In this document: positions 1 to 64,000 of the stretch, piece after piece | Numbering within the stretch: the first letter of the stretch is position 1 | Layout: each line of letters starts with the position of its first letter | From: Streptomyces sp. RPA4-2 | GTDB lineage: Bacteria > Actinomycetota > Actinomycetes > Streptomycetales > Streptomycetaceae | Assembly: GCF_012273515.2 (NCBI RefSeq) | Contig: NZ_CP050975.2 | Coordinates: 5,642,001 to 5,706,000 of the forward strand | Direction of reading: 5' to 3' | DNA length: 64,000 nucleotides | Notes under the pieces: generated by a model | What the model was told of the DNA's origin: nothing | Seen by the model: only the letters and a program-made list of their open reading frames with translations | Databases searched by the model: none | Position numbers and translations under genes: made by a program

Positions 1-154
1 CACCCTCAGGGTGATCTACAACGGCAGGCTCGTGGCGGACGCCGACCCGGCGACCGTCACCCCGGAGGAACTCGGCTCGGCCATGACCGGCGCCGCCTCC
101 GGACACCTGGAGCACGTAGCGGAAAGCGCCGCCCCGGAGGACGAGGCCCGATGA
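1..154 (+). CDS. 3' end of an ABC transporter ATP-binding subunit (partial)
   Basis: About 50 C-terminal residues of a frame that enters from the left edge and stops at 152-154; the stop overlaps the ATG of the next gene (ATGA). The tail (an IYNGRLVADADP stretch, then an acidic end) holds no ATPase motif, so the call rests on position: it lies directly upstream of and overlaps two permeases of the BmpA/YufPQ nucleoside importer type, whose operons carry a duplicated ATPase (YufO) here. The Walker motifs lie outside the window. Confidence 0.7.
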   Translation, partial: TLRVIYNGRLVADADPATVTPEELGSAMTGAASGHLEHVAESAAPEDEAR

Positions 155-1281
155 AGAAGTTCGACAAGGAGCGCGTGCTCCTCGCGGTGGCCGGCCCGGT
201 CATCGCGCTCGTCACGGCGATCGCACTGACCTCGGTCGTGCTGCTCGCCTCGGGCAAGAGCGCGTTCGAGCCGTACTCCCTGATGCTTCAGCAGGCGACG
301 TACTCCGACACCCAGGTACTGATCGTCAACCAGGCGTCGCTGTACTACATCGCGGCACTCGGTGTGGCCATCGGCTTCCGCATGAACCTGTTCAACATCG
401 GTGTGGACGGTCAGTACCGCCTCGGCGCGATGATGACCGCGGTGGTCGGCGCGCACCTCGCGCTGCCGTCCTTCCTGCAGATCCCCGTGCTGATGATCGT
501 CGCCATGTGCACGGGCGCCTTCTGGGCCGGCATCGCGGGCCTCCTGAAGGTCACCCGCGGAGTGAGCGAGGTCGTCGCGACGATCATGCTCAACGCGATC
601 GCCACCAGCCTCATCGGCTACCTCACCGCGGAGAACATCTGGGGTGTGCAGGTCGGCAACAACAACACGACCGGCATCATGAAGAAGTCCGGCTGGTTCC
701 CCGGCATCAACCTGGGCTCGGACGTCGGCGAGATCTACGGCATGGTCTTCCTCGCGGTCCTCCTGGGCGTCCTGTACTGGCTCGTCCTCAACCGCACCCG
801 CTTCGGCTTCGACCTGCGCGCCACCGGCGCCTCCGAGGAGGCCGCCGCCGCCTCCGGTGTCGACGCCAAGCGGATGGTGCTCACCGCGATGCTGATCTCC
901 GGCGCGATCGCCGGTCTCTCCGGGCTGCCGCTTCTCCTCGGCGACGCCCACACCTACAGCCTGAGCTTCCCCGCCGGCCTCGGCTTCACCGCCATCGGCA
1001 TCGCGCTGCTCGGCCGCAACAACCCGGGCGGCATCGCCCTCGCCGCACTCCTGTGGGCCTTCCTCGACAAGGCGTCCCCGGCTCTCGACTACGCGACCCC
1101 GGTGGCGTACGAGAAGGAGATCGCCACGATCATGCAGGGCCTGATCGTCTTCGCGGTCGTCATCTCGTACGAGGCCGTACGTGTCTGGGGCCTGCGTCGC
1201 CAGCAGAAGCGGGTCGGCGAGGAACTGGCCGCCGCGGCCGCCGCCAACAACAACTCCCCGAAGGAGGTGGCTGCCCGATGA
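151..1281 (+). CDS. ABC transporter permease, nucleoside importer (YufP type)
   Basis: 376-residue integral membrane protein of the branched-chain/ribose permease superfamily (BPD_transp_2). The first hydrophobic segment is at about residues 12-35, followed by further segments to about 350 and a basic, Ala/Asn-rich tail. The RMNLFNIGVDGQ stretch near residue 78 and the EVVATIMLNAIA stretch near 140 are typical of YufP-like permeases of BmpA-dependent nucleoside transporters. The start overlaps the upstream ATPase stop and the stop overlaps the next ATG, so translation is probably coupled. Presence of cdd and deoA in the same operon supports nucleosides as substrate. Substrate is inferred; permease identity is secure. 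Confidence 0.9.
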   Translation: MKKFDKERVLLAVAGPVIALVTAIALTSVVLLASGKSAFEPYSLMLQQATYSDTQVLIVNQASLYYIAALGVAIGFRMNLFNIGVDGQYRLGAMMTAVVGAHLALPSFLQIPVLMIVAMCTGAFWAGIAGLLKVTRGVSEVVATIMLNAIATSLIGYLTAENIWGVQVGNNNTTGIMKKSGWFPGINLGSDVGEIYGMVFLAVLLGVLYWLVLNRTRFGFDLRATGASEEAAAASGVDAKRMVLTAMLISGAIAGLSGLPLLLGDAHTYSLSFPAGLGFTAIGIALLGRNNPGGIALAALLWAFLDKASPALDYATPVAYEKEIATIMQGLIVFAVVISYEAVRVWGLRRQQKRVGEELAAAAAANNNSPKEVAAR

Positions 1282-2540
1282 GCACCGCGACCGTCGCCAA
1301 GCCGCAGGCGCAGCAGCCCGGCAAGGGCAGCCGCCGAATGTCCCTACCGGTACTCCTGCTCGTCATCGCGGGTGTACTGATCCTGACCTCGATCGTCCGC
1401 CTGATCACCGGCGCCGAGGGCATCACCTCCACCGGACAGATGTCCACGGCGCTGCGCCTCGCGGTGCCGATCGGCCTCGCGGGTCTCGGCGGTCTGTGGG
1501 CCGAGCGCGCGGGCGTCGTCAACATCGGCCTCGAGGGCATGATGATCCTCGGCACCTGGTTCGGCGCCTGGGCGGGCTACCAGTGGGGCCCGTGGACCGG
1601 TGTCGCCTTCGGCATCATCGGCGGCTGCCTCGGCGGCATCCTGCACGCCATCGCCACCGTGACCTTCAACGTCAACCACATCGTCTCCGGTGTGGCCATC
1701 AACATCCTGGCGCTCGGCACCACCCGCTACCTCTCCAAGTTCACCTTCGAGGACGCGCCGCAGGGCTCCTCCAAGCAGTCCCCGCCGATCGACTCGCTCG
1801 GCACCTTCGACATCCCAGGGCTCTCGAGCTGGCTGTCCACCATCAACGGGAAGCACTGGTTCCTGGTCTCGGACATCGCGGGCCTGCTCGGCGGACTGGT
1901 CACCGACCTGTCGCCGCTCACCCTCGTCGCGGTGGCCCTCGTCCCGGCGACCTGGTGGGTGCTGTGGCGCACGGCCTTCGGCCTGCGCCTGCGTTCCTGC
2001 GGTGAGAACCCGGTGGCCGCCGAGTCCCTCGGCGTCAACGTCTACAAGTACAAGTACATCGCCGTGATCATCTCGGGTGGCTTCGCCGGCCTCGGCGGCG
2101 CCTTCCTGTCCATCGTGGCGTCCAACGTCTACCTCGACGGTCAGACGGCCGGGCGCGGCTACATCGGTCTCGCCGCGATGATCTTCGGTAACTGGATGCC
2201 GGGCGGCCTCGCCCTCGGCGCGGGCCTGTTCGGCTACACCGACAGCCTCAACCTGCGCGGCGGCGGCACCAACGTGCACGCGCTGATCCTGCTCCTCGCG
2301 ATCCTGCTGGTGTTCGCCGTGGCCTACCTGGCCTGGAAGAAGCGGGTCGTGCCCGCGGTCGTCACCGCCGTGGTCTCGGCGCTGATGTTCGTCTGGTACC
2401 TCGCCACCGACGAGGTCCCGCAGCAGTTCGTGAGCGCCACTCCGTACGTCGTGACCCTGCTCGTGCTCTCGCTGTCCGCCCAGCATCTGCGGATGCCGAA
2501 GGCGGACGGCCTGCCGTACCGGAGAGGACAGGGCAAGTGA
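1278..2540 (+). CDS. ABC transporter permease, nucleoside importer (YufQ type)
   Basis: 420-residue second permease. The ATG at 1278 overlaps the stop of the first permease. A polar N-terminus of about 25 residues precedes the first membrane segment (LPVLLLVIAGVLILTSIVRL); the ERAGVVNIGLEGMMILG stretch near residue 75 is the conserved motif of this family, and hydrophobic segments continue to about residue 405. It would pair with the upstream permease in a heterodimeric channel. The stop overlaps the GTG of cdd by 3 nt (GTGA), so transport and cytidine deamination are co-transcribed. Confidence 0.9.
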   Translation: MSTATVAKPQAQQPGKGSRRMSLPVLLLVIAGVLILTSIVRLITGAEGITSTGQMSTALRLAVPIGLAGLGGLWAERAGVVNIGLEGMMILGTWFGAWAGYQWGPWTGVAFGIIGGCLGGILHAIATVTFNVNHIVSGVAINILALGTTRYLSKFTFEDAPQGSSKQSPPIDSLGTFDIPGLSSWLSTINGKHWFLVSDIAGLLGGLVTDLSPLTLVAVALVPATWWVLWRTAFGLRLRSCGENPVAAESLGVNVYKYKYIAVIISGGFAGLGGAFLSIVASNVYLDGQTAGRGYIGLAAMIFGNWMPGGLALGAGLFGYTDSLNLRGGGTNVHALILLLAILLVFAVAYLAWKKRVVPAVVTAVVSALMFVWYLATDEVPQQFVSATPYVVTLLVLSLSAQHLRMPKADGLPYRRGQGK

Positions 2541-2980
2541 CCTCCCCGGAGGCCGGATCCGCGGCGCCCGGATCTCAGGAAGCCGGATCCGCGGACGCCG
2601 ACTGGGAGGCCCTGCGGGAGCTCGCGCGGGACGCCATGTCCCGTGCCTACGCCCCCTATTCGGGGTTCCCGGTGGGTGTCGCGGCGCTCGTCGACGACGG
2701 CCGGACCGTCACCGGCTGCAACGTCGAGAACGCCTCGTACGGGCTCGGGCTGTGCGCCGAGTGCGGTCTCGTCTCCCAGCTGCAGAACAGCGGGGGCGGC
2801 CGGCTGACGCACTTCACCTGCGTCGACGGGCGGGGCGAGATCCTCGTGCCGTGCGGCCGCTGCCGCCAGCTGCTGTACGAGTTCGGCGGCCCCGACCTGC
2901 TCGTGGAGACGCCGGCCGGGATCCTGCCGCTCTCCGAGATGCTGCCGCAGGCCTTCGGGCCGGAGAATCTCACCAAGTAA
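2537..2980 (+). CDS. cdd: Cytidine deaminase
   Basis: 147 residues. Catalyses zinc-dependent hydrolytic deamination of cytidine and deoxycytidine to uridine and deoxyuridine. Zinc ligands and the catalytic Glu are visible: C73-A-E75 inside NVENASYGLGLCAEC and the PCGRC motif with C106 and C109. The CAEC form, rather than CAER, matches the small tetrameric actinobacterial enzymes. The N-terminal ~22 residues (Ser/Ala/Gly rich, with a near-repeated EAGSA) are an extension before the fold. GTG start chosen because it overlaps the permease stop and the fold follows directly. Followed by a 17-bp hairpin and deoA. Confidence 0.95.
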   Translation: MTSPEAGSAAPGSQEAGSADADWEALRELARDAMSRAYAPYSGFPVGVAALVDDGRTVTGCNVENASYGLGLCAECGLVSQLQNSGGGRLTHFTCVDGRGEILVPCGRCRQLLYEFGGPDLLVETPAGILPLSEMLPQAFGPENLTK

Positions 2981-2985
2981 CGCCT

Positions 2986-3033
2986 CCGCGGCCCCTCCCG
3001 ACGACCGGACGACCGGGTCGGGAGGGGCCGCGG
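2986..3033 (+). other. Strong hairpin between cdd and deoA
   Basis: A perfect 17-bp inverted repeat (arms 2986-3002 and 3017-3033, 14-nt loop) starts 5 bp after the cdd stop and ends 28 bp before deoA. There is no T-run after it, so it may act as a partial terminator, a processing site or an mRNA stabiliser inside the operon. Confidence 0.75.
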
Positions 3034-3061
3034 ATGTTCGGAAGTCTTCGGAAGGAAAGTC

Positions 3062-4345
3062 ATGGCCATGGACGCCGTCTCCGTCATCCGCACCAAGCGG
3101 GACCGCGGTGAGCTCAGCGACCCGCAGATCGACTGGGTCATCGACGCGTACACCCGCGGCGAGGTCGCCGACTACCAGATGGCCGCCCTCAACATGGCGA
3201 TCCTGCTCAACGGCATGAACCGCCGCGAGATCGCCCGCTGGACCGCCGCGATGATCGCGTCGGGCGAGCGCATGGAGTTCTCCTCGCTGTCCCGTCCGAC
3301 CGCCGACAAGCACTCCACGGGCGGCGTCGGTGACAAGATCACGCTCCCGCTGGCTCCGCTGGTCGCGGCCTGCGGTGCCGCGGTGCCGCAGCTGTCCGGG
3401 CGCGGCCTCGGCCACACCGGCGGCACGCTCGACAAGCTGGAGTCGATCCCCGGCTGGCGGGCCCTGCTCTCCAACGAGGAGATGCTGCACGTCCTCGACA
3501 CCACGGGCGCGGTCATCTGCGCGGCGGGCGACGGTCTGGCCCCCGCGGACAAGAAGCTCTATGCCCTCCGTGACGTCACGGGCACGGTGGAGGCGATCCC
3601 GCTGATCGCGTCCTCGATCATGTCGAAGAAGATCGCCGAGGGTACGGGCTCGCTGGTGCTCGACGTGAAGGTGGGCACCGGCGCCTTCATGAAGACCATC
3701 GAGGACGCCCGGGAACTGGCCTCCACGATGGTCGGCCTGGGCACCGACCACGGGGTGCGCACGGTCGCGCTGCTGACCGACATGTCGACCCCGCTGGGCC
3801 TGACGGCCGGCAACGCGCTCGAGGTACGGGAGTCCGTCGAGGTACTGGCCGGCGGCGGCCCCTCGGACGTCGTCGAACTCACCATCGCCCTGGCGCGCGA
3901 GATGCTGGACGCGGCGGGCGTGAAGGACGCGGACCCGGCGAAGGCCCTCGCCGACGGATCCGCGATGGACGTCTGGCGCCGCATGATCGCCGCGCAGGGC
4001 GGTGACCCGGACGCCGAACTCCCCACCTCGCGCGAGCAGCACGTGGTGACGGCGGCGTCCTCGGGCGTGCTGACCCGCCTCGACGCGTACGACATCGGCA
4101 TCGCCGCCTGGCGGCTGGGTGCCGGGCGTGCTCGCAAGGAGGACCCGGTGCAGGCGGCCGCCGGCGTCGAGCTGCACGCCAAGCCCGGTGACACCGTCAC
4201 CGCGGGCCAGCCCCTGCTGACCCTCCACACCGACACCCCCGAGCGCTTCGCGTACGCGCTGGAGTCGGTCGAGGGTTCGTACGACATCGGGGCCCCGGGC
4301 ACGGAGTTCAAGGCGAACCCGATCGTGCTGGACCGGATCGCCTGA
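3062..4345 (+). CDS. deoA: Thymidine phosphorylase
   Basis: 427 residues. Cleaves thymidine or deoxyuridine with phosphate to the base and 2-deoxyribose 1-phosphate. The phosphate-binding KHSTGGVGDK motif is at residues 83-92 and the family signature SGRGLGHTGGTLDKLESI begins at about residue 112; length fits the glycosyltransferase family 3 dimeric enzyme. An AGGA ribosome-binding site 5 nt before ATG 3062 favours this start over ATG 3068. Last recognisable gene of the importer operon; it takes deoxyuridine produced by Cdd. A 13-bp hairpin terminator follows. Confidence 0.96.
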   Translation: MAMDAVSVIRTKRDRGELSDPQIDWVIDAYTRGEVADYQMAALNMAILLNGMNRREIARWTAAMIASGERMEFSSLSRPTADKHSTGGVGDKITLPLAPLVAACGAAVPQLSGRGLGHTGGTLDKLESIPGWRALLSNEEMLHVLDTTGAVICAAGDGLAPADKKLYALRDVTGTVEAIPLIASSIMSKKIAEGTGSLVLDVKVGTGAFMKTIEDARELASTMVGLGTDHGVRTVALLTDMSTPLGLTAGNALEVRESVEVLAGGGPSDVVELTIALAREMLDAAGVKDADPAKALADGSAMDVWRRMIAAQGGDPDAELPTSREQHVVTAASSGVLTRLDAYDIGIAAWRLGAGRARKEDPVQAAAGVELHAKPGDTVTAGQPLLTLHTDTPERFAYALESVEGSYDIGAPGTEFKANPIVLDRIA

Positions 4346-4368
4346 CGTTTCGTCGCAACACGTCTCAG

Positions 4369-4399
4369 GAGGGGCCGGCGCCGGGTGCGCCGGCCCCTC
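4369..4399 (+). terminator. Terminator hairpin downstream of deoA
   Basis: Perfect 13-bp stem (4369-4381 with 4387-4399) and 5-nt loop, 24 bp after the deoA stop, followed by a short TCTTCG. End of the nucleoside importer operon. Confidence 0.8.
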
Positions 4400-4469
4400 T
4401 TCGTCTGCGATCCGGCCCCGTTCGGTGCGCGCACCTCTGGCCGGTGCGGGCGAGGGGGACGGTGCGGGT

Positions 4470-4615
4470 GGTGGTGGGGCGGGGCCGTGCCGGTACGTCG
4501 AGCCCGTCGCCGCTGGATCAGGCGTTGGCCGGGTGGGGGCCGTTGTTCGATCCGGGCGTAAGCGACGGGCTGCGACGTACCGGCACGGCCCCTCGCGTGC
4601 GTCGCCGGGTGCGGG
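4470..4615. repeat. Palindromic 146-bp intergenic repeat, copy 1
   Basis: First of two nearly identical copies in the gene-free stretch 4346-4824 between the convergent deoA and AEC genes. The core carries ~30-bp inverted arms (4481-4510 and 4562-4592) that differ by a single inserted base, around a ~51-bp centre that itself contains GGATC/GATCC pairing. It could form a cruciform or a very long RNA hairpin. No open frame in the stretch has convincing coding character; the rest is G-rich low-complexity sequence (GCGGGTGCGAGTGCGGG type). Confidence 0.9.
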
Positions 4616-4643
4616 TGCGAGTGCGGGTGCGGGCGGCGGCCGG

Positions 4644-4790
4644 GGTGGTGGGGCGGGGTCGTGCCGGTACGTCGAGCCCGTCGCCGCTGGATCAGGCGTG
4701 GGCCGGGTGGGGGGCCGTTGTTCGATCCGGGCGTAAGCGACGGGCTGCGACGTACCGGCACGGCCCCTCGCGTGCGTCGCCGGGTGCGGG
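4644..4790. repeat. Palindromic 147-bp intergenic repeat, copy 2
   Basis: Second copy, offset 174-175 bp from the first. By eye it differs at a few positions (a C/T in the left arm at 4659, a T/G at about 4700, and one extra G in a G-run near 4713). Arms 4655-4684 and 4737-4767. It ends 34 bp before the stop of the convergent AEC transporter gene. Confidence 0.9.
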
Positions 4791-4824
4791 GAATGGGGGG
4801 TGCCGGGCATCGTCGGCGTGTGCG

Positions 4825-5745
4825 TCAGCCGAGCGTGGTCGCGATCACCACGAGGGCCGGGACGGACAGGATCGTCGACAGCAGGATCGACTCGCGGGCG
4901 AGTGTCTCGCCGACGCGGTAGCGCGAGGCGTAGGTGAAGAGGTTCTGGGCGGCGGGCAGTGCCGAGGTGACCACGACGTCGAGCAGGGGCGCGCCGTGCA
5001 GCCCGAACACGCCGGCCGCGAGCGCCCAGGCCACCGCGGGCTGGCCGACCGCCTTCAGCGCGACGGACAGCAGCACCGGGTGCCGGTCCGCGCCACGGCC
5101 GGGCAGCGTGCTGCCGCACAGCGAGATGCCGAACGCCAGCAGCACCGCGGGCACCGACATGTTCCCGATCAGGGTGAGCGGGTCCATGACCGGCCCCGGC
5201 ACCCCCAGACCGCTCGCCGACACGGCGACCCCGGCGAGCGAGCCGACGGCGATGGGATTGCGCAGGGGGGTGACGAGCCGCAGCCACACCGAACCCTTCT
5301 CGCCCGGCCCCGACAGGTCCAGGACGGTCAGCGCGACCGGCGTGACCACGATCTGCTGGAACAGCAGGACCGGCGCGACCAGCGACGCGTCACCGAGCAC
5401 GTACACCGCGATCGGGATGCCGAGGTTGCCCGAGTTGACATAGCTGGAGCACAGCGCGCCGATCGTCGTCCGGCCCACACCCCAGCCGCGTACGGCGCCC
5501 ACCACGACGAAGGCGCCGGCCGCCGCGGCGGTGCTCATGGCGGTGACCAGCAGCCGGCTGGAGAAGATCACCGAAAGGTCGGCGCGGGCGAGCGTGGTGA
5601 ACAGCAGCGCGGGTGAGGCCACATGGAAGGCGAGTTTGGTCAGCACCTCCCGGCCGTTCTCCCCGAGGTAGCCCCGGCGGCCGATCAGCCAGCCGACGCC
5701 GATGACGACGGCGATCACCGCGAACCCGGTCAACACCCCCTGCAC
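4825..5745 (-). CDS. AEC-family (auxin efflux carrier-like) transporter
   Basis: 306 residues with about ten hydrophobic segments, from LTGFAVIAVVIGVGWLIG at the N-terminus to LLSTILSVPALVVIATTLG at the C-terminus. It resembles the membrane transport protein family that includes auxin efflux carriers and bacterial malonate/acid permeases; substrate unknown. GTG start at 5745 chosen because hydrophobic sequence begins at once and AAGGGGGA lies just upstream; the longer open frame adds only Pro/Arg-rich sequence. Faces deoA across the palindromic repeats. Confidence 0.8.
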   Translation of the reverse strand: MQGVLTGFAVIAVVIGVGWLIGRRGYLGENGREVLTKLAFHVASPALLFTTLARADLSVIFSSRLLVTAMSTAAAAGAFVVVGAVRGWGVGRTTIGALCSSYVNSGNLGIPIAVYVLGDASLVAPVLLFQQIVVTPVALTVLDLSGPGEKGSVWLRLVTPLRNPIAVGSLAGVAVSASGLGVPGPVMDPLTLIGNMSVPAVLLAFGISLCGSTLPGRGADRHPVLLSVALKAVGQPAVAWALAAGVFGLHGAPLLDVVVTSALPAAQNLFTYASRYRVGETLARESILLSTILSVPALVVIATTLG

Positions 5746-5892
5746 GGCTCCCCCTTGTGGGACGGGAGGTGGCCTGGCGGACGGTCGGGCGCGGGTTCGT
5801 GGGGCATACACCCAACCCTCCGGGGAAGGGCGGGCGCGGGTCAATGTGATCCTTATGGCACGCGGCCGGGCGTGGGCGGCCGTGAGGCCCCG

Positions 5893-6279
5893 ATGAGTTC
5901 GGGCCCTCCGGCCGGTCTACCGACCGTGGACGCCATGACACCCGCCGTACTCGTGCTGCCCGCGCCCGTCACCCGCGACGAGGTGCCGCGGCTCTGTGAC
6001 GACGTGCGCGCGCGGCTGGCGGCGACGGGCGGCGGAGTGGTCGTCTGTGACGTCGCCGGGCTCGGGCCGCCCGGACTCGCCACCGTCGACGCCCTGGCCA
6101 GGATGGAACTCGCCGCCCGCCGGGCCGGCGGACGCATACGTCTGCGCGATCCGGCCCCGCCGCTGCGCGCCCTCCTCGATCTAGTGGGCCTCCGCTTCGA
6201 GCTGGAGGGGCAGTCCGAAGAGCGGGAACCAGCGCTCGGTGTCGAGGAAGCAGTGGAACCCGGTGATCCGGCCGTCTGA
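5893..6279 (+). CDS. STAS-domain protein (anti-sigma-factor-antagonist-like)
   Basis: 128 residues from ATG 5893 (GAGG 6 nt upstream) or 114 from ATG 5935. The core (PAVLVLPAPVTRDEVPRL, then VVVCDVAGLGPPGLATVDAL, then GRIRLRDPAPPLRALLDLVGL) has the beta-alpha pattern of STAS domains; the usual phosphorylatable Ser/Thr position reads GLGPPG, so phosphorylation control is doubtful. The 3' 99 bp overlap the convergent ECF sigma gene, and the tail after LVGL is read antisense to it. A role in sigma-factor control is suggested only by fold and neighbour. Confidence 0.65.
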   Translation: MSSGPPAGLPTVDAMTPAVLVLPAPVTRDEVPRLCDDVRARLAATGGGVVVCDVAGLGPPGLATVDALARMELAARRAGGRIRLRDPAPPLRALLDLVGLRFELEGQSEEREPALGVEEAVEPGDPAV

Positions 6280-7173
6280 GATCTCCAGGGCCTGGATCGC
6301 CCAGGCCCCGAAGCCGCCCTTCTCCGGGTCCGGTTTGTAGTGCGCGAAGCCCGGCAGGCCGTTCACCGAGACCGGGAGCAGGCGCGAACCCGCGCAGGAG
6401 GCGCCGAGCGTCGTCATGAAGCCCGTGATGTCGCCGGGGCCGCGCAGCCACAGGTCGAACGGCGGCATCGTCATGATCGCGTCCTCGTGGAGCAGCGCGG
6501 TCAGGGCCGTCATGTCATAGCCCTCGAACGCGGCGACATAGCGCTCCAGGAGCTTCTGCTGCTCCTCGTCGAGCGGGTCGCAGACGGCGCCCGCGGTGCC
6601 CTCCCGCTCCGCGAGGGTGGCGCGGGCCCGCTGCAGCGCGCTGTTGACCGAGGCGACCGTGGTGCCCAGCAGCTCGGCGACCTCGCTCGCCTTCCACGCG
6701 AGGACCTCGCGCAGGATGAGCACGGCCCGCTGCTTGGGCGGCAACTGCTGGAGGGCGGCCATGAACGCGAGCCGCACCGACTCCTTGGCCACCGCCGCCT
6801 CGGCCGGGTCGCTGATGGTGGGCAGCACACGCGCGTCGGGCACCGGCTCCAGCCAGGTGTTGTCCGGGCGCGGGGTGAGTGCCGCCTGGGCGAGCGGGGA
6901 GGGGCCGGTGAGATCCATGGGCCGGGCCCTTCTGTTGCCGGCGTTCAGCATGTCCAGGCACACGTTCGTGGCGATCCGGTACAGCCAGGAGCGTATCGAC
7001 GAGCGGCCCTCGAACTTGTCGTAGCTCCGCCAGGCGCGGACCATCGTGTCCTGCACCGCGTCCTCCGCCTCGAAGGAGGAGCCGAGCATCCGGTAGCAGT
7101 ATCCGGTCAGCTCGACCCGGTGCTTCTCCAGCCGGACGTCCAGGTCTGTCGTCGTCGCCGTGCCCTCGCTCAT
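6181..7173 (-). CDS. ECF sigma factor with C-terminal SnoaL-like domain (SigG/TIGR02960 type)
   Basis: 330 residues. Region 2 at about 12-85 (CYRMLGSSFEAEDAVQDTMV, then IRSWLYRIATNVCLDML), region 4 at about 140-195 (LPPKQRAVLILREVLAWKAS, then ELLGTTVASVNSALQRAR), and an NTF2/SnoaL-like domain from about 210 to the end (ERYVAAFEGYDM, then DAIMTMPPFDLWLRG). ECF factors of this class have no anti-sigma gene and are thought to be controlled by the C-terminal domain. ATG 7173 begins MSEGTATTT; upstream sequence is low-complexity. Overlaps the STAS gene tail-to-tail by 99 bp. Confidence 0.92.
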   Translation of the reverse strand: MSEGTATTTDLDVRLEKHRVELTGYCYRMLGSSFEAEDAVQDTMVRAWRSYDKFEGRSSIRSWLYRIATNVCLDMLNAGNRRARPMDLTGPSPLAQAALTPRPDNTWLEPVPDARVLPTISDPAEAAVAKESVRLAFMAALQQLPPKQRAVLILREVLAWKASEVAELLGTTVASVNSALQRARATLAEREGTAGAVCDPLDEEQQKLLERYVAAFEGYDMTALTALLHEDAIMTMPPFDLWLRGPGDITGFMTTLGASCAGSRLLPVSVNGLPGFAHYKPDPEKGGFGAWAIQALEISDGRITGFHCFLDTERWFPLFGLPLQLEAEAH

Positions 7174-7377
7174 GGCCAACCCACCCCTGTGGCTGTTCCC
7201 GTCGCGCCGCCGCTTCGCTGCGCCGGCACCTCGGAAGCTACCGCAGCCCACTGACAATGGCCCACGAAGTGGGAAAAGGAGCAGGCCGGACCGGTTGCCC
7301 CGGGACCTGAACGGACGTCCACGCCCTTCGCCCACGCGTTCGACGATGCCGCGCCGGACGTCCTCCGGCGAGCCGGC

Positions 7378-8661
7378 TCAGTGGGCCAGGACCGGCTTGT
7401 GGGCCGCCTGGACCCGCGCCGCGTGCGAGCCGAAGAGGGTGATCGACACGACGCCGAGCACCGCGAGCAGCCCGAGCGCCACCGTGCCGGCCCAGCCCCC
7501 CGCGTGGAAGGCGACGGCGCCGAGGGTGCTGCCGGCGCTGGAGCCGATGTAGTAGGCGGACTGGTAGAGGGCGGACGCCTGGGCGCGGCCTTCCTTGGCG
7601 GTGTGGCTCACGGACGAGGAGGCCACCGCGTGGCCCGCGAAGAAGCCCGCGGTGATCAGGACCAGGCCGAGCAGGACCAGCGGGAGGGAGTCGGCCAGCG
7701 AGAGGAGGAGCCCGGCGGTGGTCGTACCGCCCGCCAGGTAGAGGGAGCCGCGCCGGCCCAGGCGGTCGACCAGTCGGCCCGCCGTCGACGCCGACACCGT
7801 ACCGACCAGGTAGACCAGGAAGATGGAGCCGATGACGCCCTGGGGGAGCGAGAACGGGGCGTCGGTCAGGCGGTAGCCGATCACCGTGTAGACCCCGCCG
7901 AAGACCATCATGAACAGCGCGCCGATCGCGTACAGCCGGCACAGCAGCGGGTTGGCGAGGTGGTCGCGGACCGTGCGGAGCAGCGCCCGCGGCCGCGGCG
8001 AGCCCGGTGTGAAGTGCCGGGGTGCGGGCAGCAGCAGCCGGAAGGCCACCGCGCACGCCACCGCGATCACGCCGATCGTCGCGACGGCGATCCGCCAGCC
8101 CCATTCCTGCGCGACCCAGCCGGTGATGACCCGTCCGCTCATCCCGCCGACACTGTTGCCCGCCACGAAGAGGCCGATCGCCGTGATCAGGGCCTTGGGA
8201 CGGACCTCCTCCGCCAGGTACGCCGTCGCCGACGCGGGCAGCCCCGCCAGCGCCGCGCCCTGCACCGCGCGCAGCGCGACCAGCGCGCCGATCGACGGCG
8301 CGAAGGGCACGAGCAGCCCGACCGCCACCGCGACCACCAGCGACGCCGTCATCAACGTACGCCGTCCGTAGCGCTCCGAGAGCGCGCTCATCGGGAGGAC
8401 GAAGAGCGCGAGGCCGCCCGTCGCGGCCGACACCGTCCAGCTCGCCTGGCTCGCGGTCACGCCGAGGTCCGTGGAGATGAGCGGGAGGAGGGCCTGCGTG
8501 GAGTAGAGGAGCGCGAAGGTCGCGACACCGGCGAGGAAGAGGGCGAAGCTCATCCGGCGGTAGCCGGGCCCGCCCGGGGCCAGACGGGAGTCGGCGGACG
8601 CGGGGACGGCGGCTGCGGCGGCGTCCACGGTGGTGGACGCCCCGGTACTGGCGGAAGGCAT
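7378..8661 (-). CDS. MFS transporter, probable drug/metabolite exporter (YnfM-like)
   Basis: 427 residues, 12 predicted membrane segments. The GYRRMSFALFLAGVATFALL start of segment 1 and the SERYGRRTLM loop between segments 2 and 3 are typical of major facilitator drug:H+ antiporters of the YnfM/arabinose-efflux kind. Divergent from a LysR regulator with 62 bp between the starts, a layout that usually means the regulator controls the exporter. Start chosen at ATG 8661 (MPSASTG). Confidence 0.88.
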   Translation of the reverse strand: MPSASTGASTTVDAAAAAVPASADSRLAPGGPGYRRMSFALFLAGVATFALLYSTQALLPLISTDLGVTASQASWTVSAATGGLALFVLPMSALSERYGRRTLMTASLVVAVAVGLLVPFAPSIGALVALRAVQGAALAGLPASATAYLAEEVRPKALITAIGLFVAGNSVGGMSGRVITGWVAQEWGWRIAVATIGVIAVACAVAFRLLLPAPRHFTPGSPRPRALLRTVRDHLANPLLCRLYAIGALFMMVFGGVYTVIGYRLTDAPFSLPQGVIGSIFLVYLVGTVSASTAGRLVDRLGRRGSLYLAGGTTTAGLLLSLADSLPLVLLGLVLITAGFFAGHAVASSSVSHTAKEGRAQASALYQSAYYIGSSAGSTLGAVAFHAGGWAGTVALGLLAVLGVVSITLFGSHAARVQAAHKPVLAH

Positions 8662-8692
8662 GCTTCGAACGTAAGGTCCCGACATTCATCCG

Positions 8693-8705
8693 TCCAATGC
8701 ATGGA
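8693..8705. promoter_or_regulatory. Imperfect palindrome in the MFS/LysR divergent promoter
   Basis: TCCAATGCATGGA, a near-perfect dyad centred between the divergent starts at 8661 and 8724. It could be the LysR binding site controlling both genes. Identified by symmetry and position only. Confidence 0.4.
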
Positions 8706-8723
8706 ATCGCCATAATCGTTCCC

Positions 8724-9731
8724 ATGGCGCATCAGCAGAGGTCACAGGGTCACCTGTCACCGTCCAGTGACACAGAAGACATCGTCGCTGTCCTCGTCCC
8801 GCGGCTCGCGCACTTCGCCGGGGTCGCCCGCACCGAGCACGTGACGAGGGCCGCGCAGGAGATGGGGGTCCCGCAGTCGACCCTGTCGCGGGCCATGGTC
8901 CGGCTCGAACAGGACCTGGGCGTCGACCTGTTCGCGCGCCGTGGCCGTACGGTCGCCCTCACCCCCGCCGGCCGCACGTTCCTCTCGTCCGTCGAACGGG
9001 CCCTCGCCGAGATCGGGCGCGCCGCCGACGAGGTGCGCGCGGACGCCGACCCGGCCACCGGCAAGGTCGCCTTCGGCTTCCTGCACACGATGGGTTCGGA
9101 GACCGTCCCCGGGCTCATCCGGGCCTTCCGCGCCGACCACCCCCGGGTCCGCTTCAGCCTCGTCCAGAACTACGGCGAGGCGATGCTGGAGCGACTGCGC
9201 TCGGGCGAGCTGGACCTGTGCCTCACCTCACCCGTGCCCGACGCGCCCGACCTGGTCGGCCGCCTCCTCGACGAGCAGAAGCTGCGGCTCGTCGTCCCCG
9301 CCGACCACCGGCTCGCCGGCCGCCGGCGGGTCCGGCTGGCCGAGGCCGCCGACGAGACCTTCGTGACCCTCGAACCCGGCTACGGCATGCGGCGCATCGC
9401 CGACGACCTCTGCCAGGAGGCGGGATTCAAGCCGCGGATCGCCTTCGAGGGCGAGGAGACCGAGACGCTCCGTGGTCTCGTCGCCGCCGGTCTCGGCGTC
9501 GCCCTGCTGCCGCCACCGGCCGTGCCCCGCCCCGGAGTCGTCGAACTGACGGTCACCGCTCCGCGCGCGGTCCGCGAGATCGGGGTGGCGTGGCTGGACG
9601 GCCACCCCGACACCCCGCCCGTGGCGGCCTTCAAGAAGTTCCTGCTGTCACGACGGGGCCGCCTGCTCCCGGACCAGGGGTACGGGGAGCACCGGGAGCA
9701 GCCCTCCAGGGCGCGGGACGGCCGTCAGTGA
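8724..9731 (+). CDS. LysR-family transcriptional regulator
   Basis: 335 residues. N-terminal winged HTH at about 20-80 (FAGVARTEHVTRAAQEMGV, then QSTLSRAMVRLEQDLGVDLF) followed by a LysR substrate-binding domain (GKVAFGFLHTMGSETVPGLI, then LDLCLTSPVP, then GLGVALLPPPA). ATG 8724 gives a normal-length protein; an earlier in-frame ATG adds only nine residues inside the promoter. Probably regulates the divergent MFS gene. Its 3' end overlaps the convergent hydrolase gene by 7 bp. Confidence 0.92.
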   Translation: MAHQQRSQGHLSPSSDTEDIVAVLVPRLAHFAGVARTEHVTRAAQEMGVPQSTLSRAMVRLEQDLGVDLFARRGRTVALTPAGRTFLSSVERALAEIGRAADEVRADADPATGKVAFGFLHTMGSETVPGLIRAFRADHPRVRFSLVQNYGEAMLERLRSGELDLCLTSPVPDAPDLVGRLLDEQKLRLVVPADHRLAGRRRVRLAEAADETFVTLEPGYGMRRIADDLCQEAGFKPRIAFEGEETETLRGLVAAGLGVALLPPPAVPRPGVVELTVTAPRAVREIGVAWLDGHPDTPPVAAFKKFLLSRRGRLLPDQGYGEHREQPSRARDGRQ

Positions 9732-10486
9732 CGCAGCGCCTTCCCGAAGCCCGAGGCGAGCGGCATCCGCAGGCCCAGCGGCGGTGGCGCCGCGAGCGCG
9801 TCCTCCAGCGGGCGCGACAGCCCGCGCCCGAACAGCGCCCCCATCACGAAGTCCTCGGCCAGCGCGTGGACTTCGGACCGGTGCTGGTGCAACCCGTGCC
9901 CGTCGGAGTGGACCTCGAAGCGGCAGACGTCCCGGTTGGACTTCTTGGCGCGGGCGGCGAGCCGGAAGGACAGCTCCGGGTCGGTGCGCTCGTCGTTGGT
10001 GCCGTGCACGATCAGCACGCGCCGCCCGGTGAGCTGCTTCACCGGTTCGGGTGGCGCCGCCACGTCCTCCTCGGGCAGCCAGGGTGCCAGCGCCAGCACG
10101 GAGTTGACGGCGGTGTGACCGGCCGCGCGCAGCGCCGCCCGGCCTCCCATGTCGACCCCGGCGAGGCAGACGGGAACGTCGCCGTAACGGCGTACGACCT
10201 CGTCGGCCGCCCAGGACGCGTCGCCCGCGAGATGTGCCTCGCTGCCGTTCCAGCCGCGGAAGCGGTAGTGCACGACATGGGCGGCCAGCCCCTCCGTCTG
10301 TCCCGCGCGCGTGAGGCGGCGGCCCAACGCGCGTACGGAGGCGGTCGCCCACATCGGGGAAGGCCGGCGGCCGGAGGTCTCGTCGCCGCCCGGGAGCAGC
10401 AGGACCACTCCGCTGACCGCGGTCGGCTCCGGGCCCAGTGCCCTCCCCAGCCGGGCGCTGCGTACCGGCGTCGCTTGCTGTGCCAT
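9725..10486 (-). CDS. Alpha/beta-hydrolase-fold protein with Asp at the nucleophile position
   Basis: 253 residues. Fold landmarks: GVVLLLPGGDE near residue 26 (oxyanion strand), a nucleophile elbow reading GVDMGG where most family members have GxSxG, an acid candidate in HGTNDERTDPE, and a His in SDGHGL. Asp as nucleophile is normal in haloalkane dehalogenases and epoxide hydrolases, but overall this looks like the dienelactone-hydrolase-like family, so activity is uncertain. ATG 10486 lies 113 bp from the divergent add. Confidence 0.75.
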   Translation of the reverse strand: MAQQATPVRSARLGRALGPEPTAVSGVVLLLPGGDETSGRRPSPMWATASVRALGRRLTRAGQTEGLAAHVVHYRFRGWNGSEAHLAGDASWAADEVVRRYGDVPVCLAGVDMGGRAALRAAGHTAVNSVLALAPWLPEEDVAAPPEPVKQLTGRRVLIVHGTNDERTDPELSFRLAARAKKSNRDVCRFEVHSDGHGLHQHRSEVHALAEDFVMGALFGRGLSRPLEDALAAPPPLGLRMPLASGFGKALRH

Positions 10487-10571
10487 GACAGAACAGTGTC
10501 AGAAGTGACGGTGTACGCCACCCGTCCGCCGGGTCACCGTTACATATCGACGGATCGGGACGACGGAACAT

Positions 10572-10583
10572 CTACGCGCGTAG
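10572..10583. promoter_or_regulatory. Operator-like palindrome CTACGCGCGTAG in the add promoter
   Basis: Perfect 12-bp palindrome just upstream of a candidate -10 TACAGT (10588-10593). The same 12 bp recur upstream of deoC (21957-21968) and the PNP gene (26127-26138), and I found no other exact copy in the window. With this -10, transcription would begin at the A of the add ATG (10600), a leaderless mRNA. The protein that binds it is not known from the sequence. Confidence 0.8.
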
Positions 10584-10599
10584 GGGCTACAGTGCGCGA

Positions 10600-11754
10600 A
10601 TGACGAGCCAGATCCGGAACACCCCGAGCTCGGAACAGATCCGCCGGGCGCCCAAGGTCCTGCTGCACGATCACCTCGACGGGGGCCTGCGCCCCGGGAC
10701 GATCGTCGAACTCGCCCGGGAGAGCGGCTATTCCGGGCTCCCCGAGACCGACCCCGGCAAACTCGGCGTCTGGTTCAGGGAGGCCGCCGACTCCGGCTCC
10801 CTCGAGCGGTACCTGGAGACCTTCGCGCACACCTGCGCCGTCATGCAGACCCGTGAGGCGCTGGTGCGGGTCGCGGCCGAGTGCGCCGAGGACCTCGCCG
10901 CGGACGGGGTCGTCTACGCCGAGGTGCGTTACGCCCCCGAGCAGCATCTGGAGCGCGGGCTCACCCTCGAAGAGGTCGTGGAGGCGGTCAACGAGGGCTT
11001 CCGGGAGGGCGAGCGCCTGGCGCGGGAGAACGGTCACCGCATCCGGGTGGGCGCGCTGCTCACCGCGATGCGGCACGCGGCCCGGTCCCTGGAGATCGCC
11101 GAACTGGCCAACCGCTACCGGGACTCGGGTGTCGTCGGCTTCGACATCGCGGGGGCCGAGGCCGGCTTCCCGCCCACCCGGCACCTCGACGCGTTCGAGT
11201 ACCTCAAGCGCGAGAACAACCACTTCACCATCCACGCGGGCGAGGCCTTCGGGCTGCCGTCCATCTGGCAGGCGCTCCAGTGGTGCGGCGCGGACCGGCT
11301 CGGCCACGGCGTCCGGATCATCGACGACATCGAGGTCGCGGAGGACGGCACGGTGACGCTCGGGCGCCTCGCGTCGTACGTCCGTGACAAGCGCGTCCCG
11401 TTGGAGCTGTGCCCCAGCTCCAACCTCCAGACCGGGGCCGCCGACTCCTACGCGGAGCACCCGATCGGGTTGTTGCGGCGGTTGCACTTCCGGGCCACGG
11501 TGAACACGGACAACCGGCTCATGTCCGGGACGAGCATGAGCCGCGAATTCGAGCACCTTGTCGACGCGTTCGGTTATTCACTCGACGATCTCCAGTGGTT
11601 CTCGGTCAATGCTATGAAGTCAGCATTCATTCCTTTCGATGAACGCCTTGCGATGATCAATGACGTGATCAAGCCGGGGTATGCCGAGCTGAAGGCCGAA
11701 TGGCTGTTCCAGCAGACTGCTTCCACCAGGGGTTCCTTGGAGAATCAGGCCTGA
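10600..11754 (+). CDS. add: Adenosine deaminase
   Basis: 384 residues. Converts adenosine and deoxyadenosine to inosine and deoxyinosine, feeding the purine nucleoside phosphorylase at 25277-26101. Metal ligands in HDHLDGG (residues 24-30), the catalytic Glu in HAGEAFG, a zinc/catalytic His in GHGVRI and Asp in TVNTDNRL are all present. There is no ribosome-binding site before ATG 10600; the -10 placement suggests a leaderless transcript. Preceded by the shared palindrome described at 10572. Confidence 0.96.
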
Positions 11755-11895
11755 TCGGTGTGGCGGGGGACGGTCGGGTCTTCACGCGTTCTCCATGACT
11801 CGACCGGTTTTCGATGTTTGCGGAGTGCCGCTTTGCGTGTTTACGGTTTTGGACCGCTCACATCCCCGTCACACGGATCCAAGGACGCATTCCAT

Positions 11896-12249
11896 ATGAA
11901 GCAGTCTGCTGCCAAGACCCTCGGTGTCGCCGCTCTCGGTGCCGCTTTCGCCGCCGCCGGCGCCGGCGCCGCGAACGCGGCACCGGCCGTGCCCGACGCC
12001 TCCTCGGCGCTGGACACCGTCACCCAGGCGCTGCCCGCGCAGAGTGTGGCCAATGCGCTGCCGGGCGCGGGTCAGGCGCTTGCCCAGGGTCAGAGCGCGC
12101 TCGGTGCGGGTGTGACGGCCGCCCAGCCCGCCGCCGCGAAGGTGCTCGCGAACGGCCCCACCGCGCCGGTGGCCGGGCTGCTCGGCGGTCTGCCGCTGCA
12201 GGGCCTGCCGACGCACGGACTGCCGGTGAACGGACTGCCGCTCGGCTGA
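11896..12249 (+). CDS. Small secreted Ala/Leu/Gly-rich protein
   Basis: 117 residues: MKQSAAKTLGVAALGAAFAA signal peptide with probable cleavage after ANA (~residue 29), then a low-complexity, Cys-free region ending with a repeated G-L-P pattern (GLPLQGLP, THGLPVNGLP). It resembles the secreted protein at 18165-18710 in its signal peptide and in spaced LPAQ/LAQ, PVAG and PLG elements, so the two may be paralogues flanking the afsQ locus. Such Streptomyces proteins are sometimes labelled ATP-binding, but no nucleotide motif is visible. AAGGA lies 12 nt upstream of the ATG. Confidence 0.75.
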   Translation: MKQSAAKTLGVAALGAAFAAAGAGAANAAPAVPDASSALDTVTQALPAQSVANALPGAGQALAQGQSALGAGVTAAQPAAAKVLANGPTAPVAGLLGGLPLQGLPTHGLPVNGLPLG

Positions 12250-12293
12250 CCCACGCCGTCCGGGCTCCGGCCCGTACACGCGACGACGCGTGA

Positions 12294-12494
12294 CTACCAG
12301 GCGGTGCGGACCTCGTCCTCGGACGGGAACAGGATCCACAGCGCTATGTAGAGCAGGAACTGCGGGCCGGGCAGCAGACAGGAGAGTACGAAGATCACCC
12401 GCATCGTCGTCGCGGAGGTGCCGAAGCGCCGTGCCAGCGCTGCGCACACTCCGCCGATCATGCGGCCGTTGGTGGGGCGGGCAAGGGCGCTCAT
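12294..12494 (-). CDS. PspC-domain small membrane protein
   Basis: 66 residues with the PspC signature: NGRMIGGVCAALARRFGTS, then a hydrophobic segment MRVIFVLSCLLPGPQFLLYI and IALWILFPSEDE. Members of the phage-shock-protein C family sit in the membrane and sense envelope stress. Single gene between the secreted protein and the VanZ gene. No pspA is visible in the window. Confidence 0.85.
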   Translation of the reverse strand: MSALARPTNGRMIGGVCAALARRFGTSATTMRVIFVLSCLLPGPQFLLYIALWILFPSEDEVRTAW

Positions 12495-12587
12495 GAGGAC
12501 TCCTTCGTGAACCGTGCCTGACCGTGTGCCGGATGCCCGGCCTCGATGTCTTCAACGCTACGGTGACGAAGCGGACGAAGCGTCGCT

Positions 12588-13106
12588 CTACGGTGCGATG
12601 CCGACCCTGGGAATCGTCGGGGTCCGACCCTGAGCCGTGTCCTCCCGGGGAAGGGCCGCACGGCGCCTGGTCTCGGCCCGGCGGCGGAGACCCACCCTGG
12701 CGGCGGGCACGACCGCGACATGGGCCAGTGCCACGCCGACGGTGTTGAGCAGCAGCGAGTCGACGTCCACGACCTGCCCGGGAACACCGGTCTGCAGCAG
12801 TTCGATGCCCAGCGAGAGCAGGGCGCCGGCGGCGACCGTGCGGACCAGGGACCCGAGGGGGGAGGAGGCCGGTCTGCCACCCGCCAACGGGAGCAGAACA
12901 CCGAGCGGGGCGAGCAGCCCCAGTCCCTCGCCGATGCGGCGGGCGGCCTGCGCGGCGCCCAGGGCCAGGTCCGCCCTGATACCGGCGAACGGGCGCAGGT
13001 TCGCGGGGCTCACCCAGGGGACGTCCAGCGGCCGCAGCGTGATCCAGGCGACGAGCGCGAGATGCGCGACGAGGAGGAGAGCTCCTGCCGCACGGACGCG
13101 GATCAC
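12588..13106 (-). CDS. VanZ-like membrane protein
   Basis: 172 residues with hydrophobic segments at about 4-22, 58-75, 88-105 and 115-140. The order WITLRPLDVPWVSPANLRPF, then PLGVLLPL, then ELLQTGVPGQVVDVDSLLLN, then GVALAH matches the VanZ-like family (Q..PGR.vDvdDvl.N motif). VanZ confers low-level teicoplanin resistance in enterococci, but the role of chromosomal Streptomyces homologues is unknown. GTG 13106 chosen because the first membrane segment follows at once; the long upstream frame is Arg-rich. Confidence 0.78.
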   Translation of the reverse strand: MIRVRAAGALLLVAHLALVAWITLRPLDVPWVSPANLRPFAGIRADLALGAAQAARRIGEGLGLLAPLGVLLPLAGGRPASSPLGSLVRTVAAGALLSLGIELLQTGVPGQVVDVDSLLLNTVGVALAHVAVVPAARVGLRRRAETRRRAALPREDTAQGRTPTIPRVGIAP

Positions 13107-13287
13107 GGCGCTGCCGCCGTCTTCGCCTTGACGTTGCACGCCTCCCAAGACGCGGCGGCCGGCCGGATCGGTTCCGGCTCGGCGGCGGGCTTGGCGCACA
13201 GAGGTGAGGCGTGCGCCACACCCACGGGTCCCCGGGCCGGTCTCCCGGCTCTCCGCGGCGGCCGGGGACACACCCCTGGCCCGACGG

Positions 13288-13917
13288 TCAGGCGCCGTCG
13301 ACCGCCGTGGAGGGCGGGGCCTTCGTGCCGGGGTCGGAGCGGACGTCCGAGGTGCACTGGTAACGGCGCGGCGCAGTCGCGTCGGGGCCGCCGAGGACCA
13401 CCGAACCGTCGTCCTGCGCCGCGGCGGAGTCGGAGAAGGTGCAGACGAGCTGGGCCAGGGCCGCCGGGGTCAGCTCCCGGGGCGGGGTGCTCAGCCGGAG
13501 CGTGTCCTCCGGCTCCCCGGTGCCCCGGGGGCGGGGTCCGCTCACGGTCATACCGCCGCGCACGTCCGTCGTGTACCCCGCCTGCTGCTCCGGGGTGGAG
13601 GGCGACCCGGCGAGCTCGTCGAGGAGCCCCTGCGCCACCAGGACGCGCCGCGCGCTCTCCGTCGCGCCGTCGGGCACCCGCACGGAACGGTCGACCGTCA
13701 CCAGTTGCCCCGAGCAGAGCAGGAACACCTGCACCGGGATGCCGCGGGAGGCCTGGGTGGAGACGTCCGGGCCGGACAGGGTGCACGGGACCCGGGAGGG
13801 CGCCGGGCCGAAGTCGGTGGGGACCTGGGTGGAACGGATGCCGCAGCCCGCGAGCAGCAGCGCGAGGAGCGGGACGGCCGGCCACCGGAGCGCGCCTCGA
13901 CGTCGTACGGTCGTCAT
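13288..13917 (-). CDS. Secreted lipoprotein of the afsQ operon
   Basis: 209 residues. N-terminal basic region, hydrophobic core and lipobox LLAGC (Cys at about residue 25), then a globular region with further Cys residues (VPCTLSG, FLLCSGQLV, LVCTFSD, RYQCTSD) that may form disulfides. The ATG overlaps the afsQ2 stop (ATGA), so it is translationally coupled to the sensor kinase. Position and type match the lipoprotein encoded downstream of afsQ2 in S. coelicolor; the repeated SG(Q/P) and VDRSVRVPDG stretches recall GerMN-like lipoproteins, but that is tentative. Confidence 0.85.
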   Translation of the reverse strand: MTTVRRRGALRWPAVPLLALLLAGCGIRSTQVPTDFGPAPSRVPCTLSGPDVSTQASRGIPVQVFLLCSGQLVTVDRSVRVPDGATESARRVLVAQGLLDELAGSPSTPEQQAGYTTDVRGGMTVSGPRPRGTGEPEDTLRLSTPPRELTPAALAQLVCTFSDSAAAQDDGSVVLGGPDATAPRRYQCTSDVRSDPGTKAPPSTAVDGA

Positions 13918-15491
13918 CCGGCGCTGCCCTTCGTGGCGTTCCCGTTCCGGTTCCGCTCGCGCTCGTCGTCGGCGAGCAGTTCCGAGGCGTCCTGCGGGAG
14001 CCGGAGCGTGAAGACCGCTCCCCCCTCGGGCGCGTTCGCGGCGGTGATCTCGCCGCCGTGGATGTGCGCGTTCTCCAGGGCGATCGACAGCCCCAGGCCG
14101 CTGCCCTCGGAGCGCGGGCGCGACGCGCTCGCCTTGTAGAAGCGGTCGAAGACGTGCGGCAGGACGTCCTCGGGGATGCCCGGACCGTGGTCCTGGACCT
14201 CGATCAGGAGGTCGTCGGCCTCCTCGCGGACCGAGACACGCACCGGACTGCCGCCGTGCTTGAGCGCGTTGCCGATCAGGTTGGCCAGGATCACGTCCAG
14301 ACGGCGCGGGTCGAGACGCGCCATGATGCCGCGCTCCGCGTCCAGGTCCACCGCGTCCAGCCAGGCGCGGGCGTCGATGCAGGCGGTGATCTGGTCGGCG
14401 ATGTCCACGTCGTCGAGGACGAGCCGGGCGGTGCCCGCGTCGAAGCGGGTGACTTCCATGAGGTTCTCGACCAGGTCGTTCAGACGGCGTGTCTCACTGA
14501 CGACCAGACGCACGGCGGGCTCGATCATCGGATCGACACTGCCGGTCTCCGCGTCCAGCTCCTCCTCCAGGATCTCCGTCACCGCGGTGATCGCGGTCAG
14601 GGGCGTACGGAGTTCGTGGGACATGTCCGCCACGAAACGGCGGGACGCCTCGTCACGGGCGCTCATGTCCTCGACGCGCTTCTCCAGCGCCTCCGCCGTG
14701 TGGTTGAACGTCCGTGACAGGTCGGCGAGTTCGTCCGTCCCCGACACGCGCAGCCGGGTGTCGAGCTTGCCCTCGCCGAGGCGGCGGGCGGCGATACCGA
14801 GGCGGTGCACCGGCTTCAGGACCGTCGTCGCGGCGGCCTGCGCGAGCAGCGCCGAGCCGATCAGCGCGAGGCCGGTGGCGATACCGAGCGACCAGGCCAG
14901 CGAGTTGAGGTCCTTGGCCTCCGGCTCCAGCGACTTGAGCATGTAACCGGTCGTGGTTCCGCCGATCACCCTCGCGCCGCCCACCAGATACGGCTTGTCG
15001 TGGTCGGTGACGCGCTGCCAGTACAGGTGATAGGCCGACTTGTTGTTCGAGGAGAGCGACTGTTCCTTGTTCACCGCCTTCTGGAGGGACGCGGGCACGT
15101 CCTCCAGCGTGAAGGTGTCCAGCTCCGAATTGCCCACCACGGTCCCGCCGCTGCTGTCCCGGGCCACCAGCAGCACGCTGAAGCGCTGGCTGCTGTTCGC
15201 CATCTGCCCGGCGGCGCGCTGCAGTTCGTCCTGCGCCGGACGGACCGGCAGCAGGCTCGCGTGGTTGCGCATCTCCTGCTGGAAGTCCCGCAGCACCGCG
15301 TCCTGAGTGCGCGTCAGCACGGCCTCGCGGTTGAGCCAGTACGCGATGCCGGACGCCGACACGGCGGCGGTGAGCGCGACGAGTCCGAAGACCACGACCA
15401 GCCGCAGCCGCAGACTGGTGAAGCGCAGACCCGCCAGTATCGCCCTGCGCGCCGCGGCCCAGCCGCGGAGCTTGTCCTGCGGTGGGGTCAC
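13914..15491 (-). CDS. afsQ2: Sensor histidine kinase AfsQ2
   Basis: 525 residues. One membrane segment at about 25-48 (LRLVVVFGLVALTAAVSASG), an extracytoplasmic sensor region of about 150 residues, a second segment at about 190-213, a HAMP linker, H-box MSHELRTPLTAIT, then N box (LANLIGNALKHGG), G1/F/G2 boxes (DHGPGIPEDVLPHVFDRFY, SEGSGLGLSIA). GTG start overlaps the afsQ1 stop (GTGA) and its stop overlaps the lipoprotein ATG. In S. coelicolor AfsQ2 phosphorylates AfsQ1, and the pair links nitrogen/glutamate conditions to antibiotic production. Confidence 0.93.
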   Translation of the reverse strand: MTPPQDKLRGWAAARRAILAGLRFTSLRLRLVVVFGLVALTAAVSASGIAYWLNREAVLTRTQDAVLRDFQQEMRNHASLLPVRPAQDELQRAAGQMANSSQRFSVLLVARDSSGGTVVGNSELDTFTLEDVPASLQKAVNKEQSLSSNNKSAYHLYWQRVTDHDKPYLVGGARVIGGTTTGYMLKSLEPEAKDLNSLAWSLGIATGLALIGSALLAQAAATTVLKPVHRLGIAARRLGEGKLDTRLRVSGTDELADLSRTFNHTAEALEKRVEDMSARDEASRRFVADMSHELRTPLTAITAVTEILEEELDAETGSVDPMIEPAVRLVVSETRRLNDLVENLMEVTRFDAGTARLVLDDVDIADQITACIDARAWLDAVDLDAERGIMARLDPRRLDVILANLIGNALKHGGSPVRVSVREEADDLLIEVQDHGPGIPEDVLPHVFDRFYKASASRPRSEGSGLGLSIALENAHIHGGEITAANAPEGGAVFTLRLPQDASELLADDERERNRNGNATKGSAG

Positions 15492-16165
15492 TGAGGACTG
15501 TCCAGCCGGTAGCCGACCCCACGGACCGTACGGATGAGCGTGGGGGAGGACGGGACGTCCTCGACCTTCGCGCGCAGTCGCTGCACGCACGCGTCCACCA
15601 GACGCGAGTCGCCCAGGTAGTCGTGCTCCCAGACCAGCCGCAGCAACTGCTGGCGGGACAGCGCCTGTCCGGGACGGCGGCTCAGCTCCAGGAGCAGCCG
15701 CAGCTCGGTGGGCGTCAGTTGCAGGTCCTCGCCGTTCTTGGTGACCGTCATCGCCGCCCGGTCGATGACGAGGGAGCCGAACGTCGCCGAGTCGGTGGCC
15801 TCGCGCTCACCGCGCCGCAGCACGGCCCTGATACGGGCGTCGAGCACCCGCCCCTGCACCGGCTTGACGACATAGTCGTCGGCGCCGGACTCCAGCCCGA
15901 CCACCACGTCGATGTCGTCGCTGCGCGCGGTCAGCAGAATGATGGGCAACTGGTCCGTGCGCCGGATACGCCGGCACACCTCGAACCCGTCGATGCCGGG
16001 CAGCATCACATCCAGCACGATCAGGTCCGGCCGCTGCTCGCGCAGCAGTTTCAGACCGTCCTCGCCGGTGGCAGCGGTGGCCACACGGTGTCCCTGGCGC
16101 GTCAAAGAGAGCTCCAGGGCCGTACGGATGGCGTCGTCGTCCTCGATCAGCAACAGGGAAGGCAC
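15488..16165 (-). CDS. afsQ1: Response regulator AfsQ1
   Basis: 225 residues from GTG 16165. Receiver domain 1-115 with the acidic pocket EDDD and phospho-acceptor Asp52 (LIVLDVMLPG), Thr (LLTARSD) and Lys (DYVVKPV); OmpR/PhoB winged-helix DNA-binding domain at about 130-225. An in-frame ATG three codons earlier (16174) is possible, but the GTG start gives the S. coelicolor length and the known Asp52 numbering. There is no clear ribosome-binding site. In S. coelicolor AfsQ1 activates the divergent sigQ and antibiotic genes and represses nitrogen-assimilation genes. Confidence 0.95.
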   Translation of the reverse strand: MPSLLLIEDDDAIRTALELSLTRQGHRVATAATGEDGLKLLREQRPDLIVLDVMLPGIDGFEVCRRIRRTDQLPIILLTARSDDIDVVVGLESGADDYVVKPVQGRVLDARIRAVLRRGEREATDSATFGSLVIDRAAMTVTKNGEDLQLTPTELRLLLELSRRPGQALSRQQLLRLVWEHDYLGDSRLVDACVQRLRAKVEDVPSSPTLIRTVRGVGYRLDSPQ

Positions 16166-16281
16166 GGACGTCATTCTGGCCCATGGTGAGGGGGTCTTTC
16201 GACAGTTGGAGCGCTCCCACCCATCTCTCGCACAGAAGGGGCGCATCGGAGGGCGTCCGGGAAGCCCCGCCGTACTTCTCC

Positions 16282-16297
16282 GTGATCGCGCTGTGAC
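16282..16297 (+). promoter_or_regulatory. Candidate AfsQ1 box, distal (one mismatch)
   Basis: GTGAT-CGCGCT-GTGAC. The published AfsQ1 site is two direct repeats GTnAC separated by 6 bp; this copy matches except for T in place of C at the end of the first half. It lies 35 bp upstream of a perfect copy, in the afsQ1-sigQ intergenic region. Confidence 0.6.
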
Positions 16298-16316
16298 GCG
16301 CCGGGGGAGGGGCCCT

Positions 16317-16332
16317 GTGACAGGTCTGTGAC
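16317..16332 (+). promoter_or_regulatory. Candidate AfsQ1 box, proximal (perfect match)
   Basis: GTGAC-AGGTCT-GTGAC, an exact match to the GTnAC-n6-GTnAC consensus reported for S. coelicolor AfsQ1. It lies 141 bp upstream of the sigQ start and about 150 bp from the afsQ1 start, well placed to activate sigQ and autoregulate afsQ1. Confidence 0.82.
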
Positions 16333-16472
16333 AGTCGGCGGACACGGCCATGAAGTGGCCCGGGCAAGCTTTTCGACACAAGCAAGGAAGCACGGAGCGA
16401 GCACGGGGCCGAAGCACGACAGGCACCGGGCGCGTACGGAAGAAACCGGGATTCCACGACGGGGGGCGCGAG

Positions 16473-17249
16473 ATGGACACGCTGCACAGCACCAGTACGA
16501 GCGCAGTTGTCACGCGGCTCCACGACGTCACCCGGAGCACGGAGAAGTCCGGTGCCGTGAGCCCGCGGGGGTGCGCTCGCGGCACCGGGCGTCAGCACAC
16601 CGCGTACATGACGGTGGTTGACGGGTTCACGGGGGAGAACGCCGCGGCGGCCACCGCCACGGCAACGGCCGGCGGAGCTCACGGGGGAGCCGCGTACGGG
16701 GAGGCCACGGGGGAGCGTCGCTCGCTGTCGGAGGCGGAGTTCACCGCCTACGTCCAGGAGCGCCGCGCCTCCCTGTACGCAACCGCCTACCACCTGACGG
16801 GGGATCGGTTCGAGGCCGAGGACCTGCTGCAGAGCGCACTGTTCTCGACGTACCGGGCCTGGGAACGGATCAGTGACAAGGCCGCGGTCGGGGGCTACCT
16901 CCGTCGCACCATGACCAATCTGCACATCAGCGCGTGGCGCCGCCGCAAGCTGAACGAATACCCGACCGAGGAACTGCCGGAGACCGCCGGTGACACGGAC
17001 GCGATGCGCGGCACCGAGCTGCGCGCCGTGCTGTGGCAGGCGCTCGCCCGGTTGCCCGAACTCCAGCGCACCATGCTGGTCCTTCGTTACTACGAGGGCC
17101 GCACGGACCCGGAGATCGCGCAGATCCTCGACATCAGTGTCGGCACGGTGAAGTCGAGCATCTGGCGGTCGCTGCGCCGGATGCGCGAGGACGAGGTCCT
17201 CAGCTTCGGCCGTGACGAGGAGGAGTCCTTCGGGGAGCTCGTCGCCTGA
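16473..17249 (+). CDS. sigQ: RNA polymerase ECF sigma factor SigQ
   Basis: 258 residues (SigE/RpoE-like class). An N-terminal extension of about 85 residues (Thr/Ala/Gly rich; MDTLHSTSTS start as in S. coelicolor SigQ), then region 2 (LYATAYHLTGDRFEAEDLLQ, then GGYLRRTMTNLHISAWRRRK) and region 4 (LARLPELQRTMLVLRYYEG, then DISVGTVKSSIWRSLRRMR). ATG 16473 follows GGGGGGCGCGAG. Divergent from afsQ1 and downstream of the two AfsQ1 boxes. In S. coelicolor sigQ is AfsQ1-dependent and counteracts AfsQ effects on antibiotic production. Confidence 0.92.
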   Translation: MDTLHSTSTSAVVTRLHDVTRSTEKSGAVSPRGCARGTGRQHTAYMTVVDGFTGENAAAATATATAGGAHGGAAYGEATGERRSLSEAEFTAYVQERRASLYATAYHLTGDRFEAEDLLQSALFSTYRAWERISDKAAVGGYLRRTMTNLHISAWRRRKLNEYPTEELPETAGDTDAMRGTELRAVLWQALARLPELQRTMLVLRYYEGRTDPEIAQILDISVGTVKSSIWRSLRRMREDEVLSFGRDEEESFGELVA

Positions 17250-17337
17250 GGGTCAGCGGGGGGAAGCGGTTCGCGCGGGGAACGGTTCCGGGGGGAGCCG
17301 ACGGGGGCCCGCGGAGAACCACGGGGGGAAGCGGAAA

Positions 17338-17375
17338 AGGTCCAGGCGGACGGGGGGTCCGCCTGGACCTCTTTT
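17338..17375 (+). terminator. Intrinsic terminator after sigQ
   Basis: Perfect 14-bp stem (17338-17351 with 17357-17370), loop GGGGG, then CTTTT; the left side is preceded by AAAA, so it would work in both directions for sigQ and the convergent kinase gene. Confidence 0.92.
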
Positions 17376-17405
17376 CGTGTGCGGGCCCGGCGTGTCGCCG
17401 TGGCC

Positions 17406-18038
17406 CTATGCCGCTGTCGTACAGCGTTTCGAGGTGCCGGCTGCCGTGGCCAGCCGGCCCAGGGCCTCGTCCTTGTCACAGGGGTGTGCGCCCAGCGCGG
17501 TCTGGCGCGCCACGATCGAGCGTTCGGCGCGCATCAGACGCCAGCCGCGGCGGAGCAGGAATGGGACCGACTTGCGGCCCTCCTTGAGATCCCGCACGAA
17601 GCGCCGGCGGAACGTCGTCACCGGACCGCGGGACAGACACAGCGCGTCGCCCAGCAGGCCGAGTTCACGGCAGCGTTCGACGATCTCGGCGGCGAAGACG
17701 CCCTCCGCGATGAACAGCGGCGTGCGTTCGATGCGCAGCGACTCCGTGCCGGTACGGGCGCTCAGCCCGATGTCGTACACGGGAACGGTCGTACGTCCCG
17801 TACGGCACAGTTCCTCGATCGCGGCGACCGCCGTGTCCGCGTCCCACGACCGCGGGTGGTCCCAGTCGATGTCGGAACTCCCGTCCACCAGCGGCAGGGT
17901 CGGGTCGTCACCCTCCTTGTAGAAGTCGTCCAAGCGCAGCACGGGCAGGCCGGAGTGGGCGGCGACGAGGGACTTGCCCGAGCCGGAGGGGCCACAGAGC
18001 AGCGCGACACGGGTCGGTATCGGGGGAGGGAGACTCAC
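17406..18038 (-). CDS. Uridine kinase-like P-loop protein
   Basis: 210 residues. Walker A GPSGSGKS at residues 16-23, then LRLDDFYKEGDDPTLPLV and DIDWDHPRSWD, which match the nucleoside-binding region of the uridine kinase/phosphoribulokinase family; PVYDIGLSARTG and LFIAEGVFAAE follow the same order. The likely activity is phosphorylation of uridine/cytidine or a related small molecule. GTG start at 18038. Convergent with sigQ across a bidirectional terminator. Confidence 0.85.
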   Translation of the reverse strand: MSLPPPIPTRVALLCGPSGSGKSLVAAHSGLPVLRLDDFYKEGDDPTLPLVDGSSDIDWDHPRSWDADTAVAAIEELCRTGRTTVPVYDIGLSARTGTESLRIERTPLFIAEGVFAAEIVERCRELGLLGDALCLSRGPVTTFRRRFVRDLKEGRKSVPFLLRRGWRLMRAERSIVARQTALGAHPCDKDEALGRLATAAGTSKRCTTAA

Positions 18039-18164
18039 GAGACACCAGTCTGACGCACCGCGCGCGCGGTGCCACCCTGCGGGTCGCCGTTGGAGCGCAC
18101 ATCACACCTCAACTACCCTTCGCATCGAACCGATTACTTTGCGCTGCAGAAGGTGGCACCCGTC

Positions 18165-18710
18165 ATGGCACGACACGCATCAGGCAAGAACCCGACCGCG
18201 CGGCGCGCGCTGCTCGCCCTGGCGACCGCGGGTGCGGCACTCGGGGCGGGCGCGGCCACGGCCGCCGCGGACACGGCCCCGGCCGTCGACGTGATGCGCT
18301 CCCGGCCCGCGTCGGCGGGCAACCTCGACCCGCAGGCGGGCGTGCAGGCGCTCAGCGGCACGCTCGGATACGTCACGGGTCCGCTCGGGAACCTCAAGCC
18401 CAACCCGCTCGCGGGCACCGGCGTGGACCCGCTCGACAACGGGATCGGCACCCAGCTGGCCGACTTCAAGCCGCTGAGCTCGCAGTCCCTGACGCGGCCG
18501 CTGGCGCAGGCGCCGTCGCTGGGCAGTGTGCCGGTGGTGGGGCAGGCGCTGGGGGTGCTGGGGGTGCGTGAGCTTCCCGCGCCCCTCGGGGGGCGCGGGG
18601 AACCCTCTCAGTACGACGAGCCCGACGCGCCCAGTGAACCGGTCGGGTGCCAGACGGTCTTCGTCTCCAGGAAGGCCGTGAGGCGCTCGATGCCGGGCGC
18701 CACCGCGTAG
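18165..18710 (+). CDS. Secreted protein, second member of the 11896 type; 3' end runs into the ALDH gene
   Basis: 181 residues. Signal peptide of about 35 residues (ARRALLALATAGAALGAGAA, cleavage after TAAA or AAA), then low-complexity secreted sequence with GPLGNLKPNPLAGTGVDPLDN and LTRPLAQAPSLGSVPVVGQALG. The last ~50 codons cross a terminator-like hairpin at 18576-18599 and then overlap the convergent aldehyde dehydrogenase gene by 103 bp; that tail is charged and unlike the rest, so an ancestral stop may have been lost. AAGGTGGCACC precedes the ATG. Confidence 0.7.
   Translation: MARHASGKNPTARRALLALATAGAALGAGAATAAADTAPAVDVMRSRPASAGNLDPQAGVQALSGTLGYVTGPLGNLKPNPLAGTGVDPLDNGIGTQLADFKPLSSQSLTRPLAQAPSLGSVPVVGQALGVLGVRELPAPLGGRGEPSQYDEPDAPSEPVGCQTVFVSRKAVRRSMPGATA
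18576..18599. terminator. Hairpin between the secreted-protein and ALDH genes
   Basis: CCCGCGCCCC pairs with GGGGCGCGGG around a TCGG loop. Such GC stems flanked by TTCCCC/GGGGAA are common bidirectional terminators in Streptomyces. It lies inside the open frame of the 18165 gene and 9 bp beyond the stop of the convergent ALDH gene. Confidence 0.7.
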
Positions 18711-19507
18711 TCCACAGGCTGTGGACGCAGAACCCGCTTCAGGTTGTCGGCCGCGGCGATCTCCAGCTCCTTCGCCAGCACGTCGTCCGCGCCCGCGAGG
18801 TCGATCGCGTTGACGTCCTGGTGCGCGGCGAGGGGAGCGGCGATCTCCGCCGTCCTGCCGGAGAGGACGTTGACGACACCGCCCGGGAGGTCGGAGGTCG
18901 CCAGCACCTCGCCGAGCGACAGCGCCGGCAGGGGGGACCTCTCGCTCGCGATCACCACGGCCGTGTTACCGGTCGCGATCACCGGGGCGATCACCGAGAC
19001 CAGGCCCAGGAACGAGGACTCCTGGGGCGCGAGGACGGTGACGACGCCGGTCGGCTCAGGGGTCGACAGGTTGAAGAACGGGCCCGCGACCGGGTTGGCC
19101 CCGCCCACGACCTGGGCGATCTTGTCGGTCCAGCCCGCGTACCAGACCCAGCGGTCGACGGCCGCGTCGACCTGGGCGGCCGCCTTCGACTTCGACAGGC
19201 CCTCCGCGTCCGCGACCTCGCGCGCGAACTGGTCGCGGCGGCCCTCCAGCATCTCGGCGACGCGGTAGAGGATCTGTCCGCGGTTGTACGCGGTCGCGCC
19301 GGACCAGCCGCCGAACGCCTTGCGCGCGGCGACCACCGCGTCACGGGCGTCCTTGCGGCTCGACTGCGGGGCGTTCGCCAGCCACTTGCCCTTCGAGTCC
19401 GTCACCTCGTACACCCGGCCGCTCTCGGAACGCGGGAACTTCCCGCCCACGTACAGCTTGTAGGTCTTGAAGACACTCAGACGCTGCTCTTCGGACTTGT
19501 CAGACAT
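18608..19507 (-). CDS. Short aldehyde dehydrogenase-family protein lacking the catalytic half
   Basis: 299 residues against ~480 for a full enzyme. The N-terminal two thirds align to the NAD-binding part (LYVGGKFPRSESGRVYEV, then RDAVVAARKAFGGWSG, then VTVLAPQESSFLGLVSVIAP, then TGNTAVVIASERSPLPAL), but the sequence ends before any catalytic Cys or the GxCC motif, and the ELGGK Glu region is missing. It overlaps the full-length enzyme gene upstream by 8 bp. Probably a non-catalytic partner or oligomer subunit of that enzyme; the intact frame and coupled start argue against decay. Confidence 0.85.
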   Translation of the reverse strand: MSDKSEEQRLSVFKTYKLYVGGKFPRSESGRVYEVTDSKGKWLANAPQSSRKDARDAVVAARKAFGGWSGATAYNRGQILYRVAEMLEGRRDQFAREVADAEGLSKSKAAAQVDAAVDRWVWYAGWTDKIAQVVGGANPVAGPFFNLSTPEPTGVVTVLAPQESSFLGLVSVIAPVIATGNTAVVIASERSPLPALSLGEVLATSDLPGGVVNVLSGRTAEIAAPLAAHQDVNAIDLAGADDVLAKELEIAAADNLKRVLRPQPVDYAVAPGIERLTAFLETKTVWHPTGSLGASGSSY

Positions 19508-20936
19508 CGAGGTACGCCTCCAGGCCGTGGCGACCGCCCTCGCGGCCGAAGCCCGACTCCTTGTACCCGCCGAACGGCGAGGTCGGGTCGAACTTGTTGA
19601 ACGTGTTGGACCAGATGACGCCCGCGCGCAGCTTGCCGGCGACGGCCAGGATCCGGGAACCCTTCTCCGTCCAGATGCCCGCCGAGAGGCCGTACTGGGA
19701 GTTGTTGGCCTTGGCGACGGCCTCGTCCGGGGTGCGGAAGGTCAGGACCGACAGCACCGGGCCGAAGATCTCGTCGCGGGCGATGGTGTGCGCCTGGGTG
19801 ACGTTGGTGAACAGCGTCGGGGCGAACCAGTATCCGGAGGAGGGCAGTTCGCAGGCCGGGGACCAGCGCTCGGCGCCCTCGGCCGCGCCCTGCTCGACGA
19901 GCGAGGTGATACGGGCCAGCTGCTCGGCGGAGTTGATCGCGCCGATGTCGGTGTTCTTGTCGAGCGGGTCGCCCAGCCGCAGGGTGGAGAGCCTGCGCTT
20001 CAGCGAGTCCAGCAGCTCGTCCTGGATCGACTCCTGGACGAGGAGCCGGCTGCCCGCGCAGCAGACCTGGCCCTGGTTGAAGAAGATCCCGGTGACGATC
20101 CCCTCGACCGCCTGGTCGATGGGGGCGTCGTCGAAGACGATGTTCGCGCCCTTGCCGCCCAGTTCGAGCGTGACCTTCTTGTCGGTGCCGGCCACCTGGC
20201 GGGCGATCGCCTTGCCGACGGCGGTGGAGCCGGTGAACGCCACCTTGTTCACGTCCGGGTGCTCGACGAGGGCCGCGCCCGCGTCGCCGTACCCGGGAAG
20301 GATGTTGACGACGCCCTTGGGCAGGCCCGCCTGGCGGCAGATGTCCGCGAAGAACAGCGCCGACAGGGGAGTGGTCTCGGCGGGCTTGAGGACGACCGTG
20401 TTGCCGGTCGCCAGCGCCGGGGCGATCTTCCACGCCAGCATCAGCAGCGGGAAGTTCCAGGGGATGACCTGGCCGGCCACGCCCAGCGGACGCGGGTTCG
20501 CGCCGAAGCCTGCGTGGTCGAGCTTGTCGGCCCAGCCCGCGTAGTAGAAGAAGTGCGCGGCGACCAGGGGGAGGTCCGCGTCGCGGGTCTCCTTGATGGG
20601 CTTCCCGTTGTCCAGCGTCTCCAGGACGGCGAGCTCGCGGGAGCGCTCCTGGATGATGCGGGCGATGCGGAAGAGGTACTTGGCGCGCTCGGAACCGGGC
20701 AGCGCCGACCACTTCTCGAAGGCCCTGCGGGCCGCCTTCACGGCGCGGTCGACGTCCTCGGCGCCCGCCCGGGCGACCTCGGAGAGGACCTCCTCCGTGC
20801 TGGGGCTGACGGTCTTGAAGACCTTGCCGTCCGCCGCCTCGGTGAACTCACCGTCGATGAACAGGCCGTACGAGGGGGCGATGTCGACGACCGAGCGCGA
20901 CTCGGGCGCCGGTGCGTACTCGAATGCAGATGCCAT
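19500..20936 (-). CDS. NAD(P)-dependent aldehyde dehydrogenase
   Basis: 478 residues, full length. Shows PWNFPLLMLAWKIAPALATG, KPAETTPLSAL, the cofactor motif FTGSTAVGK, catalytic Glu in LELGGKGANIV and catalytic Cys in NQGQVCCAGSRL, and the C-terminal PFGGYKESGFGREGG. Its start is 5 bp downstream of the deoC stop, so deoC, this gene and the short ALDH form one operon; acetaldehyde released by DeoC is the natural candidate substrate (inference). Confidence 0.93.
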   Translation of the reverse strand: MASAFEYAPAPESRSVVDIAPSYGLFIDGEFTEAADGKVFKTVSPSTEEVLSEVARAGAEDVDRAVKAARRAFEKWSALPGSERAKYLFRIARIIQERSRELAVLETLDNGKPIKETRDADLPLVAAHFFYYAGWADKLDHAGFGANPRPLGVAGQVIPWNFPLLMLAWKIAPALATGNTVVLKPAETTPLSALFFADICRQAGLPKGVVNILPGYGDAGAALVEHPDVNKVAFTGSTAVGKAIARQVAGTDKKVTLELGGKGANIVFDDAPIDQAVEGIVTGIFFNQGQVCCAGSRLLVQESIQDELLDSLKRRLSTLRLGDPLDKNTDIGAINSAEQLARITSLVEQGAAEGAERWSPACELPSSGYWFAPTLFTNVTQAHTIARDEIFGPVLSVLTFRTPDEAVAKANNSQYGLSAGIWTEKGSRILAVAGKLRAGVIWSNTFNKFDPTSPFGGYKESGFGREGGRHGLEAYLDV

Positions 20937-20941
20937 GGTGA

Positions 20942-21937
20942 TCAGTCCACCGTCACGTAGTCGGGGCCGGAGTAGCGGCCGGTGGCCAGCTTCTGACGCT
21001 GCATCAGCAGGTCGTTCAGGAGCGAGGACGCGCCGAAGCGGAACCAGTGGTTGTCCAGCCAGTCCTCGCCCGCGGTCTCGTTCACCAGGACCAGGAACTT
21101 GACGGCGTCCTTGGTGGTGCGGATACCACCGGCCGGCTTCACGCCGACCTGGACACCGGTCTGCGCGCGGAAGTCGCGGACCGCCTCCAGCATGAGCAGC
21201 GTGTTCGACGGCGTCGCGTTGACGGCCACCTTGCCGGTGGAGGTCTTGATGAAGTCCGCGCCGGCCAGCATGCCGAGCCAGGAGGCCCGCCGGATGTTGT
21301 CGTACGTCGACAGCTCGCCGGTCTCGAAGATGACCTTCAGACGGGCGGCGCCCGAGGCCTCCTTCACCGCGACGATCTCGTCGTACACCTTCAGGTAGTG
21401 GCCCGCGAGGAACGCCCCGCGGTCGATGACCATGTCGATCTCGTCGGCGCCCGCGGCGACGGCGTCCCGCACGTCGGCCAGCTTCACGCCGAGCGCGGCG
21501 CGGCCCGCCGGGAAGGCGGTGGCCACGGAGGCGACCTTCACGCCGGAGCCGGCCACGGCCTCCTTGGCGGTGGCCACCATGTCGGGATAGACGCAGACCG
21601 CGGCCGTGGCGGGCGCCGTGCGGTCGGTCGGGTCCGGGTGGACCGCCTTGACGCCGAGCGCCCGGACCTTGCCCGGGGTGTCCGCGCCTTCCAGCGTCGT
21701 CAGGTCGACCATCGAGATGGCGAGGTCGATCGCGTACGCCTTCGCGGTCGTCTTGATGGAACGGGTGCCGAGCGAGGCGGCGCGCGCCTCCAGGCCGACC
21801 GCGTCGACGCCGGGCAACCCGTGCAGGAAGCGGCGCAGGGTGCTGTCGGACGCGGTCACATCGCCGAGTGCGTGGGTGGGGGCACCACCCTGCTCGAGCG
21901 ATGTCGAGTGCTTGGGGGAGGGTGCAGTGGTGGGCAT
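20942..21937 (-). CDS. deoC: Deoxyribose-phosphate aldolase
   Basis: 331 residues. Cleaves 2-deoxyribose 5-phosphate to acetaldehyde and glyceraldehyde 3-phosphate. Class I aldolase pattern: EIDMVIDRGAFLAG, KVIFETGEL and the Schiff-base Lys in ADFIKTSTGK, then GVKPAGGIRTT. About 30-40 residues longer at the N-terminus than the 220-260-residue bacterial enzymes and of the long actinobacterial/eukaryotic type. A candidate promoter TGTACA-N17-TATGCT places the transcription start only ~6 nt from the ATG; the shared palindrome sits in its spacer. Confidence 0.95.
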   Translation of the reverse strand: MPTTAPSPKHSTSLEQGGAPTHALGDVTASDSTLRRFLHGLPGVDAVGLEARAASLGTRSIKTTAKAYAIDLAISMVDLTTLEGADTPGKVRALGVKAVHPDPTDRTAPATAAVCVYPDMVATAKEAVAGSGVKVASVATAFPAGRAALGVKLADVRDAVAAGADEIDMVIDRGAFLAGHYLKVYDEIVAVKEASGAARLKVIFETGELSTYDNIRRASWLGMLAGADFIKTSTGKVAVNATPSNTLLMLEAVRDFRAQTGVQVGVKPAGGIRTTKDAVKFLVLVNETAGEDWLDNHWFRFGASSLLNDLLMQRQKLATGRYSGPDYVTVD

Positions 21938-21956
21938 GGTCACCACCCGAGCATAT

Positions 21957-21968
21957 CTACGCGCGTAG
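21957..21968. promoter_or_regulatory. Operator-like palindrome CTACGCGCGTAG in the deoC promoter
   Basis: Same 12 bp as at add and PNP. On the minus strand it lies within the 17-bp spacer between -35 TGTACA (21978-21973) and -10 TATGCT (21955-21950), where a bound repressor would block RNA polymerase. Confidence 0.8.
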
Positions 21969-22070
21969 CGGCTGTACAGCCCCGGGGGTGGGTGTGGAAG
22001 GGACCGGGGGAACCGGCGAGGCGTCGGGGGCGGGGGAGACCGGCGCGAGCCGTCGGGCAGAATCGGGGGC

Positions 22071-22700
22071 ATGACGACGCCCGATCACCAGCCACCTCCG
22101 CCGGACGCCCCGCGCCCCGAGTCGAGGGACCGGATCTACCGGTCACCCGCCGGCCTCGCGGGCGGCGTCCTGCTGCTCGCCATCATCGGCTGGCTCGGCA
22201 TCGACGCGCTGGTCTCGGCACACGGGCGCACCCCGTGGCTGACGCTCGCCGCGATGATCCTGCTGGTTCCGCTGGTGAGCGCCTTCACGCTGCGCCCGGC
22301 CGTCTACGCGAACGAGGACCGGCTGCGCGTCCGCAACCCGTTCCGCGTCATCGTGCTGCCCTGGGGCGCGATCGCCTCGCTGCGCTCCGGCTACTCCAAC
22401 GAGGTCGTCACCACGGACGGCACCAAGTACCAGCTGTGGGCGATCCCCGTCTCGCTGCGCTCCCGCAAGCGCGTGGCCAGGCGGCAGGCGCGGGGGGCCG
22501 ACAGGCGCGGGCGGCTGGCCCCGGCAGCGCCCGCGCGCGCCCAGGCCGACCAGGCCATGGACGACCTGCGCGAGCTCGCCGAGGCGCACCCGGCCACGGA
22601 AGGGGTGCAGGGCGCGGTGAGCGTGCGCTGGGCGTACGAGGTCATGGGTCCCGCGCTCGCGGGCGCCGTGGTGCTGGCGATCCTGCTCGCGGTGGGGTGA
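22071..22700 (+). CDS. PH-domain membrane protein
   Basis: 209 residues. Two membrane segments at about 28-46 (AGLAGGVLLLAIIGWLGI) and 57-75, then a PH-like strand region (LRPAVYANEDRLRVRNPFR, then VLPWGAIASLRSGYSNEVVT, then YQLWAIPVSLRSRKR), a basic linker and a C-terminal membrane segment at about 190-207. This layout is common among small actinobacterial bacterial-PH proteins of unknown function. Divergent from the deoC operon with 133 bp between starts. Confidence 0.75.
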   Translation: MTTPDHQPPPPDAPRPESRDRIYRSPAGLAGGVLLLAIIGWLGIDALVSAHGRTPWLTLAAMILLVPLVSAFTLRPAVYANEDRLRVRNPFRVIVLPWGAIASLRSGYSNEVVTTDGTKYQLWAIPVSLRSRKRVARRQARGADRRGRLAPAAPARAQADQAMDDLRELAEAHPATEGVQGAVSVRWAYEVMGPALAGAVVLAILLAVG

Positions 22701-22830
22701 CGACGCCACCGCGGTGCAGGGTGCACGGGCGGCCGTTCGCGGGGGTGAGCGAGGGGTGGTGTTCCGGCACGGCACCTCGCCGCGTGGCCGGATCACCGAG
22801 TGCGCGCGGCCGGTATGTCACGGACGGCGT

Positions 22831-23189
22831 TCAGGGCGCGCTCGGCCACACCAGGACCATGTACGCGCCGCAGTACGCCGCCGCGTCGAGTCGGTGACGA
22901 GTACCTCCCGCATCCGCCGCGGGGTCTCGGCGCCGCCGTCCCACTCGTTGTGCCACCGGCTCTGGACGGTGAGGCTGCCGTCCCAGCGGCCGAGCGGCGA
23001 CCCCACCCGGCCGACGTACGCGAGCCGGCCCGCGGGGGCGAGGACGGCGGCCACGGGGGCCCGGGAGGAGAAGCGGTGGCGCAGGCCGAGCAGGGCCGTG
23101 ACGGTGACGGCGACCGCGACCGCGATGCCGGTGGGACGGGTCAGGCCGGCCTCCGCTTCCCGGGCTCCTGGGGCTCGGCGGTGCGCCAC
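22831..23189 (-). pseudogene. Frameshifted small membrane-protein gene
   Basis: From GTG 23189 (preceded by GAGGAAC) the frame encodes a hydrophobic segment (IAVAVAVTVTALLGL) and continues with very high third-position G+C through WHNEWDGGAETPRRMRE to VLVTDS. At about 22885-22892 the coding signal jumps by -1 to a frame ending DAAAYCGAYMVLVWPSAP and a stop at 22831. The unshifted frame instead becomes Arg-rich and ends at 22818. Either a one-base deletion or a sequencing error; function unknown. The rest of the gene-free stretch 22701-23382 shows nothing beyond this and a terminator hairpin. Confidence 0.5.
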
Positions 23190-23341
23190 CGGTAACCGTT
23201 CCTCGGTCGGGTGGCGGCGCACGGGAGCGCTGCGTCGAGTGCCGGGCGGAAATCACCCGTGAGGGCGGTAGAAGCGTGGTGCGGGGTCGTCGGCGGGCCT
23301 GCCCGGTCCTGGCGCCGTGGGCCCGCCCCGCCCTGCTCCAT

Positions 23342-23370
23342 GGGCCCACCGGGTCCCGCCCGGTGGGCCC
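23342..23370. terminator. Terminator hairpin downstream of the phosphosugar mutase gene
   Basis: Perfect 12-bp stem (23342-23353 with 23359-23370) around TCCCG, 12 bp beyond the stop of the minus-strand mutase gene. No T-run. Confidence 0.75.
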
Positions 23371-23382
23371 GCGGGGCGGGCG

Positions 23383-25020
23383 TCAGATGCCGGCCGCCGC
23401 CGACAGGTCGCGCTTGATGGCCGTGAGCAGCTCGGCGGCCTTGGCGTGGGCCGTGGCGAGTCCGGCGTGCGAGCCGACCGGGACCACGACCTCCAGGTAG
23501 CACTTCAGCTTCGGCTCCGTGCCGCTGGGGCGGACGATGACACGGGCGCCGTCCAGCGTGTAGCGCAGACCGTCCGTGGGCGGGAGCCTGTCCGTGCCCA
23601 GGGTGAGGTCCTCGGCCCGGGTGATGGGCAGGCCCGCCAGCCGGGTCGGCGGCTGTTCGCGCAGGCTGCGCATGGCGTTCGCGATCACCGAGAGGTCCTC
23701 GACACGGACGGAGAGCTGGTCCGTGGCGTGCAGGCCGTGCTCCACGGCGATGTCGTCGAGCAGGTCCAGCAGGGTGCGGCCGTCCTCCTTGAGCTGGGAG
23801 GCGAGCTCCGTGATCAGGAGGGCGGCGGTGATGCCGTCCTTGTCGCGCACCCCCTCGGGGTCGACGCAGTAGCCGAGCGCCTCCTCGTAGCCGTAGCGCA
23901 GGTCCTCCACGCGGGCGATCCACTTGAAGCCGGTCAGGGTCTCCTCGTACGCCAGACCCGCCTTCTCGGCGATCCGGCCGAGCAGGGAGGAGGAGACGAT
24001 CGACTCGGCGAAGGTGCCGCGGACTCCGCGGCCGACCAGGTGCCGGGCGAGCAGCGCGCCGACCTCGTCGCCGCGCAGCATCCGCCAGTCCGCGCCGTCC
24101 CGGCCCTTCACGGCCACCGCGCAGCGGTCCGCGTCGGGGTCGTTGGCGATGATCAGGTCGGGGTCCGTCTCACGGGCCTTCGCGAAGGCGAGGTCCATCG
24201 CGCCGGGCTCTTCCGGGTTCGGGAAGGCGACGGTGGGGAAGTCCGGGTCCGGTTCGGCCTGTTCGGCGACCAGCACGGGGGCGGGGAAGCCGGCGCGGTC
24301 GAACGCGGCGAGCAGGACGTCCTTGCCGACGCCGTGCATCGCCGTGTAGACGGTGCGGGCGGTGCGCGGGGAGCCCTCGGCGAGTACGGCGTCGGTACGG
24401 GCCAGGTAGGCGTTCAGGACGCCCTCGTCGAGGGTCTCCCAGCCGCTGTCCGGGCGCGGCACGGTGTCCAGGCGGGTGACGGCGTCGATCTCGGCCGCGA
24501 TCCCGGCGTCCGCCGGGGGGACGATCTGGGAGCCGTCGCCGAGGTACACCTTGTAGCCGTTGTCGCGGGGCGGGTTGTGGCTGGCGGTGACCTCGACGCC
24601 CGCCACGGCGCCGAGGTGCCGTATGGCGTAGGCCAGGACGGGTGTGGGGAGGGGACGGGGGAGCACGGCGGCCCGCAGGCCCGCGCCCGTCATCACCGCG
24701 GCGGTGTCGCGGGCGAAGTCGGCGGACTTGTGGCGGGCGTCGTAGCCGATGACGACGAGACCGCCGGCCTCGCCCTTGGCCTTGAGGTACGTGGCCAGAC
24801 CGGCGGCGGCGCGGATGACCACCGCGCGGTTCATGCGCATCGGGCCCGCGCCGAGTTCGCCCCGCAGGCCCGCGGTGCCGAACTGGAGGGTGCCGCTGAA
24901 GCGTGCGGTGAGCTCGGCGACGTCCTGGGCGTCGATGAGCTTGGCGAGTTCCTCACGGGTCTCCGCGTCGGGGTCCTCGGCCAGCCACGCCTCGGCCCGT
25001 GCGATGAGTTCGTCCTGCAC
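23383..25020 (-). CDS. Phospho-sugar mutase of the PGM2/phosphopentomutase type
   Basis: 545 residues, the length of the PGM2-like branch of alpha-D-phosphohexomutases. Active-site Ser loop TASHNPPRDNGYK, metal loop DPDADRCAV, sugar loop GEEVG-like RGDEVGALLARH, and phosphate-binding RPSGTEPKLKCYLE near the C-terminus. Usually annotated phosphomannomutase, but PGM2-type enzymes include phosphopentomutases; lying between deoC and PNP, with no deoB visible, it may convert (deoxy)ribose 1-phosphate to the 5-phosphate. GTG 25020 has AGAGAGGT upstream. The 256 bp before it (25021-25276) hold only GC-rich intergenic sequence. Confidence 0.88.
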   Translation of the reverse strand: MQDELIARAEAWLAEDPDAETREELAKLIDAQDVAELTARFSGTLQFGTAGLRGELGAGPMRMNRAVVIRAAAGLATYLKAKGEAGGLVVIGYDARHKSADFARDTAAVMTGAGLRAAVLPRPLPTPVLAYAIRHLGAVAGVEVTASHNPPRDNGYKVYLGDGSQIVPPADAGIAAEIDAVTRLDTVPRPDSGWETLDEGVLNAYLARTDAVLAEGSPRTARTVYTAMHGVGKDVLLAAFDRAGFPAPVLVAEQAEPDPDFPTVAFPNPEEPGAMDLAFAKARETDPDLIIANDPDADRCAVAVKGRDGADWRMLRGDEVGALLARHLVGRGVRGTFAESIVSSSLLGRIAEKAGLAYEETLTGFKWIARVEDLRYGYEEALGYCVDPEGVRDKDGITAALLITELASQLKEDGRTLLDLLDDIAVEHGLHATDQLSVRVEDLSVIANAMRSLREQPPTRLAGLPITRAEDLTLGTDRLPPTDGLRYTLDGARVIVRPSGTEPKLKCYLEVVVPVGSHAGLATAHAKAAELLTAIKRDLSAAAGI

Positions 25021-25276
25021 GTCGGGTGTACCTCTCTGTCTGTGGTGCCTTGCTGTATACCCGGCCGCGGTGGGCTTACCGCACCCCCGCCGTTCCTGCC
25101 GGTCCGCCCCTACCGGTCCCGTCCTCGGGGCTGCCGCCCCGGACCCCGCCTCCGCCTGGACGGCCGTCCTCGAACGCCGGACGGGCCGGGTCACCTGGGG
25201 GCGCGGGGAACCGCGCGACCCGTCCCCACCCACCCGCGGCCGTACGGCGACACCGGGGGACCGGAGCGCGCGATCC

Positions 25277-26101
25277 CTACAGCCGGTCCAGGACCTGGGT
25301 GAGCAGCGCTCCCATACGGGTCGCGGAGTCACGGCCCGCCTGGAGGACCTCCTCGTGGTTCAGCGGCTCGCCCGTCATACCTGCGGCGAGGTTGGTGACG
25401 AGGGAGATGCCCAGCACCTCCGCCCCGGCCTCGCGCGCGGCGATGGCCTCGAGCACCGTCGACATGCCGACGAGGTCCGCCCCGATGGTGCGGGCCATCC
25501 GGATCTCGGCGGGCGTCTCGTAGTGCGGCCCGGTGAACTGCGCGTAGACGCCCTCCTCCAGGCTGGGGTCCACCTCCTTGCAGAGGGCGCGCAGACGCGG
25601 GGAGTAGAGGTCGGTGAGGTCGACGAAGTTCGCCCCGACGATGGGGGAGGTCGCCGTCAGGTTGATGTGGTCGCTGATCAGCACCGGCTGACCGGGACGC
25701 ATGTCCGCGCGCAGGCCACCGCAGCCGTTGGTGAGCACGAGGGTCTTGCAGCCGGCGGCGACGGCCGTACGGACACCGTGCGCGACGGCGGCGACCCCGC
25801 GGCCCTCGTAGTAGTGGGTGCGGCCCAGGAAGACCAGGGCCCGCTTGTCGCCGATCAGGTACGAGCGGACCTTGCCGCCGTGGCCCTCGACCGCGGGCGG
25901 GGGGAACCCGGGCAGCTCGGTGACCTGGAACTCGGCCTCGGGGGTGCCGAGGGCGTCCGCGGCCGGAGCCCAGCCGGAGCCCATCACGAGCGCGACGTCG
26001 TGGGTCTCGGCGCCCGTGAGCTCCCGCAGGCGGGTGGCGGCGGCGTCGGCAGCGGCGTAGGGGTCGCCCTGGATGTCGTCCGGAAGAAGAGATGCGTTCA
26101 C
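25277..26101 (-). CDS. Purine nucleoside phosphorylase
   Basis: 274 residues from GTG 26101 ([14 protein letters not shown]). Trimeric class PNP: phosphate-binding [25 protein letters not shown], the base-site stretch [19 protein letters not shown], and [17 protein letters not shown]. Converts inosine/guanosine or their deoxy forms to base plus (deoxy)ribose 1-phosphate. An ATG two codons earlier (26107) overlaps the candidate -10 TACCCT; with that -10 the transcript would begin at 26102, so the GTG start is essentially leaderless. Follows the shared palindrome. Confidence 0.93.
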
Positions 26102-26126
26102 GCGCATGAGGGTAGCCGGTCCGGGC

Positions 26127-26138
26127 CTACGCGCGTAG
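26127..26138. promoter_or_regulatory. Operator-like palindrome CTACGCGCGTAG in the PNP promoter
   Basis: Third exact copy. It overlaps the expected -35 position for the candidate -10 TACCCT (26114-26109) on the minus strand, 26 bp upstream of the GTG. Confidence 0.8.
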
Positions 26139-26199
26139 ATGACAGAGCTCACGGTCTTGCGATCGTTGTCTTGTCGTTTCCAACGAAGAGCCGCGCGCG

Positions 26200-26637
26200 T
26201 CAGCAGGGGCGCTTGCGCAGCTCCATCACGTAGTCGTGCGGCGCTCCGGCCGACTCCGCCGCGTCGGCGATCTCACCGAGGTAGCGCGCGGAGGGGAGAC
26301 CGCCCTCGTACCCGTTCAGCACGTACACCCACGCGGGTTCCTCGCCCTCCAGCGTGTGCACCCGTACCCGCATCCTGCGGTAGATGTCGAGGCCCACGCC
26401 CTCCCAGCGGTCCATGGAGTCCTCGTCCAGGGGGGCGATGTCGTACAGCGACACGAAGACCTGCGAACGGGGCGCCTCGACGAGGGTCACGAGCGCACCC
26501 TCCCACCCCATGTGCTCGCCCCCGAAGGTCAGCCGCCAGCCGTTCAGCCAGCCGGTGGCGCGCAGCGGCGAGTGCGGGGCGCGGCGCGTCATGAGCCGCG
26601 GGTCGAGATTGCCGGCGTACGCGGCGTAGAGCGACAT
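26200..26637 (-). CDS. Gamma-glutamylcyclotransferase-like (GGCT) protein
   Basis: 145 residues. [10 protein letters not shown] at the N-terminus is the glycine-rich substrate loop of the GGCT/AIG2 fold, followed by [29 protein letters not shown] (catalytic-region Asp/Glu) and [19 protein letters not shown]. It may act on gamma-glutamyl dipeptides; substrate not evident. Divergent from lpdA with 108 bp between starts. Confidence 0.82.
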
Positions 26638-26745
26638 GTGGTCGAGGGTACGGCAGTGAACACGTGCGTCTCCCGCGTAACAGAAGCGGCTCGAATACGC
26701 GGTCGGCGGCCCCCGGGGCGCCAGCACCTTGAAGCGTGCGGGACA

Positions 26746-28194
26746 ATGGAGTACGTGACTCGGATCGTGATCATCGGTGGCGGACCCGGCGGATACGAGG
26801 CGGCCCTGGTGGCCGCCCAGCTCGGCGCGGAGGTGACCGTCGTCGACTGCGACGGTCTGGGCGGGGCGTCGGTGCTCACCGACTGCGTGCCGTCGAAGAC
26901 CCTCATCGCCACGGCCGAGGTGATGACGACCTTCGATTCGTCGTACGAGGAACTCGGCATCATCGTCGCCGACGACACCCCGCCGTCGGAGCGGTCCGCG
27001 CGGGTGGTCGGGGTCGACCTCGGCAAGGTCAACCGCCGGGTGAAGCGGCTGGCGCTGGCCCAGTCGCACGACATCACCGCCTCCGTCACCCGGGCCGGCG
27101 CGCGTGTGCTGCGCGGCCGCGGCCGGCTGGAGGGCATGCAGTCCCTGGACGGCTCGCGCAAGGTCGTCGTGCGCGCCGCCGACGGCACCGAGGAGACACT
27201 CGTCGCCGACGCCGTCCTCATCGCCACCGGCGGGCACCCCCGTGAGCTGCCCGACGCCCAGCCGGACGGCGAGCGGATCCTGAACTGGACGCAGGTGTAC
27301 GACCTGGACGAGCTGCCCGAGGAGCTCATCGTGGTCGGGTCCGGTGTCACCGGCGCCGAGTTCGCCGGCGCCTACCAGGCGCTCGGCTCGCGCGTCACCC
27401 TCGTCTCCAGTCGTGACCGCGTGCTGCCGGGCGAGGACCCGGACGCGGCGGCGGTGCTGGAGGACGTCTTCCGGCGCCGTGGCATGAACGTCATGGCCCG
27501 TTCGCGCGCCGAGTCCGCCAAGCGGGTCGGCGACCGGGTCGAGGTCACCCTCTCGGACGGCCGCGTCATCAGCGGCTCGCACTGTCTGATGGCCGTCGGC
27601 GCCATTCCGAACAGCAGCGGTATGGGTCTGGAGGAGGCCGGGGTCAAGGTCAGGGACTCCGGGCACATCTGGACCGACAAGGTGTCGAGGACCACGGCTC
27701 CGGGCGTGTACGCGGCCGGTGACGTGACGGGCGTCTTCGCCCTCGCCTCGGTGGCGGCGATGCAGGGACGTATCGCCATGTACCACTTCCTGGGCGACGC
27801 GGTCACGCCGCTGAACCTCAAGACGGTGTCCTCCAACGTCTTCACCGACCCCGAGATCGCCACCGTGGGCTACTCGCAGGCCGACGTCGACGCGGGCAAG
27901 ATCGACGCCCGGGTCGTCAAGCTGCCCCTGCTGCGCAACCCGCGCGCCAAGATGCAGGGCATCCGGGACGGCTTCGTGAAGATCTTCTGCCGTCCGGGCA
28001 CCGGGATCGTGGTCGGCGGTGTGGTCGTCGCCCCGCGCGCCTCGGAACTGATCCACCCCATCTCGATCGCGGTCGACAACAATCTGACGGTCGAACAGAT
28101 CGCGAACGCGTTCACCGTGTATCCCTCCCTTTCGGGCTCGATCGCCGAGGTGGCCCGGCAGTTGCACACCCGTAAGCTGACCGACGAGGGCTGA
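26746..28194 (+). CDS. lpdA: NAD(P)H-quinone dehydrogenase / LpdA-like flavoprotein without the redox disulfide
   Basis: 482 residues. FAD motif IVIIGGGPGGYEAALVAAQL, NAD(P) motif LIVVGSGVTGAEFAGAYQAL, GVYAAGDVTG and a dimerisation domain ending with TVYPSLSGSIAEVAR. The usual dihydrolipoamide dehydrogenase CxxxxC reads GGASVLTDCVPSK, keeping only one Cys, as in Mycobacterium tuberculosis LpdA (Rv3303c), which reduces quinones instead of lipoamide. ATG 26746 used; GTG 26755 would also fit. Divergent from the GGCT gene. Confidence 0.92.
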   Translation: MEYVTRIVIIGGGPGGYEAALVAAQLGAEVTVVDCDGLGGASVLTDCVPSKTLIATAEVMTTFDSSYEELGIIVADDTPPSERSARVVGVDLGKVNRRVKRLALAQSHDITASVTRAGARVLRGRGRLEGMQSLDGSRKVVVRAADGTEETLVADAVLIATGGHPRELPDAQPDGERILNWTQVYDLDELPEELIVVGSGVTGAEFAGAYQALGSRVTLVSSRDRVLPGEDPDAAAVLEDVFRRRGMNVMARSRAESAKRVGDRVEVTLSDGRVISGSHCLMAVGAIPNSSGMGLEEAGVKVRDSGHIWTDKVSRTTAPGVYAAGDVTGVFALASVAAMQGRIAMYHFLGDAVTPLNLKTVSSNVFTDPEIATVGYSQADVDAGKIDARVVKLPLLRNPRAKMQGIRDGFVKIFCRPGTGIVVGGVVVAPRASELIHPISIAVDNNLTVEQIANAFTVYPSLSGSIAEVARQLHTRKLTDEG

Positions 28195-28261
28195 CGGGCG
28201 AAAGCGATTTCCCGCTGGTCACGGGGAGTTGCCGCCCATTCCCGCGGCATAGGCGGCGCGA

Positions 28262-28275
28262 GTAGACGCGTATAC
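28262..28275. promoter_or_regulatory. Degenerate relative of the nucleoside-gene palindrome upstream of deoR
   Basis: GTAGACGCGTATAC contains TAGACGCGTA, 8 of 10 matches to the core TACGCGCGTA found at add, deoC and PNP. About 50 bp upstream of the candidate deoR -35. Could be a weak autoregulatory site or chance. Confidence 0.3.
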
Positions 28276-28361
28276 CACCTCGTACCCTGCCATGCGAACA
28301 ACTTCTGTTATTCGGCGCAAACTGCTGAAAGCAGACGGTCGTTGGGGTTACTGTCAGTTTC

Positions 28362-29324
28362 GTGTTCGCTGCAGAACGTCGCCAATTGATCCTCGAAATG
28401 GTGCGAGCGAACGGGGCCGTGTCGCTCCGTGAGCTCGCCCGCGTCGTCCAGACCTCCGAAGTGACCGTACGGCGGGACGTGCGCGCACTGGAGGCAGAAG
28501 GACTCCTCGACCGCCGGCATGGCGGTGCGGTATTGCCGGGCGGGTTCACGCGGGAGTCCGGCTTTCCGCAGAAATCGCATCTCGCGACCGCCGAGAAGAC
28601 GGCCATCGCCGATCTCGCCGCGGGTCTCGTCGAAGAGGGCGAGGCCATTGTGGTGGGCGCGGGTACCACCACGCAGGAGCTGGCTCGCCGGCTCGCGCGG
28701 GTTCCCGGGCTGACCGTCGTCACCAATTCCCTGCTGGTGGCTCAGGCGTTGGCCCACGCCAACCGTGTCGAGGTCGTCATGACGGGTGGCACCTTGCGCG
28801 GCTCCAACTACGCGCTGGTGGGCAGCGGTGCCGAGCAGTCCCTCCAGGGGCTGCGGGTCTCCCGGGCCTTCCTGTCGGGCAGCGGGCTCACCGCCGAGCG
28901 CGGCCTGTCCACCTCCAACATGCTGTCGGCGTCCGTCGACCGCGCGCTGGTGCAGGCCGCCGCGGAGGTCGTGGTCCTCGCCGACCACACCAAGCTCGGC
29001 ACCGACACCATGTTCCAGACGGTGCCGACCGATCTGATCACCCGTCTGGTGACCGACGAGCCGCCCGCGCACGACGATCGCGCGGTCACCGAACTGCAGG
29101 CGCTGGCGGATCAGGGCGTGCAGATCGCGGTGGCGGGTCAGTCGGGCGGTGGTACGGGAGGCGATACGGCCCCGGCGGGGCGTCAGCCGCGCCGGGACGT
29201 GCCTGTCCCCGGTCCGCGTCGCGGTCAGGTCCCGGGTGCCGGACCCCAGTTGCGCAGCGCGACCTCCCTGGGGGAGCAGTCCCCCGGAGAGCGGGCGCGG
29301 GTGGCGGATTTACGCCGCCGCTGA
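28362..29324 (+). CDS. DeoR-family transcriptional regulator
   Basis: 320 residues. N-terminal DeoR HTH (RRQLILEMVRANGAVSLREL, then TSEVTVRRDVRALEAEGLLD, RRHGGAVL) and a sugar-phosphate-sensing DeoRC domain (EGEAIVVGAGTTTQELARRL, then VVTNSLLVAQALA, MTGGTLRG, VVVLADHTKLG). The last ~60 residues are a Gly/Arg/Pro-rich extension not found in typical 250-residue family members. No ribosome-binding site precedes the GTG; candidate CTGAAA-N18-TACTGT would start transcription one base before it. Its location beside deoC, mutase and PNP genes makes it a candidate regulator of the palindrome set (inference). Confidence 0.9.
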   Translation: MFAAERRQLILEMVRANGAVSLRELARVVQTSEVTVRRDVRALEAEGLLDRRHGGAVLPGGFTRESGFPQKSHLATAEKTAIADLAAGLVEEGEAIVVGAGTTTQELARRLARVPGLTVVTNSLLVAQALAHANRVEVVMTGGTLRGSNYALVGSGAEQSLQGLRVSRAFLSGSGLTAERGLSTSNMLSASVDRALVQAAAEVVVLADHTKLGTDTMFQTVPTDLITRLVTDEPPAHDDRAVTELQALADQGVQIAVAGQSGGGTGGDTAPAGRQPRRDVPVPGPRRGQVPGAGPQLRSATSLGEQSPGERARVADLRRR

Positions 29325-29746
29325 CCGAGCCGCGGACCGACGGACGGCCCGAGGCACAGGCTGACGTACGGGCTGACGTACAGGCCGAGGTGTCTTCCGA
29401 CGCGCGGGCCGAGCCACCGCCGTCCGGCATCGAGCGAGGCACCGACCACCGTGGTCGTGACGGTTCGTGACGGCCTGTGGTGACCTTTGACGGTACGTGG
29501 CGGCCCAGTTGGCCGAAGGCGACCGCTTGAGTCCTTCTGACCGCCGGTGGGGCCGGAAGCCGTACACCCTCACTGGAAGCGCGGTATGCCCTCGCCGGTG
29601 CTCGCGTTCACTCGAACGGGCGACCCTCTCCGTCACGCCCCCACTCACCCGCGCGATACCCGTCCGCGCGGACGGGACCGGACCGGCCGGGCCGGGACCA
29701 CGACGTGCACCTGTACCTGTACCCGTATCTGCACCCGAACACAGCA

Positions 29747-29787
29747 AAGCGCCCGGCAGACCGACCGTTCCGGTCCACCGGGCGCTT
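29747..29787. terminator. Hairpin in the deoR-accA2 convergent gap
   Basis: Arms AAGCGCCCGG (29747-29756) and CCGGGCGCTT (29778-29787), with further GACCG/CGGTC pairing inside the loop. The gap 29325-29828 has no convincing gene; it also holds tandem GGCTGACGTAC repeats near 29358-29382 and a 6-bp microsatellite-like run (TGTACC type) at 29706-29735. Confidence 0.75.
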
Positions 29788-29795
29788 CGGATGCC

Positions 29796-29819
29796 GTGCG
29801 GACCGGGACCGGTCCGCAC
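29796..29819 (-). terminator. Terminator hairpin downstream of accA2
   Basis: Perfect 10-bp stem GTGCGGACCG / CGGTCCGCAC around GGAC, 9 bp beyond the accA2 stop. Confidence 0.78.
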
Positions 29820-29828
29820 GACGGTGTC

Positions 29829-31601
<1,773 letters not shown>

Positions 31602-31956
31602 GATGGCTCCCTCCTTGAAACAAGCCGAGTTTAGGGACTGCCGACACGGCCTATCGACCCGTCCCCAATGGTGAGCTTGCCCACACGGAGCGTGATTCGA
31701 GGCTCGCTCGACCCGCGAGATCCCTTGTCACACCGCGGTACGCAGGAATCCTTGGTTGAACCCTAGCCCTCCTGTGTGGTCAAGGTCTCTGTGCGGCTGT
31801 GCCGCGCCGCACATCGATTCTTTGTGGAGTCCCTACGAATGGCCCAACGATTCTTTGCCCTCGGCAGAACCCTTGTCCCGTGGTTTACCCGTTAGTAGCG
31901 TTCAGGGTGGCTCGAACGTACTTGGGGTAACAGCACTCGGAAGTGGGTGGGGACCG
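31602..31956. promoter_or_regulatory. Gene-free divergent promoter region of accA2 and the membrane-protein gene
   Basis: 355 bp without a convincing gene and lower in G+C than its surroundings, as expected for promoters (e.g. TTGGTTGAACCCTAGCC and GGTTTACCCGTTAGTAGCG stretches). A hairpin GTGCGGC...GCCGCAC occurs near 31792-31813. No specific operator recognised. Confidence 0.5.
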
Positions 31957-32457
31957 GTGGTACGCAGACCGGTGGCGTGGGTGGCGGCGATCGTGCTCTT
32001 CGTGGAGGCGGTCGGTATCGCGGTGCTGAACTGGTTCCTCGGCGTGGTCGTCGACCGGCAGGACATGTCCCTGGCGGGGCTGGACTCGGACATGATGTCC
32101 GCCTCGTCGAAGATCGGGGGACTGGTCTTCGGTCTCTACTTCGCGCTGTGCGGGGTCGCCGCGCTGCTCGTCGGGGTGCGCAACCGCGCTCCGGGGGTCT
32201 TCGGGCGCGTCCTGCTGATCAGCGCCGCCGTGGTGCACGCACTGCTCGGCGCGTTCACGGTGGGACTGGTGGGCTGGGGCGCGTTCGCCTTCATGATGGT
32301 GGTGCTCGGGCTGATCGTGTTCACGCTGCTGGCGTTCGGTCCCGCGGCGGGTCCCGCGGACGCCGCGCCGGGAGACGGCAGCGGTGGCGCGGACGGGGCG
32401 AACGGCGGCAAGGGAGGGGCCCCGGTCGCGGCCCCTCCGGCGCCCAGCGCCTCCTGA
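31957..32457 (+). CDS. Four-helix membrane protein of unknown function
   Basis: 166 residues. Starts at GTG 31957 directly before hydrophobic segment 1 (PVAWVAAIVLFVEAVGIAVL); three more segments at about 50-66, 80-97 and 100-120 and a Gly/Ala-rich tail from about 125 (GGADGANGGKGGAP). GGGTGGGGACC precedes the start. The gene stands between accA2 (divergent) and maf (convergent, 15 bp gap). I do not recognise a family. Confidence 0.75.
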   Translation: MVRRPVAWVAAIVLFVEAVGIAVLNWFLGVVVDRQDMSLAGLDSDMMSASSKIGGLVFGLYFALCGVAALLVGVRNRAPGVFGRVLLISAAVVHALLGAFTVGLVGWGAFAFMMVVLGLIVFTLLAFGPAAGPADAAPGDGSGGADGANGGKGGAPVAAPPAPSAS

Positions 32458-32472
32458 CCGCCCTCGCGGCCG

Positions 32473-33093
32473 TCACTTCTCCCGCGGTGTCCACAACTCC
32501 GTGATGCCGACGCCCAGTTCGCCCAGCAGCCGGCGGACCAGGGGCAGGGAGATGCCGATGACGTTCCCGTGGTCGCCGTCGATGCCCTCGATGAACGGGG
32601 CCGAGCGGCCGTCGAGCGTGAAGGCGCCGGCGACGTGGAGCGGTTCGCCCGAGGCGACGTACGCGGCGATCTCGGCGTCGGTCGGCTCGCCGAAGCGGAC
32701 CACGGTGGACGCGGTCGCCGACGCGTAGCGCTTGGTGGCCGTGTCGTGGACGCAGTGCCCCGTCTGGAGGGTCCCGGCCCGGCCGCGCATCGCCTTCCAG
32801 CGCGCGGTGGCCTCCTCGGCGTCCGCCGGCTTGCCGAGCGCCTGGCCGTCCAGGTCGAGGACCGAGTCGCAGCCGATCACCAGGGCGCCCTGCACCTCCG
32901 GCCGCGCGGCCACGACGGAGGCCTTGGCCTCGGCCAGGGCGAGCGCGAGTTCGGCGGGTGTCGGGGCGGAGACGGCGTCCTCGTCGACCCCGCTCACGAT
33001 CACCTCGGGGGCGAGTCCGGCCTGCCGCAGCAGGTTGAGCCGGGCGGGGGACTGCGAGGCGAGCACGAGGCGGCGGCGCGGCTGATCGGTCAT
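32473..33093 (-). CDS. maf: Maf-family nucleoside triphosphate pyrophosphatase
   Basis: 206 residues. [18 protein letters not shown] (residues 9-26) is the Maf P-loop-like motif; [20 protein letters not shown] holds the catalytic Asp, and [20 protein letters not shown] the third motif. Maf proteins hydrolyse non-canonical or pyrimidine NTPs. In Streptomyces it lies with the carboxylase cluster as here. ATG 33093. Confidence 0.93.
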
Positions 33094-33130
33094 GCGGTCA
33101 GCGTATCGGCGCGGGCGTGTCGTCCGCCGC

Positions 33131-33259
33131 TCACATCACACCGAGGACGATCATCGCGAGCAGCATGGCCAGCGCCATGAGAACGCCGAGCCGCCGCAAC
33201 ATGTCCTGCATGTCGCGCAACTCCTTGGGCGGCTCGTTCTCGGGGTCGGACCACAGCAT
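33131..33259 (-). CDS. Very small single-span membrane protein, MmpB-like (tentative)
   Basis: 42 residues: [20 protein letters not shown], then [20 protein letters not shown] as a membrane helix. GGGGAC precedes ATG 33259. The [11 protein letters not shown] start resembles proteins annotated in Streptomyces as morphogenic membrane protein MmpB; I recall this from memory and could not check it. A longer in-frame ATG (33325) adds 22 less conserved-looking residues. Stands between maf and the SGNH hydrolase gene. Confidence 0.65.
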
Positions 33260-33338
33260 GTCCCCGATCGTGCGGCGGCCCGGGTCCCGGGCGCCTGAGT
33301 ACGCGTACTCAACCTTGCCCTCCACCCGGTAAACGGGT

Positions 33339-33400
33339 CCAGGGTTCCTTTAATGATGCCGCGCCTGCTACGGTCGTGTCCGTTGTTAAAGGAACCCTGG
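33339..33400. promoter_or_regulatory. Perfect 15-bp inverted repeat flanking the SGNH-hydrolase promoter region
   Basis: CCAGGGTTCCTTTAA (33339-33353) and its exact reverse complement (33386-33400), 32 bp apart; allowing one mismatch the symmetry continues about 3 bp outward. The inner 32 bp contain a candidate -10 (TACGGT at about 33369). The right arm ends 8 bp before the AAGGAGG ribosome-binding site. It may be a paired operator or a 5'-leader hairpin. Confidence 0.8.
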
Positions 33401-33423
33401 TCCCCTTTAAGGAGGGAACTGCC

Positions 33424-34566
33424 GTGTTCGTCAGCGCCTGGACCGCATCGCCCCAACTGCCCAGCGAGGGCTTCACCCCCAACTGGTCGCGGGAGGGCTT
33501 CTGGCGTCAGTCGCTGCGCCAGGTCGTCCGGGTCGGCGCGGGCGGCGGCCGGGTCCGTATACGGCTCTCGCACGCCTACGGGACCTCGCCGCTGCGGATC
33601 GCCGGGGCCACGGTGGCGCGTGCGGGCGAGGGGGCCGCCGTCGAGCCCGGCTCACTGCGGCGGCTCACCTTCGGGGGCGCGGACGGTGCCACGATCCCGG
33701 CGCGCGGACAGATCGTCAGCGATCCGGCCGGACTCGCCGTGGAACCGCTGGAGTCGGTCACCGTCACCCTCCACCTCGACGCCGTCACCGGCCCCGCGAC
33801 CTTCCACGCGCAGGCCTTCACGCCGAGCTACCGGGGCGCGGGGGACCGCCTCGACGACATCGGCGGGGAGGCGTTCGGCGAGACGACCGAGTCCTGGTAC
33901 TTCCTGTCGGCCGTGGAGGTCGACGCGGACCGCGCGGACGGCGTCGCGCTCTTCGGCGACTCCGTCACCGACGGATTCGGCTCGACACCGGGCGCGAACC
34001 GCCGCTGGTCCGACGCGCTCGCCGAGCGCACGGGGCGCAGCGTCCTCAACGCGGGTATCGGAGGGAACCTGCTGCTGAACGACTCGGCCTGGTACGGCGA
34101 GAAGGGGACCGGACGGCTCCGGCGTGACGTCCTCGAACACGCGGGCGTACGGACACTCGTCGTGCTCCACGGACTCAACGACATCGGGTTCAGCGAGACC
34201 GCCGGGGAGCCGACGTACAAGCCCGCACCGGTCCTTGAGGCCGGTGAACTCGTCGCCGGGTACCGGGAGTTGATACGGCAGGCGCGTGGCCGGGGGCTGC
34301 GGGTGATCGGCGCGACGCTGCTCCCGTTCGCCGGGTCCGACCACTGGGGGGAGCGCGCGGCGAGGGTGAGCCACGAGGTGAACGAGTGGATCCGGGGCTC
34401 GGGGGAGTGGGACGCGGTGGTGGATCTGCACCGCGCGCTCGCCGGTCCGGCGGATCCGGACCGGCTGCGGGCGGCGTACGACTTCGGCGATCACCTGCAT
34501 CCGAACGACGCCGGGATCGCGGTGATGGCCGAAGAGGTGGCGGACTGCCTGCGGGGCCGCGCGTAG
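33424..34566 (+). CDS. SGNH/GDSL-type hydrolase
   Basis: 380 residues. An N-terminal beta-rich region of ~150 residues (WTASPQLPSEGF, QSLRQVVRVGAGGGRVRIRL) precedes the SGNH domain: block I GDSVTDGFGS, block II Gly in GIGGN, block III HGLNDIGFS, block V DHLHPND. Acts as an esterase or acyl-hydrolase; no signal peptide is visible at the chosen GTG start, which has a perfect AAGGAGGGAACTGCC site. Related proteins are often called secreted, so cytosolic placement is uncertain. Confidence 0.88.
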   Translation: MFVSAWTASPQLPSEGFTPNWSREGFWRQSLRQVVRVGAGGGRVRIRLSHAYGTSPLRIAGATVARAGEGAAVEPGSLRRLTFGGADGATIPARGQIVSDPAGLAVEPLESVTVTLHLDAVTGPATFHAQAFTPSYRGAGDRLDDIGGEAFGETTESWYFLSAVEVDADRADGVALFGDSVTDGFGSTPGANRRWSDALAERTGRSVLNAGIGGNLLLNDSAWYGEKGTGRLRRDVLEHAGVRTLVVLHGLNDIGFSETAGEPTYKPAPVLEAGELVAGYRELIRQARGRGLRVIGATLLPFAGSDHWGERAARVSHEVNEWIRGSGEWDAVVDLHRALAGPADPDRLRAAYDFGDHLHPNDAGIAVMAEEVADCLRGRA

Positions 34567-34596
34567 GCATGGCGCCCGCCCGGCCGCTCGCACGAG

Positions 34597-34616
34597 GCCC
34601 CGCGTCCCCGCGGGGC
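34597..34616. terminator. Short GC hairpin between SGNH hydrolase and pccE genes
   Basis: GCCCCGCG-TCCC-CGCGGGGC in the 57-bp gap of two convergent genes; probable bidirectional terminator. Confidence 0.65.
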
Positions 34617-34623
34617 GCTCCCG

Positions 34624-34833
34624 TCAGCCGGGCCAGTAGGTCCGGGTCCAGGTCGACGCGCCCGGCTGCGGCAGGCGGCGGTTGGCGATGCGGGACGGGT
34701 CCGCCCACGCGTCCCTGGTTCCCGGCGCGCCGGACGGCGGGCCGGCCGCCGCCGCGGCGCGGACCTGGACCACCGCCAGTGCGGCGGCCAGCTCCTCGGG
34801 GGTCGGATTGCCCCGTACGACCTTGATGTTCAT
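34624..34833 (-). CDS. pccE: Acyl-CoA carboxylase epsilon subunit
   Basis: 69 residues. VVRGNPTPEELAAALAVVQV near the N-terminus and the C-terminal Trp/Pro-rich tail (DAWADPS, TWTRTYWPG) are the hallmark of actinobacterial acyl-CoA carboxylase epsilon subunits, which bind and stimulate the PccB/AccA complex. ATG 34833 after GGGAGCGGAC. It lies 23 bp downstream of pccB on the same strand, an operon. Confidence 0.93.
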   Translation of the reverse strand: MNIKVVRGNPTPEELAAALAVVQVRAAAAAGPPSGAPGTRDAWADPSRIANRRLPQPGASTWTRTYWPG

Positions 34834-34856
34834 GTCCGCTCCCAAGGATCCCGGGT

Positions 34857-36458
34857 CTACAGGGGGATGTTGCCGTGCTTCTTCGGGGGAAGTGATTCCC
34901 GCTTCGTGCGCAGCTGACGCAGACCCCGTACGAGGTGGGAGCGGGTGTCGGAGGGCATGATCACCGCATCGATGTAGCCGCGCTCGGCCGCCGTGTAGGG
35001 GTTGAGGAGCGCGTCCTCGTACTCCTGGATCAGACGGGCCCGGGTGGCCTCCGCCTCGTCGGGGTCCGTGACGGCGGCGATGGTGCGGCGGTGCAGGATG
35101 TTCACCGCGCCCTGGGCGCCCATGACGGCGATCTGGGCGGTGGGCCAGGCGAGGTTGAGGTCGGCTCCGAGGTGCTTGGAGCCCATGACGTCGTACGCGC
35201 CGCCGAAGGCCTTGCGGGTGATGACCGTGATGAGCGGGACGGTGGCCTCGGCGTACGCGTAGATCAGCTTGGCGCCGCGGCGGATGATGCCGGTGTGCTC
35301 CTGGCCGACGCCCGGCAGGAAGCCGGGGACGTCCACGAAGGTGATGACCGGGACGTTGAAGGCGTCACAGGTGCGGACGAAGCGGGCGGCCTTCTCCGAG
35401 GCGTCGATGTCCAGGCACCCGGCGAACTGCATCGGCTGGTTGGCGACGATGCCGACCGGCCGGCCCTCGACCCGGCCGAAGCCGGTGAGGATGTTCGGCG
35501 CGAACAGCGGCTGCGTCTCGAAGAACTCGGCGTCGTCCAGGACGTGTTCGATCACCGTGTGCATGTCGTACGGCTGGTTCGCGCTGTCCGGCACGATCGT
35601 GTCCAGCTCGCGGTCCTCGTCGGTGATCGCGAGGTCCGCCTCCTCCGGGAACACCGGGGGCTCGCTGAGGTTGTTGGACGGCAGGTAGGACAGCAGCTGC
35701 TTGACGTACTCGATGGCGTCCTTCTCGTCACCCGCCATGTGGTGGGCCACGCCTGACACCGCGTTGTGCGTGCGGGCGCCGCCGAGTTCCTCGAAGCCGA
35801 CGTCCTCGCCCGTCACCGTCTTGATGACGTCCGGACCTGTGATGAACATGTGCGAGGTCTGGTCGACCATGATCGTGAAGTCGGTGATCGCGGGGGAGTA
35901 GACCGCGCCGCCCGCGCAGGGGCCGACGACCAGGCTGATCTGCGGGATCACGCCCGAGGCATGGGTGTTGCGGCGGAAGATCTCGCCGTACATGCCGAGG
36001 GCCGAGACGCCCTCCTGGATGCGGGCGCCGCCCGAGTCGTTGATGCCGATGAACGGACAGCCGGTCTTCAGCGCGAAGTCCATCACCTTCATGATCTTCT
36101 GCCCGAAGACCTCGCCGAGAGCGCCTCCGAAGACCGTGAAGTCCTGCGAGAAGACGGCGACCGGACGGCCGTCGACCATGCCGTACCCGGTGACGACACC
36201 GTCGCCGTACGGCCGGTTCTGCTCCATGCCGAAGTCGGTCGAGCGGTGCTGCGCGAACTCGTCGAGTTCGACGAAGGAGCCCTCGTCGATCAGCAGGTCG
36301 ATCCGCTCACGGGCCGTCAGTTTGCCTTTGGCGTGCTGCTTTTCGACAGCCCGCGCCGAGCCGGCGTGCGTCGCCTCCTGGACGCGGCGCCGCAGATCCG
36401 CGAGTTTGCCCGCGGTCGTGTGGATGTCGGGGTGGTGCAGCTCTTCCGGCTCGGACAT
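34857..36458 (-). CDS. pccB: Propionyl-CoA carboxylase beta subunit (carboxyltransferase)
   Basis: 533 residues. Carboxyltransferase N-domain ([56 protein letters not shown]) and C-domain ([24 protein letters not shown] [46 protein letters not shown]). The Asp in the DVMGSKH region and the surrounding length match PccB of S. coelicolor, where this residue helps set acyl-CoA preference. Works with AccA2 and PccE. ATG 36458 follows AGGGAGCCGC at a rather long spacing. Confidence 0.94.
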
Positions 36459-36588
36459 CGGGATGCGGCTCCCTGCCTGCTCAGTGGGACATGAGGGTGA
36501 TGTGCTCAGGGGGTTGCTACTGACTCGTAGGGTAGTGGTGCCCATACGGTTCGGCAGTGCGGCGTTTACCACACCTAGGGTGGGTTGC

Positions 36589-37464
36589 ATGACGCCGCGA
36601 GATGCCTCAGACGCGAACGACAACCGATGGTCCGACCTCGACCGTCCGCCCCTCAACGCCACCGCCCTGCGCCGGGCGCTGGTGCGGGACGGCGCGGACG
36701 GCGGGCTCTGGAGCGATCTCCAGGTGGTGGCCGGCACCGGATCCACCAACAGCGACCTGGTCGGGCTGGCCGTCTCCGGGAAGGCGGACGAAGGAGCCGT
36801 CCTCGTCGCCGAGGAGCAGAACGCCGGACGCGGCCGCCTGGACCGGCGGTGGACGGCACCGGCCCGCTCGGGCCTGTTCTTCTCCGTCCTGCTCAAACCC
36901 ACCGGTATCCCCGTCGAGCGCTGGGGCTGGCTCCCGCTGCTGACCGGGGTCGCGGTGGCGACGGCCCTGTCCCGGGTCGCGGGTGTCGACACGGCACTCA
37001 AGTGGCCCAACGACCTGCTGGTGACGGTGGACGGCGCGGAACGCAAGGCGGGCGGCATCCTCGCCGAACGCGCCGGGACCGACGCGGTCGTGGTCGGCAT
37101 CGGCATCAACGTCACCCTGCGCGAGGACGAGCTCCCGGTGCCGGGCGCGGGGTCGCTCGCCCTCGCCGGAGCGACGACCACGGACCGTGACACCGTGCTG
37201 CGGGCCGTGCTGCGCTCGCTGGAGCAGTGGTACGAGAAGTGGCGCGCCGCCGGCGGCGACCCCGACGCCTCCGGTCTCCAGGAGACATATGCCGCCGGGT
37301 GCGCGACGCTCGGACGAGTGGTGCGGGCCGAACTGCCGGGCGGCAGGTCGATCACCGGGGAGGCGGTGGCCGTCGACGGGGACGGGCGTCTGGTCCTGGC
37401 CACGGAGGAGGGGGTGCAGCAGCCGGTGGGCGCGGGAGACATCGTCCACCTCCGGCCGGCCTGA
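36589..37464 (+). CDS. birA: Biotin-[acetyl-CoA-carboxylase] ligase
   Basis: 291 residues. Catalytic biotin-protein-ligase domain: [21 protein letters not shown] (the GRGR biotinyl-AMP loop), LKWPNDLL and KAGGILAE, then a C-terminal SH3-like BPL_C region ([20 protein letters not shown]). No N-terminal HTH, so a class I, non-regulatory ligase. Divergent from pccB with 130 bp between starts; it would biotinylate the EAMKM Lys of AccA2. A candidate -10 TAGGGT (36576-36581) puts transcription one base before the ATG. Confidence 0.94.
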
Positions 37465-37624
37465 GCGTTGGAGGCCGGCGGGCCGTACTCAGCGATGGGC
37501 ACCGGAGCCGATCGTGGTTCCGGGTCCCGGTCAGGCGTACGAGTCAGGAGTGAGCCAGCGCACACCTGCCGTAGAGTTGAGCGCGGTCGATACCTGACCG
37601 TGGCAGATCGGAAAGGCAGCAGGC

Positions 37625-38971
37625 GTGACCGTCGACGACACGGGCTCCGGCACGGGTGCGCACCCCGCTCCCGACGGTGAGCCGGGGCGTACCGCCGGGT
37701 CGGCCACCGACCCGGCGCCCGCGGCCGCCGACGCGGACCTGCGGGGTGACGAGGACGCCGGGGACCCACAGGAGCGATCGGACCCGAACGCGCGTTCGGA
37801 CCGCAATCTGTCGGACACCCCGAGCCCGCCGCCGGACCCGCAGGGGCGGCTGGACGGCCAGGGCCGGCTGGACGCGCAGAACCGGCTCGACGAGCAGGCC
37901 GCCGACTCCGGGGAGGATCCCCTCGCCCTGCGCCTGGAGGGGCTCATCCTGGGCGCCGAGCGCCGCTACACCCCGTTCCAGGCCGCCCGCAGCGCCGGTG
38001 TCTCCATGGAACTGGCCTCCCGCTTCTGGCGGGCCATGGGCTTCGCCGACATAGGCCAGGCCAAGGCGCTGACCGAGGCCGACGTCCTCGCCCTGCGCCG
38101 GCTGGCCGGTCTCGTCGAGGCGGGCCTGCTCAGCGAGGCGATGGCGGTGCAGGTCGCCCGCTCCACCGGCCAGACCACCGCGCGGCTGGCCGAGTGGCAG
38201 ATCGACTCCTTCCTGGAGGGGCTGACCGAGCCCCCCGAACCGGGGATGACGCGCACCGAGGTCACGTACCCCCTGATCGAGCTGCTCCTGCCCGAGCTGG
38301 AGGAGTTCATCGTCTACGTCTGGCGGCGCCAGCTCGCCGCCGCGACCGGCCGGGTGGTGCAGGCCGGTGACGACGAGGAGATGGTCGACCGCCGCCTCGC
38401 CGTCGGCTTCGCGGACCTCGTCGGGTTCACCCGGCTGACCCGCCGCATGGAGGAGGAGGAGCTCGGCGAGCTCGTCGAGGCCTTCGAGACCACCGCCGCC
38501 GACCTGGTGGCCGCGCACGGGGGCCGGCTCATCAAGACCCTCGGCGACGAGGTGCTGTACTCCGCGGACGACGCGGGTGTCGCCGCCGAGATCGCCCTGC
38601 GCCTCATCGAGACGATGGCCAACGACGAGACCATGCCGGAGCTGCGTGTCGGTATCGCCTTCGGCACCGTCACGACCCGGATGGGCGACGTCTTCGGCAC
38701 GACGGTGAACCTCGCCTCCCGGCTCACGTCGATAGCGCCGCGGGACGCCGTCCTGGTGGACGGTGCCTTCGCGGAGGAACTGATACGCACCCAGGACGCC
38801 CCCGCCTCCGAGGCCGAGGCCGCCGAGGCGGCGGCCACCGCGGAGAAGGAGGGCGAGGAGCCGCCCGCCTACCGCTTCGCCCTCCAGCCGATGTGGCAGC
38901 GCCCGGTCCGCGGCCTCGGCGTGATCGAACCGTGGCTGCTGGCCCGGCGGGAGCTGTCGGACACACCCTGA
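37625..38971 (+). CDS. cya: Adenylate cyclase, class III
   Basis: 448 residues. The first ~95 are an acidic, Pro/Asp-rich disordered tail; ~98-170 form a helical regulatory region ([20 protein letters not shown]) shared with actinobacterial cyclases. The catalytic domain at ~255-385 has metal Asp in [11 protein letters not shown] and GDEVLYS, Lys in LIKTLGDE and the [17 protein letters not shown] stretch. Makes cAMP, which in S. coelicolor influences germination and antibiotic production. No membrane segment, so soluble. GTG start at 37625. Confidence 0.93.
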
Positions 38972-39273
38972 GGGCTGTTCCGCGATCCCCGCCGGCAGGG
39001 CGTGCGGCGTCGGACGCGGGTGTCCGCCGGGCGGAGGACGCAGGGGCGCAGAGGCGTCCTCCTGCCCGGCCTCGTACCGGGCCTCGTTCCGGGCCTGTTC
39101 GGACGTGGTCCTGTCCGGGTGATCCGGGTGATCCCGCGGTGTGGCGAGGTGCGGCGAGGCGCGGCGGCTGTCGTCGTGCACTCGCCGGGGACCACGGGAC
39201 CGCCCTGGGCCGGGCGCCCGGCCGGGCCGTCCTCCCCCGCACACGCTGCTCCCAGCGCCCTGCTCGGCCCCGG
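38972..39273. other. Gene-free stretch after the adenylate cyclase gene
   Basis: 302 bp without a convincing gene. Holds short direct repeats (CGGGCCTCGTNCCGGGCCT near 39070-39100; GGGTGATCCGGGTGATCC near 39117-39134) and no strong terminator that I could see. Confidence 0.5.
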
Positions 39274-40198
39274 CTACCCGTGTCCCAGCGGGTTCGTCAG
39301 GCTGTTGACGCAGATTCCCACGATCGGCACGCAGAGCCCGGGGGAACCGGGCTTCGGTGCCGGGGAGTGGGTGGTGGGGCTCGGCGTGGGGTGCGGCGCG
39401 GGCGCGGCCGGCGGCTGCGACGGAACGGGCGCCGTGGGGATGCCGGTCGTGTCCGGTGCGTCGTCCACGGGAGCGCCCGCGCGGCCCGGCGGGTGCGCGC
39501 CGGGCGGTGCCGCGGCCGACGGGTCCGTCACCCCGGGCGCCCCGGCCGCTCCGGCGGGTCCCGGCGACGCCGTCGATGCCGCGGATGCCGTCGCGCCGGG
39601 ACTCGCTCCCGCTGTCGGGGTCGCGGCCGCCCCGCCCTTCGCGGCGGCCGCACCGGGGACGCGGGATGCGCGGAGGGCACGGCCCAGACGGTCGGTGAGG
39701 TGTCGAGCGACCCGTCGTCGGCGACCCCGGGCCTCGGCTCGGCCTCCGCGCCCCGCCGCTCCCGGTGACCCCGTCCGGAGCCATCCGCGCCAGGCTCAGC
39801 GCCCCGGCGGCCAGCGCGAGCCCGCCCACCGCGAGGAGCGCCCGGCGCGGCCGCGGCCTGCGGTGCCGTCCGCGGCCGGTGCGCTGCCGGAACGCGAGGG
39901 GGACGGTCTCGGCGGCCTCCTCCGCTTCCGGCGCGCGCTCGGCGGCCCCCGGCGAGGTGTCCGTGTCCCGGGTCCGTCCGGGCGGCGTCGGGACCCTGGC
40001 GGGCCCGGGGCGGGCGGTTCCCCGCCGCGCGGGCGGGCGGGCGGCGGCGCGGCGGGGAATCCCCGGCCGGGCCGGGCCGAGTGCCTGGGAGAGCGTCGCC
40101 ACGCGGGTGGTGGGCTCCGTGGACCCCGGCGGGACCGGGGGCACCCGTACCCAAGGCCCCCTCGCCACGTCCGTCGTCGTGCCGTTCGTCATGGTCAT
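39274..40198 (-). pseudogene. Gene for a single-span Pro/Ala-rich surface protein, split across three reading frames
   Basis: Frame A starts at ATG 40198 (MTMTNGTTTDVARGPWVRV), has a basic stretch and a membrane segment (ALLAVGGLALAAGALSLARM) and reads to about 39755. High third-position G+C then moves by -1 to frame B (EAEPRPGVADDGSLDTSPTV, WAVPSAHPASP) and by -1 again near 39675 to frame C, which is Ala/Pro/Thr-rich and ends GLCVPIVGICVNSLTNPLGH-G at 39274. The joined product would be a ~300-residue type II membrane protein with an extracytoplasmic tail carrying two Cys. Two indels may be real decay or sequence error. Confidence 0.6.
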
Positions 40199-40402
40199 CC
40201 CTCCCCGGTGTGCGGACGCTCCCCGATGTCCTTGGCGGTGCGCAGGTTATGCGTCTTTTGAGGGCCTGGGGCGGGAGTTGGGTGGGATGTCACCCGAACG
40301 TGGAAGCGCGGTCGAAGGGACGGGTTTCGCCGGACGGCGTCGGCTGCGATGATCGGGGGAGGCGGAAGTTAACCCGCGTTAACCGTTCACAGGGAGGGTG
40401 TC

Positions 40403-41245
40403 ATGGCGGAGCAAGGGGACGAGCCGAGGTCCGGGGACGAGGGGCGGTCCGAGGGCGAGCGCCGGTTCGGGGAGTTCGTCGTCGTGCGTCGGCACGAGCA
40501 TGTCGCGGAGCTCGCCCTCGACCGGCCGAAGGCCATGAACGCCGTGTCCACGGAGATGGCCCGATCCCTCGCCGGCGCCTGCGCGGCGCTCGCCGCCGAC
40601 CCCGGCGTACGGGTCGTGGTGCTGACCTCCACCCATGAGCGGGCCTTCTGCGTGGGCGCCGACCTGAAGGAGCGCAACTCCTTCACCGACGCCGACCTGA
40701 TGCGGCAGCGCCCGGTGGCGCGGGCCGCGTACACCGGCGTTCTGGAGCTGCCGATGCCGACCGTCGCCGCCGTGCACGGCTTCGCGCTCGGCGGCGGGTT
40801 CGAGCTGGCGCTCTCCTGCGATCTGATCGTGGCCGACCGTACGGCGGTGCTCGGGCTGCCCGAGGTGTCGGTCGGGGTGATCCCGGGAGGCGGCGGTACG
40901 CAGTTGCTGCCGCGCCGCGTCGGTGCGGCCCGCGCGGCCGAGCTGATCTTCTCGGCGCGCCGTCTGGAGGCGGCCGAGGCGCGGGAGTTGGGGCTTGTCG
41001 ACGACCTCGTGGACGTGGGGCAGGACCGTGCGGAGGCGCTGGCGCTCGCCGCCCGTGTCGCCGCCAACTCGCCCGTCGGCCTGCGGGCGGCCAAGCGGGC
41101 GCTGCGGCTCGGGCAGGGGCTCGACCTCCGTGCGGGGCTGGAGGTCGAGGACGCCGCCTGGCGGTCGGTCGCCTTCTCCGGGGACCGGGCGGAGGGAGTC
41201 GCGGCCTTCAACGAGAAGCGCAAGCCGCAGTGGCCCGGCCAGTAG
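40403..41245 (+). CDS. Enoyl-CoA hydratase/isomerase-family protein
   Basis: 280 residues. Crotonase fold: LDRPKAMNAVSTEM, oxyanion-hole stretches FCVGADLKER and VHGFALGGGFELALSCDL, and GVIPGGGGTQLLPRRVG containing the catalytic-loop region; Glu positions of true hydratases read LELPMP and PEVSVGV. A charged ~25-residue N-terminal extension precedes the fold. GGGAGGGTGTC before ATG 40403. Probable fatty or amino acid beta-oxidation step; substrate not determinable. Confidence 0.9.
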   Translation: MAEQGDEPRSGDEGRSEGERRFGEFVVVRRHEHVAELALDRPKAMNAVSTEMARSLAGACAALAADPGVRVVVLTSTHERAFCVGADLKERNSFTDADLMRQRPVARAAYTGVLELPMPTVAAVHGFALGGGFELALSCDLIVADRTAVLGLPEVSVGVIPGGGGTQLLPRRVGAARAAELIFSARRLEAAEARELGLVDDLVDVGQDRAEALALAARVAANSPVGLRAAKRALRLGQGLDLRAGLEVEDAAWRSVAFSGDRAEGVAAFNEKRKPQWPGQ

Positions 41246-41323
41246 CTTCCGGGTACGGCCACTCGGACCCCTGTCCGCGGTACCGATATCCCAAATGAAG
41301 GTAAATGTCCCTAGCCTGTAGTG

Positions 41324-42478
41324 ATGGGTGAGGACAGACGGCTGAGGGCCGTGGTGGAGCTGGCGCAGGGGATGGCGGCGGCGCACACCCCACGCGAATC
41401 CTGGCGGGCCGCGGCGCGCGGTGCCTGCCACGCGCTCAGCGGCAGCTTCGCCGCGCTCTCCGTGTGGGAGCGCGAACTCGGCCGGCTCCGCGTGCTGGTG
41501 AACGTGGGCGAACGCGCGCCGGACGAGGAGGAGTTCCCCGAGGGGGAGGCCTACCCGGTGCACCAGTTCCCGGAGATCGCCGAGTTCCTGCACGAGCGCT
41601 GGGCCGGCGGCGGCGGCCCGAACGCCTGGGTGGAGACGGCGGACGGCCCGGCGGGCGGCCGTGCCGGGTACTGCCACCAGCGGGTCGCCGCCCTGCGCAG
41701 GCGCGGGCGCGGCTGCTGCGTGGTCGCCCCGGTCGTGCTGCACGGGCGCGCCTGGGGCGAGCTGTACGTGGCCCGGCCCGCGTCGGAGCCCTTCTTCGAC
41801 CGGGCCGACGCGGACTTCGCGACCGTCCTCGCCTCCGTCGTCGCGGCCGGGATCGCCCAGACCGAGCGGTTGGAGGAGGCCCGGCGGCTGGCGTTCACGG
41901 ACGCCCTGACCGGGCTCGCCAACCGCCGTGCCGTCGACGTACGTCTGGACGAGGCGATCGCACGGCACCGGGCGGAGGACGTCGTGGTCAGTCTCGTCGT
42001 CTGCGATCTCAACGGACTCAAGCGCGTGAACGACACCCGGGGGCACGCCGTCGGCGACCGGCTGCTGGAGCGGTTCGGGTCGGTGCTGTCGCTGTGCGGG
42101 GCGATGCTCCCGGGCACCCTCGCCGCCCGCCTCGGCGGCGACGAGTTCTGTCTTCTCGCGGTCGGACCGCCGGCCGACGAGGTCGTGCGCATCGCCGGTG
42201 AACTCTGCCGCCGCGCCGCCGAGTTGGAGATGGGCGACGGGGTCGCGTGCGGGGTCGCGTCGACCGGGGACCCGATCGGGCCGGTGCGCTCGGCACGCCG
42301 CCTCTTCCGGCTGGCCGACGCCGCCCAGTACCGCGCGAAGGCCGTACGCGCCGCACAGCCCGTCGTCGCCGGGCGGGAGGGGCCCGACGACCCGGTGGTA
42401 CGCCTGGCCGACGCGCCGCCCCCGGCCGAGGGAGAGCGCCGCCGCTTCCGGGGGCGCCACGAGCAGCGCCGCCCGTGA
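41324..42478 (+). CDS. GAF-GGDEF protein, probable diguanylate cyclase
   Basis: 384 residues. N-terminal GAF-like sensor region ~1-185 (with His/Cys-rich YCHQRVAALRRRGRGCCVV), a short coiled linker, then GGDEF domain ~190-345: FTDALTGLANRRAVDVRL, VCDLNGLKRVND and intact RLGGDEFCLL. The product-inhibition RxxD site is absent (LPGT at that position). Soluble. Makes c-di-GMP, which controls development in Streptomyces through BldD. A candidate -10 TAGCCT (41312-41317) puts transcription at the A of ATG 41324, so a leaderless start is preferred over GTG 41321. Confidence 0.88.
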   Translation: MGEDRRLRAVVELAQGMAAAHTPRESWRAAARGACHALSGSFAALSVWERELGRLRVLVNVGERAPDEEEFPEGEAYPVHQFPEIAEFLHERWAGGGGPNAWVETADGPAGGRAGYCHQRVAALRRRGRGCCVVAPVVLHGRAWGELYVARPASEPFFDRADADFATVLASVVAAGIAQTERLEEARRLAFTDALTGLANRRAVDVRLDEAIARHRAEDVVVSLVVCDLNGLKRVNDTRGHAVGDRLLERFGSVLSLCGAMLPGTLAARLGGDEFCLLAVGPPADEVVRIAGELCRRAAELEMGDGVACGVASTGDPIGPVRSARRLFRLADAAQYRAKAVRAAQPVVAGREGPDDPVVRLADAPPPAEGERRRFRGRHEQRRP

Positions 42479-42517
42479 CGTCGGGACGTACGGCGAAGTA
42501 AGGGGCGAACCGGCCAT

Positions 42518-42541
42518 CCACTAGTGACACCACTAGTGACA
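42518..42541. promoter_or_regulatory. Tandem 12-bp direct repeat upstream of hutH
   Basis: CCACTAGTGACA occurs twice head to tail (42518-42529, 42530-42541); each unit contains the palindrome CACTAGTG. It lies 30 bp before the hutH ATG, over or just upstream of the expected -35. A likely operator for a histidine-utilisation regulator. Confidence 0.75.
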
Positions 42542-42571
42542 TCGCGGAATTCACTGCGTACGCTCCTGAAT

Positions 42572-44116
42572 ATGGATATGCATACTGTGGTGGTGGGGAC
42601 GTCCGGCGTGACCGCGTCCGACGTTCTCGCCGTGGCGCGCGGCGGCGCCCGCATCGAGCTCGCCGACGAGGCGGTGGCGGCCCTGGCCGCGGCCCGCGAG
42701 ATCGTGGACGCGCTGGCCGCCAAGCCGGAGCCCGTCTACGGGGTCTCCACCGGCTTCGGCGCGCTCGCGAGCCGGCACATCAGCCCGGAACTCCGCGCCC
42801 AGCTGCAGCGCAACATCGTCCGCTCGCACGCCGCCGGGATGGGCCCGCGCGTCGAGCGCGAGGTCGTGCGCGCGCTGATGTTCCTGCGGCTCAAGACCGT
42901 CTGCTCGGGACACACCGGCGTCCGGCCCGAGGTCGCGCGGACCATGGCCGACATCCTCAACGCGGGCATCACCCCGGTCGTGCACGAGTACGGCTCGCTG
43001 GGCTGCTCCGGCGACCTGGCGCCGCTCTCCCACTGCGCGCTGACGCTGATGGGCGAGGGTGACGCGGAGGGCCCGGACGGCACGGTCCGCCCCGCCGGCG
43101 AGCTCCTCGCCGAGCACGGCATCGCACCCGTCGAGCTGCGCGAGAAGGAGGGCCTCGCCCTTCTCAACGGCACCGACGGCATGCTCGGCATGCTGGTCAT
43201 GGCCCTCGCCGACCTGGACACGCTCTACAAGTCCGCCGACGTCACCGCGGCCCTCTCCCTCGAGGCCCTGCTCGGCACCGACAAGGTCCTCGCCCCCGAG
43301 CTGCACGCCATCCGCCCGCACCCCGGACAGAGCGCCTCGGCCGCCAACATGCTGGCCGTGCTCAAGGGTTCGGAGCTCACCGGCCACCACCAGGACGGCG
43401 CCCCGCGCGTCCAGGACGCCTACTCCGTGCGCTGCGCCCCGCAGGTCGCGGGCGCCGGCCGCGACACCCTCGCGCACGCCCGGCTCGTCGCGGAGCGCGA
43501 GCTCGCCGCCGCCGTCGACAACCCGGTCGTGCTGCCCGACGGGCGGGTCGAGTCGAACGGCAACTTCCACGGCGCCCCGGTCGCCTACGTCCTCGACTTC
43601 CTGGCCATCGCCGCCGCCGACCTGGGCTCCATCGCCGAGCGCCGCACCGACCGGCTGCTCGACAAGAACCGCTCGCACGGACTGCCGCCGTTCCTCGCGG
43701 ACGACGCGGGTGTCGACTCCGGTCTGATGATCGCCCAGTACACGCAGGCCGCACTGGTCAGCGAGATGAAGCGGCTCGCCGTACCGGCGTCCGTGGACTC
43801 CATCCCGTCCTCCGCCATGCAGGAGGACCACGTCTCCATGGGCTGGTCGGCCGCGCGCAAGCTGCGCACCGCGGTGGACAACCTGACCCGCATCGTCGCG
43901 ATCGAGCTGTACGCCGCCACCCGCGCGATCGAACTGCGCGAGGGTCTCGCCCCCGCCCCGGCGTCGCGGGCCGTGATCGACGCCGTCCGCGCCGCCGGTG
44001 TCCAGGGGCCGGGCCCCGACCGTTTCCTCTCCCCGGACCTGGAGGCGGCCGACGCCTTCGTGCGCGGCGGCCAGGTGGTGACCGCGGTGGAAGCGGTCAC
44101 CGGTCCGCTGCTGTAG
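42572..44116 (+). CDS. hutH: Histidine ammonia-lyase
   Basis: 514 residues. Deaminates L-histidine to urocanate, the first Hut step. The MIO cofactor triad reads CSG in [14 protein letters not shown], as in other Streptomyces HutH rather than the ASG of most bacteria. [55 protein letters not shown] and [13 protein letters not shown] are all conserved. [12 protein letters not shown] is the start; ATG 42578 is also possible. No other hut gene is in the window. Followed by a hairpin terminator. Confidence 0.97.
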
Positions 44117-44137
44117 GCGCCACCGACGTACGCCGCT

Positions 44138-44167
44138 GAGGGCGCCGCCGACCAGGCCGGCGCCCTC
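44138..44167 (+). terminator. Hairpin terminator after hutH
   Basis: GAGGGCGCCG (44138-44147) pairs with CGGCGCCCTC (44158-44167), 21 bp after the hutH stop; no T-run. Confidence 0.75.
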
Positions 44168-44186
44168 ACGGTGCCGCAGAGTGTGC

Positions 44187-44265
44187 TACTGTCTCATTGA
44201 TACGTTTTTGGTACCCATTTACTTTGTGCGCCTGATCGGAATCCTCCGCAGGCGCGTTTTGTTTT
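44187..44265 (+). promoter_or_regulatory. Cold-shock gene promoter and long 5' leader with a terminator-like hairpin
   Basis: A candidate -10 TACTGT (44187-44192) would start an mRNA near 44199, giving a ~130-nt leader that is unusually A+T-rich for this genome. Within it GCGCCTG (44228-44234) pairs with CAGGCGC (44249-44255) and is followed by GTTTTGTTTT, an intrinsic-terminator layout inside the leader. Long structured leaders are typical of cold-shock genes. Confidence 0.6.
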
Positions 44266-44330
44266 ACCGGCATCTCCGGCATTTCCCGGTGCATCTCCGG
44301 ATTGGGGCCCTACCTGTTCAGGAGAGAAAC

Positions 44331-44534
44331 ATGGCTACCGGCACCGTGAAGTGGTTCAACTCGGAAAAGGGCTTCGGCTTCATCGAGCAGGACGGCGGCG
44401 GCCCCGACGTCTTCGCCCACTACTCCAACATCGCCAGCTCCGGCTTCCGTGAGCTGCTGGAGGGCCAGAAGGTCTCGTTCGACGTCGCGCAGGGCCAGAA
44501 GGGCCTGCAGGCGGAGAACATCATCCCCGCCTGA
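44331..44534 (+). CDS. Cold-shock protein (CspA family)
   Basis: 67 residues. RNA-binding motifs RNP1 KGFGFIEQ and RNP2-region VFAHYSNI of the five-stranded cold-shock domain; [16 protein letters not shown] start is standard for Streptomyces Csp. AGGAGAGAAAC precedes the ATG. Followed by a strong UUCG-loop hairpin and then a DEAD-box helicase gene, a pairing common in cold adaptation. Confidence 0.96.
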
Positions 44535-44556
44535 TTTCGGGGACGCGCTTTTCCAG

Positions 44557-44592
44557 AGCCGGGGCCCGCACCTTCGGGTGTGGGTCCCGGCT
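44557..44592 (+). terminator. UUCG-tetraloop hairpin between the csp and helicase genes
   Basis: 16-bp stem (44557-44572 with 44577-44592) including two G-U pairs in RNA, closed by the very stable CUUCGG loop. It probably ends most csp transcripts while allowing some read-through to the helicase. Confidence 0.85.
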
Positions 44593-44683
44593 CGTGCTGT
44601 GAGTGCTCATGAATGCCGTTCATATGGACGGCGGGCGCTGTGCGTGCAGTCCGTGGGGCCCAGGAAGGAAATCCAGATCCAGC

Positions 44684-46342
44684 ATGACTCGATCCGAACG
44701 TCCCGTCCGTAAGCGGCCGGCGAATGCGCGTGGCGGCGCCCAGACCGGCGGCTCCGCGAGGAACGCGGGCCGCGGTGGCGGCCGGGGCGCCGGCAAGGGC
44801 CCCGCCCGCAAGGCGGCGGCACCGCAGGAGTTCTCCCTGCCCGAGACCATCACCCCGGCGCTGCCCGCCGTCGAATCATTCGACGCGCTGGACATGCCGG
44901 CCGCCCTGACCAAGACCCTCGCGGCGCAGGGTGTCACCGAGCCGTTCCCGATCCAGGGCGCGACCCTGCCCAACTCGCTGGCCGGACGCGACGTCCTGGG
45001 CCGGGGCCGCACCGGCTCCGGCAAGACGCTCGCCTTCGGGCTCGCGCTGCTGGCCCGCACCGCCGGCCGTCGCGCCGAACCCAGGGCACCGCTCGCCCTG
45101 GTCCTGGTGCCCACGCGTGAGCTGGCCCAGCAGGTCGACGACGCGCTGACGCCGTACGCGACCGCCGTCAACCTGCGTGTCGTCACCGCGGTCGGCGGCA
45201 TGTCGATCGGCCGCCAGGCCGGTACGCTGCGCCGCGGCGCCGAAGTGCTGGTGGCCACCCCGGGACGGCTGAAGGACCTCATCGAGCGCGGCGACTGCAC
45301 GCTCGGCCAGGTCGCGATCACCGTCCTCGACGAGGCCGACCAGATGGCCGACATGGGCTTCATGCCGCAGGTCACCGCGCTGCTCCAGCAGGTCGAGCCG
45401 GACGGTCAGCGACTGCTCTTCTCGGCGACGCTGGACAAGAACATCGACCGGCTCGTCCGGATGTTCCTGACGGACCCCGTGGTGCACTCCGTCGACCCGT
45501 CGGCGGGCGCGGTGACGACCATGGAGCACCACGTGCTGCACGTCGCCGACGAGACCGACAAGAAGGCCGTGGCCCTGCGGATCGCCGCGCGCGACGGCCG
45601 CGTGATCCTCTTCGTGGACACCAAGCGCGGTGCCGACCGGTTCACCAAGCGGCTGCTGGCCAACGGCGTACGGGCCTCCGCGCTGCACGGCGGCCGCAGC
45701 CAGCCGCAGCGCAACCGGACCCTGGACCAGTTCAAGAACGGCCAGGTCACCGCGCTGGTCGCCACCAACGTGGCCGCCCGCGGCATCCACATCGACGACC
45801 TCGACCTGGTCGTCAACGTCGACCCGCCGACCGACCACAAGGACTACCTGCACCGGGGCGGCCGTACCGCGCGGGCCGGCGAGTCCGGCAGCGTCGTCAC
45901 CCTCGTCCTGCCCGAGCAGCGGCGGGAGATGACGCGTCTGATGGCGGACGCGGGCATCACCCCGCGTTCGGCCCAGGTCAAGTCGAGCGACGAGGAACTG
46001 GCCCGCCTCACCGGCGCCCGCGAGCCCTCCGGGGTTCCGGTCGTCATCGAGGTGCCCCAGCCGGTCGAGCAGCCGAAGCAGCGGCCCCGGTCGCGGCCCC
46101 GGACGGGCGGCGGCGCACGGCGCTCCACAGGTTCGGGAACGGGCACGGCCGCGGAGTCGCAGGGCCGGCAGGCGCAGGGGCGTCAGCCGCAGCGCGGCAC
46201 CGGCGGTGCCACCGGCGGCGGCGCCACCGGTGGACGTCGTACCGGCGGCGGCAACGGGACCGGCGGCGGCACCCGGGGGCGTGCTCCGCAGCGCCGTACG
46301 GAGCGTGGCGGCCAGGGCGGCGGCGGCCGGCGCGCCGCGTAG
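44684..46342 (+). CDS. DEAD-box RNA helicase with Gly/Arg-rich tail
   Basis: 552 residues. Q motif (ESFDALDMPAALTKTLAAQG, PFPIQGATLP), motif I GRTGSGKT, Ia PTRELAQQ, II DEAD (VLDEADQMADMG), III SAT, IV-VI (ILFVDTKRGADRF, VATNVAARGIHIDD, HRGGRTARAG). Basic N-terminal 60 residues and a C-terminal ~130-residue Arg/Gly/Gln tail with GG repeats aid RNA binding. ATG 44684 gives MTRSERPVRK; AGGAAGGAAATCC lies a little far upstream. Likely unwinds cold-stabilised RNA with the adjacent Csp. Confidence 0.95.
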   Translation: MTRSERPVRKRPANARGGAQTGGSARNAGRGGGRGAGKGPARKAAAPQEFSLPETITPALPAVESFDALDMPAALTKTLAAQGVTEPFPIQGATLPNSLAGRDVLGRGRTGSGKTLAFGLALLARTAGRRAEPRAPLALVLVPTRELAQQVDDALTPYATAVNLRVVTAVGGMSIGRQAGTLRRGAEVLVATPGRLKDLIERGDCTLGQVAITVLDEADQMADMGFMPQVTALLQQVEPDGQRLLFSATLDKNIDRLVRMFLTDPVVHSVDPSAGAVTTMEHHVLHVADETDKKAVALRIAARDGRVILFVDTKRGADRFTKRLLANGVRASALHGGRSQPQRNRTLDQFKNGQVTALVATNVAARGIHIDDLDLVVNVDPPTDHKDYLHRGGRTARAGESGSVVTLVLPEQRREMTRLMADAGITPRSAQVKSSDEELARLTGAREPSGVPVVIEVPQPVEQPKQRPRSRPRTGGGARRSTGSGTGTAAESQGRQAQGRQPQRGTGGATGGGATGGRRTGGGNGTGGGTRGRAPQRRTERGGQGGGGRRAA

Positions 46343-46401
46343 GCGCTCCGTCGGGAGCCGGCCCAGCCCGCTCCCGACCGCACGCCGCAGCCGCGGACTT
46401 C

Positions 46402-46437
46402 ACGGGTCCCGGGCTCCTTGGGGAGCCCGGGACCCGT
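46402..46437. terminator. Bidirectional terminator after the helicase gene
   Basis: Perfect 16-bp stem (46402-46417 with 46422-46437), loop TTGG, in the gap between convergent helicase and DUF2625 genes. Confidence 0.85.
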
Positions 46438-46445
46438 CGGGTCTC

Positions 46446-47186
46446 TCAGGGGTGGAAGTCGCCGAGGAAGCCCGGATCGATCTTGTCGAGCTCCAGGCCG
46501 ACGTCCCGGTGGAGGTCGAGGAGCTCGGTCATGTGCAGCGCGCGGCGGCGGGCCGCGGGCAGGTCGCGGCGGGCGTCGGCGGACCACAGCACCGGGTCGA
46601 ACGTGATGCCCTGGGAGCCGGGGAGCGGCCCTGTCTCGGCCCGCCAGCCGGGCCAGCGGAGGTTGTCGTAGAAGTCCTCCGTGCCGCCTTCCAGGAGCCA
46701 GCTGAGCCAGGCCGCGTGGCCCACGCCGAGGGCCTCCCAGCGCAGGGCGTCCGGCGCGAAGTAGACCACCTCGCCGGGCCCCCCGGGGCGGCCCACCGCG
46801 CCCGGCTCGGGTCCGTTGAGCGCATAGGTCCCGCCGAGGACGTCATGGCCGACGACGAGCCCGCCCTCCGGCCGCCATGCCGGGTCGAAGCGGGCGGGGA
46901 ACTCGTTGACGTCGGCGATGCCCGGCGGACCCTTGGGCGATCCGTCGCCCGGACTGCCGTAGATGCGCAGCCAGCCGCTGTCGAGTGACACGCCGCCGCA
47001 GTTGAGGACGAAGGCGCCGAGCCAGGAGCGCGCGGTGACCTGTAGTTGCAGCAGGGACGCGCGGGCCTGGGCCGGCTCCACCGGGAGCACCTCCAGGGAC
47101 ACCGTGCTGGTGGAGATCGCCTCGGACAGGAGGGGCCACGCGGGCTCCTCGACATCGGTCAGCTCGGTCAGGTCTCGCATGGGCAT
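46446..47186 (-). CDS. DUF2625-family protein
   Basis: 246 residues (244 if ATG 47180 is used). LTDVEEPAWPLLSEAISTST, VEVLP-like LEVLPVEPAQARASLLQLQV, SWLGAFVLNCGGVSLDSGWL and RIYGSPGD match the DUF2625 family; no known activity. Cytosolic, no membrane segment. Alone on this strand between the helicase terminator and a sortase-substrate gene. Confidence 0.8.
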   Translation of the reverse strand: MPMRDLTELTDVEEPAWPLLSEAISTSTVSLEVLPVEPAQARASLLQLQVTARSWLGAFVLNCGGVSLDSGWLRIYGSPGDGSPKGPPGIADVNEFPARFDPAWRPEGGLVVGHDVLGGTYALNGPEPGAVGRPGGPGEVVYFAPDALRWEALGVGHAAWLSWLLEGGTEDFYDNLRWPGWRAETGPLPGSQGITFDPVLWSADARRDLPAARRRALHMTELLDLHRDVGLELDKIDPGFLGDFHP

Positions 47187-47216
47187 CCCGTGGGGTTCCG
47201 GGCCGGAGCGCTGCGC

Positions 47217-47546
47217 TCAGAAGGCCGCCGTGCGTTCCCGGCGCACCGAGTAGGTCACAAAGCCGGCACCGAGGCCGAGGAAAAGGGTGCCGCCGACGAC
47301 GTACGGCGTCGTGTTGACGCTTCCGGTGTCGGCGAGCCGGGTGTGGTCGTCGCTCGGCTCCGTGACGGCCTGCTCCGCTCCGGCCGTCGTGGCCGTTGTG
47401 GTGGCGGCCGACCGGTCGGCGGTCGGTGCCGACCCGTGCTGAGCAGGCGCTTCCGGAGTCGCGTTGGCGGACGGGACGAACCACAGGGCTCCCAGGAGGG
47501 TCCCCGCTGCGGTGGCGGTCAGCAACGAGCGACGTGCGGCGGACAC
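47217..47546 (-). CDS. Short sortase substrate with LAxTG signal
   Basis: 109 residues. Sec signal peptide (SLLTATAAGTLLGALWFVPS, cleavage after ANA at ~residue 29), a Thr/Ala-rich 35-residue stalk, then the sorting signal LADTG followed by a membrane segment (YVVGGTLFLGLGAGFVTYS) and the basic tail VRRERTAAF. Streptomyces class E sortases recognise LAxTG. So small a mature domain (~40 residues) suggests a wall spacer or peptide-type product. GTG start. Confidence 0.85.
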   Translation of the reverse strand: MSAARRSLLTATAAGTLLGALWFVPSANATPEAPAQHGSAPTADRSAATTTATTAGAEQAVTEPSDDHTRLADTGSVNTTPYVVGGTLFLGLGAGFVTYSVRRERTAAF

Positions 47547-47656
47547 GTAATATCGATCCCCTTGTGGCGCTGGCGAATTGGCCGTGTGGCCCGATGCTAA
47601 TGAAAGGCGCGGGTCGTGGGAAAGTCGCGGGGACCTCGGGCCGTACGCTCCGTCTC

Positions 47657-48004
47657 ATGAGTACTCCTGAGACATCACGATTTGTCCGGCTTCGCGTGGA
47701 GCTGGTGCTGGAAGTCGACGACGCGGACGCCGTCACCAAGGCCGCGCTGCGTCGCGTCGCGGACGACTCCGGCATGCAGGCCGACGAGCGGGCCCACGCC
47801 GAGAACGCAGTGACGGAAGACACTGCCGAAGCCCTCGCCTATCTCGTCGATCCGTTCGACCTGGTCAGCGAGGTGCCCGGGGTCGAGCTCGCCCAGGCGT
47901 CCTGGAGCAGCGAGCCGATCGACTACGACCCCGATTCGCCGGAATGGGACCTCGACGAGGATGATGACGACGAGGACGACGACGAAGAAGTCGGAGTCGG
48001 CTGA
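47657..48004 (+). CDS. Small acidic protein of unknown function
   Basis: 115 residues. MSTPETSRFVRLRVELVLEV start, a mixed alpha/beta core to about residue 88, and a C-terminal run of Asp/Glu (DEDDDDEDDDEE). No family recognised. A candidate -10 TACGCT (47644-47649) puts transcription 0-1 base before the ATG and there is no ribosome-binding site, so probably leaderless. Confidence 0.75.
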   Translation: MSTPETSRFVRLRVELVLEVDDADAVTKAALRRVADDSGMQADERAHAENAVTEDTAEALAYLVDPFDLVSEVPGVELAQASWSSEPIDYDPDSPEWDLDEDDDDEDDDEEVGVG

Positions 48005-48283
48005 GGCCCCTTGGGAATTTCGTGACCCCGGGTGGCAACCGCCGCCCGGGGTTCATTCGTCTCAGACGACGCACCGGCCACTTCCGCACCATGGGGTTCG
48101 GTCCGGCCGCCGGTCCACCCGACGAGGTCCCGCGGGCCTCGATCGGCCTGGTCGGCGCCGTTGACCTAGGTGGTGTGTCCCACATACCCGACGGGTGTGG
48201 AACGGGACGAACCGGTCGTACGTTGAAGGTTCCTACGGGGTTTTGCGGTATTTGGTGATTCGGCAACGATGGAGAAGCGTGTG

Positions 48284-49534
48284 ATGACGGACAGTAAGCG
48301 GGGCCGGGGCCTGATGGCCGCGTCCGCACTGCTCGGCGGAGTGCTGGTGCTCTCTGCGTGCAGCGGAGGCGGCAGCAAGGCCAATGCCTCGGACGGCGGT
48401 GGGTCCTCGCAGGCCCAGGCCGACGAGGCGGCGGCCCAGAAGAGTTCCGAGGCGCAGATCAAGATCACCCCCGCCGACGGCTCCGACAACGCGTCCATCA
48501 ACAACGCCGCCGCGGTCACTGTGACCAAGGGCACACTCTCCTCCGTCTCCATGAAGACGGAGGCCGGCACGGCCGTCTCCGGCCAGATATCGGCCGACAA
48601 GAAGAGCTGGAAGCCCGCCGCCCAGCTCGACCGTGCCACCACGTACAAGATCGCCGCCGAGGCCACCGACTCCGCGGGCCTGGTGGCCCACGAGAACGCG
48701 TCGTTCACCACGGTCTCCGCGGCGAACAGCTTCATCGGCAACTTCACGCCGGAGGACGGTTCCACCGTCGGTGTCGGCATGCCGGTCTCGATCAACTTCA
48801 ACAAGGCGATCACCGACAAGGCCGCCGTGCAGAAGGGGATCACCGTCTCCTCCAGCAGCGGCCAGGAGGTCGTCGGGCACTGGTTCGGCGCCAACCGCCT
48901 CGACTTCCGTCCCGAGAAGTACTGGACGGGCGGTTCGACCGTCACCCTCAAGCTGAACCTGGACGGCGTCCAGGGCGCGAGCGGTGTGTACGGCGTGCAG
49001 CAGAAGACGGTCACGTTCAAGATCGGCCGCAACCAGGTCTCGGTCGTCGACGCCCAGACCAAGACCATGAAGGTCACGCAGGACGGCAAGACGATCAAGA
49101 CGATCCCGATCTCCTCGGGATCCCCGGAGCACAAGACGTACCAGGGCCAGATGGTGATCTCCGAGAAGTTCAAGGAGACCCGGATGAACGGCTCGACGGT
49201 CGGTTTCACGAACTCCGACGGCAAGGGCGAGTACGACATCAAGGACGTGCCGCACGCCATGCGGCTGTCGAACTCCGGCACCTTCGTGCACGGCAACTAC
49301 TGGGGCGCCAAGTCCATCTTCGGCTCGGTGAACACCAGTCACGGCTGTGTCGGCCTGTCCGACACCAAGGGTGCCAACGACCCGAACACCGCCGCGGCCT
49401 GGTTCTACAACCACTCGCTGATCGGTGACGTCGTGGTCGTCAAGAACACCGGCGACAAGACCATCGCCCCGGACAACGGCCTCAACGGCTGGAACCTGGA
49501 CTGGGCGTCGTGGAAGGCCGGTTCGGCCGTCTGA
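48284..49534 (+). CDS. L,D-transpeptidase lipoprotein (YkuD family)
   Basis: 416 residues. Lipobox LSACSG (Cys at ~residue 26), a Gly/Ser linker, two Ig-like regions ~60-260 (ADGSDNASINNAAAVTVTKG, FTPEDGSTVGVGMPVSINFN) and the catalytic YkuD domain: HGNYW and SHGCVGL with nucleophile Cys. Makes 3-3 cross-links in peptidoglycan outside the membrane; layout matches mycobacterial LdtMt2-type enzymes. GGAGAAG 9 nt upstream supports ATG 48284 over 48269. Ends at a strong terminator. Confidence 0.95.
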   Translation: MTDSKRGRGLMAASALLGGVLVLSACSGGGSKANASDGGGSSQAQADEAAAQKSSEAQIKITPADGSDNASINNAAAVTVTKGTLSSVSMKTEAGTAVSGQISADKKSWKPAAQLDRATTYKIAAEATDSAGLVAHENASFTTVSAANSFIGNFTPEDGSTVGVGMPVSINFNKAITDKAAVQKGITVSSSSGQEVVGHWFGANRLDFRPEKYWTGGSTVTLKLNLDGVQGASGVYGVQQKTVTFKIGRNQVSVVDAQTKTMKVTQDGKTIKTIPISSGSPEHKTYQGQMVISEKFKETRMNGSTVGFTNSDGKGEYDIKDVPHAMRLSNSGTFVHGNYWGAKSIFGSVNTSHGCVGLSDTKGANDPNTAAAWFYNHSLIGDVVVVKNTGDKTIAPDNGLNGWNLDWASWKAGSAV

Positions 49535-49563
49535 CGCCGGCTCGCGCCACCCACAAGAACCCC

Positions 49564-49606
49564 GCCGATGGCGGCGGCCCGCACGGGTCGCCGCCATCGG
49601 CGTTTT
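49564..49606 (+). terminator. Intrinsic terminator after the L,D-transpeptidase gene
   Basis: Perfect 13-bp stem (49564-49576 with 49589-49601) followed by GTTTT. Confidence 0.92.
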
Positions 49607-49717
49607 CACCGGCTTCCGGGGCCGCGCACAGGTGAACTTCCGTGCCGTCACAGCCTTCTCATCGTTCTCTTATTTCGGCCTTATGGCTTCATCACGCGCC
49701 GTACCTACCTTGCGGCC

Positions 49718-51172
49718 ATGTTCTTCACCTACCTGAGGCGCGAACTGCGCCGCCGCAGGAAGGCGGCGCTCGTCGTCGCCTCCGGGCTCGCCCTGGGCAT
49801 CGCCCTGGTCATCGTGGTCAGCTCCGTGTCGTCCGGCATGGAGAAGGCCCAGGGCAAGGTCCTCCAGTCGCTGTACGGGCTGGGTACGGACATGACCGTC
49901 ACCAAGGCCGCGGCGCCGACGACGACCACCGGTCAGCGCCCGCGCTTCAACTTCGGCGCGAACGACAACGGCTCCGACAAGGAGCAGAGCAGCGACCGTG
50001 TCCTGGTCCAGGGATTCCAGACCCTGGCCGCCTCGACGGTCTCCAAGGTCGACTCGCAGCACGGCGTGGCGGACTCCGTCGGCGGCCTCAGTCTCCAGGT
50101 CATCCGGGTCAACGGACAGTTCACCCGGGGCCGGTTCCAGCAGAACGGGAACGGCGGCGGCGGCCGGGGCGGGCGCCAGGGCGGCCAGCAGCCCCCGCAG
50201 GGCCGGGTGGAGGGCGGCGGCGCCAACTTCGACGTCAACAACTACTCCGTCTACGGCACCGACGTCACCAAGCCGGCGCTCGGCCCGCTGACCTCCTCGA
50301 AGATCACCAGCGGCCGTACCTTCACGACGTCCGAGACGAACGCCGCGGTGGTCGTCGCCGACACGTCGTACGCCAAGGAGAAGAAGCTCTCGGTCGGCGG
50401 CACGGTCACCGTGAAGGGCGTCAAGTACAAGGTGATCGGGATCGCGACTCCGGACAGCGGTGACGCGGCGGCCAACCTCTACATGCCGCTCCAGCAGGCG
50501 CAGACGCTGGCCGGCGCCAAGGACAAGGTCACCACGATCTACGTCAAGGCGTCCGACTCGCAGCAGATCTCCAGCGTCAAGAGCACCATCCAGAAGAACA
50601 TCTCGGGGACGACGGTCACCACCTCCGCGGACCTCGCGGACACCGTCTCCGGCTCCCTGTCGACCGCCTCCGACCTCGCCTCGAACGTCGGCAAGTGGCT
50701 GTCGATCGCGGTGCTCGTGGCCGCGTTCCTGGTCGCCGGTCTGCTCACCTCCTCGGCCGTCTCCCGGCGTGTGCGCGAGTTCGGCACCCTCAAGGCGCTC
50801 GGCTGGAAGTCGGGCCGGGTGACCCGTCAGGTCGTCGGTGAGGCCGTCGTCAACGGTCTGGTCGGCGGGGTTCTCGGCATCGCGCTCGGTCTGGCGGGCG
50901 CGTACGTGGTCACCGAGATCAGCCCCAACCTGCAGGCACAGGTGGGCGGATCGGGCGGCGGTGGCGGGCAGGGCGGCTTCGGTGGCTTCGGCGGTCCCGG
51001 CCGAAGGGTCGCGTCCAAGGCGCTGGACGTCACGCTCACCGCGCCCGTCAGTCTCTCCACCATCGCCGGAGCGGTCGCCCTCGCCGTCGCCGGCGGTCTG
51101 ATCGCCGGTGCCTTCGGCGGCTGGCGCGCCTCCCGGCTTCGGCCCGCGGACGCCCTGCGCCGCGTCGAATAG
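49718..51172 (+). CDS. MacB/FtsX-type ABC transporter permease
   Basis: 484 residues. One N-terminal membrane segment (~18-36, AALVVASGLALGIALVIVVS), a ~300-residue extracytoplasmic MacB-like domain, then three C-terminal segments (SIAVLVAAFLVAGLLTSSAV, VVNGLVGGVLGIALGLAGAY, TIAGAVALAVAGGLIAGAFG) with the FtsX-like RRVREFGTLKALGWKSGRV. Two long Gly/Gln-rich insertions (~145-170 and between the last segments) are unusual. No ribosome-binding site; candidate -10 TACCTT puts +1 at the ATG. Partner ATPase follows after 73 bp. Confidence 0.9.
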   Translation: MFFTYLRRELRRRRKAALVVASGLALGIALVIVVSSVSSGMEKAQGKVLQSLYGLGTDMTVTKAAAPTTTTGQRPRFNFGANDNGSDKEQSSDRVLVQGFQTLAASTVSKVDSQHGVADSVGGLSLQVIRVNGQFTRGRFQQNGNGGGGRGGRQGGQQPPQGRVEGGGANFDVNNYSVYGTDVTKPALGPLTSSKITSGRTFTTSETNAAVVVADTSYAKEKKLSVGGTVTVKGVKYKVIGIATPDSGDAAANLYMPLQQAQTLAGAKDKVTTIYVKASDSQQISSVKSTIQKNISGTTVTTSADLADTVSGSLSTASDLASNVGKWLSIAVLVAAFLVAGLLTSSAVSRRVREFGTLKALGWKSGRVTRQVVGEAVVNGLVGGVLGIALGLAGAYVVTEISPNLQAQVGGSGGGGGQGGFGGFGGPGRRVASKALDVTLTAPVSLSTIAGAVALAVAGGLIAGAFGGWRASRLRPADALRRVE

Positions 51173-51245
51173 ACCGGCCCCGCACGGACCGTGCGGCCCA
51201 CACCCCGCACGGCCCGCCCCCTCACGCACAACCAGGAGCAGCACC

Positions 51246-51929
<684 letters not shown>

Positions 51930-52049
51930 ACGAGCGCAAAAAGGAGATTTCCGGAGCTTAGCGGAACAATTCCGTCAACTCTTCGCCGCAGCCCCGCTCT
52001 TGAGGGGCCGATCACCCCCCGGCATACTTGCGCTTTCCGAGGGGTGATC

Positions 52050-55000
52050 GTGCATGCGTACGAGATTTCCCTCGGCCGGGTGAATGGGGAATTCACCCGG
52101 ACCTCATCTCCAGGGGGAGACTTGCGCAGACAAGTGAAAAGAGCGTGCGCGGCGACCGTTGCCACGGCGGCGGCCGTGGCCCTGGCGGCGGGAATGACCA
52201 GCCCGGCGTCCGCGAGGGTCCCGGCGAAGGCCGGACACGTCAACAGTGCTTCCGCGGCCGGGATCACGGCCAAGCACCGCATCACACTGATCACCGGCGA
52301 CCGGGTGGTCGTCGACGCCAAGGGGCGTGTCGTCGGCCTCGAGCGGGCCAAGGGCCGTGCGCAGGTGCCCGTCCAGATCCGCAAGGCCCACGGCCACACC
52401 CTCGTGGTGCCGGCCGACGCGCAGGCGCTGATAGCCGCCGGCAAGGTGGACCGGCGGCTCTTCGACGTCACCGAACTGAACAAGGCCGCGACCCGTGCCT
52501 CCCAGAAGCAGGGTCTGAAGGTCATCGTCGGCTACAAGGGAGCCGCGACGGCCGCGCGGGCCGACGTCCGCGAGTCGGGCACGCTCCGCCGGACCCTGAA
52601 GTCCCTGAACGCGGACGCGGTGCGGACGCCGCAGCGGGACGCGGCCGAGCTGTGGTCCGCGGTCACCGACCACGGGCGGGCGGCCGCCGGCATCGCGCAC
52701 GTCTGGCTGGACGGCGTGCGCAGGGCGAGCCTCGACAAGTCCGTGCCGCAGATCGGCGCCCCCAAGGCCTGGGCCGCCGGGTACGACGGCAAGGGCGTCA
52801 AGATCGCCGTCCTCGACACCGGTGTCGACGCGACCCACCCGGACCTCAGGAACCAGGTGATCGCGTCCCGGAACTTCTCCGCCGCCGCCGACGCCACCGA
52901 CCACTACGGCCACGGCACGCACGTCGCGTCCATCGCGGCGGGCACCGGTGCCAAGTCGAACGGGAAGTACAAGGGCGTAGCGCCCGGCGCCAAGATCCTC
53001 AACGGCAAGGTTCTCGACGACACCGGAAACGGTGACGACTCCGGCATCCTCGCCGGCATGGAGTGGGCGGCCGACCAGGGCGCCGACGTCGTCAACCTGA
53101 GCCTCGGCGGCCCGGACACCCCCGACGTGGACCCGCTGGAGGCCGAGGTCGACAAGCTCTCGGCCGAGAAGGGCATCCTCTTCGCGATCGCGGCGGGCAA
53201 CGACGGCCCCGAGTCGATCGGCTCGCCGGGCAGCGCGGACGCCGCGCTCACCGTCGGCGCCGTCGACGACCACGACAACCTGGCGGACTTCTCCAGCACC
53301 GGCCCCCGCCTCGGCGACGGCGCCATCAAGCCGGACGTCACCGCCCCCGGCGTGGACATCACCGCGGCCGCCGCCCCGGGCAGCGTCATCGACACCGAGG
53401 TCGGCGAGAAGCCCGCGGGCTACCTGACCATCTCGGGTACGTCGATGGCGACCCCGCACGTCGCGGGCGCCGCCGCCATCCTCAAGCAGGAACACCCGGA
53501 CTGGACGTACACCGAGCTCAAGGGCGCGCTGACGGGCTCCGCCAAGGGCGGCTCGTACACCCCGTTCGAGCAGGGCGCGGGCCGTATCGCCGTCGACGCG
53601 GCGATCAAGCAGACCGTGATCGCCGACCCGTCCTCGGTGAGCTTCGGCGTCGCGCGGTGGCCGCACGCCGACGACACGGCGCTGACACGGCGGCTGACGT
53701 ACCGCAACCTCGGCACGAAGGACGTCACCCTGACCCTCGGGGTCAAGACCACCGACCCCAAGGGGCACGCGGCCCCTGCGGGCTTCTTCGAGCTCGCCGC
53801 CCCCACCCTCACCGTCCCGGCCGGCGGCGAGGCGTCCGTCGGGGTCGACGCGAACACCAGGCTCGGCGGCACCCTCGACGGCGCGTACGCCGCGTACGTG
53901 ACGGCGACGGGCGGCGGCCAGTCGGTGCGCACGGCGGTCGCGGTCGAGCGTGAGCCGGAGTCGTACGACGTCACCCTGAAGTACGTCGACCGCGCCGGCC
54001 AGACGCCCACGCACCTCACCGACCTGGAGGGCTACACCGGGCTCGGCGCCGACCGGGACTACGCGTCGCAGAACACCGCGGACACCGTGACCCTCCGGGT
54101 GCCCAAGGGCAAGTACCTGCTCAACTCCCTCTCCGTGCAGGACCTGGTCGAGGCGAAGGGCGGGGTCGACTGGCTGGTCCGGCCCCGGCTGGACGTCACC
54201 CGGAACACCACGCTGACGCTGGACGCCCGCACCGCCGAGGGCGCCGACATCACGGTGCCGGACGCGCGGGCCGAGCCGCTGTCGGCGGTCGTCGACTATT
54301 TCGACGACACCACGGGCATCGGGATCGGCCTCGGCCTCGACTCCTTCCGGAACGTGCGGGTGGCACACCTCGGCCCGGCGCTCAGCCCCGGTCTGTTCCA
54401 GAGCTGGGCCGGACAGTGGACCAAGGGCGCCGGCGCCGAGTACGACATCTTCACCGGCGCCAAGGTCAGCAGGCTCCAGGGCGCGCACGTCAAGCACTAC
54501 AAGGCGAGCGAACTGGCCAAGGTCCGGGCGGACATGGGCGGCGCGGCCACCGGCAAGACGGGCGCGATCACCGCGTACGGCTATCTGCCCGACGACGGCA
54601 GCGCCGGTATCGGCGTCGACCAGAAGCTGCCGAGCGCGCGCACGCTCTATCTGTCGGCCGGTGAGAAGATCCAGTGGGCCTTCGACTTCGAGCAGCACGC
54701 CGGTACGGACGCCACCGGATTCCCGGTGGTCGACGCCTACTACACGCTCGGCGTCCCGCAGACCTTCAAGGCGGGCACGAGCTGCACCAAGCGGTTCAAC
54801 ACGGCCGTCTTCGGCCCGAAGATCAGCGCCGACTTCGGTGTCTTCCGGGACGGCGACCACCTCGTCGGCTATCTGCCGCTGTACGCCGACGGAAGCACCC
54901 ACGCCGGGTCCTCGCTGTTCAGCTCGGTCACCACGACGCTCTACCGCAACGGGACGAAGGTCGGATCGAACGACGACCCGCTCTTCGGCGACAAGGAGTT

Positions 55001-55433
55001 CAAGGTCCCGGCCGCCCAGGCGGAGTACCGGCTGACGACCTCGGTCAAGCGCAGTGTGAAAGTCGCCGCGGCCTCCACCCGGATCGACGCGAGCTGGACC
55101 TTCAAGTCCAAGAAGGCCGACTTCGCGAAGCTGCCCGCCTCCACGGTCCGCTTCAACGCCGCGACCGGCCTGGACAGCCGTGTCGAGGCCGGCAAGAAGG
55201 CCACCGTCCCGCTCACCGTGCAGGGCTCGGCCGCGGGCAGGAACCTCAAGTCGCTGTACGTGTACGTCTCGTACGACTACGGCCAGACCTGGACCATGCT
55301 CAAGGTCAAGGACGGGAAGATCACCGTCAAGAACCCGGCGAAGGGCAAGGGCATCTCCTTCCACGCGAAGATCACCGACAAGCAGGGCAACAAGTCGACG
55401 GTCTCGATCTACAACGCGTACTACGGAAAGTGA
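52050..55433 (+). CDS. Secreted subtilisin-like (S8) protease, large
   Basis: About 1127 residues. Signal peptide region RRQVKRACAATVATAAAVAL then AAGMTSPASA; the ~25 residues before it depend on the start (GTG 52050 with GAGGGG; TTG 52122 would give a normal signal peptide). Pro-region to ~230, then catalytic Asp256 (VLDTGVDATHPDL), His288 (GHGTHVASIAAG) and Ser465 (GTSMATPHVAG); numbers from 52050. About 600 further residues are beta-rich accessory domains ending in YVSYDYGQTWTMLKV and NAYYGK. No sorting signal, so released. Monocistronic; terminator follows. Confidence 0.9.
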   Translation: MHAYEISLGRVNGEFTRTSSPGGDLRRQVKRACAATVATAAAVALAAGMTSPASARVPAKAGHVNSASAAGITAKHRITLITGDRVVVDAKGRVVGLERAKGRAQVPVQIRKAHGHTLVVPADAQALIAAGKVDRRLFDVTELNKAATRASQKQGLKVIVGYKGAATAARADVRESGTLRRTLKSLNADAVRTPQRDAAELWSAVTDHGRAAAGIAHVWLDGVRRASLDKSVPQIGAPKAWAAGYDGKGVKIAVLDTGVDATHPDLRNQVIASRNFSAAADATDHYGHGTHVASIAAGTGAKSNGKYKGVAPGAKILNGKVLDDTGNGDDSGILAGMEWAADQGADVVNLSLGGPDTPDVDPLEAEVDKLSAEKGILFAIAAGNDGPESIGSPGSADAALTVGAVDDHDNLADFSSTGPRLGDGAIKPDVTAPGVDITAAAAPGSVIDTEVGEKPAGYLTISGTSMATPHVAGAAAILKQEHPDWTYTELKGALTGSAKGGSYTPFEQGAGRIAVDAAIKQTVIADPSSVSFGVARWPHADDTALTRRLTYRNLGTKDVTLTLGVKTTDPKGHAAPAGFFELAAPTLTVPAGGEASVGVDANTRLGGTLDGAYAAYVTATGGGQSVRTAVAVEREPESYDVTLKYVDRAGQTPTHLTDLEGYTGLGADRDYASQNTADTVTLRVPKGKYLLNSLSVQDLVEAKGGVDWLVRPRLDVTRNTTLTLDARTAEGADITVPDARAEPLSAVVDYFDDTTGIGIGLGLDSFRNVRVAHLGPALSPGLFQSWAGQWTKGAGAEYDIFTGAKVSRLQGAHVKHYKASELAKVRADMGGAATGKTGAITAYGYLPDDGSAGIGVDQKLPSARTLYLSAGEKIQWAFDFEQHAGTDATGFPVVDAYYTLGVPQTFKAGTSCTKRFNTAVFGPKISADFGVFRDGDHLVGYLPLYADGSTHAGSSLFSSVTTTLYRNGTKVGSNDDPLFGDKEFKVPAAQAEYRLTTSVKRSVKVAAASTRIDASWTFKSKKADFAKLPASTVRFNAATGLDSRVEAGKKATVPLTVQGSAAGRNLKSLYVYVSYDYGQTWTMLKVKDGKITVKNPAKGKGISFHAKITDKQGNKSTVSIYNAYYGK

Positions 55434-55471
55434 GCCCGCTCCCCACCCGGGTGAGATGAGCCCGTAGCGAA

Positions 55472-55504
55472 CGGTCCGCCGGAAGAACAGCTTCCGGCGG
55501 GCCG
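55472..55504 (+). terminator. Terminator after the S8 protease gene
   Basis: 14-bp stem (55472-55485 with 55491-55504, one G-U pair) and AACAG loop, starting 38 bp after the stop. Confidence 0.85.
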
Positions 55505-55524
55505 TCCGTGTTTCCGTGGTCCCC

Positions 55525-56346
55525 ATGAGCGCCCACACCGTGGAGTACGTCCGGTACCACATACCCGAGGCACGGTCCGCGGAGTTCCTTGCCGCCTACA
55601 CCCGGGCCGCGGCCCAGCTGTCCGCCGCCCCGCAGTGCGTCGACTACGAACTCGCCCGCAGCGAGGAGGACTTCGAACACTTCGTCCTGCGGATCACCTG
55701 GACCTCGACCGAGGCCCACGAACAGGACTTCCGCACCTCGGAGCTCTTCCCCGCCTTCCTCGCCGAGATCCGCCCCTACATCCCCCACATCGAGGAGATG
55801 CGCCACTACAAGGCGACGACGGTACGGGGCACCGGCGCCGCGGTCCCCACCCTGTACGCGTGGGCGGGCGGCGCGGAGGCCTTCGTCCGGCTGACCGGTG
55901 TCTTCTACGACAAGGTCCTCAAGGACGACGTCCTCGGACCCGTCTTCGCCGGCATGGCCCCCGAGCACGCGGCGCACGTCGCCCTCTGGCTCGGCGAGGT
56001 CTTCGGCGGACCACCCGCCTACTCCGAGACCCAGGGCGGCCACGGCCACATGGTCGCCCAGCACTTCGGCAGGAACATCACCGAGACCCAGCGCCGGCGC
56101 TGGGTCAACGTCCTCCAGGACGCGGCGGACGACGCGGAACTGCCCACCGACGCCGAGTTCCGCTCCGCGTTCCTCGCCTACGCGGAGTGGGGCACGCGGC
56201 TCGCCGTGTACTTCTCCGGCCCCGACGCGGTGCCTCCGGCCGAGCAGCCCGTACCGCGGTGGACGTGGGGGCGGCACCGCCGTACCAGGCGTGACGGCGG
56301 GGGCCGGGCGGGTGAGGGCCTGACGGCGTGGCGGCCGGGCCGGTGA
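55525..56346 (+). CDS. Antibiotic-biosynthesis-monooxygenase/truncated-haemoglobin chimera
   Basis: 273 residues. N-terminal ABM domain ~1-100 (VEYVRYHIPEARSAEFLAAY, CVDYELARSEEDFEHFVLRI) fused to a group II truncated haemoglobin ~110-235 (LTGVFYDKVLKDDVLGPVFA, GGPPAYSETQGGHGHMVAQH with the probable proximal His, and RRWVNVLQDA with Trp G8). A basic, disordered C-terminal ~40 residues follow. The ABM-trHb chimera has been described in Streptomyces avermitilis; its physiological substrate is unclear. ATG 55525 preferred; weak ribosome site. Confidence 0.9.
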   Translation: MSAHTVEYVRYHIPEARSAEFLAAYTRAAAQLSAAPQCVDYELARSEEDFEHFVLRITWTSTEAHEQDFRTSELFPAFLAEIRPYIPHIEEMRHYKATTVRGTGAAVPTLYAWAGGAEAFVRLTGVFYDKVLKDDVLGPVFAGMAPEHAAHVALWLGEVFGGPPAYSETQGGHGHMVAQHFGRNITETQRRRWVNVLQDAADDAELPTDAEFRSAFLAYAEWGTRLAVYFSGPDAVPPAEQPVPRWTWGRHRRTRRDGGGRAGEGLTAWRPGR

Positions 56347-56403
56347 GCGCCGGGCGCGTGGCCGCCGGCCGTTCCCAGGGCGCCGGGCACGGGCGCGGTG
56401 CGC

Positions 56404-57318
56404 CTACGACTGGGCGTTGGCCCCCGCACGGGTCGCGTCCGTACCCCAGCTGGCCAGCAGCCGCAGCGCCTCCGCCGAGGCGGACCCCGGCTCCGCGTGG
56501 TACGTGATCAGCGCCTGTTCACTGTCGTCCGCCATCCGGAACGACTCGAACCGCAGGTCCAGGTCGCCCACCAGCGGATGCCGCAGCTCCTTCACGCCGT
56601 GGTTCTTCTCCTTCACGTCGTGCGTGGCCCACAGCCGCCGGAAGTCCGGACTCTTGACGGAGAGCTCCCCGACCAGCGCCGACAGCCTCGGATCGTCCGG
56701 ATGACAGCCCGCGTCCATGCGCAGCATGCACACGATGTCGATCGCCTTCTGCTCCCAGTCCACGAACAGCTCGCGGTACTCGGGCCGCAGGAACACCAGC
56801 CGCGCCCAGTTCCGCTCGCCGGGCGCCAGCTCCGCCCAGTCACCGAACACGGCGGCCGCCATCCGGTTCCAGACCAGGATGTCCGCCCGCCGCCCGGTGA
56901 CGTACGCGGGCACCCCGTCCAGCATGTCCAGCAGGTGCCGCAGCGCCACCCGCACGTGCTGCGGCCGGGCCGTCTGCTTCTTCTTGTGCTGCTTCGGCTT
57001 GGCGAGGTGGGTCAGGTGCGCGTGCTCCGCGTCCGACAGGCGCAGGGCGCGGGCGATGGCGTCGAGCACCTCCGCCGACACGTTCCGCCCGTTGCCCTGC
57101 TCGAGCCGTGTGTAGTACGCCACGGACACCCCGGCCAGCTGCGCCAGCTCCTCGCGCCGCAGTCCGGGCACCCGGCGGTGCCGTCCGAAGTCGGGCAGCC
57201 CCACGTCCTCCGGCTTCAGCCGGGCCCGGCGGGTGCGCAGGAACTCACTGAGCTCGGCCCGCCGGTCCAGCGGCTGCCCGGCTTCCCCGGCGATCTCCTG
57301 GAAGGGCTGCTCGTTCAT
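56404..57318 (-). CDS. XRE-family regulator with MmyB-like ligand-binding domain
   Basis: 304 residues. HTH at ~25-85 ([44 protein letters not shown] pattern) followed by the MmyB-like domain ([52 protein letters not shown]). Such proteins commonly repress an adjacent oxidoreductase gene; here an alcohol dehydrogenase gene is divergent, 173 bp away. A candidate -10 AATACT would start transcription at the ATG, and no ribosome-binding site is present. Confidence 0.92.
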
Positions 57319-57491
57319 ACGTCCAGTATTCACGGTCGTACGCGGCGGAGGCTGACCCCGCCAGTAGTAGGACCAGTGGTCGTACGCAAAGCCGTGGCCT
57401 GGGTGAACGGCGCGCGGCGGGGCAGGCTGGTGACCGTGCCCGGCGGAAGATGACAGCCGGCCACAGACCATTTTCTAGGAGAACCCCCCGC

Positions 57492-58535
57492 ATGAGCACT
57501 GTTGCTGCGTACGCCGCCCCCGCCGCCAAGGCTCCGCTGGAGCGCACCACCATCGAGCGCCGCCCCGTGGGCGAGTTCGACGTCCTGATCGACATCAAGT
57601 TCGCCGGTATCTGCCACTCGGACATCCACCAGGTCCGCGAGGGCTGGGGCGAGGCGATCTTCCCGATGGTGCCCGGTCACGAGATCGCCGGCATCGTCTC
57701 CGAGGTCGGCTCCGGCGTCACCCGGTTCAAGGTCGGCGACCGCGTGGGCGTCGGCTGCATGGTCGACTCCTGCCGCGAGTGCGAGAACTGCAAGGCGGGC
57801 CTGGAGCAGTACTGCACGGGCGGCGGCATGATCGGTACGTACAACGCGATCGGCAAGGACGGCGAACCCACCTACGGCGGTTACTCCCAGGCCGTCGTCG
57901 TCGACGAGAACTACACCGTCCGCATTCCCGACGGCCTCTCCCTCGACGTGGCCGCGCCCCTGCTCTGCGCCGGAATCACCACGTACTCCCCGCTCCGGCA
58001 CTGGAACGCCGGCCCCGGCAAGAAGGTCGCGGTCCTCGGCATGGGCGGCCTCGGTCACATGGGTGTCAAGATCGCGCACGCGCTCGGCGCCGAGGTGACC
58101 GTGCTGTCGCAGTCCCTGCGCAAGAAGGACGACGGCCTCAAGCTGGGCGCCGACCACTACTACGCCACCAGCGACCCGAAGACCTTCGAGGAACTGCGCG
58201 GCACCTTCGACATCATCCTGTCCACGGTCTCGGCACCGCTCGACTTCGGGGCGTTCCTCTCGCTGCTGCGGACGGACGGCGCGCTGGTCAACGTCGGCGC
58301 CCCCGAGGAGCCGATCTCCCTCAACCTCTTCTCCGTGATCGGCGGCCGCAAGTCGCTGTCCGGCTCCGGTATCGGCGGCATCCAGGAGACCCAGGAGATG
58401 CTCGACTTCTGCGCCGAGCACGGCCTCGGCGCGGAGATCGAACTGATCAGCGCGTCCGAGATCAACGACGCGTACGAGCGGGTGCTGTCGAGCGACGTCC
58501 GCTACCGCTTCGTGATCGACACCGCGACGATCTAG
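57492..58535 (+). CDS. Zinc-dependent alcohol dehydrogenase (cinnamyl-ADH/YahK type)
   Basis: 347 residues. Catalytic zinc ligands in GICHSDIHQ and PGHEIAG, structural zinc Cys cluster [15 protein letters not shown], cofactor motif [20 protein letters not shown], and [20 protein letters not shown]. The NADPH-dependent aldehyde reductases YahK and AdhA share this layout. AGGAGA lies 9 nt before ATG 57492. Probably controlled by the divergent XRE regulator. Ends at a strong terminator. Confidence 0.94.
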
Positions 58536-58555
58536 TGGGCTGACGCGGGTGAGCA

Positions 58556-58589
58556 GGGCGCCGACCGGTCACAGGACCGGTCGGCGCCC
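58556..58589 (+). terminator. Terminator after the alcohol dehydrogenase gene
   Basis: Perfect 15-bp stem (58556-58570 with 58575-58589), loop ACAG, followed by TCGTTT. Confidence 0.9.
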
Positions 58590-58804
58590 TCGTTTCCTGT
58601 CCCGCGCCTGTCCCGCGCCTGGCCCGCGCGGCCCGTGTCGTGCGGGCGGCCGACGCGCGGTCGACGATGTAGGGGGAGACACTCCCGAGGTTCCGTGGCC
58701 GGTGCCCGGCCCGCGGCGCACGGGCCGCTCCTCGCACGGGCCGCCGGGCCGGCTTCGCCGGCCCTTCCCGGTGCGATCACCCTCATCCCCTGCCGGAGGC
58801 CGTC

Positions 58805-59482
58805 ATGGGGCAAGTGCTCGGAGACATCCTGGGCTTCGCGGCCGCCGTCGCCGTCAGCCCGCTCCCGATCATCGCGATGATCCTCGTACTCGCCACACCG
58901 CGCGGACGGCTCAACGGCCTGTTGTTCGCGGCCGGCTGGGTCGTCGGGCTCTGTGTGGTGGGCGGGGTGGTGCTCGCGATCGCCGGACCGGAGGGCGCCT
59001 CGTCCGGCGGCCGGCCGGCCACCTGGGTGGGCTGCCTCAAGCTCGCCCTCGGAAGTCTGCTCGCCCTCTTCGGCGCCCGGCTGTGGCGCCGGCGCCCGAC
59101 GGACGCCTCGGAGGCGAAGCTGCCGAAGTGGATGGCCACGATCGACCGGCTCACGCCGCCGAAGGTCTTCGGACTCGGCCTGGCACTGGCCGCGCTCAAC
59201 GCCAAGAACGCCCCGCTGACCATCGCCGCGGGCGCCTCGATCGCCGCGGCCGGGCTCCCGGCCGGACAGCAGATCGCGTCGCTGGCCGTCTTCGTGCTGA
59301 TCGGCACCCTGGGCCTGCTGGCCCCGCTGGGAGTCTTCCTGGTCGGGGGAGACCGGGCGAGGAGCACGCTCGGCGGCTGGAAGGACCGGGCCGCCCGGCA
59401 CAACGTCGCCGTGATGGCGGTCCTGTTCTTCGTCATGGGGCTGAAACTGCTCGGTGACGGCATCGCCGTCCTGACCGCGTGA
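58805..59482 (+). CDS. GAP-family (Sap/LysE-like) membrane protein
   Basis: 225 residues, six hydrophobic segments: LGFAAAVAVSPLPIIAMILV, LLFAAGWVVGLCVVGGVVLA, KLALGSLLALFGARLW, then TIAAGASIAAAG, ASLAVFVLIGTLGLLAPLGV and VAVMAVLFFVMGLKLLGDGI. The SPLPIIAMILVLATPRGR start and WK.. loop match actinobacterial GAP proteins, which include M. smegmatis Gap for glycopeptidolipid export. Substrate here unknown. The stop lies within a tandem 8-bp repeat. Confidence 0.85.
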   Translation: MGQVLGDILGFAAAVAVSPLPIIAMILVLATPRGRLNGLLFAAGWVVGLCVVGGVVLAIAGPEGASSGGRPATWVGCLKLALGSLLALFGARLWRRRPTDASEAKLPKWMATIDRLTPPKVFGLGLALAALNAKNAPLTIAAGASIAAAGLPAGQQIASLAVFVLIGTLGLLAPLGVFLVGGDRARSTLGGWKDRAARHNVAVMAVLFFVMGLKLLGDGIAVLTA

Positions 59483-59516
59483 CCGCGTGACCATGTGACT
59501 CCGTGACTCCGTGACC
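59477..59516. repeat. Five tandem 8-bp repeats (NNGTGACY)
   Basis: Units GCGTGACC, GCGTGACC, ATGTGACT, CCGTGACT, CCGTGACC. The first covers the stop of the GAP gene. The following gene-free stretch 59517-59902 has no convincing gene; it runs up to the ferredoxin start and presumably contains that operon's promoter, which I could not place. Confidence 0.8.
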
Positions 59517-59902
59517 GCCCGGCCTCCTTACCTTCTGACCTCTGTCATCCAGGTCTCCTGGCAGGGGTCGCGACCACGGCACCGAGGGAAATCCGCAACC
59601 GCCCGCGGACCCCGGTCCCGGGTGCGGGCCGGTTGCGTGCGGGATACGCTTTTCGACGGCAAGGTCAGGTTCTCCGGGCGGTGTTCCAGACGCCGGAGCC
59701 TCAGTCGTGATGACCAGTTCCTCAACCGAGACCTTCGACGAGCGTGGTGCTCCTCCACCGGTACGCAGGGGTGGGCGACAGCCGTATCCCTTCTTCGAAG
59801 GCAAGACTCTCGCTTCTGGGCGCCGTGGTGGTGCCGCGTGGGCGCCCTGAGGGTGCCGCCCCGGGGTCCGCTGCCGTGCGGCCCTGCGAAATGGAGGTCG
59901 GG

Positions 59903-60130
59903 ATGAGAGTTGTCGTCGATCTTTCCCGGTGCCAGGGGTACGCACAGTGCGCGTTCCTGGCCCCGGACGCGTTCCGGATGCATGGCGAGGAAGCGCTGAT
60001 GTACGCCCCGAACCCCGACGACGCCCAGCGTGAGCAGGTACTGCGCGCCGCGGCGGCCTGCCCGCTCCAGGCCATTCTGGTCGACCGGGTGGACGGGCCG
60101 GACACGTCGGTGGGGACGTCGCCGTCATGA
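59903..60130 (+). CDS. Ferredoxin, 3Fe-4S type (P450 partner)
   Basis: 75 residues. MRVVVDLSRCQGYAQC carries the first two cluster Cys (C-x5-C) and AACPLQAI the last; the missing Cys between them is typical of 3Fe-4S ferredoxins that serve actinobacterial P450s. GGAGGTCGGG precedes ATG 59903. The stop overlaps the reductase ATG (ATGA). Transfers electrons from the reductase to the P450 encoded downstream. Confidence 0.93.
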   Translation: MRVVVDLSRCQGYAQCAFLAPDAFRMHGEEALMYAPNPDDAQREQVLRAAAACPLQAILVDRVDGPDTSVGTSPS

Positions 60131-61518
60131 GCAGCGCCCACACTCTGCAGAGGTTCAAGCGCGACGGCCGCGTCGTGATCGTCGGGGCGTCACTGGCGGG
60201 ACTGCGCGCGGCGGAGGCCTTGCGCGGCGAGGGTTTCACCGGCTCGTTGACCATGATCGGTGACGAACTGGGTGAGCCCTACGACCGCCCTCCGCTGTCC
60301 AAACAGGTACTGACCGGATGGGTACCGGCCGGGGGCACCACCCTGCCGCGGCGTTGCGCCATCGACGCGGAGTGGCTCCTGGGCGTCCCCGCCGACGGCC
60401 TGGACCTGGCGGCCGACCAGGTGCGGCTCGCCGACGGCCGCAGGATCCCCTTCGACCGCATGCTGATCGCCACCGGTGTACGGGCCCGGCCCTGGCCCGT
60501 CGAGGCCGAAGCGGCCCTGGACGGTGTGTTCGTCGTCCGTACCCGTGAGGACGCGGAAGGTCTGCAGCGGGCGATCGCCGCCGGGCCCTCCCGTGTCCTG
60601 ATCATCGGCGCGGGCTTCACCGGTTCCGAGATCGCTTCCGTCTGCCGCGAGCGCGGCCTCCCGGTGACCGTCGCCGAGCTCGGGCCGGCCCCGCTGGTCG
60701 GAGGCCTCGGCGCGATGATCGGTGAGGTCGCCGCCGACATGCAGCGCGCCCACGGCGTCGACCTGCGCTGCGGGGTCAAGGTCACCCGGTTGGAGGGCGA
60801 CGCGCAAGGGCGGTTGCGCCGCGCCCACTTCTCCGACGGCAGCACGGTGGACGCGGACGTGGCCGTGGTGGCGCTCGGCGGCATCCGCAACACCGAGTGG
60901 CTGCGGGACTCGGGCCTCGCCGTGGGCGTGTGGGGAGTCGCCTGCGACACGGGCTGCCGCGCCTTCGACCTCAACGGCCTGGTCACCGACGACATCTTCG
61001 TCGCCGGAGACGTGGCACGCAGTCCCAACCCGATCTACGAGTACCGGTTCATCTCCCTGGAGCACTGGGCCAACGCCGTGGAACAGGCCGAGATCGCGGC
61101 CCACAACATGGTCAGCACCCAGGCGGACCGCTGGCCGCACCTGTCGATCCCGGCGTTCTGGTCGATCCAGTTCGGTGTCAACATCAAGTCCGTCGGTGTA
61201 CCGACCTACGCCGACGAGGTCGTCGTCGCCCAGGGATCCGTGGCCGACCGCCGCTTCGTCGCCGCGTACGGCTATCAGGGCCGGGTCACCGCGGCGGTCA
61301 GCTTCAACAACGCGAAGTGGCTCGACCACTACCGGCAGTTGATCGAGACGGCGGCGCCCTTCCCGCCCCCCTGCCCCACACCCGACCAGCCCGTGGACGC
61401 GAAACCGGTGCCCGTCGACTTCCCCGGCCCGGCGCTGCTCGCCCAGGGTGCCACCGTCGTCGTCACCGGGCACGATCCGGGCGAACGGCGCGTCACCGCC
61501 ATGCGGCAGGGCCGGTAG
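60127..61518 (+). CDS. Ferredoxin reductase (FAD/NAD-dependent)
   Basis: 463 residues. FAD motif VVIVGASLAGLRAAEALRGE, substrate loop PYDRPPLSKQVL, NAD motif VLIIGAGFTGSEIASVCRER and second FAD motif DDIFVAGDVARSPNP match putidaredoxin-reductase/BphA4-type enzymes. The C-terminal ~50 residues (after FNNAKWLDHYRQLIETA) are Pro-rich and longer than in the family average. Coupled to the ferredoxin gene by ATGA and separated from the P450 gene by a repeat-containing 117-bp spacer. Confidence 0.94.
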   Translation: MSSAHTLQRFKRDGRVVIVGASLAGLRAAEALRGEGFTGSLTMIGDELGEPYDRPPLSKQVLTGWVPAGGTTLPRRCAIDAEWLLGVPADGLDLAADQVRLADGRRIPFDRMLIATGVRARPWPVEAEAALDGVFVVRTREDAEGLQRAIAAGPSRVLIIGAGFTGSEIASVCRERGLPVTVAELGPAPLVGGLGAMIGEVAADMQRAHGVDLRCGVKVTRLEGDAQGRLRRAHFSDGSTVDADVAVVALGGIRNTEWLRDSGLAVGVWGVACDTGCRAFDLNGLVTDDIFVAGDVARSPNPIYEYRFISLEHWANAVEQAEIAAHNMVSTQADRWPHLSIPAFWSIQFGVNIKSVGVPTYADEVVVAQGSVADRRFVAAYGYQGRVTAAVSFNNAKWLDHYRQLIETAAPFPPPCPTPDQPVDAKPVPVDFPGPALLAQGATVVVTGHDPGERRVTAMRQGR

Positions 61519-61519
61519 C

Positions 61520-61611
61520 GGGACGGAGCCCGGTGGGACAAGTCCCGGCGGGACGAAGCTCCGTCGGACGAGCCCGGTGGGAGAAGTCCGGGTGGGAGGA
61601 CGAAGTCCGGT
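61520..61611. repeat. Six imperfect ~15-bp tandem repeats in the reductase-P450 spacer
   Basis: Units of the form GGGACGAAGTCCCGG (variants GGGACGGAGCCCGGT, GGGACAAGTCCCGGC, GGACGAGCCCGGT and similar). Each unit is itself nearly palindromic (GGGAC/GTCCC). They begin 2 bp after the reductase stop and end 24 bp before the P450 ATG, leaving the AGGAGGGAACCGAC ribosome site free. Confidence 0.75.
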
Positions 61612-61635
61612 ACAGGGAATCAGGAGGGAACCGAC

Positions 61636-62850
61636 ATGACCACGACCGAGACACCCGACACCCTGCGCCGGATCCTCGACTACTCCTCCCGGGCCGACCC
61701 CTACCCGCTCTACGCCGAACTGCGCAAGACCCCGGTGGCCCTGCAGGAGGACGGCAGCTACGTCATCAGCACCTACCGTGAGCTCACCGGCATACTCCAC
61801 GACCCGCGTCTGAGTTCCGACGTACGCAACCTGACGCGGCCGATGGCGGCGGTCGAGGGACGCGCCACGCCGTCGTTCATCAACCTCGACCCGCCCGAGC
61901 ACGACCGCCTGCGACGTCTGGCGATGCGTCACTTCGGGCCGCCGCACACCCCGGGACTGGTCTCCGGCATGGAACCCGACCTGGCCGCCACCGTCAGCGG
62001 CCTGATCGACGGCTTCGCGGGCGAACAGCGGATCGACATCGTCGACGACTTCGCCTACCCGTTCCCGGTCACCGTGATCTGCCACCTGCTCGGCGTGCCG
62101 CGCGAGGACGAACCCCGGTTCCACGTGTGGGTGAACGCCATCATCGAGTCGATCGACTACGACCCCAGGACCGATCCCCAGGAGAAACTGGACAACGGGG
62201 TGCAGGCCACCAAGGACCTGCGCCAGTACCTCGGCGGACTGCTGGAGGAACGCCACGGCCGCCCCGGTGACGACCTGCTGACCCGGCTGGCCAACGACGA
62301 CGGGCCCGACGGGCGGATGACCGACGAGGAGATCATCAGCACCGCCAACCTGCTGCTCATCGCCGGCCACGAGACCACCGTCAACCTCATCGCCAACGGC
62401 ATGCTGACGCTGCTGCGCCACCCCGAGATGCTGCGGCGTCTGCGCGCCGAACCGGAGCTGGTCGTACCGATGGTGGAGGAACTGCTGCGCTACGAGCCAC
62501 CGGTGCAGATCATTCCCTGGCGGGCGGCGTACAGCGACATCACCATCGGCGACACCGTCATCCCCAAGGGCTCGCAGATCATGCTCATGCTCGCCTCGGG
62601 CAGCCGGGACCCGGACCGCTTCGAGGACCCCGACCGGTTCGACCCCGGCCGGCAGGACAACCAGCACCTGGGATTCGGCAGTGGTATCCACCTGTGCTTC
62701 GGCGGACCGATGGCCCGGCTGGAGACCCAGATCGCACTGACCGAGCTGGTACGCCGCCTCGAACAGCCCAGGCTGATCGTCGACCCACCGCCGTACCGGC
62801 CCAGCCCCGTCCTGCGGGGTCCGATCCACCTGCACGTCGAGCAGAGCTGA
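61636..62850 (+). CDS. Cytochrome P450
   Basis: 404 residues. I-helix LLLIAGHETTVNLIANG, ExxR in VEELLRYEPP, and heme loop FGSGIHLCFGGPMAR with Cys354 as thiolate ligand; N-terminal DPYPLYAELRKTP and FINLDPPEHDRLRRL are typical of soluble bacterial P450s. AGGAGGGAACCGAC precedes the ATG. Third gene of a ferredoxin-reductase-P450 operon, giving a complete class I monooxygenase. Substrate and CYP family not determinable here; no biosynthetic genes adjoin it. Confidence 0.96.
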   Translation: MTTTETPDTLRRILDYSSRADPYPLYAELRKTPVALQEDGSYVISTYRELTGILHDPRLSSDVRNLTRPMAAVEGRATPSFINLDPPEHDRLRRLAMRHFGPPHTPGLVSGMEPDLAATVSGLIDGFAGEQRIDIVDDFAYPFPVTVICHLLGVPREDEPRFHVWVNAIIESIDYDPRTDPQEKLDNGVQATKDLRQYLGGLLEERHGRPGDDLLTRLANDDGPDGRMTDEEIISTANLLLIAGHETTVNLIANGMLTLLRHPEMLRRLRAEPELVVPMVEELLRYEPPVQIIPWRAAYSDITIGDTVIPKGSQIMLMLASGSRDPDRFEDPDRFDPGRQDNQHLGFGSGIHLCFGGPMARLETQIALTELVRRLEQPRLIVDPPPYRPSPVLRGPIHLHVEQS

Positions 62851-62941
62851 GCCCGCGAAGGGCGAAGTGCCACGAAGAGCGCCGCGTGCCGCGTGCCGGG
62901 CATTCCGTGGCCGACGGTCGCCGCGGCGGGGCCGTGACAGC

Positions 62942-62979
62942 AGCGGGGCCCCGGAGCGATCACGCTCCGGGGCCCCGCT
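62942..62979. terminator. Bidirectional terminator between the P450 and alkaline phosphatase genes
   Basis: Perfect 17-bp stem (62942-62958 with 62963-62979) with ATCA loop, 15 bp from the convergent alkaline phosphatase stop; followed by CTGT on the P450 side. Confidence 0.9.
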
Positions 62980-62994
62980 CTGTCAGTGTGTCGC

Positions 62995-64000
62995 TCAGCG
63001 GCGCGTCAGGGCCTCACGCAGCACGTCGTACACGTGGGTGTTGGCGTGCTTGCCGGTGAAACGGTCGGACAGCGGGCCCGCCGCGGTCACCGGCACGTCC
63101 ACACCGGTGTGGCCGGACGTGGTCCAGTCGACGTAGAAGCTCTTGTCGCTGCCGCGGATGCTGAACGGCCCGTCCTCGGCGGAGACGCCGGTGCCGGACT
63201 CGTCGGCGGCGTCCGACTCCTCGACGGCCAGGCCGCCGGTCTCGTGGTCGCCGGTGATGACCAGCAGGGTGTCGGAGTGCGTGGCGACGTACGCGCGGGC
63301 CACGGCCACGGCCTTCTCCAGCTCCTGCATGGACTGCAGGGTGCGGGTGGCGTTGTTGGAGTGCGCGAACTCGTCGGTGCCCTCCTCCTCGACCATGAGG
63401 AAGAAGCCCTTCTTGTTCTTGTCCAGCGTGCCCAGGGCCTTGCTGGTCATGGTGGAGAGACCGACCACCGGGCTGTACACGTCGCCCTGGCCCTCGGGAC
63501 GCTGCTGGAACATCTCCTCGTTGGCGAAGAGACCGAGGAGCTTGCCGCCCTTGGCGCGGCTGAGCTGGTCCGCGCTGTTGACGTAGGAGTAACCGGCCTT
63601 CTTGGCCTTCTTGACGAGGTCGCCCTTGGTGCCCTTGCTCGCCTCGGACGGGTCCTCGGCGGGCTGGTCCTTGAACGCGCCGGCGCTGCCCGCGGGCAGC
63701 CACCAGTCCTCGCCACCGCCCAGGATGACGTCGGGCTTGCTGACCTCGATGTACTGGCGGGCGATCTCGTCCTGCGCCGAACGGTTGGCGGTGTTCGAGA
63801 AGAACGCCGCCGGCGAGGCGTCGGTGACCTGCGCGGTGGTGACCAGGCCGGTGGCCTTGCCGGCCGCCTTGGCCTGCTGGCCGAGGGTGGCCAGCGGGTT
63901 GCCGTCCACGTCGACGCTGATGGCGCCGTTGTAGGTCTTCTCGCCGGTGGCCCACGCGGTCGCCGCGGCGGCCGAGTCGGTGACGACGGCCTTCGGGTCG
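62995..64000 (-). CDS. Alkaline phosphatase (PhoA family), 3' part
   Basis: About 335 C-terminal residues; the start lies beyond the right edge. The catalytic Ser is in VVTDSAAAATAWATGEKTYN near the edge; metal ligands appear in VEEEGTDEFAHSNN (Asp and His) and ITGDHETGGL (Asp-His), and the last zinc His in WTTSGHTGVDVPVTA. Liberates phosphate from phosphomonoesters outside the cell. GGGEDWWLP and the Lys-rich SKGTKGDLVKKAKKAGY segment are as in other Streptomyces PhoA-type enzymes. Pho-box and signal peptide cannot be seen. Confidence 0.93.
   Translation of the reverse strand, partial: DPKAVVTDSAAAATAWATGEKTYNGAISVDVDGNPLATLGQQAKAAGKATGLVTTAQVTDASPAAFFSNTANRSAQDEIARQYIEVSKPDVILGGGEDWWLPAGSAGAFKDQPAEDPSEASKGTKGDLVKKAKKAGYSYVNSADQLSRAKGGKLLGLFANEEMFQQRPEGQGDVYSPVVGLSTMTSKALGTLDKNKKGFFLMVEEEGTDEFAHSNNATRTLQSMQELEKAVAVARAYVATHSDTLLVITGDHETGGLAVEESDAADESGTGVSAEDGPFSIRGSDKSFYVDWTTSGHTGVDVPVTAAGPLSDRFTGKHANTHVYDVLREALTRR

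Follow-up and report, generated by a model that had tools for sequence, protein, structure and literature searches.

DeoR of Escherichia coli represses deoC and the genes for nucleoside phosphorylase and nucleoside transport, and Bacillus subtilis DeoR reportedly controls dra-nupC-pdp. The locus described here resembles both regulons in that one repressor would likewise stand over deoC, a nucleoside phosphorylase and nucleoside transport; unlike them, the present regulon would extend to nucleases and nucleotidases that look exported, and the E. coli operator differs in sequence from the 12-base palindrome CTACGCGCGTAG that we found. According to PMC4723616, Vibrio cholerae uses extracellular DNA by means of Xds, Dns, UshA, CpdB, PhoX and NupC, a chain of secreted nucleases, exported nucleotidases and nucleoside uptake like the one proposed here, but its control is split, with low phosphate acting on the nucleases, HapR on Dns, and CytR and CRP on uptake, where here a single operator would serve. 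NupR of Bacillus thuringiensis is also a regulator of nucleoside transport and differs from our candidate in its family, GntR/HutC, and in its effector, zinc (PMC9430930). Nucleoside repressor regulons are already known; our search of titles and abstract openings (subscription papers and RegPrecise lay outside its scope) found no description of a single operator running from a secreted nuclease to deoC, and none of the texts containing the 12-mer or its 10-base core was, by title, a Streptomyces regulation paper. On the strength of sequence comparison, we propose that CTACGCGCGTAG is probably the operator of a single repressor over nucleic-acid scavenging in the Streptomycetaceae, and on our best reading this one operator would cover the steps from DNA outside the cell through to central carbon.

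We analysed a window of 64 kb from the 9.86 Mb genome of Streptomyces sp. RPA4-2 (G000 in our set). The first-pass annotation of this DNA had claimed three exact copies of the palindrome, at 10572-10583, 21957-21968 and 26127-26138, and no further one in the 64 kb; an exact-match count over the whole window found precisely these. The genome-wide search that it had proposed showed the palindrome to be rare, with exactly four copies in the 9.86 Mb, the fourth (G000:C1:5640453-5640464) being located 1.5 kb to the left of the window, and all four lie at genes of nucleoside transport or breakdown. Under a first-order Markov model trained on the window and 20 kb of its left flank, the expected number of exact copies is 0.0027 for a stretch of 64 kb and 0.42 for the genome, and a control pattern, the palindrome read backwards, occurs once in the whole genome versus four times for CTACGCGCGTAG. 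Each of the four copies has AT next to it on exactly one of its two sides, so that it reads ATCTACGCGCGTAG in a single orientation. With up to two mismatches allowed, the window showed no enrichment (5 sites found against 4.75 expected in shuffled sequence), and the signal in the window therefore lies in the exact matches.

The identities that had been assigned to the three genes hold, as their products carry A_deaminase, DeoC and PNP_UDP_1 domains and score above the cut-offs of the corresponding NCBIfam models. They are adenosine deaminase (add, 10600..11754, + strand; NF006847, 646.6 bits, cut-off 412), deoxyribose-phosphate aldolase (deoC, 20942..21937, − strand; TIGR00126, 174.3 bits, cut-off 117.3) and purine-nucleoside phosphorylase (PNP, PUNP; 25277..26107, − strand; TIGR01698, 344.3 bits, cut-off 302.6). 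Located 3' of deoC, and probably in the same operon, is an aldehyde dehydrogenase gene (19500..20936, − strand) overlapped by that of a second, shorter aldehyde dehydrogenase (18608..19507, − strand); both were recognised by domain match, and they would fit the disposal of the acetaldehyde made by DeoC. Downstream of PNP lies a PGM_PMM mutase (23383..25332, − strand, domain match) that may be a phosphopentomutase. The left end of the window holds part of a nucleoside-type importer operon, namely the 3' end of its ABC ATPase gene (1..154, + strand, PF00005), a permease (151..1281, + strand, BPD_transp_2) and a second permease (1278..2540, + strand), the last recognised by its position and the operon layout in other genomes. 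A cytidine deaminase (cdd, 2537..2980, + strand, PF00383) and a pyrimidine nucleoside phosphorylase of the deoA type (3062..4345, + strand; PF00591, PF07831 and PF02885) probably belong to the same operon. Genes were called by a simple GC-frame score, and some starts are too long.

The palindrome is conserved in related species, where the first-pass annotation had suggested looking for it. Within the genus we counted 143 exact copies, spread over 37 of 37 genomes (G000 included) at 3-6 apiece, against 27 for the backwards pattern; the same sample included 24 genomes from other families, of which 3 had one exact copy each and 21 had none. The copies in G041 and G042, of the same order, were taken as chance since they lie inside coding sequence, which from its translation we take to resemble IMP dehydrogenase, and the single copy of G037 was likewise taken as chance, with no reference genes nearby. 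A survey of the family found at least one exact copy in 199 of 200 genomes from 17 genera. A lone copy is within chance, so the context of single copies matters: those of G061, G064 and G079 are at add, that of G063 at deoC and that of G081 at PNP. The sole family genome without an exact copy, G069, carries sites with 1-2 mismatches at add, deoC and PNP. We also examined 80 named loci fetched by the protein sequence of the DeoR-family regulator described below, and hence independently of the palindrome; they come from Streptomyces, apart from one Kitasatospora and one locus labelled Actinobacteria bacterium. The site at the PNP position was exact in 78 of the 80, and in the other two, which have only ~2.35 kb of upstream sequence, it may be past the contig end. 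In 53 loci a further exact copy stood at a deoC-like distance; 52 of these align with the deoC start region and the remaining one lies too close to the end of its locus. A single copy with one mismatch turned up in the 80 loci (L114), likewise at a deoC-like distance. Over their 1.42 Mb these loci hold 131 exact copies, whereas each of 119 control palindromes had at most 2 there, and on average 0.1. Across genera, the add, deoC and PNP sites of 12 other-genus genomes had 0-2 mismatches wherever the gene start was within the fetched stretch (the deoC row of G068, an artefact with the start outside the stretch, was excluded from the counts), and variants such as CTACGCGTGTAG recur at deoC. The palindrome is, in short, neither frequent without a link to nucleoside genes nor lacking at these promoters in related species.

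The importer promoter had been predicted to share the palindrome. This was borne out in RPA4-2, where the fourth exact copy separates a BMP lipoprotein gene from the importer ATPase gene, but the site at the ATPase gene is often missing in other genera. Among genomes unselected for the pattern at this gene it was exact in G066 and absent (4-5 mismatches) in the close orthologs of G063, G070 and G071 and the distant ones of G061, G064 and G077. In G063, G070 and G071 it is instead bmp1, the gene immediately before the ATPase gene, that bears the variant CTACGCGCGTTA, and bmp1 carried this variant in all four other-genus genomes having a bmp1 match (these three and G066). Both BMP lipoprotein genes to the left of the window, bmp1 and bmp2, have the same variant site in RPA4-2. 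The bmp2 reference begins upstream of the site, and we read the real start as ~68 bp downstream of it.

The claim that the palindrome is the operator of a nucleoside regulon was supported and turned out to be too small, as sites are also carried by the bmp genes and, elsewhere in the genome, by genes for apparently exported nucleases and nucleotidases. A genome search with a 16-base form and up to 3 mismatches returned 22 near matches, against 7 for the backwards pattern. They include the 4 exact sites, sites near three nucleotidases, one Endonuclease_1 nuclease and one Exo_endo_phos nuclease (two sites), and a site within the first codons of a GmrSD_C-type nuclease; 8 of the 22 have no visible nucleic-acid link. 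Judging by their N-termini and families, the three nucleotidases and three nucleases look exported. Further near matches in this genome lie at a purine permease, purSQL/lsr2, a CN_hydrolase and an LFDN-type protein. The LFDN-type protein gave no match in a PDB sequence search to E 1, and its predicted structure (mean pLDDT 41.5, from a three-row alignment) was too poor for a fold search. By regulon membership, an uncharacterised, apparently exported protein family is a candidate nucleic-acid enzyme.

Sites with at most two mismatches are conserved at these enzymes. They were present in 23 of 23 loci of the UshA-like nucleotidase (control maximum 8), 28 of 29 of the GmrSD_C-type nuclease (control maximum 3), 27 of 28 of the 5'-nucleotidase (control maximum 13), 27 of 30 of the Exo_endo_phos nuclease (control maximum 13) and 20 of 23 of Endonuclease_1 (control maximum 6), which leaves three loci each of Endonuclease_1 and Exo_endo_phos, and one each of the GmrSD_C type and the 5'-nucleotidase, without a site. 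None of the 119 permuted control palindromes equalled the target counts at these five gene sets. The nucleotidase set comprises 28 of 30 loci, two UshA-like ones having been removed by an E-value filter and moved to the UshA-like analysis, which covers 23 of the 33 weak matches listed (20 fetched, two stored earlier and the genome's own). Two distant matches were removed from the Endonuclease_1 set (23 of 25 loci), the GmrSD_C-type set has 29 of 30 loci with one truncated, and the Exo_endo_phos set has 30 of the 33 matches listed. For nt5b the site was found in 2 of 2 loci, a set that is not discriminating because one control palindrome equalled the count; three further paralogs lie outside it. 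Within the GmrSD_C-type gene, the third bases of three codons in the site were kept in 78 of 79 cases, compared with 3226 of 4055 (80%) at the other conserved residues of the gene, which points to a constraint on the DNA.

Sites at cytosolic and exported functions differ in quality. In RPA4-2 the palindrome is perfect at 4 of 4 cytosolic or importer-operon sites and at 0 of 8 genes for exported or surface proteins (three nucleotidases, three nucleases and two lipoproteins); CTACGCGCGTTG and CTACGCGCGTTA are variant forms of the perfect operator. Across distinct contexts it was perfect at 90 of 96 PNP, 14 of 15 add, 24 of 34 deoC and 9 of 12 abcA sites, many of them from palindrome-fetched loci and with identical 32-base contexts merged; the 78 of 80 given above for PNP comes from loci not fetched in this way. 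The bmp rows of the comparison come mostly from loci fetched with CTACGCGCGTTA itself and are not independent, and the bmp2 rows are unreliable. By comparison, 0 of 135 exported-enzyme loci had a perfect site and 127 of 135 had one with 1-2 mismatches. Most of the bases lost are the two outer ones in one half of the palindrome, and Endonuclease_1 also varies at an inner base. One-sided base loss could set different repression strengths. We tentatively suggest, as a possibility a little short of evenly balanced, that one repressor runs a graded programme through operator quality: the cytosolic pathway would be held by perfect or near-perfect palindromes, as would the ABC importer operon in this genome, and the one-sided, degraded copies at the nucleases, nucleotidases and BMP receptors would form a scouting layer that leaks or is induced first, with the catabolic layer following.

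As for the repressor itself, we lean towards the DeoR-family protein encoded at 28362..29324 (+ strand; PF08220, 53.6 bits; PF00455, 168.5 bits), 2.2 kb from the PNP site. The locus thus encodes a regulator with HTH_DeoR and DeoRC sensor domains, and a shared operator stands at deoC, nucleoside phosphorylase and nucleoside importer promoters, as in a regulon of the DeoR kind. The candidate has the same architecture as E. coli DeoR, but misses the cut-off of the E. coli model (NF007961, 74.1 bits, cut-off 244); with AgaR (NF040755, 184.9 bits, cut-off 260) as its best-scoring model, it reaches the cut-off of no NCBIfam model listed. Orthologs scoring at least 405 bits were found in 22 of 22 other-genus genomes of the family, and outside the family none of 16 genomes had a match above 147 bits (best ~146); this agreement with the range of the operator says little, because it reflects one family-level event. 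In these 22 genomes, from 16 other genera, residues 1-60 are 99.8% identical, with 94-87% for the sensor and 57-44% for the tail, and the pair of operator and regulator appears near-frozen across the whole family.

It is unlikely, though a possibility to be reckoned with, that the operator is read by a different regulator, such as a protein of the LacI or GntR family whose gene lies elsewhere in the genome. NupR, the GntR/HutC protein already mentioned, controls nucleoside permeases in B. thuringiensis (PMC9430930). The DNA site itself, a compact palindrome with CG at its centre, would suit these families too. The DeoR-family gene has no operator of its own, and autoregulation was rejected after no copy with 0-1 mismatches was found at its promoter in the 80 loci. 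The regulators that we compared are the linked ones rather than those of the whole genome. Against such a reader stands the DNA-binding domain of DeoR, the most invariant among the linked regulators (identity 0.998, compared with 0.963 for a response regulator, 0.904/0.856 for sigma and 0.651 for LysR). Moreover, the nearest solved relative of the protein is a deoxyribose repressor: the sole match in a PDB search at E 0.001 was 7l6l, the repressor of the E. coli deoxyribose operon (35.1 bits, in the effector part).

The position of the sites bears on how the DeoR-family protein, if it is the repressor, would act. The sites had been placed on or between inferred −35/−10 elements, and this agrees with our own reading of the sequence, from which all hexamers are assigned; the operators carry no strand. 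On the − strand, TGTACA and TATGCT stand 17 bp apart, and the deoC operator (21957..21968) fills the spacer between them. The −10-like TACAGT comes shortly after the add operator, ATCTACGCGCGTAGGG (10572..10583), and the start codon follows this hexamer by 6 bases, which suggests a leaderless add transcript. At PNP, also read on the − strand, the operator (26127..26138) lies over the place expected for the −35 element, upstream of TACCCT; at bmp1 and bmp2 it merges with a −10-like hexamer, and at the GmrSD_C-type nuclease it falls in the first codons. Such varied placement relative to the core promoter fits a repressor that blocks polymerase. Bound as a dimer on the core promoter or beside it, the repressor would shut out RNA polymerase, and it would be released when a product of nucleoside breakdown, probably a pentose phosphate, accumulates. 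We consider it improbable that the bound protein is instead an activator, as might be read from PNP, which lacks a good −35 hexamer under its site; an activator needs a steadier position than is seen among the deoC site, in the spacer of a good promoter, and the bmp and GmrSD_C-type sites just described.

Still less probable is that the site is read by the two-component system encoded at 13914-16585. Its histidine kinase and response regulator, like a sigma factor, are present in 12 of 12 deep-genus regions, against 11 of 12 for DeoR (just outside the stretch in G068), so that linkage alone does not single out DeoR, and the DNA-binding domain of the response regulator is 96.3% identical. However, direct repeats are what response regulators of the OmpR type usually bind; most cytosolic genes have a perfectly palindromic site, and nothing in the logic of the pathway calls for an outside signal. 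That the repeats arose by chance or from base composition, as the unenriched count at up to two mismatches in the window might suggest, is refuted by the exact count, the positions, the conservation, the control palindromes and purN.

Exact intergenic copies at the purN-purH operon of G073 and G074 hinted that de novo purine synthesis might be controlled as well, but none of 30 loci of the genus carries a site with up to two mismatches; purN was accordingly rejected for the genus and used as a negative control, which is not ideal, one control palindrome having scored 18 of 30 there. Away from the cluster, some exact copies (in G011, G077, G106 and others) have no plausible target and look like chance. 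One of the checks behind this covered 50 copies of the palindrome from 13 of the 18 same-genus genomes listed (G000, G008, G011, G017 and G024 were left out).

If the proposed regulon is right, it would offer a direct handle on the reuse of DNA by Streptomyces, perhaps including that of its own dying mycelium, an operator with a candidate regulator for engineering, and likely roles for the exported enzymes through their co-regulation. The ortholog of the DeoR-family gene in S. coelicolor is presumably SCO4920. PMC3224704 puts SCO4920 at the centre of an inferred module with bldN among its members, PMC4848846 has it as an entry in the regulator table of a carbon catabolite study, and the word nucleoside is absent from the main text of either. 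Finally, G007, G033 and G026 have a further adenosine deaminase gene, with an exact palindrome directly after its start codon.

Upstream of purN-purH, exact intergenic copies of the palindrome were found in two genomes of other genera (near base 7929 of fetched locus L214 and near 7691 of L219); this copy was absent from all 30 Streptomyces loci examined. Searching the genome under study (G000) with a 16-base form of the operator and up to 3 mismatches, we found near matches flanked by purSQL and lsr2 (L319 near base 1942, G000:C1:4486934) and, as ATCTCCGCGCGTAGAC, in front of a base permease gene of the Xan_ur_permease family, whose likely start is ~160 bp further on (L316 near base 2036, G000:C1:4217528). 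A further near match precedes, by 39 bp, a carbon-nitrogen hydrolase gene and the class-III aminotransferase gene that follows it (L309 near base 2264, G000:C1:7146256), a pair possibly involved in pyrimidine breakdown. In three other genomes, an exact copy falls within the first codons of a second adenosine deaminase gene, directly after the ATG (near base 10001 in each of L021, L022 and L023).

Operator-like sites precede genes of the LFDN..ETAGNADWIISTS protein family in three genomes (L317:451-1896, minus strand; L020:10070-11503, plus; L204:5699-7417, minus). These are apparently exported proteins of unassigned function; since family and PDB searches returned no confident match and the sites lie upstream, we consider the family a candidate new nucleic-acid enzyme.

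Inside the locus, window:13914-17249 encodes a histidine kinase with a response regulator and also a sigma factor, probably of the ECF type; all three are present in 12/12 regions examined from other genera of the family.

Finally, in two genera the exact palindrome also stands upstream of genes for oligopeptide-type binding proteins (L019 near 9997, L201 near 7764); these copies may reflect chance or a further regulon branch.
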